Assembly: GCF_000518865.1 (NCBI RefSeq)
Contig: NZ_JAEK01000028.1
Span: 1 to 59,981, forward strand
Source: Bacillus sp. J37
Lineage (GTDB): Bacteria; Bacillota; Bacilli; Bacillales; Bacillaceae
DNA: 59,981 nt
Direction of reading: 5' to 3'
A program made the translations under genes and the position numbers. A model generated the notes under the pieces. It was not told where the DNA came from, did no database searches, and saw only the letters and a list, made by a program, of their open reading frames with translations. Every line of letters starts with the position of its first letter. Position 1 is the first letter of the stretch. Shown here one piece after another: positions 1 to 59,981 of this stretch.

Positions 1-222
1 CATCTCTCTCATATAGTTAAGTACGTCCATTTTAAACTCAACAGAGTAATTTGTATAGGATTCTTGTAAGCCAGCTACGCCATGAATTTGATATCTCACT
101 ATCCACCTATGTAACATAGATTTACTAATCTTATACTTTTTAGCTATTTTTCTTATAGAATCGGCACCTTCCAGGTAGGTATTTACAGCTTGTAGTTTAA
201 ATTCTAAGTGATATTTCTTCAT
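1..222 (-). CDS. IS3-family transposase OrfA (helix-turn-helix), 5' part only
   Basis: The first 74 codons of a minus-strand gene are present and run off the window. The protein begins MKKYHLEFKLQAVNTYLEG and continues with a typical helix-turn-helix (SIRKIAKKYKISKSMLHRW, about residues 22-40), as in the OrfA DNA-binding protein of IS3/IS150 elements. The RBS GGAGGTG sits 9 bases before the ATG at 222. OrfA normally binds the IS ends and is fused by frameshifting to the DDE transposase OrfB, which is not visible here. The family call is fairly secure; activity is unknown. Confidence 0.7.
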   Translation of the reverse strand, partial: MKKYHLEFKLQAVNTYLEGADSIRKIAKKYKISKSMLHRWIVRYQIHGVAGLQESYTNYSVEFKMDVLNYMREM

Positions 223-274
223 GAAAAAAGCACCTCCAATTGTTAATTGTGTCTAACAATTGGGGTGCACCTCA
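1..274 (-). mobile_element. End of an IS3-family insertion sequence, truncated by the window edge
   Basis: The leftmost bases hold the start of a transposase gene on the minus strand. Upstream of it lies a perfect inverted repeat (236-245 with 254-263) and then a TG-starting end at about 274. Gene order, the CCCCAATTGTTAGACAC-type end and the helix-turn-helix protein fit an IS3/IS150-type element. The other end and the catalytic OrfB lie outside the window, so whether the element is intact cannot be judged. The exact outer boundary is inferred. Confidence 0.6.
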
Positions 275-295
275 AACCTGTCCCCATGGACCACC

Positions 296-688
296 TCATG
301 ACACACTTAATTGTTTTACTGCCGGGATATCGGCAGGTGCCCATATGAGGGATGTGAGATTTTCTCTTTTTAACCATAGTAAGGCGGAATGCTCATTTGC
401 TTCGGGTTTACCGCTTACAATTCTACATGTCATACATATCAGGTTAATGGTAGCAGTTTCGTATTCATGTGTATGATCATGGAAAAAGTCATTAACTTCG
501 ATCGTACAGTTGAGTTCTTCTTTAATTTCTCGTACTAAGGCAGCATAAATGTCTTCGTCCTTCTCCACTTTACCCCCTGGAAACTCCCACATATTCGCCA
601 TGGACATGTTTGGAGATCTTAGTGCGCATAAAATTTCATTTTCATCATTTTCTATGATGGCAGCTACCACCTTCACAATTTTTTTCAT
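296..688 (-). CDS. MutT-type NUDIX hydrolase
   Basis: A 130-residue protein with a complete Nudix box (G..EK.E, then REIKEEL, about residues 38-60), the Mg-binding signature of MutT-like enzymes that hydrolyse nucleoside triphosphates such as 8-oxo-dGTP. An upstream in-frame ATG at 700 lies inside the RBS itself (ATGGAGGAG), so the ATG at 688 is the more likely start. The length matches the usual 130-135 residues. The stop codon lies only about 20 bases from the presumed IS end, so the last few residues may have been altered by the insertion. Its substrate is not known. It is transcribed away from the acetyltransferase gene that starts at 773. Confidence 0.82.
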   Translation of the reverse strand: MKKIVKVVAAIIENDENEILCALRSPNMSMANMWEFPGGKVEKDEDIYAALVREIKEELNCTIEVNDFFHDHTHEYETATINLICMTCRIVSGKPEANEHSALLWLKRENLTSLIWAPADIPAVKQLSVS

Positions 689-772
689 GATCTCCTCCAT
701 AAATGGTTTTACTTGAATATGATACCATGTAAGATATATAGAAAAGAAGATAAAATAGAGAGGAAACCTTTT

Positions 773-1276
773 ATGGATATTCGAGAGGTAAGGAAATGTG
801 AGGTTGAGAAGGTTTCACAGTTTTTATTAAAAACGATGGAAGATGTCTATCCATTTCAAATTGGAGATGCGTCTATGAGAGATTTAACGGACATGGAATC
901 ATTATATATAAATAGGAGTAAGGCGACTATTCTCGCTGCATTTTCAAAAGGAAAAGTGGTAGGAACCATCGCTCTTCGTCCTTATGATGGACGTATTTCT
1001 TTACTTAGAGATCGCTATGAATTAGTGCAAACATGCGAAATCATTAAATGCTATGTTGATAAAAATGCCCGCAGACAAGGTATTGGAACACGATTATATG
1101 AAGCAATTGAACGCTATAGCAATATAGCAGGTTATAAAATGATGTATCTACATACTCATAAATTTTTACCAGGCGGTCTTTCTTTTTGGAGAAAAAAAGG
1201 TTTTGACGAAACACTTGATGAGTTTGATGAATGGCAGACCGTGCATTTTGAAAAAGAAATAACTAGTACCAAATAA
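773..1276 (+). CDS. GNAT-family N-acetyltransferase
   Basis: A 167-residue protein with the GNAT acetyl-CoA-binding core: beta-4 segment IIKCYVDKNARRQGIGTRLY (about residues 106-125; the RRQGIG loop holds the CoA pyrophosphate), followed by YKMMYLHTH and the F.RKKGF motif. It transfers an acetyl group from acetyl-CoA to an amine on an unknown acceptor. A longer reading from 713 is open, but GAGAGG lies 9 bases before the ATG at 773 and the earlier start has no RBS. A perfect terminator follows directly, so it is a single-gene unit. Confidence 0.8.
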   Translation: MDIREVRKCEVEKVSQFLLKTMEDVYPFQIGDASMRDLTDMESLYINRSKATILAAFSKGKVVGTIALRPYDGRISLLRDRYELVQTCEIIKCYVDKNARRQGIGTRLYEAIERYSNIAGYKMMYLHTHKFLPGGLSFWRKKGFDETLDEFDEWQTVHFEKEITSTK

Positions 1277-1287
1277 TAATAGCTTTC

Positions 1288-1321
1288 ATACTCACAACTT
1301 TGTTTTTGTGAGTATTTTTTT
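1288..1321 (+). terminator. Intrinsic terminator after the GNAT gene
   Basis: A perfect 10-bp stem (ATACTCACAA / TTGTGAGTAT) with an 8-base loop, followed by six T. Confidence 0.88.
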
Positions 1322-1423
1322 GTGCCGATTTAACCGTAAGTAAAAAGAATAGACCTTAATTTTATGTTTATCCCACAGAAAACAGTGGGTAATGAACCTA
1401 CAAACAAGCATAAGGAGAGAAAA

Positions 1424-2563
1424 ATGATTGAAACATATTTAGAGTCAAAAAAACAAGAAATGTACGGCCTTTTGGAACGTTTAGTCAATACAGACAGCGG
1501 CACATATGATAAAGAAGGTGTAGATGCTGTTGGTGACATGTTATTAGAGAAATTTGAAGAGATCGGAATGGATGTAAAAGTTCATTATGAAGAAAAGCTG
1601 GGTAATCATTTGGAAATTAAAGCTTCGAGAGATCTTGATCCGAAAATTCTAATCATTGCCCATATGGACACCGTTTTTCCAAAGGGAGAAGCGGAAAAAC
1701 GCCCATTTAAAGTGATTGGTGACAAAGCTTTTGGTCCTGGTGTTAATGATGAAAAAGCGAGTCATGTTCAAGTTTTATATGCACTTAAGGCGTTGAAGGT
1801 AGCCGGATCTGATGCATATAAAAATGTGCATATTATTTTTAACAGTGACGAAGAAATCGGTTCTCCTACCTCAAAACCATTAATCAAACAGGTTGCTGAA
1901 AACAAACACTATTCACTTGTTGTGGAATGCTCACGCCCAAATGGAGGACTAGTAACTGAGCGCAAAGGGGTTGGCCAATTCACGCTAGACGTAAAAGGGA
2001 AAAGTGCTCATTCCGGAGTAGATCCTGAGCGGGGGAGAAGTGCCATTGAGGAAATCTCTCATAAAATTTTAAAACTTCAACAGCTGAACAATTATGATGA
2101 AGGAATATCTGTAAACGTTGGGTTAGTGCAAGGAGGGACCTCAACAAATACGATCCCTTCAGTTGCAAGAGCAGACATTGATGTGAGGTTTAACAATAAA
2201 CAACAGGCTGCTGATATTGTGCGGAAAATAACAGAAATTTCTCAGGAGGAGCATGTTTCGGGTACATTCACCAAGCTTAAAGGAGATATTAGTCGGCCCC
2301 CTATGCAGAAGACAAGTGAGACTGAGCAGCTAATGAAGGTTATCCATGAAGCGGCAGATGATCTTGGCATAACGATTCGCGAGGTAAGCTCAGGAGGAGG
2401 GTCGGACGCATCTTTTACCGCAAGTGAAGGGATCCCAACCGTAGATGGAATGGGTCCAATGGGGGAGTTTTCTCATAGTGAAAAGGAAGAATATACAGAC
2501 TTAAAAACATTCCCTCAATTTACTGCATTACTAGCAAAAACAATTGAAAAATTAAGTAGGTAA
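1424..2563 (+). CDS. M20-family metallopeptidase (carboxypeptidase G2-like)
   Basis: A 379-residue zinc peptidase of the M20/M28 clan. Visible metal-site motifs are HMDTVFP (H80, D82), GPGVNDEK (D109), the catalytic/metal SDEEIGS (E143, E144), VVECSRP near 170, and the C-terminal GEFSHSEKE histidine. The lid/dimerisation domain lies in between (about residues 180-290, KGKSAHSGVDPERG). Such enzymes cleave C-terminal amino acids or acyl-amino acids; the glutamate carboxypeptidase group is the nearest match by eye. AAGGAGAGA sits 3 bases before the ATG at 1424, which is preferred to the upstream ATG at 1364. Cytoplasmic, with no signal peptide. Confidence 0.85.
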   Translation: MIETYLESKKQEMYGLLERLVNTDSGTYDKEGVDAVGDMLLEKFEEIGMDVKVHYEEKLGNHLEIKASRDLDPKILIIAHMDTVFPKGEAEKRPFKVIGDKAFGPGVNDEKASHVQVLYALKALKVAGSDAYKNVHIIFNSDEEIGSPTSKPLIKQVAENKHYSLVVECSRPNGGLVTERKGVGQFTLDVKGKSAHSGVDPERGRSAIEEISHKILKLQQLNNYDEGISVNVGLVQGGTSTNTIPSVARADIDVRFNNKQQAADIVRKITEISQEEHVSGTFTKLKGDISRPPMQKTSETEQLMKVIHEAADDLGITIREVSSGGGSDASFTASEGIPTVDGMGPMGEFSHSEKEEYTDLKTFPQFTALLAKTIEKLSR

Positions 2564-2634
2564 TTTTTTTACTGCTCAAGCTTTATCTTCCGTTACGTGC
2601 TTGTCACAATACTTTGCTATTGTATACTATTTGT

Positions 2635-2669
2635 AAAAAGATCAGGATGAATACGATCCTGATCTTTTT
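2635..2669 (+). terminator. Intrinsic terminator after the M20 peptidase
   Basis: A 14-bp stem (AAAAAGATCAGGAT / ATCCTGATCTTTTT) with a short loop. The T-run and the A-run on either side would let it work in both directions. Confidence 0.85.
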
Positions 2670-2769
2670 ATGTATGCATCTCAGTAGGTCGGAATAACTT
2701 CTGAGATATCAAATTTGATCATACATTTTTGAAGCGTTAAAAATTGGGCTCTTTTAACCAAAGGTTTTA

Positions 2770-2831
2770 TTGACAAATAAGGGTATTATGTAATACTATA
2801 TACTAGTAATAAGTAATACTAAATATCAGTA
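2770..2831 (+). promoter_or_regulatory. padR promoter and candidate PadR operator
   Basis: TTGACA (2770-2775), an 18-base spacer and TACTAT (2794-2799) form a sigma-A promoter. Right downstream, at 2806-2831, is a 26-base sequence built of AGTA/TACT repeats. It recurs at 4665-4690, in front of the ABC transporter, with 22 of 26 bases identical. PadR proteins bind inverted ATAC/GTAT-type repeats near their own promoters, so this is a likely PadR binding site, inferred from sequence only. Confidence 0.65.
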
Positions 2832-2888
2832 TCACATAATACCTGATACTGAATACAAAAAATATGAAATACAAGTGAGGGAAAACAG

Positions 2889-3233
2889 TTGGAAAATATT
2901 ACAGAAATGCTGAAAGGGGTGCTTGAGGGTTGTGTGCTTGAGATCATCAGCCGTGGCGAAACGTACGGCTACGAAATCACGCAGCAGCTGCGAGAACTTG
3001 GCTTCTCTGATGTGGTTGAAGGCACAGTTTATACAATTACCATGCGACTCGAGAAAAACAATCTGGTGAACATCGAGAAAAAGCCATCAACTATGGGACC
3101 GCCGAGAAAATTTTACACACTCAATGCAGCAGGTCAAGAGCGACTGGAAACCTTTTGGGAAAAATGGGAATTCGTATCAAGTAAAATTAACGAACTCAAA
3201 ACAAAAATAAAATCAAAAGGAGAAGTAATATGA
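2889..3233 (+). CDS. PadR-family transcriptional regulator
   Basis: A 114-residue winged-helix protein. CVLEIISRGETYGYEITQQL (about residues 15-34) and VVEGTVYTITMRLEKNNLV (about 40-58) are the classic PadR fold signature, and GPPRKFYTLNAAGQERLE is the wing. The start is TTG, with GTGAGGG 7-13 bases upstream. It is the first gene of an operon with three DUF1048 proteins; its stop overlaps the next start (ATGA). PadR-DUF1048-ABC exporter sets are common in Firmicutes, where PadR represses the exporter until a toxic ligand is bound. That role is inferred here. Confidence 0.88.
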   Translation: MENITEMLKGVLEGCVLEIISRGETYGYEITQQLRELGFSDVVEGTVYTITMRLEKNNLVNIEKKPSTMGPPRKFYTLNAAGQERLETFWEKWEFVSSKINELKTKIKSKGEVI

Positions 3234-3565
3234 TGAGTATGTTTGAAAAAATCTTTGGCGATTTTAGCGAAAAGAAAGCATGGCGTGAAATGGAAAAACG
3301 TGCAAAAGCCTTACCTGAGGACTACTACAACGCCTACAAAGCGATGCAAAAATATCTCTGGAACACTGGCGGTGTGACGGATTGGCAAGAAACAAAATTC
3401 GTCTTTATTCACATCATCGACCTTCTTGAAGAAGCCGCAGCTAATGGTAAGCGAGTTAAGGAAATTACTGGCAATGACGTATCAGCCTTCTGTGATGATC
3501 TTGTCATTGATGCAAAATCGTGGGTTGATAAGCAGCGTCAAAAACTCAACGATTCGATTAAATAA
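3230..3565 (+). CDS. DUF1048 family protein, copy 1
   Basis: A 111-residue protein of the DUF1048 family: small, soluble and probably all-helical. Conserved elements seen in all copies here are the KALP.DY...YK..QKYLW core (about residues 25-45), the acidic LLEEAA.NGK.V.EITG segment (about 66-82) and the DV.AFCDDL...K.WVDK.R tail. Its start overlaps the padR stop by ATGA, so translation is coupled. The biochemical role of the family is unknown; it is repeatedly linked with PadR regulators and drug exporters. Confidence 0.82.
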   Translation: MMSMFEKIFGDFSEKKAWREMEKRAKALPEDYYNAYKAMQKYLWNTGGVTDWQETKFVFIHIIDLLEEAAANGKRVKEITGNDVSAFCDDLVIDAKSWVDKQRQKLNDSIK

Positions 3566-3608
3566 TAGAACTTTGCTAAAACAGCTTAGTATCTTAAAGG
3601 AGACGACA

Positions 3609-3962
3609 ATGAACTTTTTAGAAAAAATAACCGGCAGTGATATGACTAAAGCAATGAAAGGTTTTGAAGCGCGAGCAAAAGTCTTGCCAGCTGAATATCA
3701 AACTGCTTGGAAAGAAATTATAAGTAATCTCTGGATTCACGGAGATTTCACCGGTCGTAATCTGATGCCGATTCTTGACAGTGCTCTTGAACTGCTTGAA
3801 GTTACATCAGCAGACTGCCAGAGAATCGAAGAAGTACTAGGAGATGATATTAAAGGATTCTGTGCAGCTCTTGTTGGTGACGAAGGAGCAAAAACTTATA
3901 GAGATAAATGGCGTGACCAACTCAACAACAACGTAGCAAGAAAATTGGGAGGACTAAAATGA
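3609..3962 (+). CDS. DUF1048 family protein, copy 2
   Basis: A 117-residue paralogue of its neighbours: K.FEARAKVLPAEYQTAWKE near residues 15-34 and DIKGFCAALVG near 85-95 align with the same segments of copies 1 and 3. AAAGGAGA lies 5 bases before the ATG at 3609. The reading frame stays open upstream to 3426, but that stretch overlaps copy 1 in another frame and has no family similarity. Function unknown; co-transcribed with padR. Confidence 0.82.
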   Translation: MNFLEKITGSDMTKAMKGFEARAKVLPAEYQTAWKEIISNLWIHGDFTGRNLMPILDSALELLEVTSADCQRIEEVLGDDIKGFCAALVGDEGAKTYRDKWRDQLNNNVARKLGGLK

Positions 3963-4291
3963 GTATCAAAAAAATCATCGAAGGCAAAAAAGAATGGAGA
4001 GACCATGTTTCGCGTGTCAAAGCGCTTCCGCAAGATTACCAAATTGTCTATAAAGAGATCCAAAAATATCTCTTCAAAGTCGGCCCTGTTGAGCTAAACG
4101 AAGGTATCGGACTGCTCTCTGAAGTTCTCAGCTTCTTTGAAGAAGGTGCAGTTGCTGGGAAAGGTGTTCTTGAAGTCACAGGAACAGACGTTGCTGCTTT
4201 CTGTGATGAGCTTATTGAAGATTCAATAACTTACGCTGAACTCTATCAAGAATCGGTCAATCAAAAAGTCGTTAAAACTATGAAAAAATAG
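3959..4291 (+). CDS. DUF1048 family protein, copy 3
   Basis: A 110-residue member of the same family: SRVKALPQDYQIVYKEIQKY near residues 18-37, FFEEGAVAGKGVLEVTGTDV near 60-80, and AAFCDELIED. Its ATG overlaps the stop of copy 2 (ATGA), a tight translational coupling. Three intact tandem paralogues in one operon suggest they form a hetero-oligomer or differ in ligand. Neither can be decided from sequence. Confidence 0.82.
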   Translation: MSIKKIIEGKKEWRDHVSRVKALPQDYQIVYKEIQKYLFKVGPVELNEGIGLLSEVLSFFEEGAVAGKGVLEVTGTDVAAFCDELIEDSITYAELYQESVNQKVVKTMKK

Positions 4292-4388
4292 AAGGAACTT
4301 AATAATATTGTGTTTTATATTCACTTTGTTGATTCCACAAAATTCCATTTTTATCACTTCTATAAAAAACAATTTTTGAACATTACTC

Positions 4389-4595
4389 ATTCCTTCGTCA
4401 ATTAAACTGCTCGATGGTCTGAATAAATTGAGTTGTTCGATGCCGGTGCGAAATAAGGCAGACAACTCTTGGAAATCACTAGGTTCGGCCCGATATCCTT
4501 TGCCAACGGACTTACGGCAAACGCTAAAACCTATGTCGACAAGTATCGTGAAGATATGAATTCAGATCGAGTAGGAAAAAAGGAAATTCAATAGA
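4389..4595 (+). pseudogene. Decayed fourth DUF1048 copy
   Basis: After copy 3, coding-like sequence with DUF1048 features continues but is broken. From 4389 one frame reads IPSSIKLLDGLNKL. A frameshift then leads into ELFDAGAK, which is ended by TAA at about 4456. The same frame goes on as GRQLLEITRFGPISFANGL, then TANAKTYVDKYREDMN, and stops at 4593-4595. These pieces align with the C-terminal half of copies 1-3 (LEITG...AF.D.L...AKTY.DK.R). The 5' half cannot be traced in 4292-4388. It sits in the 460-base gap before the ABC genes. Confidence 0.68.
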
Positions 4596-4664
4596 TAATT
4601 CTGACTGAATAGCTGGTTACAAATTAGATGGCCGCCTTCACTATTCAGTTATATTTATAACTAA

Positions 4665-4690
4665 GTAGTAAGTAATACCGATTATCAGTA
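4665..4690 (+). promoter_or_regulatory. Second copy of the putative PadR operator
   Basis: These 26 bases match 2806-2831 at 22 positions and share the core AGTAAGTAATAC and the end TTATCAGTA/ATATCAGTA. Another AGTA..ACTAAGTA unit follows to about 4700. It lies about 65 bases upstream of the ABC ATPase start, where a repressor would act. Confidence 0.6.
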
Positions 4691-4753
4691 AGACTAAGTA
4701 GGGTGGTATAGTCAATCTTGTGCCTTGCTGGACTTTTATAAGGAGGAAAAAAT

Positions 4754-5515
4754 ATGAACAATACAGTGATTTCTGTAAAAGAGCTAAAAAAATCCTTTAA
4801 AGACAAGGAAGTCTTAAAAGGGGTAGATTTTGAAGTGCAGCGCGGCGAAATTTTCGCACTGTTGGGCTCAAATGGAGCTGGCAAGACAACGACGGTCAAC
4901 ATCCTCTCGACGTTGATGAAGCCCGATGGCGGTGAAGCAGGTATTTGTGGTTATGACGTCCAGTGTCAACCTGATGATGTTCGTCAAAGCATCAGCCTGA
5001 CAGGGCAGTTTGCAGCTTTGGACGGCATGCTCACCGGGAGGGAAAACTTGATGTTGATCGCCAAGTTACGGGGAGTTTCCAATCCCTCTCAAGTCGCTGA
5101 CAAATTGCTAGCAAGATTCAGCCTCAACGATGCGGCCAATCGCCGCGCCGATAAGTATTCCGGTGGGATGAAGCGCCGGCTTGACATTGCCATGAGTCTG
5201 ATCGGGACGCCAGCAGTTATTTTTCTTGACGAACCCACAACAGGGCTTGACCCCGAAGCGAGGATTGAAGTCTGGAATGCCGTCAAAGAGCTTGCCAACG
5301 GAGGAACAACCATTATGCTGACGACCCAGTACCTGGAAGAAGCAGAACAACTTGCAGACCGTATTGCCATCCTGCATGGCGGAAAAATCATTACGACCGG
5401 TACTCTTACCGAACTTAAGGAGATGTTCCCGCCAGCGAAAGTAGAGTACGTCGAGAAGCAGCCGACATTGGAGGAAATTTTCCTATCTATTATTGGTAAA
5501 AAGGAGGAGATGTAA
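4754..5515 (+). CDS. DrrA-like ABC exporter ATP-binding protein
   Basis: A 253-residue ABC ATPase. It has Walker A GSNGAGKTT (38-46), Q-loop Q85, signature YSGGM (135-139), Walker B VIFLDEP (155-161), and a glutamine in place of the switch histidine (TTQYLEEA, 190-197), which is typical of the daunorubicin-exporter DrrA group. The C-terminus (PTLEEIFLSIIG) also matches DrrA, but the region before it is short, so the protein is about 50 residues smaller than DrrA itself. AAGGAGGA precedes the ATG. The permease starts right at its stop codon. Sampled lines have about 52-55% G+C, well above the chromosomal genes around it, which suggests transfer. Confidence 0.88.
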   Translation: MNNTVISVKELKKSFKDKEVLKGVDFEVQRGEIFALLGSNGAGKTTTVNILSTLMKPDGGEAGICGYDVQCQPDDVRQSISLTGQFAALDGMLTGRENLMLIAKLRGVSNPSQVADKLLARFSLNDAANRRADKYSGGMKRRLDIAMSLIGTPAVIFLDEPTTGLDPEARIEVWNAVKELANGGTTIMLTTQYLEEAEQLADRIAILHGGKIITTGTLTELKEMFPPAKVEYVEKQPTLEEIFLSIIGKKEEM

Positions 5516-6265
5516 ATGAATAGGAATACAGGGGTATTACTAGGACGTTTAATGAGGAATATCATGCGCAGCCCAGATACGATTATCACGGTGGCGATTA
5601 CGCCGATTATGATGATGCTGCTGTTTGTCTATGTATTTGGCGGAGCCATAGAGACAGGCACAGATAACTACGTCAATTATTTATTGCCGGGAATCTTGTT
5701 GATGGCTATCGCTTCCGGAGTAGCTTACACTTCATTGCGGCTGTTTACGGATGTAAAGAGTGGACTGATGGCACGTTTTATTACCATGCCCATCAAGCGC
5801 TCATCGGTGTTATGGGCTCATGTATTGACCTCGCTTGTTTCCAATGCGCTTACTGTTATGGTGGTTATCCTAGTCGCACTATTGATGGGCTTCCGTTCCA
5901 GTGCTGATGTCCTGGATTGTTTCATGGTAGTTGGGATACTCGCTCTCTTTACACTGGCACTTACATGGTTGGCAGTCATTCCCGGATTAACAGCGAAGTC
6001 TATGGAAGGGGCGACAGGATATTCGTATCCGTTGATTTTCCTGCCGTTTATAAGTTCGGCTTTTGTTCCCACCGAAACTATGCCTAAAATTGTCCGTACG
6101 TTCGCTGAGAACCAGCCCGTGACATCAATCGTGAATGCTATTCGTGCTCTCTTGTATGAAGGGACTGTTGGTAATGATATCTGGACAGCACTTGCCTGGT
6201 GCATCGGCATCATGGTCATCGCTTACGTCTTCGCTAATAAAGCATTTAAACGCCAGCTAGGATAA
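5516..6265 (+). CDS. DrrB-like ABC-2 type permease
   Basis: A 249-residue membrane protein with about six hydrophobic segments (near residues 20-42, 55-75, 100-125, 135-160, 168-185 and 222-240). The ABC-2 fold signature lies in YSYPLIFLPFISSAFVPTETMP (about 170-191). It starts on the base after the ATPase stop, so the two genes are one unit. The pair should export an amphiphilic drug or antibiotic; the substrate is unknown. The G+C content is raised as in the ATPase gene. Confidence 0.87.
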   Translation: MNRNTGVLLGRLMRNIMRSPDTIITVAITPIMMMLLFVYVFGGAIETGTDNYVNYLLPGILLMAIASGVAYTSLRLFTDVKSGLMARFITMPIKRSSVLWAHVLTSLVSNALTVMVVILVALLMGFRSSADVLDCFMVVGILALFTLALTWLAVIPGLTAKSMEGATGYSYPLIFLPFISSAFVPTETMPKIVRTFAENQPVTSIVNAIRALLYEGTVGNDIWTALAWCIGIMVIAYVFANKAFKRQLG

Positions 6266-6390
6266 AAACAGCATTGTGAGATTAGCATATTAATAGTCAG
6301 AAGTTATAATGAATATATTTATTATCAAATGGTTTGACCTAAAGGAATTCCAATAGTATATATAGATTAATTGATATATCGTATTGCATT

Positions 6391-6423
6391 ATAAAAGCCT
6401 CTCGAATTTTAAGAGGCTTTACA
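6391..6423. terminator. Bidirectional terminator between exporter and methyltransferase
   Basis: AAAGCCTCT (6394-6402) pairs with AGAGGCTTT (6412-6420). It lies between the converging permease and methyltransferase genes, with T-rich flanks on the minus-strand side. Confidence 0.75.
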
Positions 6424-6432
6424 TAAATTTAA

Positions 6433-7353
6433 TTACTTCTTTACAGCGTGGATAAAATGAATGGTTTCAAATGCTGATAAATAATCTGTTCTATTTCTAA
6501 AGTAAAGCTCATTGATCGTGGTTGGTGTTAAATGTTCATAAATTAATAAACCAGATCTTTCTAATATATTCTCAATTTCATTATAAGTAAAATTTGATTT
6601 CATTGGTTCTCCACTTGCAGTAGCCATTTTTACCATGTTTTCAACTCTATTAAACAGCCCTTTTTCCTCAAATAGGTTTTCGTCTGCATAATCTAAAACA
6701 ATAGAGCTCCCTGGTGGCATGGCAGCAAATAAATCACTTATTAAATTCGCATTTTCCTCTTTATTTAAATAATAAGAAACACCTAAAAGGCTAAAGAAAG
6801 TTTTTTTATTATCATGATTGAAACCAGCATTAATTAAATCTTGATAAGTAAATGTAGCAGTAAAGTCCATAGAAACAAAATGAAGGTTACTAGGGATATC
6901 AAATTCAGCATTTGCTAACTTTTTCTTCTTGAATTTTTGGGTAGTTGGGTGATCAATTTCAAATATTTCTAGTCTGTTTTTCAATTCTGGATATCGGAAG
7001 CAAAATGTATCTAACCCAGCTCCAAGTATGACATACTGTTGTACACCTAACGTAATTTCATTAAGCAGTACTTTTTCGCAATAGGCAGAGCGTGCTAAGG
7101 GTGTTGGGGAAAGCTGAACTTGTGTAATCCATTTTAAGACTTCTTTTGGATCATCTTTATATCGTCGCCCAATATCTTTGTTGAAAAATTCTATCCCGTT
7201 AATCAAATTGGTACTAATAGTAGAAAATTCTTCATTGGAAATTAGATTGTTTGCAATAAAATCATCAAAAATTTTTGGTGTATCATATTTACTGTGATAT
7301 ACACGACCGAAAGCCGATATCAAGGAAGTTAAACTGGACTCATTATGTTTCAT
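6433..7353 (-). CDS. SAM-dependent methyltransferase, LCMT/TIGR00027 type
   Basis: A 306-residue class I methyltransferase. YVILGAGLDTFCFRYPE (about residues 107-123) is the SAM-binding loop, EIFEIDHPTTQKFKKKKL (about 130-147) follows with the acidic residue, and FFSLLGVSYYL is the post-motif strand. This is the pattern of leucine carboxyl methyltransferase-like proteins found in bacterial secondary-metabolite clusters and as stand-alone genes. The acceptor substrate is unknown. GGAGGAAAA precedes the ATG. The gene has a perfect consensus promoter and a strong terminator hairpin inside its 5' leader (7375-7406), so its transcription is probably conditional. Confidence 0.83.
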   Translation of the reverse strand: MKHNESSLTSLISAFGRVYHSKYDTPKIFDDFIANNLISNEEFSTISTNLINGIEFFNKDIGRRYKDDPKEVLKWITQVQLSPTPLARSAYCEKVLLNEITLGVQQYVILGAGLDTFCFRYPELKNRLEIFEIDHPTTQKFKKKKLANAEFDIPSNLHFVSMDFTATFTYQDLINAGFNHDNKKTFFSLLGVSYYLNKEENANLISDLFAAMPPGSSIVLDYADENLFEEKGLFNRVENMVKMATASGEPMKSNFTYNEIENILERSGLLIYEHLTPTTINELYFRNRTDYLSAFETIHFIHAVKK

Positions 7354-7405
7354 TCCATTTTCCTCCTATAAAAAAATGAGATTCCCCTGGCCAGGAGAAC
7401 CTCAT
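7343..7405 (-). other. 20-codon leader reading frame overlapping the methyltransferase start
   Basis: On the minus strand an ATG at 7405 opens a 20-codon frame, MRFSWPGESHFFIGGKWNET. It runs through the terminator hairpin and RBS and ends 8 bases inside the methyltransferase gene. There is no convincing Shine-Dalgarno in front of it, so translation is doubtful. I list it because attenuated resistance genes often carry leader peptides at this place. Confidence 0.3.
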
Positions 7406-7406
7406 T
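7375..7406 (-). terminator. Terminator hairpin in the methyltransferase 5' leader (attenuator)
   Basis: On the minus strand a 16-base arm starting AATGAGGTTC pairs with its partner along its whole length (two G-U wobbles, GGCC apex). Seven T follow, then the RBS of the methyltransferase. Placed between promoter and RBS, it would stop transcription before the gene unless it is prevented from folding. Confidence 0.75.
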
Positions 7407-7431
7407 ATAATACGCAAAATAATAAATGTAA

Positions 7432-7460
7432 ATTATAGCATAAATAGAATTTTTTGTCAA
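7432..7460 (-). promoter_or_regulatory. Consensus sigma-A promoter of the methyltransferase
   Basis: On the minus strand TTGACA (7460-7455), a 17-base spacer and TATAAT (7437-7432) match the consensus at every position. The predicted transcript start lies about 75 bases upstream of the ATG. Confidence 0.85.
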
Positions 7461-7629
7461 TTTTTTTGTATGTGTTACGATAAGGAGAGGATGGTAATTT
7501 AACCAAAGAATCATGTTAAATTTGGAATGAAATAACCGAAAAAATTAAAATTTGACAAATTTGGTTCCCTGTACCTAAGTAGATAGGAGCAATTGGATGC
7601 TTGATTTTTAATGTAAGTGAGGTAAATAA

Positions 7630-7905
7630 ATGAAAAAATATCTTGGTTTGAGCTCATTGATCATGATCATTACGTTTATCATTTTATGTTTTATTGTCCC
7701 ACAAGTATTAAATCCCTTACCTGAATCCCTGGATTTATTGTTACTAATATTTCTATTACTGGATTCGTTCCTTACTGCTATTTTTAGTGTCAAAGGACGG
7801 TTAAAAACAATTACCTTAGCTATTTCCTCTTTTGGTGTGCTAGTTTTATTCGGTTTGTTTATTATGGTTATTGGTATAATGTTGTTCGGTAACTTTGGGA
7901 CATAG
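7630..7905 (+). CDS. Small membrane protein of unknown function
   Basis: A 91-residue protein that is almost entirely hydrophobic, with three predicted membrane segments (about residues 5-25, 33-52 and 60-85). The second and third are separated by the short basic stretch SVKGRLK. GTGAGG lies 8 bases before the ATG. It stands alone, facing away from the methyltransferase, with a terminator about 145 bases downstream. I do not recognise the family. Confidence 0.6.
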   Translation: MKKYLGLSSLIMIITFIILCFIVPQVLNPLPESLDLLLLIFLLLDSFLTAIFSVKGRLKTITLAISSFGVLVLFGLFIMVIGIMLFGNFGT

Positions 7906-8050
7906 ACTGGAAAAAATCGTCTATGCAAAGGGCGCTTGATAATGATACCTTAAAGAATCTGCTAGCCGCATATTTGATAGAATTCTCAGAGTGTACATAG
8001 TAATGATCTTCAAATTACATATGAAATGATTCAAGTTTGCTTTTATAAAA

Positions 8051-8099
8051 AAGAACTGTTACATAGGGTAATGAACCCTTTGTTAACAGTTCTTTTTTT
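8051..8099 (+). terminator. Intrinsic terminator
   Basis: AAGAACTGTTA pairs with TAACAGTTCTT, an inner GGGT/ACCC stem extends it, and a T-run follows. The rest of the 412-base gap 7906-8317 is AT-rich and must hold the promoter of the next gene, but no clear consensus stands out. Confidence 0.85.
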
Positions 8100-8317
8100 G
8101 TTTTTTAAAATAATAATTTATCTATTTGTTTTTCTAGTAATAAATGAAAATAATGTAGAAAAATGAAAAAAATTAGGTTTAAGGATTGTCTTTTTCGTGA
8201 ATTAAAAAGGTAATAGAAATCAAAAGAGATTACTAGAATGCTGAAATGTAAGTTTTTAAATCTTTTAAATAAAAAAATATTATTTTACTAAAACAAGAAC
8301 TTTAGGAGGTTTTCCAA

Positions 8318-9550
8318 ATGGGAGAAGCAGCAAAAAAATTAACATTTACACAAAATCAGCAATTGAATTTCCGTCCGGTTTATTCACTTCAAGATATTTA
8401 CGGTGAAGAAATCATTTTTAATCCAAAATTATATGCTGAAGATTATCAGCATTTTGCAGGGGATTTATTAAGCTTAAATGCGTTAACAGGAAGAGAACTA
8501 AGTGTTGTTGGAAACACACCGGTTGTATGTCATGAGGCATGTGCGACAAAACCTGCATTACAATTGTTAAAAAAGGCAGGGCTTCAATTACCGTCAAAGC
8601 TTTACACATATCGAAATGAAGAAGAATATATTGAAACTCTTAAGCTTCTATCAAAACAACAGAAAAAAGTAATTTTTCAATATCCTCATCCTGAAAATAA
8701 GGTGTCAACCGAACTGTACAGGGTTGGCCCGGAAGTGTTAGCCTATCTTTGTGATAAGCGGAATATACCTGAACTTGTTCCATCCGAACATATACCAAAA
8801 CGAAGAATGATGAGTCTGGAACAAATTTTAGAAGAAAAACCGCAACTGCCATTTGTCTTAAAAACAGGTGATGGCCGTCCAACTTCAGGTGGATATGGAG
8901 TTTTACTTATAAATGATGAAAAACAACTTGAGGAAATTAATGAAAGTTTTGGAGATTTAACATCCATTATCGTAGAGGAGCAAATCCCATACGAACAAAA
9001 CATTTCTGTTCATTATATGGCAGACAAAAATGGTGTTATTCAATTTCTAGGAAAGTCAGAGCAACTTGTAACCAAAGATGGTAATTTCTGCGGCAGCTGG
9101 ATTTCCACTGATTATGATGACAGTATCGCGGATATCGTGAAAACCGGTTTTGAAGTAATGAAAAATATTTCAGATAAAGGATATGTTGGTGTAGCCGGCT
9201 TCGATGTTCTCTTATATAAAGGGCAATACTATTTTATTGATTTAAATGTCCGTTTTAATGCATCTACATGTGGACTCCTGCTATATAACGAAATTCAAGA
9301 ACGATTTGGCAAAAAGTGCATGCGCCTATGTAATTTTGATTGGAATGAAAACGTTGAAAGTGCCATTCCAATAGCCGAAAAATTCTTAGATAAGGAACAC
9401 TTCATTCCATTAAGTGTCTTAGACCCTCGATATTTTCCAGATAACAAACAAGTGACAAAGATAATTGGTCTAGTGATCGGGCATTCTTCTGAAGAAGTAG
9501 AGGAAGTGTTGGAAGAGATGAACAGAGCTGGGTTTAGTTTAAAAGAATAA
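8318..9550 (+). CDS. ATP-grasp domain protein, substrate unknown
   Basis: A 410-residue protein. Residues about 120-320 carry the ATP-grasp fold: nucleotide-binding lysine in LPFVLKTGDGRPTSGGYGV (K182), adenine strand IIVEEQIPYEQNISVHY (about 218-233), and the Mg-site strands GFDVLLYKGQYYFIDLNVRFN with D296, D308, N310 and R312. The N-terminal 110 residues look like a pre-ATP-grasp domain. ATP-grasp enzymes join a carboxylate to an amine or thiol through an acyl-phosphate, so a peptide or amino-acid ligase is likely, but no partner genes show which. AGGAGG lies 9 bases before the ATG. It is a single-gene unit closed by a terminator. Confidence 0.75.
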   Translation: MGEAAKKLTFTQNQQLNFRPVYSLQDIYGEEIIFNPKLYAEDYQHFAGDLLSLNALTGRELSVVGNTPVVCHEACATKPALQLLKKAGLQLPSKLYTYRNEEEYIETLKLLSKQQKKVIFQYPHPENKVSTELYRVGPEVLAYLCDKRNIPELVPSEHIPKRRMMSLEQILEEKPQLPFVLKTGDGRPTSGGYGVLLINDEKQLEEINESFGDLTSIIVEEQIPYEQNISVHYMADKNGVIQFLGKSEQLVTKDGNFCGSWISTDYDDSIADIVKTGFEVMKNISDKGYVGVAGFDVLLYKGQYYFIDLNVRFNASTCGLLLYNEIQERFGKKCMRLCNFDWNENVESAIPIAEKFLDKEHFIPLSVLDPRYFPDNKQVTKIIGLVIGHSSEEVEEVLEEMNRAGFSLKE

Positions 9551-9572
9551 TAGGACTAGGATGTTTTGTTAC

Positions 9573-9606
9573 AACAGGGTAAGTCTTTGAGACAGCCCTG
9601 TTTTTT
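9573..9606 (+). terminator. Intrinsic terminator after the ATP-grasp gene
   Basis: AACAGGG (9573-9579) pairs with CCCTGTT (9596-9602), followed by a T-run. Confidence 0.8.
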
Positions 9607-9719
9607 GTCTGGATAATTGTTTAAGGACTAAATTGGTATATTATGTTAAAGTTTAAACTATCAAGTTATAGATTTGCATCCAATCAAGGATGAAAGCCTA
9701 AGAAATGGGTGGATAGACA

Positions 9720-10586
9720 ATGGAAAGAATAGTAATGAAATTGACCATAGAAGGGGTAACGATGGAATTTTCTATTATTGGTGAAGGAGAACCCTTACTC
9801 GTCTTCCATGGTGGACACTCAAACTGTTATGAAGAATTTGGTTATAAAGCATTAATTGGACGTGGTTTCTCACTAATTACTCCTTCAAGACCGGGTTATG
9901 GAGAAACTTCTAAAGAAGTCGGAGAAAGCCTCTTAACAGCATGTCATTTTTATAAAAGGTTACTAGATCACTTAAATATAGAAAGAGTTCATGTACTTGC
10001 AATATCTGCAGGTGGACCAAGTGGTATTTTATTCGCTGCAACCTACCCGGAAAACGTACATACCCTAATATTACAATCTGCTGTTACAAAAGAATGGCTT
10101 ACCCCAAAAGACATAGAATACAAGGTTGCAAATGTACTATTCCGTCCAAAAACTGAAAAGTTCACATGGAAACTTATTTCTATTATAAACAATGTCTTCC
10201 CGGAGTTTATATTCAAACAAATGCTGCCATCCTTTAGTACACTCACATTTAAACAAGCGAAAGATAAATTAGATATAAACGATATAGAGGCTATAAGAAA
10301 GATGAACAATCGTCAGCGATCTGGTAATGGTTTTCTAATGGATCTTGTACAGATAAATGAAGTGACGATCAACAGTTTACAAGCTGTACAATGTCCAACA
10401 TTTATTATGCATAGTAAAAATGATGCTTCAGTAACATTGGAACATCCAAATCTTGCTCATGAGAACATTCCTATTTCTAAATTGCAATTACTAGACACAT
10501 GGGGGCATTTAATTTGGTTAGGCAAATCTTCTGAAGAAACTGATAGAAGCCTTATTGAGTTCCTTTTATCTCATAAAATGACTTAG
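9720..10586 (+). CDS. Alpha/beta hydrolase
   Basis: A 288-residue alpha/beta-hydrolase fold enzyme. The oxyanion-hole motif is FHGGHS (29-34), then SRPGYGETS (56-64). The nucleophile elbow is AISAGGP with S96. The acid is in MHSKNDASV (about 226-234) and the base is H263 in DTWGHLIWL, so the triad is complete. The nucleophile motif A-x-S-x-G-G departs slightly from G-x-S-x-G. It hydrolyses an ester or related bond of unknown substrate in the cytoplasm. The ATG at 9720 is taken with GGGTGG upstream; an ATG at 9735 is also possible. Confidence 0.83.
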   Translation: MERIVMKLTIEGVTMEFSIIGEGEPLLVFHGGHSNCYEEFGYKALIGRGFSLITPSRPGYGETSKEVGESLLTACHFYKRLLDHLNIERVHVLAISAGGPSGILFAATYPENVHTLILQSAVTKEWLTPKDIEYKVANVLFRPKTEKFTWKLISIINNVFPEFIFKQMLPSFSTLTFKQAKDKLDINDIEAIRKMNNRQRSGNGFLMDLVQINEVTINSLQAVQCPTFIMHSKNDASVTLEHPNLAHENIPISKLQLLDTWGHLIWLGKSSEETDRSLIEFLLSHKMT

Positions 10587-10736
10587 GTTCGTTCATACAT
10601 ATACGAATTTTCAGTCCCTAATTTCTATATTTGTCAACACATGCTATAATTAGCTCTTAGAAAATGTAAGTTTTGTTTAACAAAACCGGATGCCTACAAA
10701 AGCTTCCGTCCAGTGAAAAAATAGGAGTTGTAAAGA

Positions 10737-10946
10737 ATGAATAAACGATGGACCATCGGAAAAATTAAAGATTTTGTTGAAAATAATTCTGAAAGTACGT
10801 TACTTACGACAGAATATCACGGCTTTTCTCAAAAGTTACAATTTAAGTGTGCATGTGGTAACAACTTTGAGAAAACCTTCACGAAATTTAAAAATAATAA
10901 TCAACGTAAATGTGACGTGTGTCAGCCACCAAAAGCGTCGCGTTAA
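10737..10946 (+). CDS. Small zinc-ribbon-like protein
   Basis: A 69-residue protein with a CACG..F pair (about residue 39) and a CDVC pair (about 60) spaced like a zinc ribbon. In front are a basic, helical N-terminus and the motif Y.GF.Q.L.FKCACGN. Similar short modules occur as the DNA-binding end of phage-type nucleases, but here it is a free-standing gene. AGGAG lies 9 bases upstream of the ATG. A terminator follows within 10 bases. Function unknown. Confidence 0.65.
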   Translation: MNKRWTIGKIKDFVENNSESTLLTTEYHGFSQKLQFKCACGNNFEKTFTKFKNNNQRKCDVCQPPKASR

Positions 10947-10953
10947 GCCTACC

Positions 10954-10995
10954 AAAGAGTGCCGGTTTCTTTTAAATAGAAGTTGGCACTTTTTT
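10954..10995 (+). terminator. Intrinsic terminator
   Basis: AGTGCC (10958-10963) pairs with GGCACT (10985-10990), extended by AAGAG/CTTTTT and an inner partial stem, with a T-run to 10995. Confidence 0.75.
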
Positions 10996-11033
10996 ATATA
11001 ATTGGATTGATGAAGGAAGGGAGATATATACTT

Positions 11034-11543
11034 ATGAAAGTGCGTCTGACAAACTTTAGTGAAGATTGGTTTGAAATGTTTCAAACGGAGGCACAATTTT
11101 TGAAAACAATTTTTAGAGATGAAATCATCAAGTTTGAACATTTCGGGAGTACGTCTGTACCCGGCATGAAGGCAAAACCTGTTATTGATATGATGTGCAT
11201 CGTTAAAGACATAGAGAAGATTGATTCTTTTGATAACAAAATGAATTCACTCGGTTATGATGTTGCAGGGGAATGGGGCATTACAGGCAGAAGGCTATTT
11301 CGTAAAGGGGGGGAAAACAGAACCCATCATATTCATTTTTATGAAGAGAACAATCCTCAAATTGACCGTCACCTTATCTTTCGAGATTACCTGCGCTCAC
11401 ATCCTAAGGAGGTCGAAACGTACAGCTCGTTTAAAGAAAAGTTGGCCCAACGTTATGATTCCACAAGTGAATATAGTCCAGCCAAAAAAACATTTGTAAA
11501 GGACATGGAACAGAGAGCACTTATATGGTTTGCAAATAAATGA
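11034..11543 (+). CDS. GrpB/UPF0157 family protein (nucleotidyltransferase fold)
   Basis: A 169-residue protein of the GrpB family, which has a minimal nucleotidyltransferase fold. Conserved blocks are EHFGSTSVPGMKAKPVIDMM (about residues 38-57, holding the GS and D motifs), GYDVAGEWGITGRRLFRKGG (about 78-97) and HHIHFYEENNP...H..FRDYLR. Length is standard. Start ATG 11034 with GGAAGGGAG about 10 bases upstream; an in-frame ATG further upstream is less well placed. The molecular role of the family is still unclear. It ends in a perfect terminator. Confidence 0.83.
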   Translation: MKVRLTNFSEDWFEMFQTEAQFLKTIFRDEIIKFEHFGSTSVPGMKAKPVIDMMCIVKDIEKIDSFDNKMNSLGYDVAGEWGITGRRLFRKGGENRTHHIHFYEENNPQIDRHLIFRDYLRSHPKEVETYSSFKEKLAQRYDSTSEYSPAKKTFVKDMEQRALIWFANK

Positions 11544-11552
11544 ATGTTCATT

Positions 11553-11597
11553 AAAAACACCTACAAACAATTTAACCAATGTTTGTAGGTGTTTTTA
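11553..11597 (+). terminator. Intrinsic terminator after grpB-like gene
   Basis: A perfect 17-bp stem (AAAAACACCTACAAACA / TGTTTGTAGGTGTTTTT) with a 10-base loop. The flanking A- and T-runs allow action in both directions. Confidence 0.9.
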
Positions 11598-11647
11598 GTT
11601 TTACATAACCGTAGGCTCATTTCTTAAAGAGATCACTGACTTAAATA

Positions 11648-11659
11648 TGACAATTGTCA
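11648..11659. promoter_or_regulatory. 12-bp palindrome upstream of the ABC/two-component operon
   Basis: TGACAATTGTCA is a perfect palindrome about 80 bases before the first gene of the operon, and CATGACAT follows 12 bases later. Such a site would suit the dimeric LuxR-type response regulator encoded at 14520. This is inference from position and symmetry. Confidence 0.4.
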
Positions 11660-11696
11660 CCTCACCTCATGACATAATCTACTAATCCAAATCCTT

Positions 11697-11731
11697 CCTC
11701 CATTGTAAACTTACTTTATAAACAATGGAGG
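11697..11731 (+). promoter_or_regulatory. Hairpin sequestering the RBS of the ABC ATPase
   Basis: CCTCCATTGT (11697-11706) is the exact complement of ACAATGGAGG (11722-11731), with a 15-base loop. The second arm contains the GGAGG RBS of the ATPase starting at 11740. A 10-bp perfect stem over the RBS should reduce translation unless it is opened. Confidence 0.6.
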
Positions 11732-11739
11732 TGTCACAA

Positions 11740-12639
11740 ATGGAACCGATAATTGAGCTAAATCAAGTAACGAAAATTTTTAAAAATAAACCTGCTGTTA
11801 ATAAGATTTCATTTTCTATTCATAAAGGAGAAATTGTTGCGATCCTGGGTCCTAATGGAGCAGGAAAGACAACAACAATGAATATGATGCTTGGACTGTT
11901 AGAGCCTAGTGAGGGAAGTATCCAGCTATTTAAAAAACAGCCAAAAGATAAATTTGTAAGGGAGAAAATCGGTGCGATGTTGCAGGAGGTATGTGTAATT
12001 GATGCTTTAAAGGTGAAAGAAGTCATTCACCTTTTTAGAAGTTATTACCCTAATCCATTGTCTTTTGAGGAGCTAGTGGATTTCGCTGGTTTTAGTCAGA
12101 ATGAATGTCAAAAACGGGCAAATAAACTTTCTGGAGGTCAAAAAAGACGACTTGGCTTCGCCATTGCGATGGCAGGTGATCCTGATGTGTTATTTTTTGA
12201 TGAACCAACAGTTGGCTTGGATGTGACATCAAGGAAAGTGTTTTGGAGTACGGTGAAGGAATTAAAACAACGGGGAAAAACGATCATTTTTACAACACAC
12301 TATTTACAGGAGGCAGATGATATTGCTGAGCGAGTGATACTCTTTCATGAAGGGAAGATTATCGGCGATGGTACTCCTTTGGATATTAAGAGTAAGCTCA
12401 CAAAACAAGCCGTAACATTTTCAAGTGATTCAACCATTCGTTACGAGGATTTAACCGCTCTTCCTTTTGTAACGGATGTATACGAAAAAGATGGAAGGTT
12501 CTTTTGTTTAACAGAGCAACCTGATGATGTCCTTAAAGCTATATTTGCGAAAGATATTCCGGTACGTAACATTGGAATTGAACGGGGACGTCTTGAAGAT
12601 GCGTTTGAACAAGTTATGGAAAAAAGGGAGGTTATATAA
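11740..12639 (+). CDS. ABC transporter ATP-binding protein, YvfR/LnrL-like
   Basis: A 299-residue ABC ATPase. It has Walker A GPNGAGKTT (37-45), signature LSGGQ (130-134), Walker B VLFFDEP (150-156) and switch H187 (TTHYLQEA). A C-terminal extension of about 85 residues ends in the usual RLEDAFEQVM. Start ATG 11740 has GGAGGTG at the right distance; the ATG at 11725 lies within that RBS. Order and sizes (ATPase, permease, histidine kinase, response regulator) match Bacillus subtilis YvfR-YvfS-YvfT-YvfU and resemble the linearmycin system LnrLMN-LnrJK. It probably exports an amphiphilic antibiotic or lipid. Confidence 0.85.
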   Translation: MEPIIELNQVTKIFKNKPAVNKISFSIHKGEIVAILGPNGAGKTTTMNMMLGLLEPSEGSIQLFKKQPKDKFVREKIGAMLQEVCVIDALKVKEVIHLFRSYYPNPLSFEELVDFAGFSQNECQKRANKLSGGQKRRLGFAIAMAGDPDVLFFDEPTVGLDVTSRKVFWSTVKELKQRGKTIIFTTHYLQEADDIAERVILFHEGKIIGDGTPLDIKSKLTKQAVTFSSDSTIRYEDLTALPFVTDVYEKDGRFFCLTEQPDDVLKAIFAKDIPVRNIGIERGRLEDAFEQVMEKREVI

Positions 12640-12640
12640 T

Positions 12641-13381
12641 ATGAACGGACTTTTGATGCAATGTAAGATGGAAGTATTGAGGATTTTAAGGAATCCCTAT
12701 TATGTGTTTTGGTCATTGTTTATGCCTATTGCCTTTTATATTGTGTTTACTAGAATTTTTAACTCTGCAATGGACGATCAACAACTATGGCAGGCGCATT
12801 ATCTAATGTCAATGACTGCTTTTAGTTTGATGGGCTCTGCGATTATGACCCTTGGTATCCGCCTGGTTGAAGAAAAAGCTCAAGGATGGTCTACCTTTAT
12901 GAGGATAACTCCTTTATCTGACCATGCCTATTTCTTTGCGAAAATGGTCGGGCAAACAATGATTCATATATTGTCGATTGCGGTTATTTTTACAGCAGGA
13001 GCAATGATTAACGGGATTTCATTATCAGTGGTGGAATGGTTACTATGCGGGTTGTGGCTATTGTTTGGTTCCTTGCCATTCCTTGCATTGGGAACTTTAG
13101 TAGGAACAATGAAAAGGGTAGATACAGCTGCGGGGATTTCAAATATGGTGTATATGATTCTGGCTATTGCAGGTGGTATGTGGATGCCGCTTGAGATTAT
13201 GCCGGATTTTGTCCAAACGATTGGGAAATGGCTTCCATCTTATCATTTTGGCAATGGTGCATGGCAAATCGTTCGAAGTGAACAGCCGGAATGGGCTAAT
13301 TTTATCCTTTTAATTGGGTATCTCTTCCTATTCGTGGTAATATCAGGTTATATTAGGAGAAAACAAGAAGCGGCGGTGTAA
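12641..13381 (+). CDS. ABC-2 type permease, YvfS-like
   Basis: A 246-residue membrane protein with about six membrane segments (near 20-40, 55-75, 100-125, 130-155, 160-180 and 218-240). The conserved ABC-2 motif GGMWMPLEIMPDFVQTIGKW is near residues 178-197. The start is ATG 12641 with GGGAGG 10 bases upstream; the open frame extends upstream inside the ATPase gene but is not used. It begins 1 base after the ATPase stop. It is the membrane partner of the preceding ATPase. Confidence 0.85.
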   Translation: MNGLLMQCKMEVLRILRNPYYVFWSLFMPIAFYIVFTRIFNSAMDDQQLWQAHYLMSMTAFSLMGSAIMTLGIRLVEEKAQGWSTFMRITPLSDHAYFFAKMVGQTMIHILSIAVIFTAGAMINGISLSVVEWLLCGLWLLFGSLPFLALGTLVGTMKRVDTAAGISNMVYMILAIAGGMWMPLEIMPDFVQTIGKWLPSYHFGNGAWQIVRSEQPEWANFILLIGYLFLFVVISGYIRRKQEAAV

Positions 13382-13386
13382 GCTAA

Positions 13387-14523
13387 ATGGTGCAGAAATT
13401 AAAGGGGTTTAGGGTTTTTCCAGATAGATATGGTTTTTTTCCATATGTGTTTTTAATCTATCTTGCCATGCCTGCCTTTTATGTGGCAATTGCACAAGGG
13501 TGGAAAAGAATAATTGGAATCGGGTTGCTGTTGTTGTTTCTAATCACATATCGGCAGCTCTATAACTCCTTTGATAAGAAATCATATACGTATTGGCTTG
13601 TCATACAAGTTTTTGTCATTTTAATTCTAGCAATCTTATTTAATCTTTATAATATCTTTTTAGGGTTTTTTACCGCACATTTTATTGGGTGGTATAAGAG
13701 TAAGAGAACGTTTTACAAAGCTTTGGGAATGTTTGCGGTAGTCATTATTTCACCGTTGATTGTTCAAAGAGAGACCTTGGATTTACAAGATATATACTAT
13801 TATGGAATTTTTATCCTCATTATGTTTATCTCTCCATTCGGCATCAGGTCTATGAGTACCAGAATGGAATTGGAGAAAAAGCTGGATGAAGCAAATGAAC
13901 AAATTAAAGAATTGGTCAAACGAGATGAAAGAATGCGTATAGCGAGAGACCTTCATGATCATTTAGGTCATACGTTATCACTCATTACGTTAAAAAGTCA
14001 GCTCGTGCATAAATTAATCAGTAAGGATACTGAAAAAGCCAAATTGGAGACAAAAGAGATTGAACGAACTTCCCGATCAGCACTAAAGCAAGTAAGAGAA
14101 TTAGTATCTGATATGCGAGCCATTACGGTGGCGGAGGAACTGATTGAGTCGGAGATTCTTTTACAGGCAGCAGGAGTTTCCTTTCATTTTACAGGTGATT
14201 CAAAGCTGGAAGATGTTCCGTTACTCACGCAGAATATCCTCAGCATGTGTCTTAAAGAAGGAGTTACAAATGTGGTCAAACATAGTCAGGCAAAAAACTG
14301 TGTCGTTCATCTGGTGAAAAGAGATGGAGAAATTGAATTAGCAGTTTGTGACGACGGAAAAGGACTTATTGAAACAGTTGAAGATGGGAACGGTTTGAAA
14401 GGTATTAGTGAACGTTTGAGATTAATAGACGGAATGATGAAAATCATCTCACACAAAGGAACAAAATTAATCATAACTGTTCCAATTATTGTTAAGGATA
14501 AAAAGGTTGGTGTTGGATCGTGA
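13387..14523 (+). CDS. Sensor histidine kinase, HisKA_3 type (YvfT-like)
   Basis: A 378-residue kinase. The N-terminal half holds about five membrane segments (residues 20-150) with almost no outside domain, the layout of intramembrane-sensing kinases. A coiled-coil linker (160-180) follows. The phospho-acceptor is in ARDLHDHLGHTLS (H190). The ATPase domain has the N-box KEGVTNVVKHS (about 287-297), DDGKG and the final NGLKGISERL. It starts 5 bases after the permease. It should phosphorylate the regulator encoded next, probably in response to the substrate of the adjacent exporter. Confidence 0.87.
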   Translation: MVQKLKGFRVFPDRYGFFPYVFLIYLAMPAFYVAIAQGWKRIIGIGLLLLFLITYRQLYNSFDKKSYTYWLVIQVFVILILAILFNLYNIFLGFFTAHFIGWYKSKRTFYKALGMFAVVIISPLIVQRETLDLQDIYYYGIFILIMFISPFGIRSMSTRMELEKKLDEANEQIKELVKRDERMRIARDLHDHLGHTLSLITLKSQLVHKLISKDTEKAKLETKEIERTSRSALKQVRELVSDMRAITVAEELIESEILLQAAGVSFHFTGDSKLEDVPLLTQNILSMCLKEGVTNVVKHSQAKNCVVHLVKRDGEIELAVCDDGKGLIETVEDGNGLKGISERLRLIDGMMKIISHKGTKLIITVPIIVKDKKVGVGS

Positions 14524-15122
14524 TTAGGGTAATGATTGCAGAAGATCAAGGAATGTTAAGGGGTGCATTAGGCTCTTTACTAGATTTTGAGGATGATATT
14601 GAAATTGTGGGGGAGGCATCAAATGGCAAGGAAGCATTACACATGATTACCTCCCTTCAACCTGATGTATGTTTAATGGATATAGAGATGCCTCTAATGA
14701 GTGGCCTTGATGTAGCAGACGAGGTCAAAAAACAATTTTCAACATGTAAAATCATTATATTAACAACGTTTGCTCGCCCCGGATATTTTGAGCAGGCAGT
14801 AAAAATTGGTGTAAATGGATATATGCTAAAAGACGGTTCCATTGACGAGCTTGCTGAGTCGATTCGAAGTGTTATGAAAGGAAAACGTGAATTTGCCCCG
14901 GAACTGATTTTTGGAAGTATGAAGCACGATAACCCGCTGACTGATCGTGAAAAGGATGTATTGCGATTAGCATCAGAAGGAAAAACCTCAAAAGACATCT
15001 CTTCAGAATTATTTTTATCTGCAGGTACTGTCCGAAATTATATGTCTGAAATACTCAATAAGCTCGAAGTGAAAAACCGAACGGAAGCTGTAACGGTAGC
15101 GAAGGAAAAAGGGTGGATTTAG
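14520..15122 (+). CDS. LuxR/NarL-type response regulator (YvfU-like)
   Basis: A 200-residue two-domain regulator. The receiver (1-120) has acidic pair E8-D9, phosphorylation site D54 (CLMDIEMP), T82 and K104. The LuxR-type helix-turn-helix is at about 138-195 (LTDREKDVLRLASEGKTSK, then TVRNYMSEILNKL). The start is GTG, overlapping the kinase stop (GTGA), so the two are translationally coupled. It most likely activates its own ABC operon; the palindrome at 11648 is a candidate site. Confidence 0.88.
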   Translation: MIRVMIAEDQGMLRGALGSLLDFEDDIEIVGEASNGKEALHMITSLQPDVCLMDIEMPLMSGLDVADEVKKQFSTCKIIILTTFARPGYFEQAVKIGVNGYMLKDGSIDELAESIRSVMKGKREFAPELIFGSMKHDNPLTDREKDVLRLASEGKTSKDISSELFLSAGTVRNYMSEILNKLEVKNRTEAVTVAKEKGWI

Positions 15123-15178
15123 TCACGTAGGTTCTTCTTAGCATTTACCAAATGTATTTTTTAAAAGGAGTATACGGA

Positions 15179-15715
15179 ATGGAATTATTATCAATGAAAA
15201 ATGATCTCTCTATAAAAAGTAAAAATGGAATCTCTTTTTTGTTAGCAGGTACTATAGTATGGGGGATCATAACCATTCTATTTTTACAATCATTTGAGAT
15301 TAGTATGAAAAATATATTTGCTTTGTACTCAACAGGACTAATGTTCCCGTTATCTGTTATTCTTTCAAAAATCATGAACGTTGATTGGAGAGCGAAAGGT
15401 AATCAACTAGGCAATTTAGGTTTAATATTAAATGTAGCACAGTTTACTTACTTTCCTTTAATTTTTTGGGCAATGATATCAAACCCTGATGAAATGATTG
15501 TATTCTTTGCCATCATAACAAGTGCACATTTCTATCCATATGGTTGGATTTATCATTCAAAGGTATATTATATTCTATCTCCAATAATGGTTATTGTCGT
15601 TTTTATCATTGGTTTGGTTTTAAAGGGTGAATACATGTGGGTCATTCCTTTTACGATGTTCATTTCGTTGATTATTTTAAATGTAATCCTATTTATAGAT
15701 TATAAGAAAAAATGA
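15179..15715 (+). CDS. Six-helix membrane protein, DUF7010-like
   Basis: A 178-residue integral membrane protein with about six hydrophobic segments and a short basic C-terminus (DYKKK). GISFLLAGTIVWGIITI and FYPYGWIYHSK in the middle are reminiscent of a small Bacillus family annotated DUF7010; the match is from memory and tentative. AAAAGGAG lies 8 bases before the ATG at 15179; an upstream ATG at 15152 precedes that RBS. Function unknown. Confidence 0.68.
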   Translation: MELLSMKNDLSIKSKNGISFLLAGTIVWGIITILFLQSFEISMKNIFALYSTGLMFPLSVILSKIMNVDWRAKGNQLGNLGLILNVAQFTYFPLIFWAMISNPDEMIVFFAIITSAHFYPYGWIYHSKVYYILSPIMVIVVFIIGLVLKGEYMWVIPFTMFISLIILNVILFIDYKKK

Positions 15716-15784
15716 ATGATTCCATCTAAAAAGATGAAAGATTATAACCTATTATCTTAATTTAGAAGAGGGGGCAGGTCCATT

Positions 15785-16243
15785 TTGAAATCCATGTATA
15801 GAATGTATGATCATTTACATTGGGCTAATCAGCAGATTTTAAAAACTCTAAAAGCGAACGAACCTAGTGACAGCCACAAAGCTAGACAGTTCTTTTCGCA
15901 TATTCTTTGTGCTGAACAAGTATGGTTAACGAGAATTCAAGGAAAGGATAGCTCAACATTACCCATTTGGGCAGATATTGGATTAGAGGACTGTGAGAAA
16001 CTAATAAAGCAAAATGAAAAAGGCTTTACTGAAATCCTTTCAAATTTATCAGAAGAGAACCATATTGACCTTGTCCAATACAAAAATAGCAAAGGTGAGG
16101 AATTTCTATCATCACTTATCGATATTTTAACTCATGTTGCTCTACACGGTCATTATCATCGCGGGCAGGTTAACTTACAACTTCGAGCAGAAGGAATGGA
16201 ACCAGTTGGTATTGACTTCATTACATTTGTTCGGGAAAGTTGA
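15785..16243 (+). CDS. DinB-family protein
   Basis: A 152-residue four-helix-bundle protein of the DinB/YfiT superfamily. The three metal-ligand histidines are visible: FSHILCAE (H38), and HVALHGHYHRGQV near residues 119-131 with the paired H.......H. The start is TTG at 15785 with GAGGGGGC about 9 bases upstream, giving the usual MKSMYRMYDHLHWAN beginning. Members are metal-dependent thiol S-transferase-like proteins, often using bacillithiol; the substrate here is unknown. Confidence 0.82.
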   Translation: MKSMYRMYDHLHWANQQILKTLKANEPSDSHKARQFFSHILCAEQVWLTRIQGKDSSTLPIWADIGLEDCEKLIKQNEKGFTEILSNLSEENHIDLVQYKNSKGEEFLSSLIDILTHVALHGHYHRGQVNLQLRAEGMEPVGIDFITFVRES

Positions 16244-16293
16244 TGTATGTTATATCTGATTATACGAAAAAATACGTTTCAGGGAGAATAATC

Positions 16294-16935
16294 ATGAGTG
16301 AACACGAAAAATTAAAGATTTTTGATGATCATCGAAACCATATAGGAGTCGCTTCCCGTAGTGAGGTACATAGACTTGGGCTTTGGCATGAAGTATTTCA
16401 CTGTTGGTTTATCAGTAATGATGAAGGAGTAGATTATATCTATTTACAGCTTCGTAGTAAAAGTAAAAAAGACTATCCCGATCTATTAGATATCACGGCG
16501 GCCGGACATTTACTAGCTGACGAAACAGTTTTGGATGGAGTAAGAGAAATAGAAGAAGAAATAGGTGTAAGTGTCGATTTTGACGAGTTAATAAGTTTGG
16601 GAGAAATTCGGTATCAGGTGACGAAGGAAGGGTTTATTGATAAAGAACTAGCAAACGTTTTTTTATATAAAAGTGAATATACCTTTGATGATTTCACACT
16701 TCAATCAGAAGAAGTTGCAGGAATTGTAAAAGCAAAATTCACTGATTTTGCTCAACTGTGGCTTGGAGAAAAAAATGAAATTGAAATCAACGGTTTTGAA
16801 ATAACGGATGAAGGTGAAAAATGTACCATTCGTAAACATGTAAGCAGGGATAAATTTGTACCACATGAAGTTTCTTTCTATAAAGAAGTGATACGAAATC
16901 TGCAAGAACATTGTTTTGACAGAATAGGGGGTTAA
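16294..16935 (+). CDS. NUDIX hydrolase, IPP-isomerase-like group
   Basis: A 213-residue protein of the long NUDIX group related to isopentenyl-diphosphate isomerase. The signature is TAAGHLLADETVLDGVREIE then EEIGV (about residues 68-92). The spacing between the first Glu and the REIEEE motif is one residue shorter than the textbook Nudix box. I believe this is normal for the group, but could not check. The start is ATG 16294 with AGGGAGA 6 bases upstream. The open frame extends back to 16240 and overlaps the DinB stop, but without an RBS. Substrate unknown. Confidence 0.8.
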   Translation: MSEHEKLKIFDDHRNHIGVASRSEVHRLGLWHEVFHCWFISNDEGVDYIYLQLRSKSKKDYPDLLDITAAGHLLADETVLDGVREIEEEIGVSVDFDELISLGEIRYQVTKEGFIDKELANVFLYKSEYTFDDFTLQSEEVAGIVKAKFTDFAQLWLGEKNEIEINGFEITDEGEKCTIRKHVSRDKFVPHEVSFYKEVIRNLQEHCFDRIGG

Positions 16936-16937
16936 AA

Positions 16938-17246
16938 ATGATTGGTTTACTTAGTCTTGGCAGTCTTGTGCTTGGACTTGTTACATAGATCCTTCCAATT
17001 GTAACCATTGTACAGGTTGAAAATCAGAACAATAGGAAATGGATGACCCTCCCGCTTTGAGTAGAAGTGCATTGCTATTTAGCTATGTTTCCAAATTTTC
17101 TATAGCTATCATCTCGTACAAATTGGATTGGACCCTGTGGTGCTGTTGCATACGTTGGTGCCTATCTGCTCATTGTGACCTTACTATTAAATGGAAGTTA
17201 CTTTGTTTATTTATCGTCGGAGAACAGAAAAATAGACTTCTTGTAA
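16938..17246 (+). pseudogene. Decayed gene for a small four-helix membrane protein
   Basis: From ATG 16938 (GGGG upstream) the frame reads MIGLLSLGSLVLGLVT and hits TAG at 16986. It continues in frame as ILPIVTIVQVENQNNRKWMT to a TGA at 17058. Membrane-type sequence goes on in other frames and ends with GAVAYVGAYLLIVTLLL and YFVYLSSENRKIDFL (stop 17244-17246). Read together they form a roughly 100-residue four-helix membrane protein with an internal stop and at least one frameshift. It accounts for the 380-base gap between the NUDIX and DUF3298 genes. Confidence 0.65.
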
Positions 17247-17316
17247 AGCCTTTAATTTTACTCATTTTTATTCAGTGAGAGAATACAATGAGTAAAAAAT
17301 AAGAAGGTGAACAAAA

Positions 17317-17937
17317 ATGTCCTTTTCATTACCTGTGGCCACAAAAACAGTAAAGATTAGCAGTGCGCCGAAAAAGACAGTCGTTTATCCGAGAGTTGTT
17401 CGCATGCAAAATCAACGATTGCAATTATCTATCAACCAGATGATTGTATATACAGCGCAGCAGTTAATCGATCAACAAGTTGGAAATATGCCAAGTACGG
17501 TTGAAGAAATGCTCGGACAATATGAGATCAAAAACAACCAACGGCAAGTATTGAGCTTATCACTTTCAAATTATACGTATCATGAAAAAGCGGCACATGG
17601 GTTGACGATTATTAAGTCTTTAACATTTGATCTCAATAAAGGAAAGCTTTGTAACCTTAAAGATTTATTTAAACCTGGAAGTGGTTATATAAAAACACTC
17701 TCAAGCATCATCCAGGCGCAAATAAAAGAGCGTGATATTCCCATTCTCAATAGCTTTACATCAATTGCACCAGATCAGGATTTTTACATGGCAGATAAAG
17801 CTTTGGTCATCTATTTTCAACTTTACGACATCACTCCATATGCATTTGGTTTTCCCATGTTTCCAATATCCGTTTATGAAATTCAAGATATCATAGACGA
17901 AAATGGACCTCTTGGCCGAATGGCTGTTAACAATTAA
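17317..17937 (+). CDS. DUF3298-domain protein (RsiV/PdaC-like domain)
   Basis: A 206-residue protein. Residues about 85-205 fit DUF3298: TFDLNKGKLCNLKDLFKPGS (about 108-127), then YMADKALVIYFQLYDITPYAFGFPMFPI (about 163-190). The same domain occurs in anti-sigma factor RsiV and deacetylase PdaC, where it binds extracellular ligands. Here no signal peptide or membrane segment precedes it, which is odd for the family. AAGGTGA lies before the ATG. It is a single-gene unit closed by a terminator. Confidence 0.78.
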   Translation: MSFSLPVATKTVKISSAPKKTVVYPRVVRMQNQRLQLSINQMIVYTAQQLIDQQVGNMPSTVEEMLGQYEIKNNQRQVLSLSLSNYTYHEKAAHGLTIIKSLTFDLNKGKLCNLKDLFKPGSGYIKTLSSIIQAQIKERDIPILNSFTSIAPDQDFYMADKALVIYFQLYDITPYAFGFPMFPISVYEIQDIIDENGPLGRMAVNN

Positions 17938-17986
17938 TTTTTACAGTGTCCAAAGTAAAGTTAAAAAATAATAAAAACGATAAACT

Positions 17987-18020
17987 AACTCGTCACATTA
18001 ATGGCGAGTTTTCTTTTTTT
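17987..18020 (+). terminator. Intrinsic terminator
   Basis: AACTCG (17987-17992) pairs with CGAGTT (18005-18010), followed by a T-rich run. Confidence 0.75.
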
Positions 18021-18030
18021 ATAAAAACTA

Positions 18031-18080
18031 TTGAAACTCCTTAAAATTTTGTATATATTGTATATAAAGTATATATACAA
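18031..18080 (+). promoter_or_regulatory. Promoter and operator of the GntR-ABC operon
   Basis: TTGAAA (18031-18036), a 17-base spacer and TATATT (18054-18059) make a promoter. It is covered by an inverted repeat, TTGTATATA (18049-18057) and TATATACAA (18072-18080), lying over the -10 region. YtrA-type GntR proteins repress their own operons from such sites, so autoregulation is likely. Confidence 0.65.
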
Positions 18081-18102
18081 TATATTGCGAAGAGGTACTT
18101 GC

Positions 18103-18480
18103 ATGCAAATTATTATTTCGAATAACTCAAAAGAACCATTTTATGAGCAGATTTATACCCAGATAAAAAAGCATATTTTATCTAATGAATTGAAAGCGGG
18201 ACAATCATTACCCTCCATGCGTCAATTAGCAAAAGATTTAGATATAAGTGTAATTACAACAAAACGAGCTTATGAAGAGCTTGAAAAAAATGGTTTTATT
18301 TATTCTGTAGTAGGAAAGGGCTCGTTCGTGTCTGAACAAAATAATGAAATGATCCGCGAACGCAAAATGAAAGTAATCGAAGAGCAGTTAATGGCAGCGA
18401 TTCAAAATAGTAAAGAAATTGGGATAAACTTATCAGAATTAAATGAATTACTAACGATGCTATATAAGGAGGATGCATGA
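18103..18480 (+). CDS. GntR-family regulator, YtrA subfamily
   Basis: A 125-residue protein. The winged helix covers residues 1-75, with PFYEQIYTQIKKHILSNELK, then GQSLPSMRQLAKDLDISV and TTKRAYEELEKNGF. The short C-terminal helix of about 45 residues is typical of the YtrA group, which has no sugar-binding domain. The start ATG 18103 has AGAGG upstream; the open frame further upstream covers the promoter. Its stop overlaps the ABC gene start, forming an operon in which it should be the repressor. Confidence 0.86.
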   Translation: MQIIISNNSKEPFYEQIYTQIKKHILSNELKAGQSLPSMRQLAKDLDISVITTKRAYEELEKNGFIYSVVGKGSFVSEQNNEMIRERKMKVIEEQLMAAIQNSKEIGINLSELNELLTMLYKEDA

Positions 18481-19361
18481 TGGAAAATGTCATTGAATTA
18501 CATCATGTCAATAAAGCTTTTAAAGGATTTCAATTGAAAGATTTTTCACTTTCAGTGAAGAAAGGCTTTGTTACAGGGTTTATTGGAGGTAACGGAGTTG
18601 GGAAGTCGACAACGATTAAATTGATTATGAATCTATTACAACCTGACAGTGGAACCATTTCTGTCTTTGGAATGGATTACAAAAAGCATGAGAAAGAAAT
18701 TAAACAACGGATTGGATTTGTGTGTGATGGCAACATGTTTTATGAAAATGTTACATTAAACGAAATGAAGAAACTAATGAAACCTGCATATGAAAATTGG
18801 GACGATGGATTATTTACTCAATATGTAGATAGGTTCGAACTGCCTTTAAATAAGCATATCAAAACGTTCTCAAAGGGCATGATGATGAAAACTTCTTTAA
18901 CGTTTGCTTTATCACATCATGCGGATTTAATTATAATGGATGAACCAACATCTGGATTAGATCCAGTATTTCGCAGGGAACTGTTAGAACTCCTTCATGA
19001 TGTAATGATGGACGGAGAAAAAACAATCTTTTTTTCAACACATATTACAACAGATTTAGATAGAATAGCAGATTACATTACTTTTATACATAACGGCCAG
19101 CATGTTTTTACAAAAGAGAGTTATAAAATCGCGGAAGATTATGCCATTGTAAAAGGAGAAATCAATTTATTAGATCGTGATACAGAGCGCGAATTTATAG
19201 CTGTTCGAAAATCCAATCACGGATTTGAAGCATTAGCAACGAATAAACAACGGATACATGATATTTTTGGGAAGACAGTCATCTTTGAAAAACCAACACT
19301 TGAGGATATTATGTTTTATACAAAGAAAGGAAAAAGTGACCATGTTACATCTTATTTGTAA
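18480..19361 (+). CDS. ABC transporter ATP-binding protein (YtrB-like)
   Basis: A 293-residue ABC ATPase. It has Walker A GGNGVGKST (36-44), a signature FSKGM at about 132 in place of the canonical SGGQ, Walker B LIIMDEPTSGLDP at about 152-164, and STHIT with the switch histidine. Of two adjacent ATGs (18477 and 18480), the second is 7 bases from AAGGAGG and is preferred. The S-K-G-M signature is usual for ATPases paired with YtrA-type regulators. It works with the permease encoded next, whose start lies inside its 3' end. Confidence 0.85.
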   Translation: MENVIELHHVNKAFKGFQLKDFSLSVKKGFVTGFIGGNGVGKSTTIKLIMNLLQPDSGTISVFGMDYKKHEKEIKQRIGFVCDGNMFYENVTLNEMKKLMKPAYENWDDGLFTQYVDRFELPLNKHIKTFSKGMMMKTSLTFALSHHADLIIMDEPTSGLDPVFRRELLELLHDVMMDGEKTIFFSTHITTDLDRIADYITFIHNGQHVFTKESYKIAEDYAIVKGEINLLDRDTEREFIAVRKSNHGFEALATNKQRIHDIFGKTVIFEKPTLEDIMFYTKKGKSDHVTSYL

Positions 19362-19950
19362 AGATATTCTCTTACAGAAAAAAATACTATTAATTTTATT
19401 ACCTGCTCTATTAATCTACTTATTTTTAGGAACTTCAACCATGTGGGTAGGGATTATTTTTAGTATTGCAATTATTATGAATGCTTTTTCAATTGATGAA
19501 AAAACCTCAGTAAAGACATTATTGAACACTTTGCCATATACACGAAAACAAATCGTTAGTGCCAAATACTTAGGTGCAATTGTTTTTACATGTTTGGTTC
19601 TCTTGACGATTTTTATTGGAAATTGGTTGATGCATAGAGAATTCGTACAATGGAGACAAATGGCATTGACTATTGGTTTTGTTGTCTTGTTTATTTCAAT
19701 TGCTTTTCCATTTTCATATTTTCTAAAAAGTCAGTACTTAATGACCGCATCAATATTCGCATTTGTCGTCTATATGGTTATTGTGAATTCTTTTATTGTA
19801 GATCTTAATGATAGAATAAGGGAATTGACTAAAACATTCTTATCTTTCAATCATGTACAGATTTATTTATACATGATGATAACAGTAGGGTTCATTTACA
19901 TGATTTCATGGCTGCTGTCGATTTGGATTTATAAAAGGAAAGTATTTTAA
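19342..19950 (+). CDS. ABC-2 type permease
   Basis: A 202-residue membrane protein with about five to six membrane segments, beginning MLHLICKDILLQKKILLILL. ILLQKK, MNAFSIDEKTSVKTLLNTLP and TRKQIVSAKYLG (about residues 48-77) match the ABC-2 permeases found beside YtrA-type regulators. ATG 19342 overlaps the ATPase gene by 20 bases, so translation is coupled. The substrate is unknown; relatives respond to cell-envelope stress. Confidence 0.8.
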   Translation: MLHLICKDILLQKKILLILLPALLIYLFLGTSTMWVGIIFSIAIIMNAFSIDEKTSVKTLLNTLPYTRKQIVSAKYLGAIVFTCLVLLTIFIGNWLMHREFVQWRQMALTIGFVVLFISIAFPFSYFLKSQYLMTASIFAFVVYMVIVNSFIVDLNDRIRELTKTFLSFNHVQIYLYMMITVGFIYMISWLLSIWIYKRKVF

Positions 19951-19960
19951 GGATATAAGT

Positions 19961-19990
19961 GCATCTAGTTTTACTGGATGCCTTTTTTCT
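19961..19990 (+). terminator. Intrinsic terminator
   Basis: GCATCTAGT pairs with ACTGGATGC (one wobble), followed by CTTTTTTCT. Confidence 0.8.
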
Positions 19991-20182
19991 GTTAATTGCT
20001 TCAATAACACTTACGTAATATCTAATAATTCACAGACAACTATGCAAACGATTGTCCCGAAATTAAAATTAGTAGGATGGAATCTCTGCATAATAGAGTG
20101 AAACTTATAACTTATAAAGAAAAATTAGTCGTGTAAATAAACTTTATTGAAAACCTTAACAAAAAAATTATGAAAATTTTAA

Positions 20183-20220
20183 TGCAAACGGTTGCTCAAA
20201 TTTTGATAGTCTGATATATT
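20183..20220 (+). promoter_or_regulatory. Maltose-type operon promoter with overlapping CRE/LacI-type operator
   Basis: TTGCTC (20192-20197), a 17-base spacer and TATATT (20215-20220) form the promoter. The -35 box lies inside TGCAAACGGTTGCT (20183-20196), a near-palindrome GCAA-N4-TTGC. With its flanks it also fits the CcpA box WTGNAANCGNWNNCWW except at the last base. A weaker relative, TGCAAACGATTGTC, lies at 20043-20056. Repression by CcpA or a MalR-like LacI protein is inferred. Confidence 0.68.
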
Positions 20221-20249
20221 AGTTTTTAGATTACGAGGAGGAATGCATC

Positions 20250-21911
20250 GTGAATAGAATATGGTGGAAAGAAGCAGTTGCTTACCAGATCTACCCTCGC
20301 AGCTTTATGGATGCTAATGGTGATGGAATTGGTGACTTGCAAGGGATTATGTCTAAGCTGGATTATTTGCAGGATTTAGGAATTGATGTCATTTGGATTT
20401 GTCCAATTTATACATCACCTAATGATGACAATGGGTATGATATCAGTGATTATAAGGGAATTATGGAAGATTTCGGTACTATGGCCGATTTTGATCTGCT
20501 TTTAAAAGAGATTCATAAGCGCGGGATGAAATTAATCATGGATTTGGTTATTAACCATACTTCTGATGAACATCCTTGGTTTATTGAATCTCGTTCATCA
20601 AAAGAAAGTCCGTATCGTGATTATTATATATGGCACCCTGGTGAAAATGGGGAACCTAATAACTGGGAATCAATTTTTGGAGGTTCTGCTTGGGAGTATG
20701 ACCCGGAGACGAAAGAATATTTTATGCATGTTTTCTCCCGCAAACAACCGGATTTAAACTGGGAAAACCCAAATGTTCGAAAAGACTTATATGAGATGGT
20801 CAATTGGTGGCTTGATAAGGGAATTGACGGTTTTCGGGTTGATGCGATATCACATATTAAGAAAGTTGCTGGTTTTCCTGATTTACCAAATCCAAAGAAC
20901 CAAAAATATGTTCCGTCATTCGAAGGACATATGAATCGAGAGGGTATTGATGTATTTCTTCAAGAGTTGAAACGGGAAACGTTTGCTAAATATGACATTA
21001 TGACTGTCGGTGAAGCAAATGGTGTAAAGCCAAATCAGGCGGAAGAGTGGGTTGGAGAAGAAAAAGGCGTTTTTAATATGATTTTTCAATTTGAACATTT
21101 AGACCTCTGGGGAAAAAGCCTATCAGGAGGAATTGATCTTAAAACATTGAAAGAAACGTTTAACGCATGGCAAACAGCCCTTGATGGAAAAGGCTGGAAT
21201 GCATTGTTTTTAGAAAATCATGATCAACCTCGTTCTGTTTCTACATGGGGAGATAGTGAGAAATATTGGGATCAATCAGCTAAATGTCTTGCGACGATGT
21301 ATTTTCTCATGCAAGGAACACCGTTTATTTACCAGGGACAGGAAATTGGAATGACAAATGTAAAGTTCCCATCAATTGACGACTATAATGATGTTGCGAT
21401 TAAAAATTTGTATCGAAACGGAATGGAAGATGGTCAAAGTCATGAAGAGTTGATGGAGATTATTTGGAAAAACGGTCGCGATAATTCAAGAACACCGATG
21501 CAATGGAATAATAGTGAAAATGCAGGTTTTACGACAGGGCAGTCTTGGTTAAAAATAAATCCGAATTTCTCCGAAATTAATGTAGAACATGCGATGAATA
21601 ACCAGGATTCCATTTATTATTACTATAAAAAATTGATTCAATTACGTAAAGAGCATTTGACCCTCGTGTATGGTAGTTTTAAGTTAATATTGGAAGATCA
21701 TCACCAAATTTTTGCTTACTTAAGAACATGGAAAGATGATACATTCTTAATTATGACAAATCTTTTTGATAAGGAAACATCATATCAACTGCCTGTTGAT
21801 TGTCAATATAAAAATGCCAAATTGCTGATTGGCAATGACAACGTTTCGGAAACGTCTGTTATGAATGGTGTTATAAAACCTTTTGAAGCAAGAGTGTATC
21901 GATTAACATAA
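20250..21911 (+). CDS. malL: GH13 (subfamily 31 type) alpha-glucosidase, probably maltase
   Basis: A 553-residue (beta/alpha)8 enzyme with all GH13 motifs: DLVINHTSDEHPWF (98-111), nucleophile D198 in GFRVDAIS, acid/base E255 in TVGEANG, and D325 in LENHDQPR. The length and start (WWKEAVAYQIYPRSF) are those of oligo-1,6-glucosidases and trehalose-6-phosphate hydrolases. The residue after the nucleophile is Ala, which in this subfamily goes with alpha-1,4 specificity (Val goes with alpha-1,6). Cleavage of maltose or short maltodextrins in the cytoplasm therefore fits, as do the PTS and phosphatase genes downstream. GAGGAGGAAT precedes the GTG/ATG start region. The symbol is by analogy. Confidence 0.85.
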   Translation: MNRIWWKEAVAYQIYPRSFMDANGDGIGDLQGIMSKLDYLQDLGIDVIWICPIYTSPNDDNGYDISDYKGIMEDFGTMADFDLLLKEIHKRGMKLIMDLVINHTSDEHPWFIESRSSKESPYRDYYIWHPGENGEPNNWESIFGGSAWEYDPETKEYFMHVFSRKQPDLNWENPNVRKDLYEMVNWWLDKGIDGFRVDAISHIKKVAGFPDLPNPKNQKYVPSFEGHMNREGIDVFLQELKRETFAKYDIMTVGEANGVKPNQAEEWVGEEKGVFNMIFQFEHLDLWGKSLSGGIDLKTLKETFNAWQTALDGKGWNALFLENHDQPRSVSTWGDSEKYWDQSAKCLATMYFLMQGTPFIYQGQEIGMTNVKFPSIDDYNDVAIKNLYRNGMEDGQSHEELMEIIWKNGRDNSRTPMQWNNSENAGFTTGQSWLKINPNFSEINVEHAMNNQDSIYYYYKKLIQLRKEHLTLVYGSFKLILEDHHQIFAYLRTWKDDTFLIMTNLFDKETSYQLPVDCQYKNAKLLIGNDNVSETSVMNGVIKPFEARVYRLT

Positions 21912-21917
21912 TATTTT

Positions 21918-21941
21918 GCAACCGTTTGTGGAAACGGTTGC
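21918..21941 (+). promoter_or_regulatory. Intercistronic perfect hairpin carrying two operator half-sites
   Basis: GCAACCGTTT (21918-21927) and AAACGGTTGC (21932-21941) are exact complements around a 4-base loop. No T-run follows, so it is not a classical terminator. It could set the transcript ratio of the two genes. Each arm also resembles half of the upstream operator, GCAAACGGTTGC, so it may act as a second DNA-binding site. Confidence 0.6.
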
Positions 21942-21962
21942 CTTTATAGGGAGAGAAAAAAG

Positions 21963-23603
21963 ATGAAATTTATATCCTTTGAATTTTGGCAAAAATTCGG
22001 AAAAGCTTTACTTGTTGTTGTAGCTGTTATGCCGGCTGCTGGAATCATGATTTCACTTGGTAAATTGATAGGAATGGCAAGTGGAGATATAGCGTTGGTA
22101 CAAACAATTGCTTTAGTGATGGAGGAAATCGGTTGGGGAATTATTGGGAATCTCCACATTCTATTTGCCGTGGCAATTGGGGGGTCATGGGCAAAAGAAC
22201 GTGCCGGCGGGGCATTTGCAGCGCTGATTGCGTTCGTTCTAATTAACCGAATCACAGGTGCTATTTTCGGTGTTAACAGTGAGATGTTAAATGATCCGGA
22301 AGCGACGGTTACATCCCTTTTTGGAAGTGAATTAATTGTCAAAGATTATTTCGTATCGATTCTTGGTGCGCCAGCCTTAAATATGGGTGTGTTTGTTGGG
22401 ATCATTTCCGGTTTCTTAGGAGCAAACATTTTTAATAAATATTATAACTTTAATAAGCTCCCACAATCACTTGCTTTTTTTAATGGAAAGCGTTTTGTAC
22501 CGTTCGTTGTGATAGTTGGTTCTATTGTTACAGCTATTATTCTTTCAGTAGTATGGCCATTTATTCAAGGACTGCTAAATGATTTCGGCCGCTGGATTGC
22601 ATCATCACGTGAAACAGCACCAGTTATTGCTCCGTTTATTTTCGGAACATTGGAAAGGCTTTTATTACCGTTTGGTTTACACCATATGCTAACCGTTCCT
22701 ATGAACTATACAGAGCTGGGCGGAACTTATACGATTTTAACAGGTTCAAGTGCAGGAACTACAGTTTCAGGTCAAGACCCACTATGGCTTGCATGGATCG
22801 CTGACTTAAATAATTTACTAGCTGCAGGCGATACAGCTGGATATAAAGCATTATTAAATGAAGTAACACCGGCTCGATTTAAAGTTGGTCAAATGATTTT
22901 ATCATGTGCATCATTAATCGGTATTGCGCTTGCAATGTATAAAAATGTTGATAAAGATAAACGCACAAAATATAAGTCAATGTTCTTTTCTGCTGGGTTA
23001 GCAGTATTTTTAACAGGGGTAACAGAACCAATTGAATTTATGTTTATGTTTGTTGCACCGGTCCTTTATGTAGCTTATGCGGTTATGACAGGACTAGCTT
23101 TTGCGATTGTTGATCTTGTTCATATCCGAATTCATTCCTTTGGAATCATCGAATTATTAACAAGAACACCGATGATTATGAAAGCGGGCTTATGGTTGGA
23201 TTTAGTGTATTTTGTCGTCGCTTGCTTACTATTCTTTGCAATGAACTTCTTTGTTGCGAATTTTATGATTAAAAAGTTTAAATACGCGACTCCAGGAAGA
23301 TTAGGAAATTATATTGAAGAGGAAGATCCTTCAATTTCACAAAGCGGAACAAATGATCAGGATAATTCCCTTGCAACAACAGTAATCGGACTATTAGGTG
23401 GAAAAGATAATATCGAAGACGTTGATGCATGTATGACCCGACTTCGCGTTACGATAAAAGATATGAATGCGGTTGCTACTGAAACTGAGTGGAAGCAAAA
23501 TGGAGCGTTGGGCTTAATCCTTAAAGGAAAAGGTGTTCAAGCCATTTATGGACCAAAAGCTGATGTATTAAAATCAGATATACAAGATCGTTTAGGGGTA
23601 TAA
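21963..23603 (+). CDS. malT: PTS EIIBC, maltose/glucose family (MalT-like)
   Basis: A 546-residue phosphotransferase permease. The EIIC domain (about 1-440) has roughly ten membrane segments and the motifs GFLGANIFNKYYNFNKLP, LLPFGLHHML and GVTEPIEFMF that place it in the glucose family. EIIB (about 460-546) has the phosphocysteine C490 in DVDACMTRLRV. Operon position between an alpha-glucosidase and a MapP-like phosphatase points to maltose as substrate, imported as maltose 6'-phosphate. A glucose or isomaltose transporter is the alternative. GGGAGAG precedes the ATG. The separate EIIA gene lies two genes downstream. Confidence 0.85.
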   Translation: MKFISFEFWQKFGKALLVVVAVMPAAGIMISLGKLIGMASGDIALVQTIALVMEEIGWGIIGNLHILFAVAIGGSWAKERAGGAFAALIAFVLINRITGAIFGVNSEMLNDPEATVTSLFGSELIVKDYFVSILGAPALNMGVFVGIISGFLGANIFNKYYNFNKLPQSLAFFNGKRFVPFVVIVGSIVTAIILSVVWPFIQGLLNDFGRWIASSRETAPVIAPFIFGTLERLLLPFGLHHMLTVPMNYTELGGTYTILTGSSAGTTVSGQDPLWLAWIADLNNLLAAGDTAGYKALLNEVTPARFKVGQMILSCASLIGIALAMYKNVDKDKRTKYKSMFFSAGLAVFLTGVTEPIEFMFMFVAPVLYVAYAVMTGLAFAIVDLVHIRIHSFGIIELLTRTPMIMKAGLWLDLVYFVVACLLFFAMNFFVANFMIKKFKYATPGRLGNYIEEEDPSISQSGTNDQDNSLATTVIGLLGGKDNIEDVDACMTRLRVTIKDMNAVATETEWKQNGALGLILKGKGVQAIYGPKADVLKSDIQDRLGV

Positions 23604-23606
23604 AGA

Positions 23607-24392
23607 ATGAAATTATTAACACTTAACTGCCATTCTTGGCAGGAAGATGATCAATTAGCGAAAATAACGACTTTAGCTGAGACCATTCAGGAAAAGTCAT
23701 ATGATGTGATTGCCCTTCAGGAAGTAAGTCAATCCATTAAGTCGGAAATCATCGATGGAAAAGTGAAAAAAGATAATTTTGCCAGAGTTTTACTTGAAGA
23801 ATTGAAAAAATTAGGAAATACAGATTATCAATTTGTTTGGGATTTCTCACATATTGGATATAACATATATGAAGAAGGTATTGCACTATTAACTAAACAC
23901 CCGATCGAGAAAACAACATCCTTTTTTATTAGTCAGTCAGAAAACACGGAGTATTGGAAAACAAGAAAAATTGTTGGGGCAGACATTCGTATAAAAGATG
24001 ATACGATTAGCTTTTATTCTTGCCACCTCGGCTGGTGGGGGGATAAAGAAGAACCGTTTAAACAACAAATCGATGCTTTATGTGATAAGGCGAATGGTAA
24101 TGAAAAGTATTTCCTTATGGGTGACTTCAATAATGATGCCCATATAAAAGGGGAAGGATATGATTACTTGCTAAGCAAAGGTCTCTATGATTCTTACACA
24201 TTATCTAAAGAGAAAGATTTCGGGATAACGGTTGCTGGCAAGATTGCCGGTTGGGACAAGAACAAGCATGATTTGCGTATTGATTATATTTTTTCCAACT
24301 TTCCAGTTAATGTGCAAAACTCTTCTGTCATTTTTAACGGGGAAAATAAACCGGTTATATCAGATCATTATGGGGTAGAGATTACTATCTAA
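23607..24392 (+). CDS. mapP: Endonuclease/exonuclease/phosphatase-fold enzyme, probable maltose 6'-phosphate phosphatase
   Basis: A 261-residue protein of the EEP fold. Metal and catalytic residues are visible: N7 (LTLNCHS), E39 (ALQEVS), the histidine in YSCHLGWWGD (about 140), GDFNND (about 172-177), and SDH (252-254). Its place right after a glucose-family PTS EIIBC is that of MapP of Enterococcus faecalis, which strips phosphate from maltose 6'-phosphate. The same role is inferred here and would supply free maltose to the GH13 enzyme. It starts 3 bases after the EIIBC stop. Confidence 0.75.
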   Translation: MKLLTLNCHSWQEDDQLAKITTLAETIQEKSYDVIALQEVSQSIKSEIIDGKVKKDNFARVLLEELKKLGNTDYQFVWDFSHIGYNIYEEGIALLTKHPIEKTTSFFISQSENTEYWKTRKIVGADIRIKDDTISFYSCHLGWWGDKEEPFKQQIDALCDKANGNEKYFLMGDFNNDAHIKGEGYDYLLSKGLYDSYTLSKEKDFGITVAGKIAGWDKNKHDLRIDYIFSNFPVNVQNSSVIFNGENKPVISDHYGVEITI

Positions 24393-24415
24393 TGAAAACG
24401 AAGGAGAGAGCCGAC

Positions 24416-24904
24416 ATGTTCAACAAATTGTTTACACAAAAAAAGGAGTCCATTCATGCTCCTTTAACAGGAAAAGCAGTTGCACTGGAACAAGTTCCGG
24501 ATCCTGTTTTTTCTGAAAAAATGATGGGAGATGGAATGGCCATCGAACCAACAGAAAATCAAGTATTTTCACCAGTTGACGGTGATGTTGTCAGTGTTTT
24601 TCCAACAAAACACGCGATTACCATTCGTTCAAAATCCGGTGCAGAGATCCTTATTCATATGGGACTTGAAACAGTCAAATTAAATGGAGAAGGATTTCAA
24701 GTCCATGTTGCGGAAGGTGACAAAGTTAAAAAAGGAAATCCTATAGCGGAATTTGATATACAACAGGTATCAAACACTGGAACAAAAATCATCACACCGA
24801 TCATTCTTCTAAATGGAGAACAGTTTAAAATCGAAAATAAACAAAACAATCAATCCGTAACAGGCGGTCAAGATGTAATGATGGAAATAACGAAAATTAA
24901 ATGA
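24416..24904 (+). CDS. PTS EIIA, glucose (Crr) family
   Basis: A 162-residue EIIA(Glc)-type protein: MGDGMAIEPTENQVFSPVDG (about 37-56), H66 in TKHAITI, and the phosphorylated H81 in ILIHMGLETV. It receives phosphate from HPr and passes it to C490 of the EIIB domain. The start is ATG 24416 with AAGGAGAGAG 5 bases upstream, preferred to an overlapping ATG at 24392. It is the last gene of the maltose-type operon and is followed by a strong terminator. Confidence 0.87.
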   Translation: MFNKLFTQKKESIHAPLTGKAVALEQVPDPVFSEKMMGDGMAIEPTENQVFSPVDGDVVSVFPTKHAITIRSKSGAEILIHMGLETVKLNGEGFQVHVAEGDKVKKGNPIAEFDIQQVSNTGTKIITPIILLNGEQFKIENKQNNQSVTGGQDVMMEITKIK

Positions 24905-24912
24905 TTGATTTC

Positions 24913-24950
24913 AAGAGGTCTTAGTTGGTTTTCTACTAAGACCTCTTTTA
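24913..24950 (+). terminator. Intrinsic terminator of the maltose-type operon
   Basis: A perfect 13-bp stem (AAGAGGTCTTAGT / ACTAAGACCTCTT) followed by T. Confidence 0.9.
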
Positions 24951-25004
24951 ATTGTCAGAATTGTTTTTTCAAAGCTTGTTGCTCTGCCACACGATTATCA
25001 CTTA

Positions 25005-25144
25005 ATAGTGGAATGGAGCGGAGACACTCGACTCCTGCGGGAAGTAGAGGAAAGGCTAAGACCCCACAGGAGAAGCTCAGGAGACTTAGCTTCCTCCCCG
25101 GCGCATGGAGTGTCTGGAGTGCAAAGAAACGAACCAATTTTCAC
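25005..25144. repeat. Structured intergenic repeat, family A, copy 1
   Basis: About 140 bases, over 80% alike with 35055-35194 by eye. Both share ATAGTGGAATGGAGCGGA at one end and AAACGAACYAATTTTCA at the other. Inside, ACACTC pairs with GAGTGT, GAGGAA with TTCCTC, and GCTAAG with CTTAGC. In the other copy the last stem reads GCTGAG/CTCAGC, a compensatory change. It lies in the 390-base gap between the PTS operon and the LysR gene. Similar G+C-rich elements are scattered in Bacillus genomes; I have no secure name for it. Confidence 0.75.
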
Positions 25145-25294
25145 ATTTAACGTTGCGTAAAAAAAAGATGCAAAAGCAAATGATTAAACCATTTAAACAA
25201 CGTGCAACAAAAAGAAAAACACAGGTATAATAGAATTAATCAAACAAAAAGACAGAAACAAACTAGATAACTAGTTGAACGTTGGAGGAACCAA

Positions 25295-26167
25295 ATGGAT
25301 GAACGTGATTGGCTGATGTTAAAAGTGCTTTATGAAAAAAAGAATATAACGAAAGCGGCTCAAAGTTTATATATCTCACAGCCAACATTAACAAAAAAAA
25401 TTCAACAAATAGAAAAAGACTTTGAAGTAGCAATCATTACACGGGGAGCAAAAGGAGTTCATTTTACACCACAAGGTGAATATCTAGTAAAATGTGCAGA
25501 TGAAATGATTAGTCGTATATATAAAATGAAAGAAACAGTCCAAAATATGTCTCAGGAAGTAAGTGGGACGTTACGATTAGCGGTATCGAATTATATGACA
25601 AGACATAAATTGCCGGGACTTTTAAAGCTATTTCGTGAACAATTTCCCAATGTGAATTATAAAGTGACAACAGGGTGGAGTCATGAGGTTTACCATCTTG
25701 TTTATAACCAGGATGTCCATATTGGCATTGTACGGGGAGATTATCATTGGGCAGATGCCAAGCAACTGCTTTTTGAAGAAACGATTTGTATTGCCTCAAA
25801 AAAGAAAATTGACCTTGAAGATTTGCCTTCATTACCGAGAATCCAATATGAAACAGATATGACATTGAAAACATTAGTCGATAATTGGTGGACAGGAACC
25901 TTTTCCTCACCTCCATTCATTGGAATGGAAGTGGACAAAGCAGACACATGTAAGGAAATGGTACTAAATGGATTAGGGTATGGAATTCTCCCTAGTGTCC
26001 TTGTTGAAAACCATCCGGATCTTTGTTGTATCCATCTAAAAAACGAAAAAGGCCTTCCTCTTATAAGAAAAACATGGATGCTTTATCATAAAGAATCACT
26101 TGAGATGAAAGTTGTAAAGGAATTTGTTGATTATGTAAAAGAACTAGATTTTATGGTTGATATTTAA
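25295..26167 (+). CDS. LysR-family transcriptional regulator
   Basis: A 290-residue LysR protein. The N-terminal winged helix (NITKAAQSLYISQPTLTKKI, about residues 17-36) and the effector-binding domain (about 90-290, beginning GTLRLAVSNYMTRHKLPGL) are both complete. TTGGAGGAACC precedes the ATG. A terminator separates it from the AEC transporter gene downstream on the same strand. LysR regulators often control an adjacent gene, and the AEC transporter is a candidate target; this is inference. Effector unknown. Confidence 0.87.
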   Translation: MDERDWLMLKVLYEKKNITKAAQSLYISQPTLTKKIQQIEKDFEVAIITRGAKGVHFTPQGEYLVKCADEMISRIYKMKETVQNMSQEVSGTLRLAVSNYMTRHKLPGLLKLFREQFPNVNYKVTTGWSHEVYHLVYNQDVHIGIVRGDYHWADAKQLLFEETICIASKKKIDLEDLPSLPRIQYETDMTLKTLVDNWWTGTFSSPPFIGMEVDKADTCKEMVLNGLGYGILPSVLVENHPDLCCIHLKNEKGLPLIRKTWMLYHKESLEMKVVKEFVDYVKELDFMVDI

Positions 26168-26195
26168 GTCATGGCTATTCTGCCATGACTTTTTT
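26167..26195 (+). terminator. Intrinsic terminator after lysR
   Basis: AGTCATGGC (26167-26175) pairs with GCCATGACT (26182-26190), followed by five T. Confidence 0.88.
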
Positions 26196-26232
26196 ATCGG
26201 CTAGGAAACTATAAAAATCTTGAACTGTGAAT

Positions 26233-26300
26233 AAGCGCGCGACATCCAGCCCCGAAGCACAGGACGTGCAAATGCAGTTGTGGAGATTGACATCGCGCTT
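26233..26300. repeat. Short structured G+C-rich element
   Basis: AAGCGCG (26233-26239) pairs with CGCGCTT (26294-26300). Inside, GCACAGGACGTGC forms a small hairpin and GACATC repeats at both sides. It is compositionally distinct from the AT-rich surroundings. Only one copy is in the window, so its status as a repeat is a guess from its style. Confidence 0.4.
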
Positions 26301-26411
26301 TTGTACTTAGAACTATTCGTTTTTTGAATACCTTTCGATAAAATATTTGTATTTCAGTAAACTATTTTTTGAACTTATAATTTAGATACAGAGAATTAAA
26401 AGGGGACATTC

Positions 26412-26444
26412 ATGGCTTTTGAGGAAATGGTGATGGAGGTTTAA
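26412..26444 (+). other. Possible 10-codon leader peptide before the AEC transporter
   Basis: AAAGGGGA, 4 bases before an ATG, opens the frame MAFEEMVMEV, ending at TAA 26444, five bases before the transporter start. The transporter RBS GGAGGT lies inside this frame, so its translation would affect initiation downstream. Too short to be sure. Confidence 0.35.
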
Positions 26445-26449
26445 ACGAT

Positions 26450-27376
26450 ATGGACGTTTTTTTTCTTATTTTATTACATGTTATTTTACCAGTTTTTACG
26501 TTAATAGGCATTGGTACATTTCTACATCGGAAATTCACCTTTGATATGGGAACATTATCGAAATTAAATACATATCTTCTTTTGCCGGCAGTTAGTTTTG
26601 TTAACGTTTATGAAAGTAAAATGGGAGGGGACATACTCCTGGAGATCCTTAACTTTCTGGCGATACAAAGTCTTTGTCTTATCATGATGACAACAGTCAT
26701 TTCCAAGGTGTTTAAATTTGAGGATAAGTTGTCTTCCACTTTTAAAAACAGTGTAGTATTAATTAACTCAGGTAATTTCGGATTACCTGTAAGTCAGCTT
26801 GTGTTTCAGCATAACCCATTAGGTGCGTCTATCCAAATTGTTGTGATGGTCTTTCAAAATCTCCTAACATATACTTATGGATTGTTTAATTCCGTATCTG
26901 TTGGCAGTAGTAAATTACAAGCCATGAAGGCGTTCTTTAAAAATCCTGTCATATATGCTTTTTTCTTAGGAATGTTACTACATGTGACAGCTATTAAAGT
27001 ACCTGAGTATATTTGGACACCGATTGAAACAGTCTCAAATGCTTTTTTGGCCATCGCGCTTATTACACTTGGTGCTCAAAGTGCTTTTTTGAAAATTAAC
27101 CACTTATCACTTCCATTAATTCTAAGCTTAATCGGTAGACTGGTCATATCACCTTGTCTTGCCTTCGTCTTTATTTCTATTTTTCAATTGGAAGGGATAA
27201 CAGCACAGGCTTTGTTTATCGCAAGTTCATTTCCGACTTCCAGAAATAGTTCTTTACTGGCTTTGGAATATAATAATCACCCTGACTATGCTGCGCAAAC
27301 AGTATTGCTGTCAACGATAGGAAGTATGATCACAGTAACAGTGGTCGTGTATTTATCGAAGATTTTATTTCCTTAG
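26450..27376 (+). CDS. AEC (auxin efflux carrier) family transporter
   Basis: A 308-residue membrane protein with about ten membrane segments in two inverted halves. NKVFPxF-type family features are visible as GIGTFLHRKFTFDMGTLSKL (about 22-41), NSGNFGLPVSQLVF (about 106-119) and the second-half FPTSRNSSLLALEY (about 261-274). Bacterial members carry malate, malonate or other carboxylates, or amino-acid-like compounds. It follows a LysR gene, which may regulate it. GGAGGT lies 9 bases before the ATG. Confidence 0.83.
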   Translation: MDVFFLILLHVILPVFTLIGIGTFLHRKFTFDMGTLSKLNTYLLLPAVSFVNVYESKMGGDILLEILNFLAIQSLCLIMMTTVISKVFKFEDKLSSTFKNSVVLINSGNFGLPVSQLVFQHNPLGASIQIVVMVFQNLLTYTYGLFNSVSVGSSKLQAMKAFFKNPVIYAFFLGMLLHVTAIKVPEYIWTPIETVSNAFLAIALITLGAQSAFLKINHLSLPLILSLIGRLVISPCLAFVFISIFQLEGITAQALFIASSFPTSRNSSLLALEYNNHPDYAAQTVLLSTIGSMITVTVVVYLSKILFP

Positions 27377-27469
27377 ATAAAATATGAAACTTTCTCAATG
27401 CCGAAACGTATTTCCTTTATATAGAAAATGCAATGTCATAGCCACCATAATAGTTGAGGAGGTAGTATA

Positions 27470-27970
27470 TTGAACATATCAATATTTTTATCGATCATAT
27501 TTATTCTTTCCTTTCTCATATTGTTTTGGTTCACTCATCATGAAAATCAAAAGGAAGAAAAGAAAGATCGTTTACTAACCTTACTAATTGTGGCCGGTAT
27601 GTTTTCAGTGATTATCACATTCGTCTTTGTCTTATTTCTTTTTCTAATAATGGGTTCTACAAGTGTTATTGATATCATGTTTTCACTAGAATTAACGACA
27701 AATCAACTGCTTGTTATTGGCATTTCATTTCTTATTTATTGGTTTACCATTGATCATATTCTTGGAAAGGTCTTTGAATACGTATTGGGTGAAAATATCT
27801 ATGCCATTATAGCGTTAGCCGTTTCAAGGGTAGTATCCTTCAATATGATTGGAATGTTCATAAAACTAAATGAAGTCATGAACATGACCATATCAATAGG
27901 AGTATCTCTCATTTTGTTATCAATTGAAATGTTATATGTTTTGAGAAAAAAAGAAATGATTGAAGATTAA
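27470..27970 (+). CDS. Membrane protein of unknown function
   Basis: A 166-residue protein with five predicted membrane segments (about 3-22, 38-62, 78-95, 108-125 and 138-155) and a charged loop NQKEEKKDR near residue 27. The start is TTG at 27470, supported by a strong GAGGAGGT 7 bases upstream. It is followed 51 bases later by the LURP-one gene on the same strand, possibly co-transcribed. I do not recognise the family. Confidence 0.7.
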   Translation: MNISIFLSIIFILSFLILFWFTHHENQKEEKKDRLLTLLIVAGMFSVIITFVFVLFLFLIMGSTSVIDIMFSLELTTNQLLVIGISFLIYWFTIDHILGKVFEYVLGENIYAIIALAVSRVVSFNMIGMFIKLNEVMNMTISIGVSLILLSIEMLYVLRKKEMIED

Positions 27971-28021
27971 GGTGTACTTCATGAAAAGAACAATTACCAA
28001 ATTGATAGAAGGTGGTGCAGG

Positions 28022-28522
28022 ATGAAACAACTTTATATAAAACAGAAGGTATTCAGTCTAAGCGGCAAGTTTACGGTGAAGGATCAGCAGGAGAATGATG
28101 TTTATTATGTGGAAGGAAGCTTTATGCAAATTCCAAAGACTTTCTCCATTATGAATCCGGCAAGAGAAGAAGTGGCGCTTATTTCCAAAAAAGTATTTAG
28201 CTTCCTTCCAACTTTTTTTGTTAAAGTAAATGGTCGTGAGGTGTTAACGATTAAGAAAGAGTTTTCTTTCTTTAAAGCGCGTTATACGATTGATGCGGCA
28301 GGAATTGAGGTACAGGGAAACTGGTGGGATATGGATTTTCAAATTTTACAGAATGGTGAAGTGATCGGTAAAGTGAGCAAGGAGTGGTTCAGTTGGGGTG
28401 ACAGCTACCGGGTCCAAATTTTGCAAGAAGAGATGGACGACATGATCATCGCATTAGTTGTGGCCATTGATTGTGTGAAAGCTGATGATCAAGGGGCCGC
28501 TTCCTCAGCATCGACGATTTAA
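28022..28522 (+). CDS. LURP-one-related (YxjI-like) protein
   Basis: A 166-residue protein of the LURP-one/Tubby-like beta-barrel fold. LYIKQKVFSLSGKFTVKDQQ (about residues 3-22), YYVEGSFMQIPKTFSIMNPA and IGKVSKEWFSWGDSYRVQI (about 119-137) match the family, which is present in many Bacillus as YxjI. Tubby-type barrels bind membrane phospholipids, so a membrane or scramblase-like role is possible but unproven in bacteria. AAGGTGGTG lies upstream of the ATG. Confidence 0.85.
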   Translation: MKQLYIKQKVFSLSGKFTVKDQQENDVYYVEGSFMQIPKTFSIMNPAREEVALISKKVFSFLPTFFVKVNGREVLTIKKEFSFFKARYTIDAAGIEVQGNWWDMDFQILQNGEVIGKVSKEWFSWGDSYRVQILQEEMDDMIIALVVAIDCVKADDQGAASSASTI

Positions 28523-28660
28523 CGTAAGGAAAGAAAACATTGTTTATAATGAATCGACTGGTATAGTAGAGAGTTGAAGTTGTGCTATTGTGTGGTAAAG
28601 AATAAAAAATATGACATACGAGTAATGTGTAACTTTATAATATGTACGTTTCTGTATACT

Positions 28661-28694
28661 AAAACTAACCTCTAAAAAATTAGTGGTTAGTTTT
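28661..28694. terminator. Bidirectional terminator between LURP-one and DUF3231 genes
   Basis: AAAACTAACC pairs with GGTTAGTTTT, with inner CTAA/TTAG. It lies between converging genes. Confidence 0.8.
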
Positions 28695-28714
28695 AAAATG
28701 AATTCTGTTTTTTA

Positions 28715-29722
28715 CTACTTTTGATGTGCAATCTCATTTCTATTAGGAGCAAGTGGTGGTTGTTCTAACCATTTATTTTTTACCATTAAATCAAACCATT
28801 TCTTTGTTACCCTAAGATTTTTTAAGATTGTTCCTTCATATGCAGTAATAAGATCGGTTCGCATTGATGATGCAAGACCTGCTCCATGATAATTCTGTGC
28901 TGCCTGGAATAAGAATCCAATATGATATAGCATCAATTTATCAGAAAAAGGGGAATCAGTCGAGGTGGTTACTTCAGTTTCCCAAGACTTTGGAGCAGGT
29001 AGGTTATCTGCTTGCATGATTTTTGTAAATGTTTTTATCTGTTTATCTGAAGTTTTCTCTGAATCGGTTAAAAATTCTTTTACCTCTTTTGACTGAGCAA
29101 CTTGACTGAATGCAATTGAAAGTGTTTTAGCCATTATGCTTTTTTTAAGGTTAAAGGAAATACTAATGATCTCTGTTGCTGCTAATGTTCTGCCATTTCC
29201 AAAAAAGCCATCAATAAAGTCTTTATTTGAAATATATTCAGGATTTTCAGCAGGATAGAATAAAGGATCTCTTTGGAAACTACCTTTTTCTAGTAAAAGT
29301 TCTGTTGTTTGATGATACATTTTTTTTGCATCATTATCAAATGAATCATAAAGGAATCTTAAGTCTTTTCTCACGGATACAGCTAAGGAAGTACTGTGAC
29401 CAAGCAAACCATGTAGCGTCATAATATGTAGGTAATTCAGACAAAATATATCCGAGAATAATCGTTGTTTTCCTTCAAAAAGGTCAGTTTCAGTAAATCC
29501 GATTGGAACGGGAAAACCCTCGTTCTTTAAAAATGAACTGATTTGTTCTTTTTGCCCTTTAAATATGTTTAAAGCCTCTGCAAAAACGGCTTTGATTTGC
29601 TCATCCTCAATAATTGAGAACATATATTGATTTATTACATCAGTCATCGTACCATTCACAAACTCTCCCCATAGAGAGCCTATTTCAGAAGATGTAAGCC
29701 TTAATTGATCTTTATCCAACAT
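28715..29722 (-). CDS. DUF3231 family protein
   Basis: A 335-residue protein made of two similar halves of about 165 residues: LTSSEIGSLWGEFVNGTMTD in the first and ALAATEIISISFNLKKS-type pattern in the second. Each is predicted as a ferritin-like four-helix bundle. The family is common in spore-formers; B. subtilis members are linked with the spore coat (CotF-like relatives). The ATG at 29722 (GAGG 5 bases upstream) is preferred to the GTG two codons earlier. It is a single gene on the minus strand. Confidence 0.83.
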   Translation of the reverse strand: MLDKDQLRLTSSEIGSLWGEFVNGTMTDVINQYMFSIIEDEQIKAVFAEALNIFKGQKEQISSFLKNEGFPVPIGFTETDLFEGKQRLFSDIFCLNYLHIMTLHGLLGHSTSLAVSVRKDLRFLYDSFDNDAKKMYHQTTELLLEKGSFQRDPLFYPAENPEYISNKDFIDGFFGNGRTLAATEIISISFNLKKSIMAKTLSIAFSQVAQSKEVKEFLTDSEKTSDKQIKTFTKIMQADNLPAPKSWETEVTTSTDSPFSDKLMLYHIGFLFQAAQNYHGAGLASSMRTDLITAYEGTILKNLRVTKKWFDLMVKNKWLEQPPLAPNRNEIAHQK

Positions 29723-29964
29723 ATTCACCTCAACTACTTATTTGAGTAGATTTATAAATTATTATATCCAAACTTATCAATTCAATGTAATGCCTCAAAA
29801 AGAAAGATATAGCTTAGCTTAAAATACACAGTGCTTTTTATCTTTTATGGAGGATTAAGGTGTTAATAAGCGAATACTATGTAAATAGATAAGTGAAATA
29901 AACAGACAACTCTAATTCTGGTGGGGAATCTTCCGGCGAATATTTATAAAGGGGAAGGATAAAG

Positions 29965-30843
29965 ATGGATACATTGAAAGAACCATTTGATTTTCCGGTA
30001 AGGGAAAATACAAAAAGTTTCCTTGAAGTCATACATGTAGAAACTGGTGAAAGAGTAACATTGGCAACCTTTGATCAAGTGATTGAAGCACCAAATTGGA
30101 CTCGTGATAACAAGCTTATTTATAACAGCGCTGGACATATTTACTCCTTTGACATCAATTCAAATGAAAGGAATGTAATTGATTCGGGGTTTGCTTGCTT
30201 TTGTAATAACGACCATGTGTTGTCTCCGGACGAATCTCAAATTGCGGTTAGTCACCATACGTTGGAAGATCGTCAATCTCGTATCTATATTTTGCCAATA
30301 AACGGTGGTAATCCGACTCTCATTACACCGATGGCACCTTCTTATTTGCACGGTTGGTCACCAGATGGTAAAACATTGGCTTACTGTGCTGAACGGAATG
30401 GACAGTATGATATCTATACAATCCCAACAAGCGGAGGGGTTGAGAAGCAGTTAACCGATTTCCCGGGACTTGATGATGGTCCGGAATATTCTCCTGACGG
30501 CAGGCATATTTGGTTTAATTCAACACGATCTGGTCTCATGCAAATTTGGCGAATGAATGCAGATGGAAGTGATCAGAGTCAAATGACATGTGAAGAAAGC
30601 AATAACTGGTTCCCACATGTGTCTCCTAATGGAGAAAAAGTAGTCTATCTTGCTTATTCTAAAGGAGACGTCGAACCCGGGGATCACCCACCTAATAAGA
30701 ACGTTGAGTTACGCATCATGTCAAGTTCCGGTGGTGAATCTCGCTTACTTCTTAAACTGTTTGGAGGACAAGGTACGATCAATGTGAATTCCTGGTCACC
30801 AGATAGCAAGCAAATTGCTTATGTGAGGTATGAACTTTTCTAG
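29965..30843 (+). CDS. TolB-like PD40 beta-propeller protein
   Basis: A 292-residue protein built of WD40-like PD40 blades. Repeats with the S-P-D-G signature start near residues 85 (SPDESQIAV), 130 ([20 protein letters not shown]), 173 ([20 protein letters not shown]), 219 ([12 protein letters not shown]) and 280 ([13 protein letters not shown]). It lacks a signal peptide, so it is cytoplasmic, unlike TolB itself. Homologues are found in many Bacillus with no assigned function. AGGGGAAGGAT precedes the ATG. Confidence 0.85.
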
Positions 30844-31016
30844 TTCTAATAAAATTTAATAGGTTGATTGGTACTCCAATCAACCGTCCCATTTATTAGT
30901 AATGACTAATCCCTTAACGCTAGCGGCAAACATTAGTAAAGAGTTTTCTATTTTCCTAAAATGATTGATAGTAAAAATGAATGAATCTTAACTAAATGAA
31001 ATCTAATATGTAAGTA

Positions 31017-31160
31017 TCAATGTTGCGAGGAATGACAATATCCACATTTTTCACAGAAAATAGAGCCGGATACATAATTGATTGAATAAGGGTTATCTTT
31101 ATTACATTGAGGACAATATTTTACAACAGCCTTTGTCTTTTTGGTAATTGTCTTATACAC
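31017..31160 (-). CDS. Small zinc-ribbon protein (47 residues)
   Basis: On the minus strand AAAGGTGGTG precedes a GTG at 31160 that opens a 47-codon frame. It has two cysteine pairs in rubredoxin-like knuckles: KYCPQCNKD (C16, C19) and FCEKCGYCHSSQH (C36, C39), spaced for one zinc, plus C42 and H43. An overlapping ATG is in a dead frame, so GTG is the start. It lies in the otherwise empty 413-base gap 30844-31256. Codon use and the zinc motif argue for a real gene; function unknown. Confidence 0.6.
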   Translation of the reverse strand: MYKTITKKTKAVVKYCPQCNKDNPYSINYVSGSIFCEKCGYCHSSQH

Positions 31161-31256
31161 ATAATCACCACCTTTCAATAAATTTATATGGCGTAAAGTG
31201 GATAAACATTCAAGACAAAGAAGTACAAATAGGAAAAAAATTTTAGGAGGAAAAAC

Positions 31257-31628
31257 ATGAAACTTGGAGCATTCTCTGTAAGTTTAAGTGTAAAAGATAT
31301 AAACAAATCAAAATCATTTTACGAAAAACTGGGATTTGAAGTTCTGGGAGGAGATATTACCCAAAACTGGCTTATTATGAAGAATGAAAGTAGTGTAATT
31401 GGTCTTTTCCAAGGAATGTTTGAAGAAAATATCCTCACCTTTAATCCGGGATGGAATCAAAATGCTGAAAATATCGATTCATTTACAGACATTCGAGATA
31501 TCCAAAAACAGTTTAAAGCAAATGGATTGAATTTATTATCAGAATCAGATGAAACAACCGAAGGCCCTGCTAGTCTTACATTGAAAGATCCTGATGGTAA
31601 TCTCATTCTTATCGATCAACACAGATAA
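31257..31628 (+). CDS. VOC (glyoxalase/bleomycin-resistance) family protein
   Basis: A 123-residue protein with two beta-alpha-beta-beta-beta modules. It starts KLGAFSVSLSVKDINKSKSF then YEKLGFEVLGGD (about 2-33) and ends SLTLKDPDGNLILIDQHR (about 106-123), where the DPDGN motif is characteristic. Family members isomerise, cleave or sequester small molecules using a metal; this one cannot be assigned. AGGAGG is 7 bases before the ATG. Confidence 0.85.
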   Translation: MKLGAFSVSLSVKDINKSKSFYEKLGFEVLGGDITQNWLIMKNESSVIGLFQGMFEENILTFNPGWNQNAENIDSFTDIRDIQKQFKANGLNLLSESDETTEGPASLTLKDPDGNLILIDQHR

Positions 31629-31698
31629 ATCCGGAAAAGTAGGGGTTCTAAACAAAGAGTTATTTTAGATTCCTGCTTATGAATCTATGTTAATTCTC

Positions 31699-31730
31699 TA
31701 GTGGAGTGAAATGAAACGAACTAATTTTCA
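31699..31730. repeat. Internally deleted remnant of repeat family A
   Basis: TAGTGGAGTG at the left matches the left end of family A (TAGTGGAATG). AAACGAACTAATTTTCA at the right is identical to the right end of copy 35055-35194. The roughly 105-base structured middle is missing. Confidence 0.6.
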
Positions 31731-31845
31731 CCTTACTTCTTCAATAAAACACCAAAATTTGCGAAAAACGTTTGAAAGTAGAGCTAATTGCTTACATTAA
31801 TGTTATAGTGAATACAATAACTTTAAAGGTAAGAAGGCGACTAAT

Positions 31846-32223
31846 ATGATTGAGATAAAAAATTCGCAACTAAGTGATGGAGAATTTAATAGAGGAGTAT
31901 TTGCTACAAGTGATATTAAAAAAGGACAACTTTTACATGAAGCACCTGTTATTGCATATCCGAATGATGAACATAAATACATAGAGAAAACCCTGCTTGC
32001 TGATTACGCATTTGAGTATGGGATAAATCATACAGCTATTCTTCTTGGGTATGGAATGTTATTTAATCATTCTTATGAACCAAATGCTACATACGAGATT
32101 AATTTTGACAATCACACATTTGAATTCTATGCTTACACAGATATAAAAGCAGGAGATGAAATTCTCATTAACTATAACGGTGATGTAGATGACAAAGAAA
32201 AGCTTTGGTTTGATAAAGAGTAA
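31846..32223 (+). CDS. SET-domain protein
   Basis: A 125-residue minimal SET domain: GVFATSDIKKGQLLHEAPVI (about 17-36), the SAM/knot motif MLFNHSYEPNA (about 71-81) and GDEILINYN (about 103-111) with the catalytic tyrosine. Stand-alone short SET proteins occur in Bacillus. They are thought to be lysine methyltransferases for protein targets, so far undefined. No pre- or post-SET cysteine region is present. A strong terminator follows. Confidence 0.82.
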   Translation: MIEIKNSQLSDGEFNRGVFATSDIKKGQLLHEAPVIAYPNDEHKYIEKTLLADYAFEYGINHTAILLGYGMLFNHSYEPNATYEINFDNHTFEFYAYTDIKAGDEILINYNGDVDDKEKLWFDKE

Positions 32224-32237
32224 GTCATAGCAAGTAT

Positions 32238-32275
32238 AAAAAAAGCATTTTTTCATTGGAAAAATGCTTTTTTTT
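32238..32275 (+). terminator. Intrinsic terminator after the SET gene
   Basis: A perfect 15-bp stem, AAAAAAAGCATTTTT with AAAAATGCTTTTTTT, ending in a T-run. Confidence 0.88.
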
Positions 32276-32316
32276 ATTGAAAAAACATAAAAGTGTCCTT
32301 TATTAATAATTATTTA

Positions 32317-32345
32317 TTGAAAAACAATAAATATTAAGGTAAAAT
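32317..32345 (+). promoter_or_regulatory. Promoter of the DUF2975-XRE pair
   Basis: TTGAAA (32317-32322), a 17-base spacer and TAAAAT (32340-32345), about 30 bases upstream of the start codon. Confidence 0.6.
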
Positions 32346-32377
32346 CATAATGATAATGAGGAAGAGAGGTACTATGT

Positions 32378-32860
32378 ATGAATCGTGGAACAACATTATT
32401 TTTAAAAATAGCAGTGATCTTAATTGGAATACCGGTTCTCGCAATTTGCATATTTTTGGTTCCTGAGATTGCAAACTTTGCAGCCGAATTGTTTCCGGAT
32501 TTTGCTTATATCAAATATCTCGTTTTAATCGATTTGTATGCATCAGCGATACCATTTTATTATGCTCTGTATCAGGCTTTTAAACTTTTGAACTATATTG
32601 ACAGGAACAATGCGTTCTCACAAATTTCTGTAAATGCTTTAAAGAAGATAAAATTTTGTGCAGTGACAATCAGTATCTTCTATGCGGCTGGGATGCCACT
32701 CTTTTATTTAATGGCAGAAGTAGACGACGCCCCGGGAATTATTGTCATCGGACTGGTCATTATCTTTGCTTCAATGGTCATTGCCGTGTTTGCGGCTGTT
32801 CTCCAAAGGCTTTTACAAGTGGCGATTGACATTAAATCAGAAAATGACTTTACGGTCTGA
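32378..32860 (+). CDS. DUF2975 membrane protein (YoaS-like)
   Basis: A 160-residue protein with four membrane segments (about 8-30, 45-65, 90-112 and 118-145). It carries the DUF2975 pattern LNYIDRNNAFSQISVNALKK (about 68-87) between segments 2 and 3. GAGAGG lies 8 bases before the ATG at 32378. The adjacent XRE regulator is the usual partner (YoaS-YozG in B. subtilis). Role unknown. Confidence 0.82.
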   Translation: MNRGTTLFLKIAVILIGIPVLAICIFLVPEIANFAAELFPDFAYIKYLVLIDLYASAIPFYYALYQAFKLLNYIDRNNAFSQISVNALKKIKFCAVTISIFYAAGMPLFYLMAEVDDAPGIIVIGLVIIFASMVIAVFAAVLQRLLQVAIDIKSENDFTV

Positions 32861-32869
32861 GGTGAAAAC

Positions 32870-33088
32870 ATGGCTATTATAATCAATATTGATGTGATGC
32901 TGGCAAAGCGGAAAATGAGTGTAACAGAACTTTCGGAGAGAGTGGGAATTACAATGGCAAACCTTTCGATCTTAAAAAATGGCAAGGCAAAAGCAGTTAG
33001 ATTTTCAACCTTAGAGGCAATCTGCAAGGCTTTAGATTGTCAGCCTGGCGATATTTTAGAATATAGAAGTGAAGACGATAATCAGTAG
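32870..33088 (+). CDS. XRE-family regulator (YozG-like)
   Basis: A 72-residue single-domain Cro/C1-type helix-turn-helix protein: VTELSERVGITMANLSILKN (about residues 18-37) and FSTLEAICKALDCQPGDILE (about 45-64). It begins 9 bases after the DUF2975 stop, the conserved arrangement for this pair, and probably regulates the two-gene unit. Confidence 0.87.
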   Translation: MAIIINIDVMLAKRKMSVTELSERVGITMANLSILKNGKAKAVRFSTLEAICKALDCQPGDILEYRSEDDNQ

Positions 33089-33122
33089 CATGCAAATTTA
33101 ATGGTTTTTAAAAACCCTTTTA

Positions 33123-33150
33123 TTGCACTAAATGATATATTTGATATAAT
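33123..33150 (+). promoter_or_regulatory. Promoter of the GntR-LacI regulator
   Basis: TTGCAC (33123-33128), a 16-base spacer and TATAAT (33145-33150). The surrounding ATATATTTG...AAATGTATAT is partly symmetric and may be the regulator's own site. Confidence 0.55.
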
Positions 33151-33184
33151 AAATGTATATGGGTTTAAAGAAGGGGTTTTTCGA

Positions 33185-34360
33185 ATGCAGAATCAATCAA
33201 GGTCTCCACTTTATTTGCAAATTCAAGATTATTTTAAAAATGAAATCGTAACGAAACGATTATCACCAAATGAAAAAATTCCTACTGAACGAGAAATAAT
33301 GGAAATGTTTAATGTGAGTAGGATAACGGTTGCAAATGCCTTAACAGAATTAGCAAAAGAGGGATGGATATTCCGTGTACCTGGCAAGGGGAGCTTTGTT
33401 AGGGAGGATGTGCATCAATTAACAAATGTTACTGTACAAAATCAGGATCTGACCCATACTTCAACTGAATTGGTGATGGAAGGGCAAAAGAAACGTAAAA
33501 TGATCGGACTGATTATGCCTGGTATTAATGACTTTTTTGCTATCCGATTGATCAATGGAATTAATAAAGTTTTAGAAGATTCAGAGTATTATCTGGTCAT
33601 CTTACTTAGTCAAAATTCAAAGGAAAAAGAGCGTGAAGCCATTAGAGAGCTAATGAGCATGCATGCTGAAGGATTACTTATCTTCCCGGTTGATGCTGAA
33701 ATATATAATGATGATATTTTGGAATTAAAGGTTCGTCATTTTCCTTTTGTACTAATTGATCGGTATTTACCCGGCGTTGAAACGAATTATGTGAATTCTG
33801 ATAATGTTCTTGGTGCAAAGCTTGCAGTTTCTCATCTTTGGGATTTGGGACATCGGAATATTGCGATATGTTCCGATTCAGCACTACCGACAGTTTCGGT
33901 TGAATTGAGAATAAAAGGCTATATGGATGCGTTGAAAGAGAAGGGAGCCATGATCGATCCTTCCCTCATTCTCTCGGATTTTAGAGTGGATTACGATAAA
34001 TTTGAGCCGGACCATCCTTTATATCAACTTATGGAAAAGAGATCTGCTACTGCGTTTATTACACTTAATGCAAAATTAGGCTTGTATATTTCAAGCTTAT
34101 CAAAAAGACTGGGACTTAAAGTGCCTGAGGATATTTCAATTCTTACCTATGACGATCCTTCATCTGGGTACGATGACTTTGGAGTGTACACTCATATATC
34201 GCAATCTGAATACATGATGGGTCAAGAAGCAGCAAAAATATTACTTCAATTGCTTACGAATCAACAAAATCATACGATTAACCCGGGGTATCAAAAAGTA
34301 AATCTTACTCCTAAACTAATTATAAAAGAAACGACTGGGGTTTTAACAAAACTTAAGTAA
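33185..34360 (+). CDS. GntR-LacI fusion regulator (AraR type)
   Basis: A 391-residue regulator. The GntR winged helix (1-75: SPLYLQIQDYFKNEIVTKRL, REIMEMFNVSRITVANALTE) is joined to a LacI/periplasmic-binding-protein sugar sensor (about 105-385: KMIGLIMPGINDFFAIRLIN, NVLGAKLAVSHLWDLGHRNI, ILTYDDPSSGYDDFGV). This is the architecture of AraR, the arabinose repressor of Bacillus. The start is ATG 33185 with AAGGGG upstream; the open frame to 33101 covers the promoter. It lies at the head of the glycan locus and probably controls it, with L-arabinose or a related sugar as likely effector. The effector is inference. Confidence 0.85.
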   Translation: MQNQSRSPLYLQIQDYFKNEIVTKRLSPNEKIPTEREIMEMFNVSRITVANALTELAKEGWIFRVPGKGSFVREDVHQLTNVTVQNQDLTHTSTELVMEGQKKRKMIGLIMPGINDFFAIRLINGINKVLEDSEYYLVILLSQNSKEKEREAIRELMSMHAEGLLIFPVDAEIYNDDILELKVRHFPFVLIDRYLPGVETNYVNSDNVLGAKLAVSHLWDLGHRNIAICSDSALPTVSVELRIKGYMDALKEKGAMIDPSLILSDFRVDYDKFEPDHPLYQLMEKRSATAFITLNAKLGLYISSLSKRLGLKVPEDISILTYDDPSSGYDDFGVYTHISQSEYMMGQEAAKILLQLLTNQQNHTINPGYQKVNLTPKLIIKETTGVLTKLK

Positions 34361-34413
34361 GAGATAAGGTTAAAGAGCCTGGATCATTAAATGATCCAGG
34401 CTTTATTTATGTT
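34340..34413 (+). repeat. Regulator 3' end and terminator, copy 1 of a duplicated segment
   Basis: The last codons of the regulator, the spacer (TTTAACAAAACTTAAG...GTTAAAG) and the terminator plus TTTATTTATGTTA recur in altered form at 51703-51798. This is the intact copy. Confidence 0.6.
34376..34410 (+). terminator. Intrinsic terminator of the regulator
   Basis: A perfect 13-bp stem, AGCCTGGATCATT / AATGATCCAGGCT, with one base between the arms, so the apex opens. TTTATTTAT follows. Confidence 0.82.
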
Positions 34414-34675
34414 AATGATCTATAAAATACATGAATGTTGTTCAGTCTTAAAAAGTATAAAAATTTTAAAAAGCATTATTGACATAAATGAATTATATAA
34501 TATAATTAAATATATCAAATGTTACTTTCTACATATTTACCCATATCTATTCCTTCTAAGAGTGACACTACTTTCTATTTAAATAACATAATAACTTCCT
34601 AACTCATCAATTTTTCTAAAGGCTCTTTTCTAAAAGATTGTTGTTTTTAATAAGTACTTGAAAAAACTAAATAGG

Positions 34676-34794
34676 GTTGATTTGAAATGATATGCGAGAC
34701 TCCTGTGGGACAGGTGAGACCCCGCAGACGCCAAGCGTTGAGGAGGCTCACCGCCCACCCCATGGAAAGCGAGCAGCCTGGAGCTCAAATCAAC
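34676..34794. repeat. Structured intergenic repeat, family B, copy 1
   Basis: Outer arms GTTGATTTGA (34676-34685) and TCAAATCAAC (34785-34794) are exact complements. The inside shares GTGGGACAGGTGAGACCCCG...GAGGAGGCTCACCGCC with 41670-41790. GGTGAG pairs with CTCACC. The 990-base gap 34361-35353 otherwise holds AT-rich sequence, family A copy 2 and a CcpA-like site. Confidence 0.7.
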
Positions 34795-35054
34795 AACCTC
34801 TACACTTATTACATAGCAACAATGTTTGCGAAAACAGCCTTTCTAAAAGAATTACATATTTGCCATAATCGATATATGTAAATGATCGGTGTTCCATATA
34901 GTGGCTATGCACAGACAGTTTCATCGTTCAATCAAAAGATAGAGAGAATTAAGAACTCTATTCACCAATCTTAACACTTTTACAAAGCACCAAATTATTC
35001 CTTTTTTAAGACTGCTTTCGCAAAGATTGTTGCTTTGAATAATATTTTTAATCC

Positions 35055-35194
35055 ATAGTGGAATGGAGCGGAATACACTCGACTCTTACGGGAAGTGAGG
35101 AAAGGCTGAGACCCCACAGGAGAAGCCGAGGGAGGCTCAGCTTCCTCCCCGGCGCATGGAGTGTCTGGAGCGCAATAAAACGAACTAATTTTCA
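35055..35194. repeat. Structured intergenic repeat, family A, copy 2
   Basis: Same ends and same stems as 25005-25144, with GCTGAG/CTCAGC replacing GCTAAG/CTTAGC. It lies just upstream of the CcpA-like site of the glycan locus. Confidence 0.75.
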
Positions 35195-35220
35195 TATGTA
35201 ACTGCGATTAAAATCAGAAA

Positions 35221-35234
35221 AGTAAGCGCTAACA
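35221..35234 (+). promoter_or_regulatory. Putative CcpA-binding site (CRE) of the glycan locus
   Basis: AGTAAGCGCTAACA matches the CRE consensus TGWNANCGNTNWCA at every constrained position but the first. It lies 120 bases upstream of the GxGYxYP gene. It suggests that the locus is repressed by preferred sugars. Confidence 0.65.
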
Positions 35235-35254
35235 TTAATTGATCTACGACATTT

Positions 35255-35291
35255 TAGGAGGTGATAGTTGAGTAGATACATAGTTAAATAG
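35255..35291 (+). other. Perfect Shine-Dalgarno with only a 7-codon frame
   Basis: TAGGAGGTGAT (35255-35265) is a near-full complement of the 16S rRNA tail. Yet the only frame it serves is TTG AGT AGA TAC ATA GTT AAA TAG (35268-35291, seven codons). The next real start is 60 bases further on and has its own RBS. It may be a leader peptide or a ribosome-docking site. Confidence 0.35.
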
Positions 35292-35353
35292 TTTACATTT
35301 GATGAACTTTTAGAAGTCTGAATCAAAGAAAAACGATTAGCTAGGGAGGAATA

Positions 35354-37414
35354 ATGGTGGTTCGAAAACTAATTCAAATCTGTTTAGCACTGGCCCTAAT
35401 TTTATCAGTAACATCGGTTAGTGCGAAAAATCCTGATTCCAATAAGGTGAAAAACGGAAATATTACTTGGCCGAAAAAACAGGCGCTTCCAACTTTTCCG
35501 AAAGCAAAGCATCTTGATGTCGTTGATTTGAGAGATCGTTCAGGTGATGAAAAACTTCTTCTTACAACACTCCAAGGAAATGTTAATCGAGAAAAAAACT
35601 CGATCTATCTGATTGAATCTAATTATGAAGAAGGAAATTATACGTGGTTAAACGACATCAAGGTTCCTTATTCTATGATTGACGATCCATGGGACTTAGT
35701 GAAAAAATACAAAAAATACGTATCTGGCATGATTATTTATGACCCTGAAGTAGAGGATACCATAAACGTAGCTACTACTATGGCAGGGTTGGAAAATGCA
35801 GTTGTAGTAAGTCCTGAGCTTGCTGAGAAGCTTAAACAGGCACCATACAGTTTTAAGGTGATTGAAGATTTACGAGGCAAATTTGAAAACGGACTTGAGG
35901 CTTATAAATGGCAATTTGAACATCTTTGGCCAAAAACAACTCACCGGATGCTGGTTGGGTTAAACCCTAACAAAAGTGTAGAGTTACCAAAAGATAATTG
36001 GAATGATTTTGATACGATTCTAGAAGAGAAGGAACAGATTAGAGACAGCTCTAATCAAGATGTTTATGATCTGGATTTGTCAAGCTATCTCGGTGAAGGA
36101 GATGTTTACTTACGTTTTCAAGATGCCTTCACAAATGATGGTTGGGGTCCGGCTGTTCATGAAGTAACAGTTAAAGCTGACGGTGAAATCATTGCTCAGT
36201 TCATACCTGGAACTAGTGAGGAAGAACCTTATTTATATGATCGTAACAATTCAAATTCTGATGATCGTTTTGGTGGTCACCGTTGGGCAGATAACGGTAA
36301 TTACTTCGTCTATAAGTTTACACCACCTGCCGGTACAGAGGATTTACAAGTTTCCATTGATATGTGGAATCAATTTAAAGTTTCTGCATCAAATGTGAAA
36401 CCTTTATCTTCGGAAGTGAAAGAACCATATGGTTTTTTAAGAGATTATGCAATCGCAAACAAAGCAATGGTTTTTTGGTTAGAAACGAATGTACCTGAAG
36501 AAAAAGAATTATTTGAACAAATATTGTCTGATGTTGAACCAAACACCCCATATTTAGGTTGGTTCAGCAATGATGTTGCAGGTGAATTCAGTTCAACGGA
36601 ACTAGCTTCAGAGCATAGCGTATATGTTCTTGCGGCAGACTGGTTCAATAACCTGACCGTCTTTTCCGGTACGAAAGGAAAAATGAAAAAGCAGGCTGCA
36701 CTTCCTGCACCAAAACTAGAAAATAAAATCTATGTCACGTTTACATTAGGTGAAGGAGACAATCTTCAATATAATCAGCATAAATTACGACAGCTTTGGG
36801 ATGATGAAGCAAGGGGATCTGTTCCAATTAACTGGTCTACGACGCCATTACTCTATGATGCAGCACCGGCAATGCTTAGTTTCTATCAACAATCCGCTAC
36901 AGAGAATGATTTATTGGTTGTCGGACCATCAGGGGCCGGTTATATTTATCCAACACCTTGGCCGGATGATACGTTTCATCTCTTTGCCAAGCAAACAAAC
37001 AAATATATGAAATTAACAGGAATGGATATTATCTATGCACTTAACCGTGTAAATGAACAAAATGTTCCGTTAACTGAATCTGAAGTGAATGATTATGTCA
37101 AATATATCAATCCTAGAGGAATTCTTTATAGCTGGGAAAATTATACCGGAACATCCATTTTAAATGGAAAACTTCCTATATCTATTTTAAGAGGTGTCGG
37201 AAGTGTATCTGAAACGAAAGAAGCTATTGCAGAGGCAGCGGCAAATTGGGATGGAGAATCACCACTATTTTTATCGATGGGGATGTTATCCTGGTCTGTC
37301 ACACCATCTCATATTCAGGAAATTGTGAACTCTTTAGGACCTGAATATGAAGTTGTTCGAGGAGATCAATACTTTGACTTAATACGCGAAGCAAACGGAT
37401 TACCGAAAAAATAA
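35354..37414 (+). CDS. Secreted GxGYxYP-family protein (putative glycosidase)
   Basis: A 686-residue exported protein. A signal peptide (LIQICLALALILSVTSVSA, cleavage near residue 24) is followed by the GxGYxYP N-domain. A beta-sandwich-like insert comes next (about 220-345, DVYLRFQDAFTNDGWGPAVH, then WADNGNYFVYKF). The C-domain bears the name-giving motif GAGYIYPTPWP near residue 525. Members cluster with polysaccharide-utilisation genes in gut and soil bacteria and are presumed glycoside hydrolases, with no settled activity. GGGAGGAATA precedes the ATG. It is the first enzyme gene of the locus and is followed by a hairpin and the 726-residue protein gene. Confidence 0.8.
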   Translation: MVVRKLIQICLALALILSVTSVSAKNPDSNKVKNGNITWPKKQALPTFPKAKHLDVVDLRDRSGDEKLLLTTLQGNVNREKNSIYLIESNYEEGNYTWLNDIKVPYSMIDDPWDLVKKYKKYVSGMIIYDPEVEDTINVATTMAGLENAVVVSPELAEKLKQAPYSFKVIEDLRGKFENGLEAYKWQFEHLWPKTTHRMLVGLNPNKSVELPKDNWNDFDTILEEKEQIRDSSNQDVYDLDLSSYLGEGDVYLRFQDAFTNDGWGPAVHEVTVKADGEIIAQFIPGTSEEEPYLYDRNNSNSDDRFGGHRWADNGNYFVYKFTPPAGTEDLQVSIDMWNQFKVSASNVKPLSSEVKEPYGFLRDYAIANKAMVFWLETNVPEEKELFEQILSDVEPNTPYLGWFSNDVAGEFSSTELASEHSVYVLAADWFNNLTVFSGTKGKMKKQAALPAPKLENKIYVTFTLGEGDNLQYNQHKLRQLWDDEARGSVPINWSTTPLLYDAAPAMLSFYQQSATENDLLVVGPSGAGYIYPTPWPDDTFHLFAKQTNKYMKLTGMDIIYALNRVNEQNVPLTESEVNDYVKYINPRGILYSWENYTGTSILNGKLPISILRGVGSVSETKEAIAEAAANWDGESPLFLSMGMLSWSVTPSHIQEIVNSLGPEYEVVRGDQYFDLIREANGLPKK

Positions 37415-37441
37415 TCGAGATTTCTGCATGAAATGAAAGGG

Positions 37442-37471
37442 TAGAACCTCTATAAATTTTAGAGGTTCTAT
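37442..37471 (+). other. Intercistronic hairpin without T-run
   Basis: TAGAACCTCT pairs with AGAGGTTCTA around an AT-rich loop. ATCCAAATC follows, not T, so it more likely protects or trims mRNA than terminates. Confidence 0.55.
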
Positions 37472-37512
37472 CCAAATCAAATAATAGGGAAAAAAGGGGA
37501 GGCTTCAAAAAA

Positions 37513-39693
37513 ATGGACATGAGGGATCGCAGAGAGGAAAGGACAGGTTTCCAAGAGTCAGCTCCTTACAAGGCTACATATGATTTACAATCCGATTTTG
37601 TCATGGTATACGGCATAGATGATTCAATGCCAAGGCGAATTCAAGAATGGAAGAACAAGGGGTATGTTGTTCATTTAATGACAGGGATAGCATGGGGAGA
37701 ATATCAAGATTATTTATATGGAAAATTCGATGGTCGCGAACATTGGGATGAAGCTCAAAAAAATAAACAGGGATCACATATCCTTCATGGAAAGGATATT
37801 CCTTATATGGTCCCTACGGTTGCTTTTACACAGTATTTGACAAGTCGTATTAAACTTGCGGTAGATGCTGGAGTTGAAGCTATTCATTTAGAGGAACCGG
37901 AGTTTTGGGTTGATGGAGGATATTCAGAAAGCTTTAAAAGAGAATGGCAAATTTATTACAAAGAACCATGGCAGCCTCCACATGAATCGGTTGATGCCCA
38001 ATACCGTGCTTCACATCTAAAAGCATATTTATATAAACGCAGTTTAGATCGGCTTTGCAGTGAGTTAAAAGAATACGCCCTTGTAAAATACAATCGATTT
38101 TTACGATTTTACGTTCCCACTCATAGCTTAATAAATTATACACAATGGCGAATTGTAAGTCCGGAATCGATGCTTCTTGACCTGCCGGCTATTGATGGGT
38201 ACATTGCGCAAATTTGGACTGGTACATCACGTACCCAAAATGTTTATGATGGTGTAAGGAAGGAACGAACTTTTGAAACCGCTTTATTAGAGTATGGGAT
38301 GATGCAGGAGTTAGTAAGCGGAACAGATCGGAACATGTGGTTTTTACATGATCCCATTGAAGATAATCCAAGATACACCTGGTCTGATTACAAAAACAAT
38401 TACCTTAAAACGGTTGTTGCTTCACTATTACATCCTGAAATATCTCAATATGAAATATCTCCATGGCCAAAGCGGATTTTTGATGGAAAGTATCCGAACG
38501 AAGAAGGGACAGGTAAGGAGGCAATTCCTGAAGATTATGCGACAACACTGTTAACGATTATGCACACACTCGGGGATATGAATCAAGAGGATATTCAAGA
38601 ATACGGAATGGCAGAAAAAATCGGGGTTCTTGTTTCAGATTCGATGATGTATCAACGTAAAAATTTCCATACCGATGATAAGGATTCATCCCACCGCTAT
38701 GATGGCACGGAAACAAATACTGTGACAAATGAGGATGACATTGACCTTTTAAATTTCTCTCATTTTTATGGATTAGCTCTACCGCTAATAAAGAGAGGAA
38801 TTATGGTTAGACCTGTTCAATTTGATAATGTTCGACGGTTTTCAAATTACCTGAATGATTATCGCCTCCTAATCTTAAGCTATGAATTTCAAAAACCGGA
38901 GTACCCTGATTTACATATGGCGCTTGCTAAATGGGTTAGAGAAGGTGGAGTTTTAATTTACGTAGGGGATGATCAAGATCCATATCACTATGTAAGAGAA
39001 TGGTGGAATACCGGAAAGATCAAATATGATGTTCCTAGAGAACATTTGTTTGAAAGCTTAGGATTATCAAATGAAAAGGAACAAAGCATATATGAAATTG
39101 ATAAAGGGGTACTGGGATTTTTGAACATTTCCCCAGAGGATAGTGCTAATGACAGAAAAAGCGCAGACATGTATAGAGACTTAATTACGACATGCTTGAA
39201 CACGAACAATCACCAAGTTGAGTTGGAAGAGAAGAATTATTTTATGGTTAAAAGAGGACCTTATCGAATCGCGGCAGTCATGGATGAATCAATTTCTGCT
39301 GCACCGTTGAAATTGAATGGACATTTCGTTAATTTATTTGATCCAGCTTTACCAGTCATCACTCAACTTCAACTAAATCCTGAAGATATGACTCTATTAT
39401 ACGATTTAGACGATGACATGCCTGAAACAGAGATGAAGGTCATTGCAGCCTCATCAAGGATAGAAGATGTCATACATCATGATTCCGGATTTGAAATGGT
39501 TGTAAAAGGTCCGGAAAAAATAAAGGCAGTAGCCCGTATATTTTGTCCTAAAAAGCCGGTTCAAGCAAATCTTATCATTGGTCATAATAGCACATCTATT
39601 GAATGGGATTGGCATGAAGAATCGAAAACTATTTTTGTCCAATATTCTCATAGTTCAACAGATTCAACGAAAATTTCAGTGAAATGGTCGTGA
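37513..39693 (+). CDS. Unrecognised 726-residue protein, glycosidase-like
   Basis: A cytoplasmic protein with no signal peptide. Residues about 1-370 look like a TIM barrel: RIKLAVDAGVEAIHLEEPEF ending in W (about 112-132, acidic cluster on a strand end) and WFLHDPIEDNPRYTW (about 276-290) carry candidate catalytic acids. Residues about 430-520 resemble the GATase-like domain of beta-galactosidases (RLLILSYEF...WVREGGVLIYVGDD). The C-terminal 150 residues look all-beta. The plan recalls GH42-like enzymes, but the motifs do not match a family I can name. It lies between the GxGYxYP gene and the importer genes. Confidence 0.65.
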   Translation: MDMRDRREERTGFQESAPYKATYDLQSDFVMVYGIDDSMPRRIQEWKNKGYVVHLMTGIAWGEYQDYLYGKFDGREHWDEAQKNKQGSHILHGKDIPYMVPTVAFTQYLTSRIKLAVDAGVEAIHLEEPEFWVDGGYSESFKREWQIYYKEPWQPPHESVDAQYRASHLKAYLYKRSLDRLCSELKEYALVKYNRFLRFYVPTHSLINYTQWRIVSPESMLLDLPAIDGYIAQIWTGTSRTQNVYDGVRKERTFETALLEYGMMQELVSGTDRNMWFLHDPIEDNPRYTWSDYKNNYLKTVVASLLHPEISQYEISPWPKRIFDGKYPNEEGTGKEAIPEDYATTLLTIMHTLGDMNQEDIQEYGMAEKIGVLVSDSMMYQRKNFHTDDKDSSHRYDGTETNTVTNEDDIDLLNFSHFYGLALPLIKRGIMVRPVQFDNVRRFSNYLNDYRLLILSYEFQKPEYPDLHMALAKWVREGGVLIYVGDDQDPYHYVREWWNTGKIKYDVPREHLFESLGLSNEKEQSIYEIDKGVLGFLNISPEDSANDRKSADMYRDLITTCLNTNNHQVELEEKNYFMVKRGPYRIAAVMDESISAAPLKLNGHFVNLFDPALPVITQLQLNPEDMTLLYDLDDDMPETEMKVIAASSRIEDVIHHDSGFEMVVKGPEKIKAVARIFCPKKPVQANLIIGHNSTSIEWDWHEESKTIFVQYSHSSTDSTKISVKWS

Positions 39694-39735
39694 ACTTTTT
39701 AGGTAAATGTCGGTTTACAAGGGGGAGTGGATGAA

Positions 39736-40701
39736 ATGAAAGGTGACTCAGAAGTGAAGATAGCTTCCCACCAAGAATTGATCATAAAGACAAATAAAAA
39801 AAGTATTTGGTTTAGAATTTGGCAGCACAGGGTGTTTTATTTATTCTTACTTCCGGGAATTATTTGGTTTTTTATCTTTGCGTATATTCCGATGTATGGC
39901 ATTACAATTGCATTTAAAGACTTTAACTTTGTGAAAGGAATTCTGGGGAGTCCATGGGCAGGATTAAAATACTTTGAACAGTTTTTCAATTATTATCAAG
40001 CAGGAGAAATTATAAGGAACACTTTAGTCATTAGTTTAATGAAGTTGTTAATTGGGTTTCCAATGCCGATTATTTTAGCATTAATGCTGAATGAAGTAAG
40101 AGTAACGAAATTTAAAAGAACCGTACAAACCATTTCCTATCTGCCACATTTTATTTCTTGGGTAGTTGTTGTTACGCTCTTGCAAAGAATGTTAACCCCA
40201 TATGGCGGCCCGGTTAATGAGCTCCTGTCAACATTAGGCTTTGATAAGGTGCAGTTCTTAGGAAACATCAATTATTTTTACCAAGTCATTATTGCTTCAG
40301 ATATTTGGAAAGGTGTCGGATGGGGAGCCATCATTTATTTAGCGGCTATTTCAGGTGTGGACCCGCAACTCTATGAAGCAGCAAAAATTGATGGTGCCAA
40401 TCGCTTTAGGCAAATTTGGCATGTGACTCTACCATCTATTAGAGGAGTCATGGTTCTATTATTTATTCTTGCTTGTGGTGGCATCATGTCTGCAGGTTAT
40501 GAGCAGTTATTACTACTAAATACGCCAGCAACAGCGAAGATCGGGACTGTTTTAGATGTATATGTCATTCAAGCCGGATTAGAGCAGGGACGATTTAGTT
40601 ATGCAACAGCAGTTGGATTGTTCCAAGGAATCATTGGGTTAATCCTCATCATTACGGCTAACCAGGTGAGTAAAAAAGTGAATGATACATCTTTATGGTA
40701 A
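39736..40701 (+). CDS. lplB: Sugar ABC transporter permease, LplB-like
   Basis: A 321-residue membrane permease with six segments. The long N-terminal stretch YLFLLPGIIWFFIFAYIPMYG is typical of the LplB/YtcP group. The EAA loop is ISGVDPQLYEAAKIDGANRF (about 208-227), which contacts an MsmX-type ATPase; no ATPase gene lies in the locus, so a shared one elsewhere is needed. ATG 39736 with GGGGGAG 8 bases upstream is preferred to GTG 39727. Imports an oligosaccharide together with the next two components. The symbol is by analogy. Confidence 0.83.
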   Translation: MKGDSEVKIASHQELIIKTNKKSIWFRIWQHRVFYLFLLPGIIWFFIFAYIPMYGITIAFKDFNFVKGILGSPWAGLKYFEQFFNYYQAGEIIRNTLVISLMKLLIGFPMPIILALMLNEVRVTKFKRTVQTISYLPHFISWVVVVTLLQRMLTPYGGPVNELLSTLGFDKVQFLGNINYFYQVIIASDIWKGVGWGAIIYLAAISGVDPQLYEAAKIDGANRFRQIWHVTLPSIRGVMVLLFILACGGIMSAGYEQLLLLNTPATAKIGTVLDVYVIQAGLEQGRFSYATAVGLFQGIIGLILIITANQVSKKVNDTSLW

Positions 40702-40716
40702 GGAGGGAAGTTACAA

Positions 40717-41613
40717 GTGAAAAGAAAAAAATGGTCGATGTTTTCAATCGTTAACTATACGGTGTTAGCTATATTCGCTTTCACGACTCTCTACCCGTTT
40801 ATTTACATTTTAGCGTATTCACTTAGTGATGGTGTAGAGGCAATGAAAAACCCAATCTATTTCTTACCGCGAGGGTTTACGTTTGAAAATTATATTCAAA
40901 TATTCCAAGATACGAAATTTTTAGATGCTTATAAGATTACGATTCTTCGAACAGTAATTGGTACCGCCCTACATGTGTTTTTGTGTGCATTATTTGCTTA
41001 TGCGTTAACGAAAAAAACCCTGCCGGGAAGAAGCTTTTTTACCTTCTTCATCTTTATTCCTACACTATTTAGCGGAGGAATGATTCCAACATTTGTCTTG
41101 TATCGGGATCTGGGGTTGATTGATTCGTTTTGGGTATATGTTATCCCGTTTTTATATAATTTTTTCAACATCATTGTGCTGAGAACTTTCTTCATGCAAA
41201 TCCCGAGTTCACTCGAAGAATCTGCTAAAATGGATGGCTGTGGTGACTTTAAAATCTTTATAAAAATTATTTTACCTTTATCAATGCCTGTACTTGCCAC
41301 AATTGGTTTATTTAATGGGGTTTTTCATTGGAATGACTGGTTCACCGGTACGTATTTCGTCACAAGCAAAGATTTACTACCAGTACAGACTTTATTAAAT
41401 GATCTGTTAAATCAATCTATTGCACAAGCAGATGCTGCGAAAAATGCTTCACAATCAGGTACATCAGTGGGCTTACAAACCATTGCACAAACAACACCTG
41501 AATCATTGCGTATGGCAACATTAATGGTAGCGACATTACCGATCCTATTTGTTTACCCATTTTTGCAAAAATACTTTGTAAAAGGTGTCATGATTGGTTC
41601 TGTAAAGGGATGA
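40717..41613 (+). CDS. Sugar ABC transporter permease, LplC/YtcP-like
   Basis: A 298-residue permease with six membrane segments and the EAA motif SLEESAKMDGCGDFKIFIKI (about 166-185). An insert rich in Q, T and S near residues 235-265 (AKNASQSGTSVGLQTIAQTT) is usual for the LplC/YtcP group. The start is GTG 40717 behind AAGGAGGGAAG. It begins 15 bases after the first permease gene. It is separated from the binding-protein gene by 272 bases that hold a family B repeat. Confidence 0.83.
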   Translation: MKRKKWSMFSIVNYTVLAIFAFTTLYPFIYILAYSLSDGVEAMKNPIYFLPRGFTFENYIQIFQDTKFLDAYKITILRTVIGTALHVFLCALFAYALTKKTLPGRSFFTFFIFIPTLFSGGMIPTFVLYRDLGLIDSFWVYVIPFLYNFFNIIVLRTFFMQIPSSLEESAKMDGCGDFKIFIKIILPLSMPVLATIGLFNGVFHWNDWFTGTYFVTSKDLLPVQTLLNDLLNQSIAQADAAKNASQSGTSVGLQTIAQTTPESLRMATLMVATLPILFVYPFLQKYFVKGVMIGSVKG

Positions 41614-41669
41614 CCCTTCTTGCTATTACGCGATTTCTAAAACATTGTTGTCATGACCAAACCTGATTT

Positions 41670-41790
41670 GGTTGATTGTAGTGGAGAGTGCGGGAGCAGT
41701 GGGACAGGTGAGACCCCGCAAGCGTCACGCGCTGAGGAGGCTCACCGCCAACCCCGCGGAAAGCGAGCATCCTGGGGCTGCAATCAACCA
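41670..41790. repeat. Structured intergenic repeat, family B, copy 2, inside the importer operon
   Basis: Outer arms GGTTGATTGTAG (41670-41681) and CTGCAATCAACC (41779-41790) pair with a single wobble. Inner GGTGAG/CTCACC and the GACAGGTGAGACCCCGC block match 34676-34794. The arm sequence differs from copy 1 on both sides in a compensating way. It separates the two permease genes from the binding-protein gene. Confidence 0.72.
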
Positions 41791-41885
41791 TGCGCAATTC
41801 CTATTAAAAAGCAACAAAGTTTGCGAAAATTAGCGTAATTTTAAGAAGTTTATCAAATAAAAACAAATGTACAAGGGGGATTAAC

Positions 41886-43547
41886 ATGCATAAGAAGTTT
41901 AAGTTATACCTGACAATGATGCTGGTTCTTACACTTACATTATTAGCAGCCTGTACGAGTAATGAAGAAGCCGGCAGTGAATCGCAAGAGGGGGAAAATG
42001 GTGAAATAACCGTTAAAGTACTTCATAACTGGGCAGGATCAGAAGGTAATGCACCTAAAGATTTCGAAAATAATCCTGTCGCTAAGAAAATTTTGGAAGA
42101 AACAGGGGTAAAACTGGAATTTGATTATCCAACAGGTTTAAGTGAAGTAGAAAAGATTACACAAGTATTTTCAACAGGTGAATTTCCTGATTTATATACA
42201 GGACCTGCTTGGGGGAAAGAAAGTGAAACATTACTAAAAGCAGCAAATGAAGGTCAACTACATGACTTGACTGAATACATCGATAAATATCCGAATCTTG
42301 CTACTCTAGTAAAAGAAGAAAATATCTCTCCATCATTATATGACAATATCATAAGTCAACAGCAGGGTGGTCAATTTATGCTTCATGCCGGATATCCTGC
42401 GACTGAAGATGATGTCATTAACTGGTTATACGGCTTATATGTGAATAAAGATATTGCCGATCAAGTAGGGATTGATCCGCAATCTGTTCATACACCTGAA
42501 GACCTTTACAATTTTCTAAAAGCAGTGAAAGATGCAAACCTTGAATCGAATGGAAACCCTGTCTTTCCATTAGGTGCTAATGGGAATGGATGGCCATTAG
42601 ATATTTTATCTGAAATGTTCGTTCCTGTTGCAGGCTCTGCAAGCTGGATGATTGATGATAATGGGGAAACAAAATTAAACTTCTTAACGAGTGAATATGA
42701 AGACTATATTTTATACATGCAAAAACTGTTGAATGATGGATTGCTAGATCCAGAAGCCTATACACAAACAGGTGCGATTGCAGAGGAGAAGTTGATGCAG
42801 GGTCGTTATGCTGTTGTTCCTAACCAATTTCCGGGGTTATGGACGGGTTTAACAAAAGCTGGTTTACAAGATAAATATGTTCCACTGGGACCATTAAATG
42901 ATGCGAATGGAGATCCACATAGAACGGAAGTAAATGTAACGGGATCTCAGCTTATAGCTGTACCGACATCAGTTCCTAAAGAGAAATTAGATAGCATTAT
43001 GGATATGTTGAATTATTTAGCGTCAGATGAAGGCTTCTTATTAACAAAATATGGAGTTGAAGGTGTTCATTATGACATGGTTGATGGCAAAGTGCAGGCC
43101 AAAAAAGAATGGGTAGACAAATTAAAGGATGATCCAAAAGCATTGATCAATGAAGGGATTGACTCTTCTTACGGAACTTTAGCCGGAATGCATCGTGCCG
43201 TTTCATTAGCCGGCGGTTCGTTTGGTTACCAATACGATCCTAGATACAAAATAGAAGAAGAATTTAAACAAATGATGTCCCCAAATGGTATTACACCGGT
43301 TGAAGGGAAAGACCCTTATACTGTTTTTCAAAAACATGCAAATTATGAACAAATCCAACCTATTTTCGATACATTAGGTGATGTTGTGTTACAGGCTATT
43401 CACTCTAAATCAGAAGAAGAAGCGAAGAAATTAATTAAAGAATCTCAAGATGCCTTAAAAAGTGCAGGGATTGAAGAGGTTGATAATGAAATAGCGAAAC
43501 AAGTAAAAGACGGTACAGAGTTTATGAGATATCGTACTTCAAACTAA
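41886..43547 (+). CDS. lplA: Oligosaccharide-binding lipoprotein, LplA-like
   Basis: A 553-residue extracytoplasmic solute-binding protein. The lipobox LLAAC gives a lipidated C23, followed by a flexible acidic linker (TSNEEAGSESQEGENGE). Two lobes then follow, with the family segments EITVKVLHNWAGSEG, FSTGEFPDLYTGPAWGKESE (about 96-115) and MDMLNYLASDEGF (about 367-379). It captures the oligosaccharide outside the cell and hands it to the two permeases. AAGGGGGATTAAC precedes the ATG. A very stable hairpin follows the gene. The symbol is by analogy. Confidence 0.85.
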   Translation: MHKKFKLYLTMMLVLTLTLLAACTSNEEAGSESQEGENGEITVKVLHNWAGSEGNAPKDFENNPVAKKILEETGVKLEFDYPTGLSEVEKITQVFSTGEFPDLYTGPAWGKESETLLKAANEGQLHDLTEYIDKYPNLATLVKEENISPSLYDNIISQQQGGQFMLHAGYPATEDDVINWLYGLYVNKDIADQVGIDPQSVHTPEDLYNFLKAVKDANLESNGNPVFPLGANGNGWPLDILSEMFVPVAGSASWMIDDNGETKLNFLTSEYEDYILYMQKLLNDGLLDPEAYTQTGAIAEEKLMQGRYAVVPNQFPGLWTGLTKAGLQDKYVPLGPLNDANGDPHRTEVNVTGSQLIAVPTSVPKEKLDSIMDMLNYLASDEGFLLTKYGVEGVHYDMVDGKVQAKKEWVDKLKDDPKALINEGIDSSYGTLAGMHRAVSLAGGSFGYQYDPRYKIEEEFKQMMSPNGITPVEGKDPYTVFQKHANYEQIQPIFDTLGDVVLQAIHSKSEEEAKKLIKESQDALKSAGIEEVDNEIAKQVKDGTEFMRYRTSN

Positions 43548-43573
43548 ACGAACATATATTAGTAATTAGTAAA

Positions 43574-43616
43574 CATCTAAGAAAGGGAGAGTCTTAATCT
43601 CTCCCTTTCTTAGATG
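43574..43616 (+). other. 18-bp perfect hairpin after the binding-protein gene
   Basis: An 18-base arm (43574-43591, starting CATCTAAGAAAGG) is the exact complement of 43599-43616, with a 7-base loop. ACCAAATTAG follows, so there is no T-run and it is not a normal terminator. Such structures stabilise binding-protein transcripts relative to downstream genes. Confidence 0.75.
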
Positions 43617-43655
43617 ACCAAATTAGTAAACAAACACCAAAGGAGAGGTAAAATA

Positions 43656-45692
43656 ATGACTCAATTTTTAAGACCGCCTTCAGTACCACTTATGACAGTA
43701 GATCCATATTTCAGCGTATGGTCAGCTTCAGATCATTTATATGATGAACATACCGTCCATTGGACGAACAAACGAAATAGTATGGTCGGCTTACTTTTAA
43801 TCGATGGTAAACCTCGAAGATTTTTGGGGAAAGTCGAATTGGATGACAAGACCACCTATCATGAGCCTGATTTTCTAGAGCAAAAAAAGGTGAAAGTCGA
43901 GCCTTTAACGACTACATATCTATTTGAAGGAGAAGGAATTGAATTAGAAGTTAAATTTACGACACCTTTACTCCTTGATGATGTCGAGTTATTATCAAGG
44001 CCGGTTTCTTATGTAACGTTTGGAGTACGTTCGATTGATGGAACGAGCCATCGTGTCAAATTATATGTTGATGTATCAAAAGAATTATGTGTACATTCAC
44101 TTGATCAAGATGTTGAAGGCTCTACGACACAAATACAAAATAAAATAGTAGCCATGCATATGGGAACGAAGGAACAACCCATATTAAAACGTGTCGGTGA
44201 TGATACAAGAATTGACTGGGGATATTGCTATTTAGCTGCTCTTCAATCTGAAAACCTATCAACGAGCATCCAATCCTATCAAGTACGTAAACGATTCTTA
44301 GAGACTGGAAGTTTATCGGGTGGAGAAGGAGATGGCTTAGATGTGCCAGTTATGGCAGCTGTCATAGATATAGGTGAAATTAGTGAGGAACAATCTTCTT
44401 GTTTTTTAGCAGTTGCTTATGATGATATTCGTTCTATTGAATACTTTGGAGACCAGTTAAAAGCCTATTGGCGTAAAGATGGTCAGTCCTTTGAAGAGAT
44501 GTTGGCAACAGCCTTTGAACAATATGATCAAATTCTAATTCGCTGTGATCAATTTAATCAATTATTAATAAACGAAAGTACCGAAATAGGGGGAGAAACC
44601 TATAAAGATTTGGTTTCATTAGCATATAGGCAGGCAATTGCTGCACATAAAACAGTCGTTGATAAAGATGGTCAGCTATTATTTTTATCAAAAGAAAACT
44701 TTAGCAACGGTTGTATAGCGACGGTTGACGTTAGTTATCCATCCATTCCGCTTTTCCTGCTTTATAATCCTGAGATGGTCAAAGGAATGATGCGTCCGAT
44801 CTTCCGTTATGCTGACAGTGAGGAATGGCAGTTTGACTTTGCTCCACATGATGTTGGATGTTATCCAAAAGCAAATGGTCAGGTATATGGAGAAAATAAA
44901 CTAGAATACCAGATGCCGATTGAAGAATGTGGAAACATGCTTATTATGGCAGCAGCCATATGTTTATATGAAAACGATTCAAACTTTGCACGTGATCACT
45001 GGAAACATTTATCAAAATGGGCCACATATTTAATAGAAAACGGACTTGATCCGGAAAACCAGCTATGTACAGATGACTTTGCCGGACATCTCGCACATAA
45101 TGCTAATTTATCTGTTAAAGCCATCCTTGGAATTGGAGCCTATTCAATTATGTGTAACATGCTAAACGAAAAGAATGGCGAAACCTACTTTCAAATGGCC
45201 CAAAAAATGGCCCAGCAATGGGAAGAGATGGCTTCGGCCAATACTCATTACAAACTAACATTTGATAGTTTAGATGAGACATGGAGCTTAAAATACAATT
45301 TAATTTGGGATCACCTCTTCGGGTTAAATTTGTTCTCAAAAGAAATCATTCAAAAGGAAATACCCCATTATCTTTCAAAACAAAATAAATACGGAACACC
45401 TCTTGATAACAGAAACACATATACAAAGGCCGATTGGCTTGTCTGGTCTGCTGCAATGGCAACTGAAGAAGGTGATTTTGAAAAAATGATCGCTCCTCTT
45501 TGGAGATTTTTACATGAAACAGAAAGCCGTGTTCCTTTCACTGATTGGTATGATACAGTTTCCGGAAAGCAAATGAACTTTCAAAATCGTTCGGTTGTTG
45601 GGGGGCTATTCATCAAAATGCTGGCAGATGTTGAATCAAGAGGGAGTAAAGATAGAAAGGCAATTGAAGGTAATTTTATTTCAGAGCTTTAG
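43656..45692 (+). CDS. DUF4965/DUF1793 (GtaA-like) protein
   Basis: A 678-residue protein of the family annotated after fungal glutaminase A. The N-terminal DUF5127-type beta domain starts FLRPPSVPLMTVDPYFSVWS (about 4-23). DUF4965 follows (about 300-330, LVSLAYRQAIAAHKTVVDKD), then an (alpha/alpha)6 barrel DUF1793 (about 350-670, DDFAGHLAHNANLSVKAILG, WDHLFGLNLF, TDWYDT). The barrel and the PUL context make a sugar-cleaving role more likely than glutaminase. There is no signal peptide, so it acts inside, unlike the secreted fungal enzyme. Start ATG 43656 with AGGAGAGG upstream. Confidence 0.75.
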   Translation: MTQFLRPPSVPLMTVDPYFSVWSASDHLYDEHTVHWTNKRNSMVGLLLIDGKPRRFLGKVELDDKTTYHEPDFLEQKKVKVEPLTTTYLFEGEGIELEVKFTTPLLLDDVELLSRPVSYVTFGVRSIDGTSHRVKLYVDVSKELCVHSLDQDVEGSTTQIQNKIVAMHMGTKEQPILKRVGDDTRIDWGYCYLAALQSENLSTSIQSYQVRKRFLETGSLSGGEGDGLDVPVMAAVIDIGEISEEQSSCFLAVAYDDIRSIEYFGDQLKAYWRKDGQSFEEMLATAFEQYDQILIRCDQFNQLLINESTEIGGETYKDLVSLAYRQAIAAHKTVVDKDGQLLFLSKENFSNGCIATVDVSYPSIPLFLLYNPEMVKGMMRPIFRYADSEEWQFDFAPHDVGCYPKANGQVYGENKLEYQMPIEECGNMLIMAAAICLYENDSNFARDHWKHLSKWATYLIENGLDPENQLCTDDFAGHLAHNANLSVKAILGIGAYSIMCNMLNEKNGETYFQMAQKMAQQWEEMASANTHYKLTFDSLDETWSLKYNLIWDHLFGLNLFSKEIIQKEIPHYLSKQNKYGTPLDNRNTYTKADWLVWSAAMATEEGDFEKMIAPLWRFLHETESRVPFTDWYDTVSGKQMNFQNRSVVGGLFIKMLADVESRGSKDRKAIEGNFISEL

Positions 45693-45828
45693 GGTTTTTA
45701 TAAATATTCATAGAATGAAATGAACCTTCTTCTCAGATTCACCTTCTATGTGGTTGGATACGGATATCCATATCTGCATTCAGCCACACTGTATTAAATA
45801 AATATTAATTAGGGAGTTATAAGCATAC

Positions 45829-48800
45829 ATGAATGATAAAACAGCTGACATGAAAAAGGTGCTTCAAGTTTTAGATGAAGAAGATAAGATTCATTTCTTT
45901 TCCTCATTTGAAACAATAGAAGAACAGCCGCATTGGGAAAATTCAGTAGAGTTAAAGGGGAATGGCACGAGATTATCTTCAGGTGTCTATTCTAATCAAT
46001 ACTTAGAAATCGGTATGATGAAAACGGAAGTAGATTCAGGACCTCGCAATAGTTATACAGGTAAAACAAATGTGGGATGGTCAGGTCAAAAAGCACTTAG
46101 TTACTCGGGCCATCATGTCTCGAGCAACAGAGCTTATTCCTTTCATAAAATTTTTGAAGTGGATATAGATGTTACTCCAGCGACTTCTTTCTCTTATTTG
46201 ATCCATCCGGAGTTTGCTGACGAAGAAGAAAGAGATTACTCAAGTACGTATGTAAGTCTTGATCTTGCTTTTAGTGATGGAACCTATTTAAGTGAACTTG
46301 AAGCAGTCGACCAACACGGAGTTCGTTTGACTCCCATCGCACAAGGTGATTCAAAAACACTATATCCGAATCAATGGAATTATAAAACATCTAAAATCGG
46401 TCTTGTAGCAAGTGGGAAAAAAATTCTCCGCATATTAGTTGCATATGACCAACCAAAAGGGCCAGGTATTTTTAAAGGAAGTATAGATGATATTCGTATC
46501 GCTGAGAAGACTGGTGAAAAAGTCTCTAAAAGCCCTATCGATTATGTGAGTATTTTAAGAGGCACAAATTCTAATTCTACTTTCTCAAGAGGGAATAATT
46601 TTCCTGCTGTAGCCTTACCGCATGGATTTAACTTTTGGACTCCTGTTACAGACGCCGGTTCTACAAGCTGGCTATACTCATATCAACAACATAATAACCG
46701 TGACAATTTACCAGAATTACAAGCATTTTCACTAAGTCATCAAACAAGTCCATGGATGGGAGATCGACAAACATTTCAGGTGATGCCTTCTGGGGCGGGT
46801 AATCCGTGTGTGAATCGAAAACAAAGAGCACTCCCGTTTCAACATAAAAATGAAGTGGCAAAACCACATTATTATAAAGTATTATTTGAAAATGGAATCA
46901 AGACGGAATTTACTCCTACAAATCGTGCAGCAATGTTTAGGTTTACGTTTGTGAATGATGTATCAAGTCTCATTTTCGACAATGTGAATGATCTTGGAGG
47001 GTTAACCATCCTACCTGAAGAGAACATCATTACAGGCTATTCTGATGTGAAAAGCAACTTATCAGTCGGTGCAACAAGAATGTTTATTTATGCAACTTTT
47101 GATAAAAAGATGATTAAAAGCGGCAAGCTCACCGGCGAAAACAGAGATCATGTTGCAGGTTTTATTTCCTTTAATACAGAGGGATCAGATAAATCCGTTA
47201 CGATGACTATAGCTACATCCTTAATAAGTGTTGAACAAGCAAAAAGAAATTTACATCAGGAAATTAAACAGGAAGATACATTCGAGAGTCTAAAAAACAA
47301 AGCGAAACATGCATGGGAAGAAAAGCTGAACATAATCGAAGTGGAAGGTGCGAGTGAAGTAGAATTAACAACACTTTATTCAAATCTGTATCGATTGTTT
47401 TTGTATCCAAATATTAGCTATGAAAATACAGGTACTAAAAACGAACCGAAATTTATGTATGCAAGTCCTTTTTCAAAACCAAAAGGCAAAGATACACCTG
47501 TAAAAACAGGAGCATATTTAGTAGAAGGAAAACCTTATATCAATAACGGGTTTTGGGACACGTATCGAACAGCTTGGCCTGCATACGTTTTATTTAGTCC
47601 AACACATGCCGGAGAAATGATCGATGGATTTATTCAGCAATATAAAGACGGAGGATGGATATCAAGATGGTCATCACCTGGCTATGCTAATTTAATGGTC
47701 GGAACAAGTTCAGATGTTGCCTTTGCAGATGCCTATTTAAAAGGAGTAACCAACTTTGATGTGAACGCTTTTTATGAATCTGCCATTAAAAACGCAGCTG
47801 TCGCAAGTGAAGATGAAAGTGTCGGAAGAAAAGGGTTAACAACATCCATTTTCGACCGATTTACTAACAATTCCGTTGAAGAAGGCTTGTCATGGGCTAT
47901 GGATGGCTTTATCAATGACTTTGCTATTGCAAATCTCGCTAGTGTGCTGGCATTACAAACAGATCCAAAAGATCCAATGTACTCCCAATATTGTACAGAT
48001 GCCATTTATTATAAAGAACGAGCACAAAATTTTGTCGAAATGTTCCACCCTGATGTAAAGTTTTTTATGGGGAAAAAACCTTCCGGAGACTGGCGAACTA
48101 CTCCTGATTCCTTCCATTCTGAAGAGTGGGGTGGAGATTACACAGAAACAAATGCATGGAATATGGCTTTTCATGTACCACATGATGGTCAAGGTTTAGC
48201 AAATCTATATGGTGGCCGAAAAGAATTAGCACAAAAGCTTGATGCTTTATTCTCCATTCCTGAAACAGGCTTATATAAGGGGCATTATTCACAAATTATC
48301 CATGAGATGCGTGAGGCGCGGGATGTGAGGATGGGGATGTATGCACATAGTAATCAGCCTTCCCATCATATTTTGTATATGTATCATTATGTCGGGCAGC
48401 CAGCAAAAGCACAGGAAAAAATCCGGGAAGTATTATCGAGATTGTATATAGGAAGCGAAATCGGCCAAGGGTATCCTGGTGATGAAGATAATGGTGAAAT
48501 GTCTGCATGGTACTTATTTAGTGCAGCCGGTTTTTATCCATTACAAATGGGTGCACCAAGTTATACAATCGGAGCACCGTATTTTAAAAAGATGATCATT
48601 CATCTTGAAAATGGACATAAAATAACGATTCTTGCACCTAATGTCAGTAATGAAAATAAATATATTCAAAGCCTTAAAGTAAATGGAATTCCATATCATA
48701 AGGTAACAATCGATCATGAAACACTTACAAATGGAGCAACATTAGAGTTTGAAATGGGAAATTGTCCATCTGATTGGGGAACGGGTATTCATGATTTACC

Positions 48801-49551
48801 TGCTTCTCTAACACCCATTTCAACAAATGGAACCTCTATCTCATCAACGCATTTAAACGATCTAACAGACGGTATGAAAGGCAAAACATATCATTCTGAC
48901 CATGGTCCAGCACTTAATGCCTTTGATAATAATTCGCTTACTCAATTGAAAATAAATCATAATAAAGCCTGGATACAATACGAATTTGAAGATGGAAAGA
49001 AGGAAGCTCTACTGTATACCCTGACATCCGGGCTGGAAGAAAATCAAGACCCTAAAAGCTGGGTGTTACTTGGATCAAATGATGGGGAAGATTGGGAAGT
49101 TCTTGATCGAAAAGAACAGGTACATTTTAAATGGAGGAGATACACAAAAGCTTTTACAATCAAAAATCCAGGTGCTTTTTCACACTATCGATTTGAACTT
49201 CTTGATAATGGAGGGTCAAATATAACCTCTCTTTCTCAAATTGAATTGCTCGGGTTTGATCATTTAGTAGAAAATAGTAAGTATGTCAAATCGTTAGCGG
49301 AAAAAATAAAAAATAGCGAGATTCAAAACCAAGTAAAATATCATTTATCCCGTTCATACGAATACTTACATCAAAACAAAGTAGATCTATCTGTTATAGA
49401 ATTAGAAGCCTGTATCATCGTAATCAATCAATTAAATGCTGGAAAAGACTCTGGAGAGAAAGAACAATTGATCGCCAATATACATGCGCTGATGTTTGCT
49501 TTAAAAAAAGTTATTCACATTAAAAACACATGCAGTGTAGGCAGGAGATAA
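45829..49551 (+). CDS. GH92 alpha-mannosidase with C-terminal F5/8-type domain
   Basis: A 1240-residue multidomain enzyme. An N-terminal beta domain of about 230 residues is followed by GH92: RGNNFPAVALPHGFNFWTPV (about 255-274), NGFWDTYRTAWP near 573, and the Ca/catalytic motif GDEDNGEMSAWY near 884. Residues about 1030-1145 resemble a discoidin/CBM32 domain (SWVLLGSNDGEDWEVLDRKE), and a helical tail of 90 residues ends the protein. GH92 enzymes are Ca-dependent exo-alpha-mannosidases. Most bacterial ones are exported; this one has no signal peptide. The RBS (GGGAG) is 13 bases from ATG 45829, unusually far. Confidence 0.85.
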   Translation: MNDKTADMKKVLQVLDEEDKIHFFSSFETIEEQPHWENSVELKGNGTRLSSGVYSNQYLEIGMMKTEVDSGPRNSYTGKTNVGWSGQKALSYSGHHVSSNRAYSFHKIFEVDIDVTPATSFSYLIHPEFADEEERDYSSTYVSLDLAFSDGTYLSELEAVDQHGVRLTPIAQGDSKTLYPNQWNYKTSKIGLVASGKKILRILVAYDQPKGPGIFKGSIDDIRIAEKTGEKVSKSPIDYVSILRGTNSNSTFSRGNNFPAVALPHGFNFWTPVTDAGSTSWLYSYQQHNNRDNLPELQAFSLSHQTSPWMGDRQTFQVMPSGAGNPCVNRKQRALPFQHKNEVAKPHYYKVLFENGIKTEFTPTNRAAMFRFTFVNDVSSLIFDNVNDLGGLTILPEENIITGYSDVKSNLSVGATRMFIYATFDKKMIKSGKLTGENRDHVAGFISFNTEGSDKSVTMTIATSLISVEQAKRNLHQEIKQEDTFESLKNKAKHAWEEKLNIIEVEGASEVELTTLYSNLYRLFLYPNISYENTGTKNEPKFMYASPFSKPKGKDTPVKTGAYLVEGKPYINNGFWDTYRTAWPAYVLFSPTHAGEMIDGFIQQYKDGGWISRWSSPGYANLMVGTSSDVAFADAYLKGVTNFDVNAFYESAIKNAAVASEDESVGRKGLTTSIFDRFTNNSVEEGLSWAMDGFINDFAIANLASVLALQTDPKDPMYSQYCTDAIYYKERAQNFVEMFHPDVKFFMGKKPSGDWRTTPDSFHSEEWGGDYTETNAWNMAFHVPHDGQGLANLYGGRKELAQKLDALFSIPETGLYKGHYSQIIHEMREARDVRMGMYAHSNQPSHHILYMYHYVGQPAKAQEKIREVLSRLYIGSEIGQGYPGDEDNGEMSAWYLFSAAGFYPLQMGAPSYTIGAPYFKKMIIHLENGHKITILAPNVSNENKYIQSLKVNGIPYHKVTIDHETLTNGATLEFEMGNCPSDWGTGIHDLPASLTPISTNGTSISSTHLNDLTDGMKGKTYHSDHGPALNAFDNNSLTQLKINHNKAWIQYEFEDGKKEALLYTLTSGLEENQDPKSWVLLGSNDGEDWEVLDRKEQVHFKWRRYTKAFTIKNPGAFSHYRFELLDNGGSNITSLSQIELLGFDHLVENSKYVKSLAEKIKNSEIQNQVKYHLSRSYEYLHQNKVDLSVIELEACIIVINQLNAGKDSGEKEQLIANIHALMFALKKVIHIKNTCSVGRR

Positions 49552-49562
49552 ATGTATAATGT

Positions 49563-49597
49563 ACGACTCAACTGTTAACGATTGGGTCGTCTTTTTA
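49563..49597 (+). terminator. Intrinsic terminator after GH92
   Basis: ACGACTCAA pairs with TTGGGTCGT (one wobble), followed by CTTTTTA. It would end the long transcript before GH127. Confidence 0.75.
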
Positions 49598-49632
49598 TAG
49601 CATGAAAAGTTGACCTCAGTTGATCATTAAAT

Positions 49633-49647
49633 TTTACGAGTCGTAAA
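49633..49647. promoter_or_regulatory. Candidate operator upstream of GH127
   Basis: TTTACGA-G-TCGTAAA is a perfect 15-base palindrome in an AT-rich setting, 21 bases before the earliest GH127 start. The size and layout fit a GntR-type winged-helix dimer such as the regulator at 33185; the link is inference. Confidence 0.55.
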
Positions 49648-49668
49648 TTTTATCGAGGGATAACACTT

Positions 49669-51615
49669 TTGCTATTAAGAGGAAAAATAAGGGAGATGAA
49701 TGGCAGGATGGGTATAAAAACGAAAAGATTGCTAGAGCCACTTCCATTTACAAATGTCACAATTGAAGATCGTTTTTGGGCACCGAAGTTAAAAGTAAAT
49801 CGTGAACAAACGATTCCCTACCAATATGAACAATGTAAAACGACCGGAAGAATCGATGCTTTTCGATTAAACTGGAAGCCGGGAATTGAACCAAAGCCTC
49901 ATATATTTTGGGATTCTGATGTAGCAAAATGGATCGAAGCAGCAAGTTATAGTTTAGCAACAAATCCTGATTCTAATCTTGATTCATTAGTAGATCGTGT
50001 CATTCAAGTCATTGCAGCTGCCCAACAGCCAGATGGATATCTAAATGTTTATTTTACCGTCGTTGAGTCACAAAATCGTTGGAAGGATTTACGTGATGCA
50101 CATGAATTATATTGTGCTGGCCATTTAATCGAAGCAGGAATTGCCCACTTTAAAGCGACAAAAAAGAGAACTCTTTACGATGTGATTTGCCGTTATGCTG
50201 ATTATATTGATACCGTATTTGGGCCGGAAGAAAAGAAATTAAAAGGCTATCCAGGTCATCAAGAAATTGAACTTGCGCTATATAAACTTTACAAAGTATC
50301 CGGTAATGAAAAATATTTACGCTTAAGTAAATATTTTATTGATGAAAGAGGAAAGCAGCCACATTATTTTGATCTTGAAAAAGAACAAATGCCAGGATTT
50401 TTTGAAGAATTTATGAATTCACACCTCAATATTCATGAATACAATCAGTCACACAAGTTAGTCAGAGAACAAAGAGAAGTTGTCGGACATGCTGTAAGAG
50501 CTTTATACATGTATTCAGCCATGACAGATTTGGCAGGAGAGCTTGGAGATGAGGAGCTATTAGAAGCATGTGAGCAATTATGGAATACGTTACACAACAA
50601 AAATATGTATATTACAGGAGGCATAGGTTCAACAAGAAATAACGAAGGCTTTACTTATGACTATGACTTGCCGAATGAAACCGCGTATGCGGAAACATGT
50701 GCTTCTGTTGCTGTAGTGTTTTGGAATCATCGACTTTTACAGCTTGAATGTGATGGGAAATATGCCGATGCGCTCGAACGGGCACTGTATAATGGGGTAA
50801 TAAGCGGGATTTCTCAAGATGGTAAAAAATTCTTATATGAAAATCCACTTGAGAGTAGAGGAAATTCACATCGGCAGAAATGGTTCGGCTGTGCCTGTTG
50901 TCCTCCGAATATCTCAAGACTCTTTGCTTCAATAGGTGAGTATATATACTCACAAGGTGATCATGAGATCGTCACTCATTTATATATTCAAGGTTCTGGG
51001 ACATTTCATATAAATGATCAAGTTATACGATTACGACAGGAAACCGATTACCCATGGGATGGGCATGTTAACATTCAACTACAACTAGATAAGCCAGACA
51101 CGTTTAGATTAAAATTAAGAATTCCAGAATGGTGTCAACATGCATCATTGACCATTAATGGTGACCAATTCGACATGCAAGGATCTCTTCAAAAAGGCTA
51201 TGTGACATTAGAAAAAGAATGGTCAGATCACGACATCGTCGAGCTGGAATTACAGATGTCAGCACAACGATATTATTCAAATCCACACGTTAGGCAAAAT
51301 GTAAATCATGTTGCAATTCAACGGGGTCCAATCGTTTATTGCTTAGAATCAGCAGATAATATTGAAGACGTTCAAGCAATCATACTACCGAAAAATGCAG
51401 TACTTTATGAAATGTACGATGCAAATATGCTCGATGGCATCATTAAAATAATGGCAGATGCGTTTGTTTTAATAGATAGCGAATGGGAGAATAAACTATA
51501 CAAACCGAATAGACCTAGTGTTTCACCCCATCAAATGACCGCAGTGCCTTATTTTTTATGGGATAATCGCGAACCAGGTCAAATGGTTGTTTGGATGAAG
51601 GAAGGTATTAATTAG
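49669..51615 (+). CDS. GH127 beta-L-arabinofuranosidase
   Basis: A 648-residue (alpha/alpha)6-barrel enzyme. Numbered from the TTG start, NETAYAETCASVA carries E342, and C361 and GCACCPPN (C410, C411) complete the Cys3-Glu zinc site with a cysteine nucleophile known from HypBA1 of Bifidobacterium longum. It removes beta-L-arabinofuranose from short oligosaccharides. No signal peptide, so it acts on imported sugar. The start is uncertain: TTG 49669 has GAGGGA 10 bases upstream, ATG 49696 and ATG 49708 are alternatives, and family similarity begins only at VTIEDRFW. A palindromic operator precedes it. Confidence 0.87.
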   Translation: MLLRGKIREMNGRMGIKTKRLLEPLPFTNVTIEDRFWAPKLKVNREQTIPYQYEQCKTTGRIDAFRLNWKPGIEPKPHIFWDSDVAKWIEAASYSLATNPDSNLDSLVDRVIQVIAAAQQPDGYLNVYFTVVESQNRWKDLRDAHELYCAGHLIEAGIAHFKATKKRTLYDVICRYADYIDTVFGPEEKKLKGYPGHQEIELALYKLYKVSGNEKYLRLSKYFIDERGKQPHYFDLEKEQMPGFFEEFMNSHLNIHEYNQSHKLVREQREVVGHAVRALYMYSAMTDLAGELGDEELLEACEQLWNTLHNKNMYITGGIGSTRNNEGFTYDYDLPNETAYAETCASVAVVFWNHRLLQLECDGKYADALERALYNGVISGISQDGKKFLYENPLESRGNSHRQKWFGCACCPPNISRLFASIGEYIYSQGDHEIVTHLYIQGSGTFHINDQVIRLRQETDYPWDGHVNIQLQLDKPDTFRLKLRIPEWCQHASLTINGDQFDMQGSLQKGYVTLEKEWSDHDIVELELQMSAQRYYSNPHVRQNVNHVAIQRGPIVYCLESADNIEDVQAIILPKNAVLYEMYDANMLDGIIKIMADAFVLIDSEWENKLYKPNRPSVSPHQMTAVPYFLWDNREPGQMVVWMKEGIN

Positions 51616-51702
51616 GTATACTTTACGTGCAGGATCAATTAAGGACTCAACTTTAAAATAAATAAACCTTATTCCTGAATGAATCGTAAAATTAACAAGT
51701 GA

Positions 51703-51798
51703 TTTAACAAAACCTTAAGGAAGAGTTAAAGTAAATGTACTTAAGTTCATACAGAAAAAGAGTCTGGTTCATTTAATGACCCAGGCTTTATTTATGTT
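51703..51798 (+). repeat. Decayed copy of the regulator 3' end and terminator
   Basis: TTTAACAAAACCTTAAGGAAGAGTTAAAG (51703 on) matches the end of the regulator gene at 34341 on. A terminator-like hairpin and TTTATTTATGTTA follow, as after the regulator. The reading frame is lost. It lies in the 646-base gap between GH127 and GH43. Confidence 0.5.
51761..51795 (+). terminator. Terminator-like hairpin after GH127
   Basis: AGTCTGGTTCATT pairs with AATGACCCAGGCT with one wobble and one mismatch. TTTATTTAT follows. It is probably the terminator of GH127, inherited from the duplicated segment. Confidence 0.6.
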
Positions 51799-51998
51799 AT
51801 GTATTTAAATAAACAAAGTTCTTTAAAAGTGGCTTTGCTAGATAAATTATTTTATAACGAAACTTGTCATTACGATGGATATCTTAAAGCATAAAAAAAC
51901 ACATTTTTTCTAAATATTCTCTACTTATCTTAAAAGATTCTATATTTCATTCAAAGGAATTTATAGTTTTTTCTAAATATTTTCCATTTTTATTGAAT

Positions 51999-52012
51999 TG
52001 TAAACGCTTTAT
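51999..52012 (+). promoter_or_regulatory. CRE-like site upstream of GH43
   Basis: TGTAAACGCTTTAT fits the CcpA consensus TGWNANCGNTNWCA except for the last two bases. It lies 250 bases before the GH43 start. Confidence 0.5.
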
Positions 52013-52089
52013 AATTCTAAAGTGTTCAAGTCTTTTTAATAAAAATTAAGTAAACAGTCAGCTGCAGGGAATAATTGTTCTTCGAAGCA

Positions 52090-52215
52090 AGGCTGTATTC
52101 ATTTGCTTCTTTCAATACGCTGACTTTCAGGAGGTGTTGCCAAAGATTAAAGATAGATTGCTCAATTAGTAGATAAGGGACTCAGGAGTTGGCAGCGGAC
52201 TGAATACAACCGTAG
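52090..52215 (+). other. Structured untranslated leader of the GH43 gene
   Basis: GAAGCAA (52084-52090 region) can pair with TTGCTTC about 14 bases on. TGTATTCA near 52092 is the exact complement of TGAATACA near 52199. A strong AGGAGGTG at about 52130 serves no long frame. No riboswitch class is recognised. Folding is by eye only. Confidence 0.35.
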
Positions 52216-52261
52216 CTAAATGGATGATGTTTTTAAATATTGACGAAGGGGATGTATAATA

Positions 52262-54274
52262 GTGTATAAAAAATTGTTAGCCCTCACTGCGGCTTCTTCC
52301 ATGCTACTAACCTTTGTGCCAAGTAATGGGTCGATTGCTTCGGCGCTGCAAAATGAAAGTCATGTTGAAAAGCTGGCAAGTGCAAATTCAGCGGAACAAA
52401 TTATGAAAGCTGTGTTGGGTGATGTTCCTGAAGTCATTGGAGCCCCAAATATGGAACTAGAAGTTCAAGTGAAATTAGATGAACTGGCAAAAGGAAAATA
52501 CACTTCTTTACATGCATCTTTTCATATTCCTGATAGCCTAACGGTTACTGGGGTAGAGTTCAATTCGAAGAATATTATGGGGGGAGCCAGTTCTTATACG
52601 TATTCAAAGGACACTTTAAATCTTCAAGTTAAGGGTGGGAACGTAAGTATTGCGCATAAAGGTTCAGATTTATTCGCGACAATCAAACTAAAAGTAAAAG
52701 ATTTTGTGACATCCGACCGGACCGATGTTATCCGGGCCAATTCTATTACAGCCGAAAGTAGAAATGGCAAGGATATTGTCTATTCCGTAGATGAAGCAGT
52801 AGCCAACATTGGGTTGAAACAATTGGATACAGGTGCGATTGCAAAAATTCCTGGTTATGCCAATTCGCTGATGAGCCATAAATTTGGTGCTGATCCACAT
52901 GCGATGGTCTATGATGGTCGAGTTTATATTTATATGACCAACGATGAATTCGAATATGATGCAAACGGAAATCTCATAGATAATACTTATAGCAAAATCA
53001 ACACAGTTAATGTCATCTCTTCTGATGATATGATTAACTGGACGGACCACGGTGCGATTCCAGTTGCAGGTCCTAATGGTGCGGCAAAGTGGGCAACCCA
53101 ATCGTGGGCAGTATCCACTGAACATAAAGAGATTGATGGAAAAGATAAATTCTTCCTTTACTTTTCAAATAACGCATCAGGCATTGGTGTTCTTACATCC
53201 GATAGCCCAATTGGACCTTGGACAGATCCGCTCGGCAAACCGTTAATCGGCCGGAATGATCCTGCAGCTCAGGGTGTTGCCTGGCTCTTTGATCCGGCAG
53301 GCTTTGTCGATGACGATGGTCAAGCATATTTGTACTATGGTGGAGGAGTACCAGGCAACCCGCCTACACAGGAGCAAGCCGAACACCCGGCAACTGCAAG
53401 AGTCATTAAACTAAGTGATGACATGATTCATACCGTAGGGGAACCACAAGTCATAGATGCTCCATTCTTGTTTGAAGCATCAGGTATGCACAAGAAAAAT
53501 GGTAAATACTATTATTCTTATAGTACGAACTTCTCTGGTGTGCGGCAGGAAGATGATCCGGGGACAGGTGAAATTGCGTATATGACCAGTGATTCTCCAA
53601 TGGGACCGTGGACGTATGAGGGTACAGCACTTAGGAATCCATGGGTTTTCTTCGGTGTCGGAGGAAATAACCATCAAGATTTCTTTGAGTTCAAAGGTCA
53701 AACGTATATCACATACCATGCCCAAACAGTAGCTAAAGCCATGAACAAAGCCAAGGGTTATCGTTCTCCTCATATTAATAAGGTCGAATATGATGAGAAT
53801 GGCAAGATGAAAGATGTCAAAGCAGATATGAAAGGTGTATCACAGGTGGCCAACCTTGACCCGTATAAGCGGAACGAGGCTGAAACAATCGGATGGAATG
53901 CAGGTATTAAAACTGAGAAATCCCAAGCACCTGGGGGTATGGTTGAAAGCATTAACCTTAATGTAACCGATATCAATAATGGAGATTGGGTTGCGGTCTC
54001 CCAAGCAGATTTCGGTAAAAATGGTGCTGCATCCTTTGAAGCAAATATAGCCTCTACTGTCGGCGGTGAAATTGAAATTCGCGTAGACAGCCCAGTTGGT
54101 GAAGTGATCGGAACGCTCGACGTTAACCCGACTGGCGGAGAACAGGAATGGCAATTGATGAAGACCAATGTCAAGAATGTTAGCGGCACACGAAATATCT
54201 TCTTCATCTTTAAAGGAGAAGGAGAGAACAACTTATTTAATATGGATTATTGGACATTCACGGAGAAAGAATAA
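52262..54274 (+). CDS. Secreted GH43 arabinanase/xylosidase-type enzyme with CBM6
   Basis: A 670-residue exported enzyme. A signal peptide (to about residue 28) is followed by a cohesin-like beta domain (about 45-185). The GH43 five-blade propeller (about 195-530) has the three acids: D211 (GADPHAMVYDG), D344 (WLFDPAGFVDDDG) and E405 (FLFEASGMH). CBM6 closes the protein (about 540-670, RNEAETIGWN to NMDYWTF). This plan resembles arabinoxylan arabinofuranohydrolases such as XynD. The start is GTG behind AAGGGGATG. Sampled lines reach 48-58% G+C, much higher than GH127, suggesting a separate origin. Confidence 0.84.
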   Translation: MYKKLLALTAASSMLLTFVPSNGSIASALQNESHVEKLASANSAEQIMKAVLGDVPEVIGAPNMELEVQVKLDELAKGKYTSLHASFHIPDSLTVTGVEFNSKNIMGGASSYTYSKDTLNLQVKGGNVSIAHKGSDLFATIKLKVKDFVTSDRTDVIRANSITAESRNGKDIVYSVDEAVANIGLKQLDTGAIAKIPGYANSLMSHKFGADPHAMVYDGRVYIYMTNDEFEYDANGNLIDNTYSKINTVNVISSDDMINWTDHGAIPVAGPNGAAKWATQSWAVSTEHKEIDGKDKFFLYFSNNASGIGVLTSDSPIGPWTDPLGKPLIGRNDPAAQGVAWLFDPAGFVDDDGQAYLYYGGGVPGNPPTQEQAEHPATARVIKLSDDMIHTVGEPQVIDAPFLFEASGMHKKNGKYYYSYSTNFSGVRQEDDPGTGEIAYMTSDSPMGPWTYEGTALRNPWVFFGVGGNNHQDFFEFKGQTYITYHAQTVAKAMNKAKGYRSPHINKVEYDENGKMKDVKADMKGVSQVANLDPYKRNEAETIGWNAGIKTEKSQAPGGMVESINLNVTDINNGDWVAVSQADFGKNGAASFEANIASTVGGEIEIRVDSPVGEVIGTLDVNPTGGEQEWQLMKTNVKNVSGTRNIFFIFKGEGENNLFNMDYWTFTEKE

Positions 54275-54283
54275 TCCTAAAAA

Positions 54284-54318
54284 AACGGGCTTCCGACTTT
54301 AGTTGGAGGCCCGTTCTT
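54284..54318 (+). terminator. Intrinsic terminator after GH43
   Basis: AACGGGC..TCC.ACT pairs with AGT.GGA..GCCCGTT (a few mismatches), followed by CTTC. Preceded by an A-run. Confidence 0.75.
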
Positions 54319-54412
54319 CAATATTAAAAAACCACACCTGCATATGGAAGTTAATTTCTAAAAAATGAAGGTGTAGTTAGGCGCTATTTCCTCAAGAGGA
54401 AGTCGTACTCTC

Positions 54413-55573
54413 TCAAATCGAACTATATATAACCGAGCGAAGCCGTGGGTGATGGTAAGCCTCAAAGTTAGGGAGCATTTGCTGCATATACACAGCAGAA
54501 AGCTTTTCTTTTGGGTCGATCATAACCCATGTGCCAGCTAAACCACACCATCCGAATTCTCCAATTGTACTGTTACTGCCAGCTAACGGTGGATCGATCA
54601 TGACTCTTACACCCAATCCATAGCCATAGCCTTTCAGATAGTCCCAATTATAGGATGGCAACACCTCTGGCTGTAGATGATTCGTGGACATAAGTTCAAT
54701 CGTCTTTCTACCTAAAATTTTGACATTGTTAAGCTCACCCCCGTTTGCCAACATATGGGCAAATCGACTATAGTCGCCTAACGTAGACAGCAAACCTCCG
54801 CCACCGCTTTCAAACTTGGCTTCTGGCTGATAATTCCCATCCATTAAAGAATTTATGGTTAACTCCCCATTTTCATTGCGATTGTAGAGGCTGCTAAGAC
54901 GTTCCTTTTTCTCCTCGGGAATCTTGAAAAATGTATCCTTCATTTCCAAAGGATCAAAAATTTCATCTTTTAAAAATGTTCCAAAGGATTTACCGGACAA
55001 TACTTCAATCAGTGCTCCCAAGACGTCATGGCTATAACCATAGTGCCATTTTGTTCCCGGTTCAAAGGCTAGTGGAATATCGCTTAGTATTTTAGAGAGG
55101 GTTCTTACATCTAAATTCTCAGAACCCTTGTCATTGTTATAGTTATCGAGTGCAAGTTTTACCTGACGTTCGGTTTCATTTCCCTCTCCTCCATAGGTTA
55201 AACCAGAGGTCATCATGAAGAGATCTTTGACCCTGATTGATTTTGAAGAGGGAATGATCGACAACTCTCCGTTTTGATTTCTATGGTATATTTTTGGTTC
55301 TTTGAATTCTGGAAGATACTCTTCAAGAGGATCGTTCAGCAAAAACATGCCCCGTTCATATAAAATAAGGGCAGCCACACATGTGATCACTTTGGTGTTT
55401 GAATAAATTCTATAAATCGTATCAGGTAAAATTGGTTTTCTCATTTGGTCTGCATAGCCAATATAATCTTCAAATACTGTTTGCCCTTGATAGGTAACGG
55501 AACATGCACATCCAGCAGGACCTTTCTCAACAAAGCTTTTTAATAATGGGTGTAGCTTTTCAAAAGATTTCAA
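54413..55573 (-). CDS. Serine hydrolase of the beta-lactamase/class C fold
   Basis: A 386-residue protein with S58-N-T-K61 (SxxK motif), Y180-S-H182 in the place of YxN, and a C-terminal GEFGWCGLAGTW block in the place of the HxG/KTG motif. It belongs to the large group of esterases and D-aminopeptidases related to class C beta-lactamases (Pfam Beta-lactamase). It has no signal peptide, so a cytoplasmic esterase or peptidase is more likely than a true beta-lactamase. The start is TTG at 55573 with GGGAGGGGA upstream. Confidence 0.83.
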   Translation of the reverse strand: MKSFEKLHPLLKSFVEKGPAGCACSVTYQGQTVFEDYIGYADQMRKPILPDTIYRIYSNTKVITCVAALILYERGMFLLNDPLEEYLPEFKEPKIYHRNQNGELSIIPSSKSIRVKDLFMMTSGLTYGGEGNETERQVKLALDNYNNDKGSENLDVRTLSKILSDIPLAFEPGTKWHYGYSHDVLGALIEVLSGKSFGTFLKDEIFDPLEMKDTFFKIPEEKKERLSSLYNRNENGELTINSLMDGNYQPEAKFESGGGGLLSTLGDYSRFAHMLANGGELNNVKILGRKTIELMSTNHLQPEVLPSYNWDYLKGYGYGLGVRVMIDPPLAGSNSTIGEFGWCGLAGTWVMIDPKEKLSAVYMQQMLPNFEAYHHPRLRSVIYSSI

Positions 55574-55800
55574 ACAGATTCCCCTCCCAATGAAGCGTTG
55601 GTTTACAAATAAATAGATGATACTTCCATTTAACCATTTATTGCTAGTTGATACAAGATTCTATTATCTATTGATATTTCATGGAAGAATAAAATATTAC
55701 TAGAGCCATCTTGCTAGAAAAATAGTAAGGAATTCCCTTATTTACTGTTCGTTTTTAATGGTATTGTTTATAGATATTCGGAAAAAAGTTGGTGTAACGA

Positions 55801-56484
55801 TTGAGTAAAAAAAAATCAAAACGTAAAGTAAAGAGAAAGGAATCGAGTAAGTTCGGTACAGCACTTAAGTTATTAGGCTGTTTTTTGGCCGTATTGTTTT
55901 TAGCATGGTATATGATGGTGGGTCATATAGATGGAGAAAGGTTTCGTGGTGTCGTGGAGCTCCCCTTACAGGAGAATTATTCGTACCCAGTATATGGTTT
56001 GGCCTTGCTAAATTGGGTCATAGGAATTCCAAGTGTTATTGTTTTTTTAATTTTACTGGCAAAAGGGAATAAAAGTGAATTCATCACATCCTGTTTTTAT
56101 AGTGTTCCTATTTTTTTAATGAGTCTAGGATTTACGATACAGTATATGGTTTTGTTAATTAAAGTTGGGGCTGAATTCTTATGGTGGTTTTATGTTGTTG
56201 TTGCAGTTATCGGCTTCCTAATCGCTAATCTCTTAATCTACTTTGATAAAGGGAATTTACATCCTGTTTTTGTTGGACTTGGTGTTGTGCTGATAGTCCT
56301 TAGCTGGATCCTATTAGCTATGGCGAACTCTGCAGATGGTCATTATATTAGTATTTATAAGGATAACTTAAGAGGAAGTTTCACGATTAAAATGATGGTG
56401 GGAACCTTTCAATCGTTGGGAATTATGGTTTTCCTGAGTATGTATGGTTTCCTAATGAAGCTTCGATTTGGCTGGGAAGAGTAA
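55801..56484 (+). CDS. Multi-pass membrane protein of unknown function
   Basis: A 227-residue protein with a strongly basic N-terminus (KKKSKRKVKRKESSK) and about six membrane segments (near 22-42, 65-85, 95-118, 122-148, 153-172 and 200-220). The start is TTG at 55801; the RBS (GTTGGTG) is weak, which leaves the start uncertain. It stands alone between the hydrolase and the epimerase. I do not recognise the family. Confidence 0.65.
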   Translation: MSKKKSKRKVKRKESSKFGTALKLLGCFLAVLFLAWYMMVGHIDGERFRGVVELPLQENYSYPVYGLALLNWVIGIPSVIVFLILLAKGNKSEFITSCFYSVPIFLMSLGFTIQYMVLLIKVGAEFLWWFYVVVAVIGFLIANLLIYFDKGNLHPVFVGLGVVLIVLSWILLAMANSADGHYISIYKDNLRGSFTIKMMVGTFQSLGIMVFLSMYGFLMKLRFGWEE

Positions 56485-56680
56485 GATCTCTATAAGAATT
56501 TATCCAGTAACATAGGCTGTATCTGGTTGTGAGCGAGGTAGACATATGCAGGAGCGACCTTTTTCATAAACCCGCTGCTTCGTCCCTTCAATATATATTC
56601 CATTTGAGTACACTTTTAGGAAGGAAATACGTTATATAAAACGAATGTATGTGTAGGCGACGAATGAATGGAGGGAAATG

Positions 56681-57730
56681 ATGAAGGTTCTTATATTGGG
56701 TGGTACTCGTTTTTTAGGAAAAGCGTTGGTTGAAGAAGGATTGAAAAGAGGACATGAGATCACTTTATTTAATCGCGGGAACAATAAAGAAGTGTTTACT
56801 GAAGTTGAGCAGCTCATCGGTGATAGAGACGGCGATGTGTCACAGCTTGAAAACAGGAAATGGGATGTCGTAATGGACACATGTGGATTCGCTCCCCACC
56901 AAATGAAAAAGATTGCAGCAGTGCTAGGGAAAACAATCGAACATTATACATATATTTCCAGCATCTCTGTTTATAAAGATTGGGTTCCGTTTAATATATC
57001 GGAGGACTATCATTTACAGTCCATACCACATGATCGACTAAAGGATATATTGAAAGACGTTGAGGAAGGGCGAATTTCTCCTTATGAGCATTACGGAGCG
57101 TTAAAAGTACTATGTGAAGCAGAAGCAGAGAAATATTGGCCGGGGCGTGTGTTGCATATCAGAGCAGGACAGCTTGTCGGACCGTTTGACTATACGGACA
57201 GGCTTCCGTACTGGGTTCAGCGAGTGGAAGAAGGTGGAAAGATCGTGGTACCCGGAAGACCGGAACGTCCAATTCAACTGCTCGACGTAAGAGATATTGC
57301 CACATGGGTGTTCGATATGGTGCAAAAAAGGAAAGCTGGAACGTTTAATGTGACAGGCCCTGAATATGAATTGACGATGGAAGAGCTTTTGAACACATGT
57401 AAAGTAGTGACAAACAGTGATGCTGAATTTGTATGGGTAGATGAACAATTTGCACTTGATCACAAAGTACAACCGTGGTCGCAAATGCCATTATGGATCC
57501 CTGAGCAATACCCGTTAGAAGGAGAAACTGAACCGTGGAAAATGAGTATTAGCATAAAAAAAGCTTTACACGCCGGGCTTTCCTTCCGTCCCCTTGAAGA
57601 AACAATACATGATGTGTATCAATGGGAAAGAGGGAGACAAGATTCAAAACGGAAAACAGGTATATCGCATGAAAAAGAGCAACAGTTACTAGATGCCTGG
57701 TTCCAAAAGGAGACAAACGAGACATTGTGA
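56681..57730 (+). CDS. NAD-dependent epimerase/dehydratase family (SDR) protein
   Basis: A 349-residue extended SDR. MKVLILGGTRFLGKALVEEG (GGTRFLG, residues 7-13) is the nucleotide-binding loop and LFNRGNN follows. Y.YISSISVYKD (about 89-99) and YEHYGALKVLCE (about 128-139) contain the catalytic S and YxxxK. It resembles the atypical SDRs annotated as isoflavone reductase-like epimerases in Bacillus. The substrate is unknown. Of two adjacent ATGs the second is better spaced from GGAGGG. A strong terminator separates it from hxlB. Confidence 0.83.
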   Translation: MKVLILGGTRFLGKALVEEGLKRGHEITLFNRGNNKEVFTEVEQLIGDRDGDVSQLENRKWDVVMDTCGFAPHQMKKIAAVLGKTIEHYTYISSISVYKDWVPFNISEDYHLQSIPHDRLKDILKDVEEGRISPYEHYGALKVLCEAEAEKYWPGRVLHIRAGQLVGPFDYTDRLPYWVQRVEEGGKIVVPGRPERPIQLLDVRDIATWVFDMVQKRKAGTFNVTGPEYELTMEELLNTCKVVTNSDAEFVWVDEQFALDHKVQPWSQMPLWIPEQYPLEGETEPWKMSISIKKALHAGLSFRPLEETIHDVYQWERGRQDSKRKTGISHEKEQQLLDAWFQKETNETL

Positions 57731-57758
57731 GGGATGGTCTTGTAAAAACAAAATATAC

Positions 57759-57795
57759 AAGCAGAAAGGTATCGTATCTTTACCTTTCTGCTTAT
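57759..57795. terminator. Bidirectional terminator between the SDR gene and hxlB
   Basis: AAGCAGAAAGGTA pairs with TACCTTTCTGCTT. It lies between converging genes. Confidence 0.88.
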
Positions 57796-57807
57796 AAAAT
57801 CATTCTG

Positions 57808-58365
57808 TTATTCGAGATTAGCATGTTTACTAAACATAGAGGAAGAAGTTAATCCTTCCAGTTCCATATATCTTAATATTAAACTATCGAAAAACAGTAA
57901 CAAAGTTTGTTCAAAAAGTGATGCCATTGGTTGAATGGTTTGATACTCGCTGTCTTCCTGGTCTTTAGGTGAACCAGGCATTTTGACAACAATATCTGCT
58001 AGTTGTCCAATTGTGGATTCGGGATTGATTGTCACAACGGCCACTTTAGCCCCAAAACCTTTTGCTTTCTCAGCCATCGAAACTAAGCTTTTTGTTTCTC
58101 CGGATCCAGATGCAATAATAAGTAAATCATTTTCTGCAATATTAGCGGTAACTGTTTCACCGACAACATATGAATCAATCCCCATATGCATCATGCGCAT
58201 GGCAAATGATTTTCCCATAAAACCCGAACGGCCCGCACCGGCAACAAACACTTTATTTGACGATCTAATGGCTTGAACTAAACTCTCGGCATCAGCATCC
58301 GTGATATATTGAACAGAATGGTTTAATTCATCCAATACTTTTGAGAGATAATAAGACGTTTCCAT
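57808..58365 (-). CDS. hxlB: 6-phospho-3-hexuloisomerase
   Basis: A 185-residue SIS-domain isomerase: VFVAGAGRSGFMGKSFAMRM (about 34-53) and IIASGSGETKSLVSMAEKAK (about 78-97) are the two phosphosugar-binding loops, and QTIQPMASLFEQTLLLFFDS lies near the end. It converts D-arabino-3-hexulose 6-phosphate to fructose 6-phosphate, the second step of the ribulose monophosphate route for formaldehyde. It starts 12 bases after hxlA in the same direction. Its length matches B. subtilis HxlB. Confidence 0.93.
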   Translation of the reverse strand: METSYYLSKVLDELNHSVQYITDADAESLVQAIRSSNKVFVAGAGRSGFMGKSFAMRMMHMGIDSYVVGETVTANIAENDLLIIASGSGETKSLVSMAEKAKGFGAKVAVVTINPESTIGQLADIVVKMPGSPKDQEDSEYQTIQPMASLFEQTLLLFFDSLILRYMELEGLTSSSMFSKHANLE

Positions 58366-58377
58366 ATACGACCCCGA

Positions 58378-59019
58378 TTATACTAAAGTAGCTTCTTTTA
58401 CTAATTTTTGCATTTCAGAAGCGACAGCTTTTTTATCATCTTTCCCTGTGATCCCGCCGCCAACGATCACTAAATCAGGTTTGGCTGCAATAACTTCAGG
58501 TAATGTTTCTAATTTAATACCACCAGCTACAGCAGTCATTGCATTCGAAACAACACGTTTGATTGTGCGTAGTTGTTCAAAAGAATTTTCGCCTTCAGCT
58601 TGTAGATCATATCCGGTATGTACGCAAATGTAATCAACACCAAGACCATCAATTTCTTTTGCGCGTTGTTCAATATCTTTTACATTAATCATATCAACGA
58701 GAATTTTAGTTCCGTGCTTTTTCGCTTCCTCAACTGCACCTTTAATTGTCGCATCATCTGTAGCACCAAGAATTGTGACAATTCCGGCACCTGCTTCAGA
58801 AGCCTTCATCACTTCATAGCCCCCTGCATCCATAACCTTTAAATCTGCTAATACTGTAAGATTTGGAAATGCTTCTTTTACTTCTTTAACTGCTCTTAAT
58901 CCTTCGTTAATAACGACTGGTGTCCCAATTTCAACAATATCTATAAATTCCTGAACTTCACCCACCACTTGTTTTGCTTCTTCGATATTTACTAAATCTA
59001 ATGCTAGTTGTAATTCCAT
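58378..59019 (-). CDS. hxlA: 3-hexulose-6-phosphate synthase
   Basis: A 213-residue (beta/alpha)8 enzyme of the OMP-decarboxylase superfamily: LQLALDLVNIEEAKQ (3-17), VEIGTPVVINEGL (29-41), ADLKVMDAGGYE (58-69) with the D-x-K-x-x-D metal/catalytic motif, and AVAGGIKLETLPEV. It joins formaldehyde and ribulose 5-phosphate to hexulose 6-phosphate. In Bacillus this detoxifies formaldehyde. AAGGAGGAAATAAG precedes the ATG. Transcribed divergently from hxlR, its activator. Confidence 0.94.
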   Translation of the reverse strand: MELQLALDLVNIEEAKQVVGEVQEFIDIVEIGTPVVINEGLRAVKEVKEAFPNLTVLADLKVMDAGGYEVMKASEAGAGIVTILGATDDATIKGAVEEAKKHGTKILVDMINVKDIEQRAKEIDGLGVDYICVHTGYDLQAEGENSFEQLRTIKRVVSNAMTAVAGGIKLETLPEVIAAKPDLVIVGGGITGKDDKKAVASEMQKLVKEATLV

Positions 59020-59090
59020 CTTATTTCCTCCTTAACGGTTACTGTTTGAGTTTTCTTACAGTATCAATTATATTAGAATTATTCAAAACT

Positions 59091-59151
59091 AAAAGTACGC
59101 ACTTTTAAAACATATAGTGTATAAAAGTATACTAATTGCTATTGAGTATAC
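59091..59151. promoter_or_regulatory. hxlA-hxlR regulatory region
   Basis: The divergent gap holds the palindrome AAAAGT-ACGC-ACTTTT (59091-59106) and a direct repeat AGTATAC (59126-59132 and 59145-59151). On the minus strand the hxlA -10 is a good TATAAT near 59070, but no -35 match lies 16-18 bases upstream, as expected for an activated promoter. HxlR in B. subtilis binds two sites in this gap; which of these repeats is used is inference. Confidence 0.5.
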
Positions 59152-59164
59152 GAAGGAGGAACCC

Positions 59165-59530
59165 ATGAGCCGTTTTGATGAGAAGATATTTAATTGTGAA
59201 AAAGAACTAACATTACAAGTGATTGGCGGAAAATGGAAAATGTTGATCATGTGGCATTTAGGAAAGGATGGAACACTGCGTTTCAACCAATTAAAATCAT
59301 TGATTCCAGGAATCACACAACGTATGTTAGTCAATCAGTTAAGAGAACTTGAAGAAGACTTAATCGTCCATCGTGAAGTGTATCCAGTTGTACCTCCGAA
59401 AGTGGAATACTCTTTAACCGAACAGGGAAAGACATTAATGCCGATCTTAGAGTCAATGTACGAGTGGGGAAAGAATTATCGAAAAAAATATTTGGAACAC
59501 ACAACATTCACAGAGGATGATGCCAAATAA
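59165..59530 (+). CDS. hxlR: HxlR, formaldehyde-responsive activator
   Basis: A 121-residue winged-helix regulator: [20 protein letters not shown] (about 17-36), [20 protein letters not shown] (about 40-59), then the wing [18 protein letters not shown]11 and K13 (NCEKELT) correspond to the residues reported to be cross-linked by formaldehyde in B. subtilis HxlR. The start ATG 59165 has AAGGAGGA 5 bases upstream. Divergent from hxlAB, which it activates. Confidence 0.92.
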
Positions 59531-59609
59531 AGATAGAGTGCTAGGGTCAATTTTCATCATCCACCGATATGGAAAATTAAAAAGAAAAAAGTCTAACTAA
59601 GTAATTTTA

Positions 59610-59825
59610 AGAGAAACGATTTAGTTGTTTCTCTCAGTTTGTAGACAAAGTAAAATTTGCTAGCCTTTCAGACTGATTGCTAACGCTTGCGTATCAAGGC
59701 ACGAAGCCTTGTGAGGAGCGGAGTTACCGGTGTTGGTAATGAGCACCGCAGCAAGGTGAGTAACGAAGAAAGCGAGCGTTTGTCAACAGTCTGAGAGAAA
59801 CGATTTAGTCGTTTCTCTATTTTTA
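59610..59825. repeat. Composite palindromic repeat element after hxlR
   Basis: AGAGAAAC..GTTTCTCT hairpins at 59610-59634 and 59794-59818 (one base different) bracket the element. Inside them CTCAGTTTGTAGAC and GTCAACAGTCTGAG are near complements, and CAGACTG (59669) pairs with CAGTCTG (59787). The core has hairpins CAAGGC-ACGAA-GCCTTG and CGGTG/CACCG within GTTAC/GTAAC. The last hairpin is followed by ATTTTTAT and can terminate transcription. It is a MITE-like, non-coding element; the rest of 59531-59981 shows no gene. Confidence 0.65.
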
Positions 59826-59981
59826 TATAGAGTGGCTTGAGGGCTAAGCTATTTCTATTATCGTTTTAATAAAGGACTTACTATAGAAATAGGTACTGCA
59901 AAAATTTGGGTTTCGTAAGCAATCGGGTCAAATTAAGGAATAACAATCTAAATATTGTGAAGAAATGTACTTAAACGTGGC

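Follow-up and report, generated by a model that had tools for sequence, protein, structure and literature searches.

A probable import-then-digest operon for an alpha-mannose-rich glycan in Bacillus sp. J37, with a candidate new family of glycoside hydrolases

The window, i.e. the whole stretch of DNA analysed, comprises 59,981 nucleotides of Bacillus sp. J37 and contains a 21-kb stretch of glycan utilisation genes, all on one strand (+, like every feature described below). A sequence-only reading had taken these 21 kb as a single locus. Actually, the conserved unit, shared by many relatives of Bacillus, extends only from 33185 to 49551 and contains, in this order, a GntR/LacI regulator (REG), a secreted GxGYxYP protein, a 726-residue protein (P726), two permeases, a lipoprotein solute-binding protein (SBP), a GtaA-family protein and a GH92 enzyme; the 21-kb stretch is not one unit, the GH127 gene behind GH92 being a local insertion and the GH43 gene being found at this place only in the two nearest relatives. 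The gene content proposed before was confirmed by Pfam for GxGYxYP, both BPD permeases, SBP, GtaA, GH92, GH127 and GH43 with its CBM6.

REG (33185..34360) starts at an in-frame ATG at position 33185 within an ORF open from 33101, and combines a GntR helix-turn-helix (Pfam GntR, 2.1e-19) with a LacI-type sugar-binding domain (Peripla_BP_3, 1.2e-17). Its best PDB sequence match was AraR (3tb6, 88 bits). The gene is followed by a terminator-like hairpin (34374..34404) of 14 pairs and -21.9 kcal/mol, not equalled in any of 200 shuffles. Upstream of the operon there is a promoter-like TTGACA-16-TATAAT (34479..34506) with a 12/12 match, a kind of site that is not enriched in the region as a whole (67 found vs 72 expected from shuffles).

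The GxGYxYP protein (35354..37414; PF14323, 8.2e-66) carries a signal peptide and is a putative extracellular glycoside hydrolase. It is related to BT2193 (3sgg, 106 bits), with both N and C domains present and a motif that reads GAGYIYP. Compared by hand with the triad proposed for BT2193 (Glu272/Asp331/Asp333), Asp333 and also Asn334 are kept and Asp331 is replaced by Glu, while the Glu272 column adjoins a gap in the alignment, with a Glu a few residues off. In Bacteroides thetaiotaomicron, GxGYxYP genes have been associated both with GH92 and with a PUL for alpha-mannan, a GH92 gene following BT2200 and PUL 69 responding to alpha-mannan, and two of its GxGYxYP genes sit in PULs without assigned substrate (PMC4071793). 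These are Bacteroides PULs, however, and P726 and an importer of the present type are not mentioned in the available part of that paper.

The importer consists of permease A (39727..40701), permease B (40717..41613), both matching Pfam BPD_transp_1 and called Lpl-type in the earlier reading alone, and the SBP (41886..43547; SBP_bac_1, 1.2e-14, with a lipobox), whose nearest solved relatives are weak matches (9pmy, 51 bits; AlgQ1, 42 bits). Across loci, counterparts at least 45% alike were found in only 33 for permease A and in 9 for the SBP and, judged by sequence similarity, the importer beside P726 is not one family. The GtaA/DUF4965-type six-hairpin protein (43656..45692, in an ORF open from 43614) has the domains GtaA_6_Hairpin, DUF5127 and DUF4964 (PF16335, 8.5e-141; PF17168; PF16334) and is a putative cytoplasmic glycosidase without signal peptide; the PDB sequence search with it was empty. 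The same domain set is found in a Phanerochaete protein and its Streptomyces homologue, reported as glycosidase-like, with weak beta-galactosidase activity in a relative and glutaminase activity not found; the fungal protein is secreted, unlike the one described here (PMC9668830, in its available part).

P726 (37513..39693) had no match in Pfam (up to E 10, thus including the GH42 model PF02449), NCBIfam or PHROGs. Against the PDB, a single-sequence search gave no match and a profile search two rows at E 0.44, and its profile aligned to GH42 with an hhalign probability of 0.5%. The AF2 model (pLDDT 80.7, pTM 0.82) shows a predicted barrel followed by GATase-like and beta domains, i.e. the beta/alpha barrel of clan GH-A with a GH42-type domain order. 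Foldseek retrieved GlmA (7.7e-16) and also GH42 and GH164, and the predicted fold is GH42/GH35/GH164-like, with structural neighbours that are mostly beta-glycosidases. With the GH164 beta-mannosidase Bs164, the GH42 beta-galactosidases and the exo-beta-D-glucosaminidase GlmA it shares only ~8-13% identity, without detectable sequence relation. E127, E128, E130, E251, E260, E266, D280 and D284 are invariant in all 83 sequences covering them; the first three fall on putative strand 4 and the last two on putative strand 7, where E283 is kept in only 77 of 83 (strands assigned from their order, not by superposition). P726 is a candidate new glycoside hydrolase family. Another family of the same class, presumably Paenibacillaceae, encodes it in 132 of 394 genomes.

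The last gene of the unit codes for a GH92 putative alpha-1,2-mannosidase (45829..49551) in which the catalytic domain PF07971 is unambiguous (2.3e-139; 465.8 bits vs a cut-off of 24.6) and a C-terminal F5/8-like domain falls slightly below the cut-off (F5_F8_type_C, 26.6 vs 28.2 bits). It matched the Neobacillus novalis enzyme NnGH92 (7nsn) with 1642 bits. In the alignment with PDB chain 2wvx, which we take to be Bt3990, W309, E773, H825-E826 and D887 fall by hand mapping on the determinant positions of Bt3990 and NnGH92. In these two enzymes a Glu acts as acid and an Asp as base, and the Trp and His-Glu form the +1 subsite (PMC10167667). Sharing both the catalytic and the alpha-1,2 specificity residues, the J37 enzyme probably removes alpha-mannose, as had been claimed for it. 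Unlike ours, the N. novalis protein is made with a signal peptide and carries a CBM32 at its N-terminus (PMC10167667, as far as described in the part available).

Behind GH92, a 2.2-kb segment (49536..51722) with the motif AAATGTA at both edges looks like a strain-specific insertion, judging from the alignments: in L002, L003 and L046, which represent two species and are the nearest relatives found, base 49535 is directly followed by base 51723. The segment contains the accessory GH127 (DUF1680) gene (49669..51615; PF07944, 3.5e-110), coding for a beta-L-arabinofuranosidase-type protein with catalytic, middle and C domains (4qjy, 690 bits); assignment to the aceric acid hydrolases, a GH127 subgroup, was rejected (NF049879, 443.5 bits vs a cut-off of 950). 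Nor does the gene follow GH92 in L047 and L021, two other loci of the Metabacillus group. Within the insert, a terminator-like hairpin (49563..49590; -10.8 kcal/mol, then CTTTTT) separates GH127 from GH92; it was equalled in 2 of 200 shuffles and is missing from the consensus-scan listing. Another one follows the insert (51759..51789; -14.5 kcal/mol, 1/200 shuffles as good), and its homologue lies directly behind GH92 in L002 (-15.5) and L046 (-14.7; 0/200 shuffles in each). Beyond it comes the separate GH43 gene (52262..54274; PF04616, 5e-34, and PF03422), coding for a xylan-type protein with signal peptide and CBM6; of the loci searched, only L045 and L046 carry it. Freely varying neighbours, which the sequence-only reading had named as evidence against itself, are thus what the gene-order comparison shows for GH127 and GH43, and not for the other genes.

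The N-termini, read by eye, agree with the earlier description: GxGYxYP and GH43 begin with signal peptides and the SBP has a lipobox (LAAC), whereas P726, GtaA, GH92 and GH127 show neither. Furthermore, among relatives with at least 85% reference coverage and at least 45% identity, a plain hydrophobicity criterion, used in place of a signal-peptide program, found an N-terminal hydrophobic segment in 22 of 28 GxGYxYP proteins and all 8 SBPs, and none in P726 (75/76), GtaA (37/37), GH92 (5/5), GH38 (48/48) and GH125 (3/3). The predicted split into secreted and cytoplasmic proteins is conserved among relatives. Together with the lipoprotein-dependent importer, it argues for the sequence of events put forward before, trimming outside, import and digestion inside.

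We have compared the gene content around P726 in 75 fetched Bacilli loci, where an alpha-mannosidase of GH38, GH92 or GH125 was present in 56. GH38 was found in 50 (one only 26% alike), GH92 in 5, GH125 in 4, GtaA in 45, GxGYxYP in 42 and REG in 58; 39 loci combined P726 and a mannosidase with at least one of GtaA and GxGYxYP and with two permeases. The other 19 showed no alpha-mannosidase within the fetched stretch, nor did any of 13 Clostridia loci (several on short contigs), and P726 therefore works outside a mannosidase setting too. In distance tests on genomes whose loci had mostly been inspected beforehand, GH38 lay at most 5 kb from P726 in 8 of 9 non-Metabacillus genomes (0.07 expected), and GH76, the family of endo-alpha-1,6-mannanases, 5-6 kb away and in the same orientation in 4 of 20 (0.09 expected). 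These GH76 proteins have signal-like N-termini (one is Pfam-confirmed); all four genomes are of one genus and may represent a single event. No GH38 was found in the genome of Bacillus sp. J37, in which GH92 therefore stands in. This genome has a separate locus on contig C26 that encodes two GH76 proteins and GH125 together with an SBP and a regulator resembling REG (33% identity). It resembles the alpha-1,6-mannan cluster of Paenibacillus taichungensis I5, with extracellular GH76, intracellular GH125, importer and regulator, a cluster that is itself a prediction and for which the available part of the source does not name P726, GtaA or GxGYxYP (PMC12827396). Among 53 scanned neighbours, phosphoglucomutase/phosphomannomutase and ROK genes (2 each) lend slight further support to the use of mannose-rich glycans, and a GH32 and a GH4 (1 each) count against it.

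We consider it probable that the genes within 33185-49551 form an operon by which a glycan rich in alpha-mannose is imported and then digested, the likeliest substrate being mannan of the fungal (yeast) type or mannoprotein glycan; with the same confidence, the best explanation for GH127 is an insertion between GH92 and the hairpin ending the operon, and for GH43 a neighbouring xylan-type gene, both outside the pathway. The GntR/LacI protein would act as repressor of the operon and the GxGYxYP protein would attack the glycan outside the cell. The lipoprotein and two permeases would take up the oligosaccharide, powered by an ATPase whose gene lies in another part of the genome, and intracellular GH92, from its residues, would take off terminal alpha-1,2-mannose. 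Additional sugars may be released by GtaA and by P726, in the latter case probably a beta-linked or a capping residue. Of the substrates suggested previously, the fungal-mannan half gains some support from the GH76 linkage. Against the proposal count the P726 loci in which no alpha-mannosidase was seen, the variety of importers, the B. thetaiotaomicron GxGYxYP genes in PULs without assigned substrate, and the GH127-superfamily genes beside the operon of one relative, G063. Moreover, the GH76 genes of Bacillus sp. J37 are on another contig than the operon, and the weak beta-galactosidase activity of a GtaA relative points away from yeast mannan, which would not need such an enzyme (PMC9668830, in part).

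This last point leads to the alternative that survives best, although we regard it as rather unlikely: a fungal galactomannan or phosphomannan specialist in which the alpha-mannosidases would be blocked by galactofuranose, beta-mannose or phosphate-linked caps until GtaA and P726 took these off. The weak activity of the GtaA relative (PMC9668830, in part), the predominance of beta-glycosidases among the fold neighbours predicted for P726 and the occurrence, in 2 loci, of a gene of the endonuclease/phosphatase family close to P726 are consistent with it; such phosphatase-type genes are rare, however.

Somewhat less probable again is a system for high-mannose N-glycans as in Streptococcus pneumoniae, in which an endoglycosidase encoded elsewhere would free the glycan and, after import, GH92, GH38 and GH125 would remove alpha-mannose and P726 cleave the Man-beta-1,4-GlcNAc left over. 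The pneumococcal locus (GH92, GH38, GH125; NgtS-P1-P2) has alpha-mannosidases of the same families as our locus and its relatives, and shares with this operon a dedicated lipoprotein-dependent importer with two permeases and cytoplasmic finishing (PMC5215778, in part). The P726 fold matches also include a GH164 beta-mannosidase. On the other hand, EndoD, GH20, GH29 and ROK of that system are missing from this operon, and P726, GtaA and GxGYxYP are outside Table 1 of PMC5215778. Neither GH20 nor GH85 was among the Pfam matches listed for the neighbours, which for one of the scans comprise 25 of 75 families, the SBP retrieved no NgtS entry (phmmer against sequences of PDB chains, E up to 0.001), GH76 adjoins the locus in four genomes, and the GH38 and GH125 pair was not encountered, this genome having no GH38 and its GH125 being on contig C26.

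The original proposal, in which a single glycan, of plant hydroxyproline-rich glycoprotein or mannan-arabinan, combines alpha-mannose with beta-L-arabinofuranose and GH127 and GH43 are true members, now appears improbable. In its favour, the genes share one strand and span no more than 21 kb, GH127 precedes the hairpin with which the operon closes in relatives, and in one relative, G063, two distant GH127-superfamily genes flank the operon, which counts against dismissing GH127. However, arabinofuranose in the same glycan could not be upheld, because GH127 is on a local insert, absent at the junction in the two nearest relatives and parted from GH92 by a terminator-like hairpin, and GH127-type genes near P726 are at chance level (1/35 genomes vs 0.63 expected). 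GH127 relatives with 61-66% identity adjoin their own binding protein and permeases (a 73% relative has no adjacent importer), and GH43, beyond the hairpin, is closest to the solved xylan-type GH43 3c7g/3c7e (617 bits). Xanthan utilisation is the least credible: P. taichungensis I5 has GH38 and GH92 without signal peptides, predicted intracellular, in its xanthan cluster (PMC12827396, in part), but no PL8 or GH9 was among the Pfam matches listed for the neighbours and GH88 was seen there only as a secondary match of GH76 proteins.

Going beyond the probable alpha-mannan operon itself, we suggest tentatively, at somewhat short of even confidence, that P726 may found a new family of glycoside hydrolases and act with GtaA in the cytoplasm and GxGYxYP outside in a pathway for the glycans of fungal mannoproteins that is not yet described for Gram-positive bacteria. 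There, P726 would remove beta-mannose or another residue other than alpha-mannose inside the cell, before or after GH92/GH38. The locus also illustrates that adjacency alone can mislead, GH127 beside GH92 looking like a strain-specific insertion. The recurrence of P726, GtaA/DUF4965 and GxGYxYP beside alpha-mannosidases and importers limits their substrates to a class that can be put to the test, and this provides one operon in which the three can be assayed together.

The ten plus-strand ORFs listed within 33101-54274 were assigned by Pfam, in order, to a GntR/LacI-type regulator (REG, open from 33101), a GxGYxYP protein, a 726-residue protein without match (P726, 37513-39693), two BPD permeases (A and B), an SBP, GtaA (with its full domain set), GH92, GH127 and GH43 plus CBM6. 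NCBIfam placed GH92 alone above its cut-off among the matches listed, and the window gave no match in Rfam or in a tRNA scan. These are the families that a sequence-only reading had named, and its division into secreted and unsecreted proteins also held when the N-termini were read: GxGYxYP and GH43 have signal peptides, the SBP has a lipobox and the remaining enzymes have neither. This split is kept among near-full-length relatives (aligned over 85% of the reference with at least 45% identity). With a hydrophobicity test, an N-terminal hydrophobic segment was present in 22 of 28 relatives of GxGYxYP and 8 of 8 of the SBP, and absent from 75/76 relatives of P726, 37/37 of GtaA, 5/5 of GH92, 48/48 of GH38 and 3/3 of GH125. 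A GC-rich interspersed repeat of ~120 bp, matched at least 34 times across the genome, was also found at 34680-34800 and 41699-41788, and a block of similar appearance at 35060-35180. The second copy sits between the permease B and SBP genes, a gap of at most ~60 bp by aligned start in two loci of the nearest relatives (L002 and L003).

Loci around P726 were fetched from part of the positive genomes, a few of which gave two loci (75 loci from Bacilli and 13 from Clostridia), and their ORFs were labelled by BLAST against the window proteins and GH38, GH125 and phosphatase-family references, with a threshold of 100 aligned residues and an E value of 1e-8. Among the Bacilli loci REG was labelled in 58, two permeases in 52, a window-like SBP in 36, GtaA in 45 and GxGYxYP in 42. 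An alpha-mannosidase was found in 56 of the 75 (GH38 in 50, one of them only 26% alike, GH92 in 5 and GH125 in 4; Pfam confirms the GH38 and GH125 representatives) and 19 had no mannosidase label, while 39 combined P726, a mannosidase, GtaA or GxGYxYP, and two permeases. Labels reached at least 45% identity for 55 of the 58 REG and all GtaA, and were looser for permease A (33/52), permease B (35/60) and the SBP (9/36). The importer varies across loci, permease A being at least 45% alike in only 33 of them. Three of the Bacilli loci and four of the Clostridia loci had no P726 among their called ORFs, despite the match used for fetching, and three Bacilli loci contain only large homologues at 28-29% identity. 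In nine non-Metabacillus genomes, chosen after their loci had been inspected, GH38 lay within 5 kb of P726 in eight, where copy number and genome size would predict 0.07 (this figure, like those for GH127 and GH76, was computed from hand-copied per-genome numbers). No GH38 was found anywhere in the genome of the window, and GH92 would therefore fill its place in the Metabacillus group. A further alignment of genes neighbouring P726 took in 49 of the 80 listed ORFs and four others (three from L007 and one from L082).

None of the 13 Clostridia loci, several of them short contigs, had any labelled partner. Of ten Clostridia neighbours of P726 that were scanned, Pfam matched eight: six are transport or redox proteins, one is transglutaminase-like and one is a GH2, the last adjoining an MFS sugar transporter (L015). 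Other neighbour scans in these loci gave a weak GH42 match, and pectate-lyase-like and GDSL lipase-like neighbours.

The sequence-only reading had included GH127 and GH43 in a single pathway for a glycan with mannose and arabinofuranose. The closest structures to GH43 are 3c7g/3c7e (617 bits), labelled endo-1,4-beta-xylanase, which we take to be B. subtilis XynD, an arabinoxylan arabinofuranohydrolase. GH43 was not retained as a pathway member. Among the loci searched its gene occurs only in L045 and L046, and in the relatives it lies beyond the hairpin at which the operon appears to end. Some 165-180 residues of this protein, between signal peptide and GH43 domain (52340-52880), match no Pfam family.

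As for GH127, the homologues of window positions 49535 and 51723 are contiguous in L002, L003 and L046, from the two nearest relatives, whose records carry the names M. halosaccharovorans and M. niabensis, where the end of GH92 directly joins the downstream sequence. GH127 is also missing behind GH92 in two more Metabacillus-group loci, L047 (genome G066) and L021 (G070). The segment 49536-51722 is thus most simply read as an insert, carrying GH127 and a terminator-like hairpin at 49563-49590, whose -10.8 kcal/mol was equalled or bettered by 2 of 200 shuffles. The motif AAATGTA stands at each of its edges, possibly by chance. A hairpin resembling the one after REG lies behind GH127 in the window (51759-51789, -14.5 kcal/mol; 1/200 shuffles as good), and its homologue is found directly behind GH92 in L002 (-15.5 kcal/mol) and L046 (-14.7), with 0/200 shuffles each, so that the operon there appears to end at GH92. 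The stretch 51656-51815, which follows GH127, shares 78% identity with the one behind REG in L002, a duplicated terminator-like region. GH127-type matches occur in 34 of 35 P726 genomes, and within 15 kb of P726 in G063 only, as read from match rows of which some are weak, with 0.63 genomes expected by chance among the 35. In G063 the operon lies between two distantly related GH127-superfamily genes (L048:6249-8636 and L049:13596-15235), one 23% identical and the second (L049) divided between two reading frames. At 61-66% identity, the window GH127 has relatives (L133, L134 and L135) that adjoin two permeases and an SBP that is apparently a lipoprotein by its N-terminus; a 73% relative (L132) has no adjacent importer. 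GH127 was rejected as a pathway member because it is missing at the junction in relatives, is at chance level near P726 and has relatives with their own importers. Specificity for aceric acid was also rejected (443.5 bits vs the cut-off of 950).

P726 is a candidate new enzyme family, new in the sense of having no match in Pfam, NCBIfam, PHROGs or PDB sequences. A plain GH42 was discarded (no Pfam match, hhalign probability 0.5%), and the fold-match lists are to be read knowing that a family missing from them is not thereby excluded. Of 80 genomes from the window's own family, 6 encode a relative, and these all fall within its genus (6/21). Relatives also occur in 15 of 398 genomes drawn from the class and in 132 of 394 of family f19, presumably Paenibacillaceae; a scan of the collection gave 21 loci. 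A P726-like domain (28-29% identity) is also found inside proteins of 1565-1578 residues (L109:8493-13229, L110:5835-10535 and L111:9402-14099) with signal-peptide-like N-termini, that of L110 bearing CBM9 and Big_2 domains. In an uncultured Metabacillus (L021:10001-12559) P726 residues 1-531 are joined in frame to the C-terminal part of GtaA, with no importer genes between the two parts, apparently a deletion fusion.

A glutaminase role for GtaA was dropped because glutaminase was undetected in a Streptomyces homologue, whose beta-galactosidase activity was weak (PMC9668830); the same paper has a fungal GtaA protein labelled by a glycosidase probe. The predicted structure of GtaA (mean pLDDT 54.8) was too poor for a fold search. 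The best PDB match of REG was AraR (3tb6), at 88 bits only, and closer than AraR was the regulator of a GH76/GH125 locus on C26, another contig of the same genome (211 bits, 33% identical).

Genes of the endo-alpha-1,6-mannanase family GH76 accompany P726 in 4 of the 20 genomes tested, at a distance of 5-6 kb and on its strand, where chance would give 0.09 genomes with one inside 10 kb. In G063 the distance is 25 kb. The four genomes belong to one genus, and this linkage is therefore possibly a single event. All four adjacent ORFs start with a signal-like segment, and Pfam confirmed the GH76 of L060. C26 (L159 and L160) contains two GH76, of which one also bears CBM35/CBM6 and FIMAH, together with GH125, an SBP and the GntR/LacI regulator, and by its gene content is a separate locus of alpha-mannan type. 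GH92 itself matched the N. novalis alpha-1,2-mannosidase 7nsn with 1642 bits and retains the acid, the base and three +1 subsite residues (W309, E773, H825-E826 and D887, mapped by hand), whose roles are described in PMC10167667. The N. novalis enzyme has a signal peptide and an N-terminal CBM32, whereas the window GH92 has neither; according to that paper the former keeps about 50% activity without its CBM32. In B. theta, GxGYxYP genes have been noted both within the alpha-mannan PUL 69 and next to GH92 (PMC4071793). Together, the GH92 residues, the GH76 linkage, the C26 locus and the B. theta context favour a fungal-type alpha-mannan or mannoprotein glycan as substrate; to choose between yeast mannan, galactomannan and N-glycan we can only infer.

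In the mechanism that we propose, REG would repress the operon (33185-49551) and GxGYxYP would cut the glycan outside the cell. The lipoprotein SBP would capture the oligosaccharide and the permeases import it, energised by an ATPase encoded outside the operon (the genome has two MalK-type OB matches, both on other contigs). In the cytoplasm GH92 would strip alpha-1,2-mannose, and P726 and GtaA may take off other residues. Literature searches aimed at this gene set listed none that describes it. Among the Gram-positive systems that we found in the literature, the nearest is the pneumococcal N-glycan locus (PMC5215778), similar in having alpha-mannosidases behind a dedicated importer; it has, however, a GH38 and GH125 pair that the window operon lacks, and a PDB sequence search with the window SBP listed no NgtS entry at E up to 0.001. 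The operon resembles a known type, with one candidate new enzyme family, P726.
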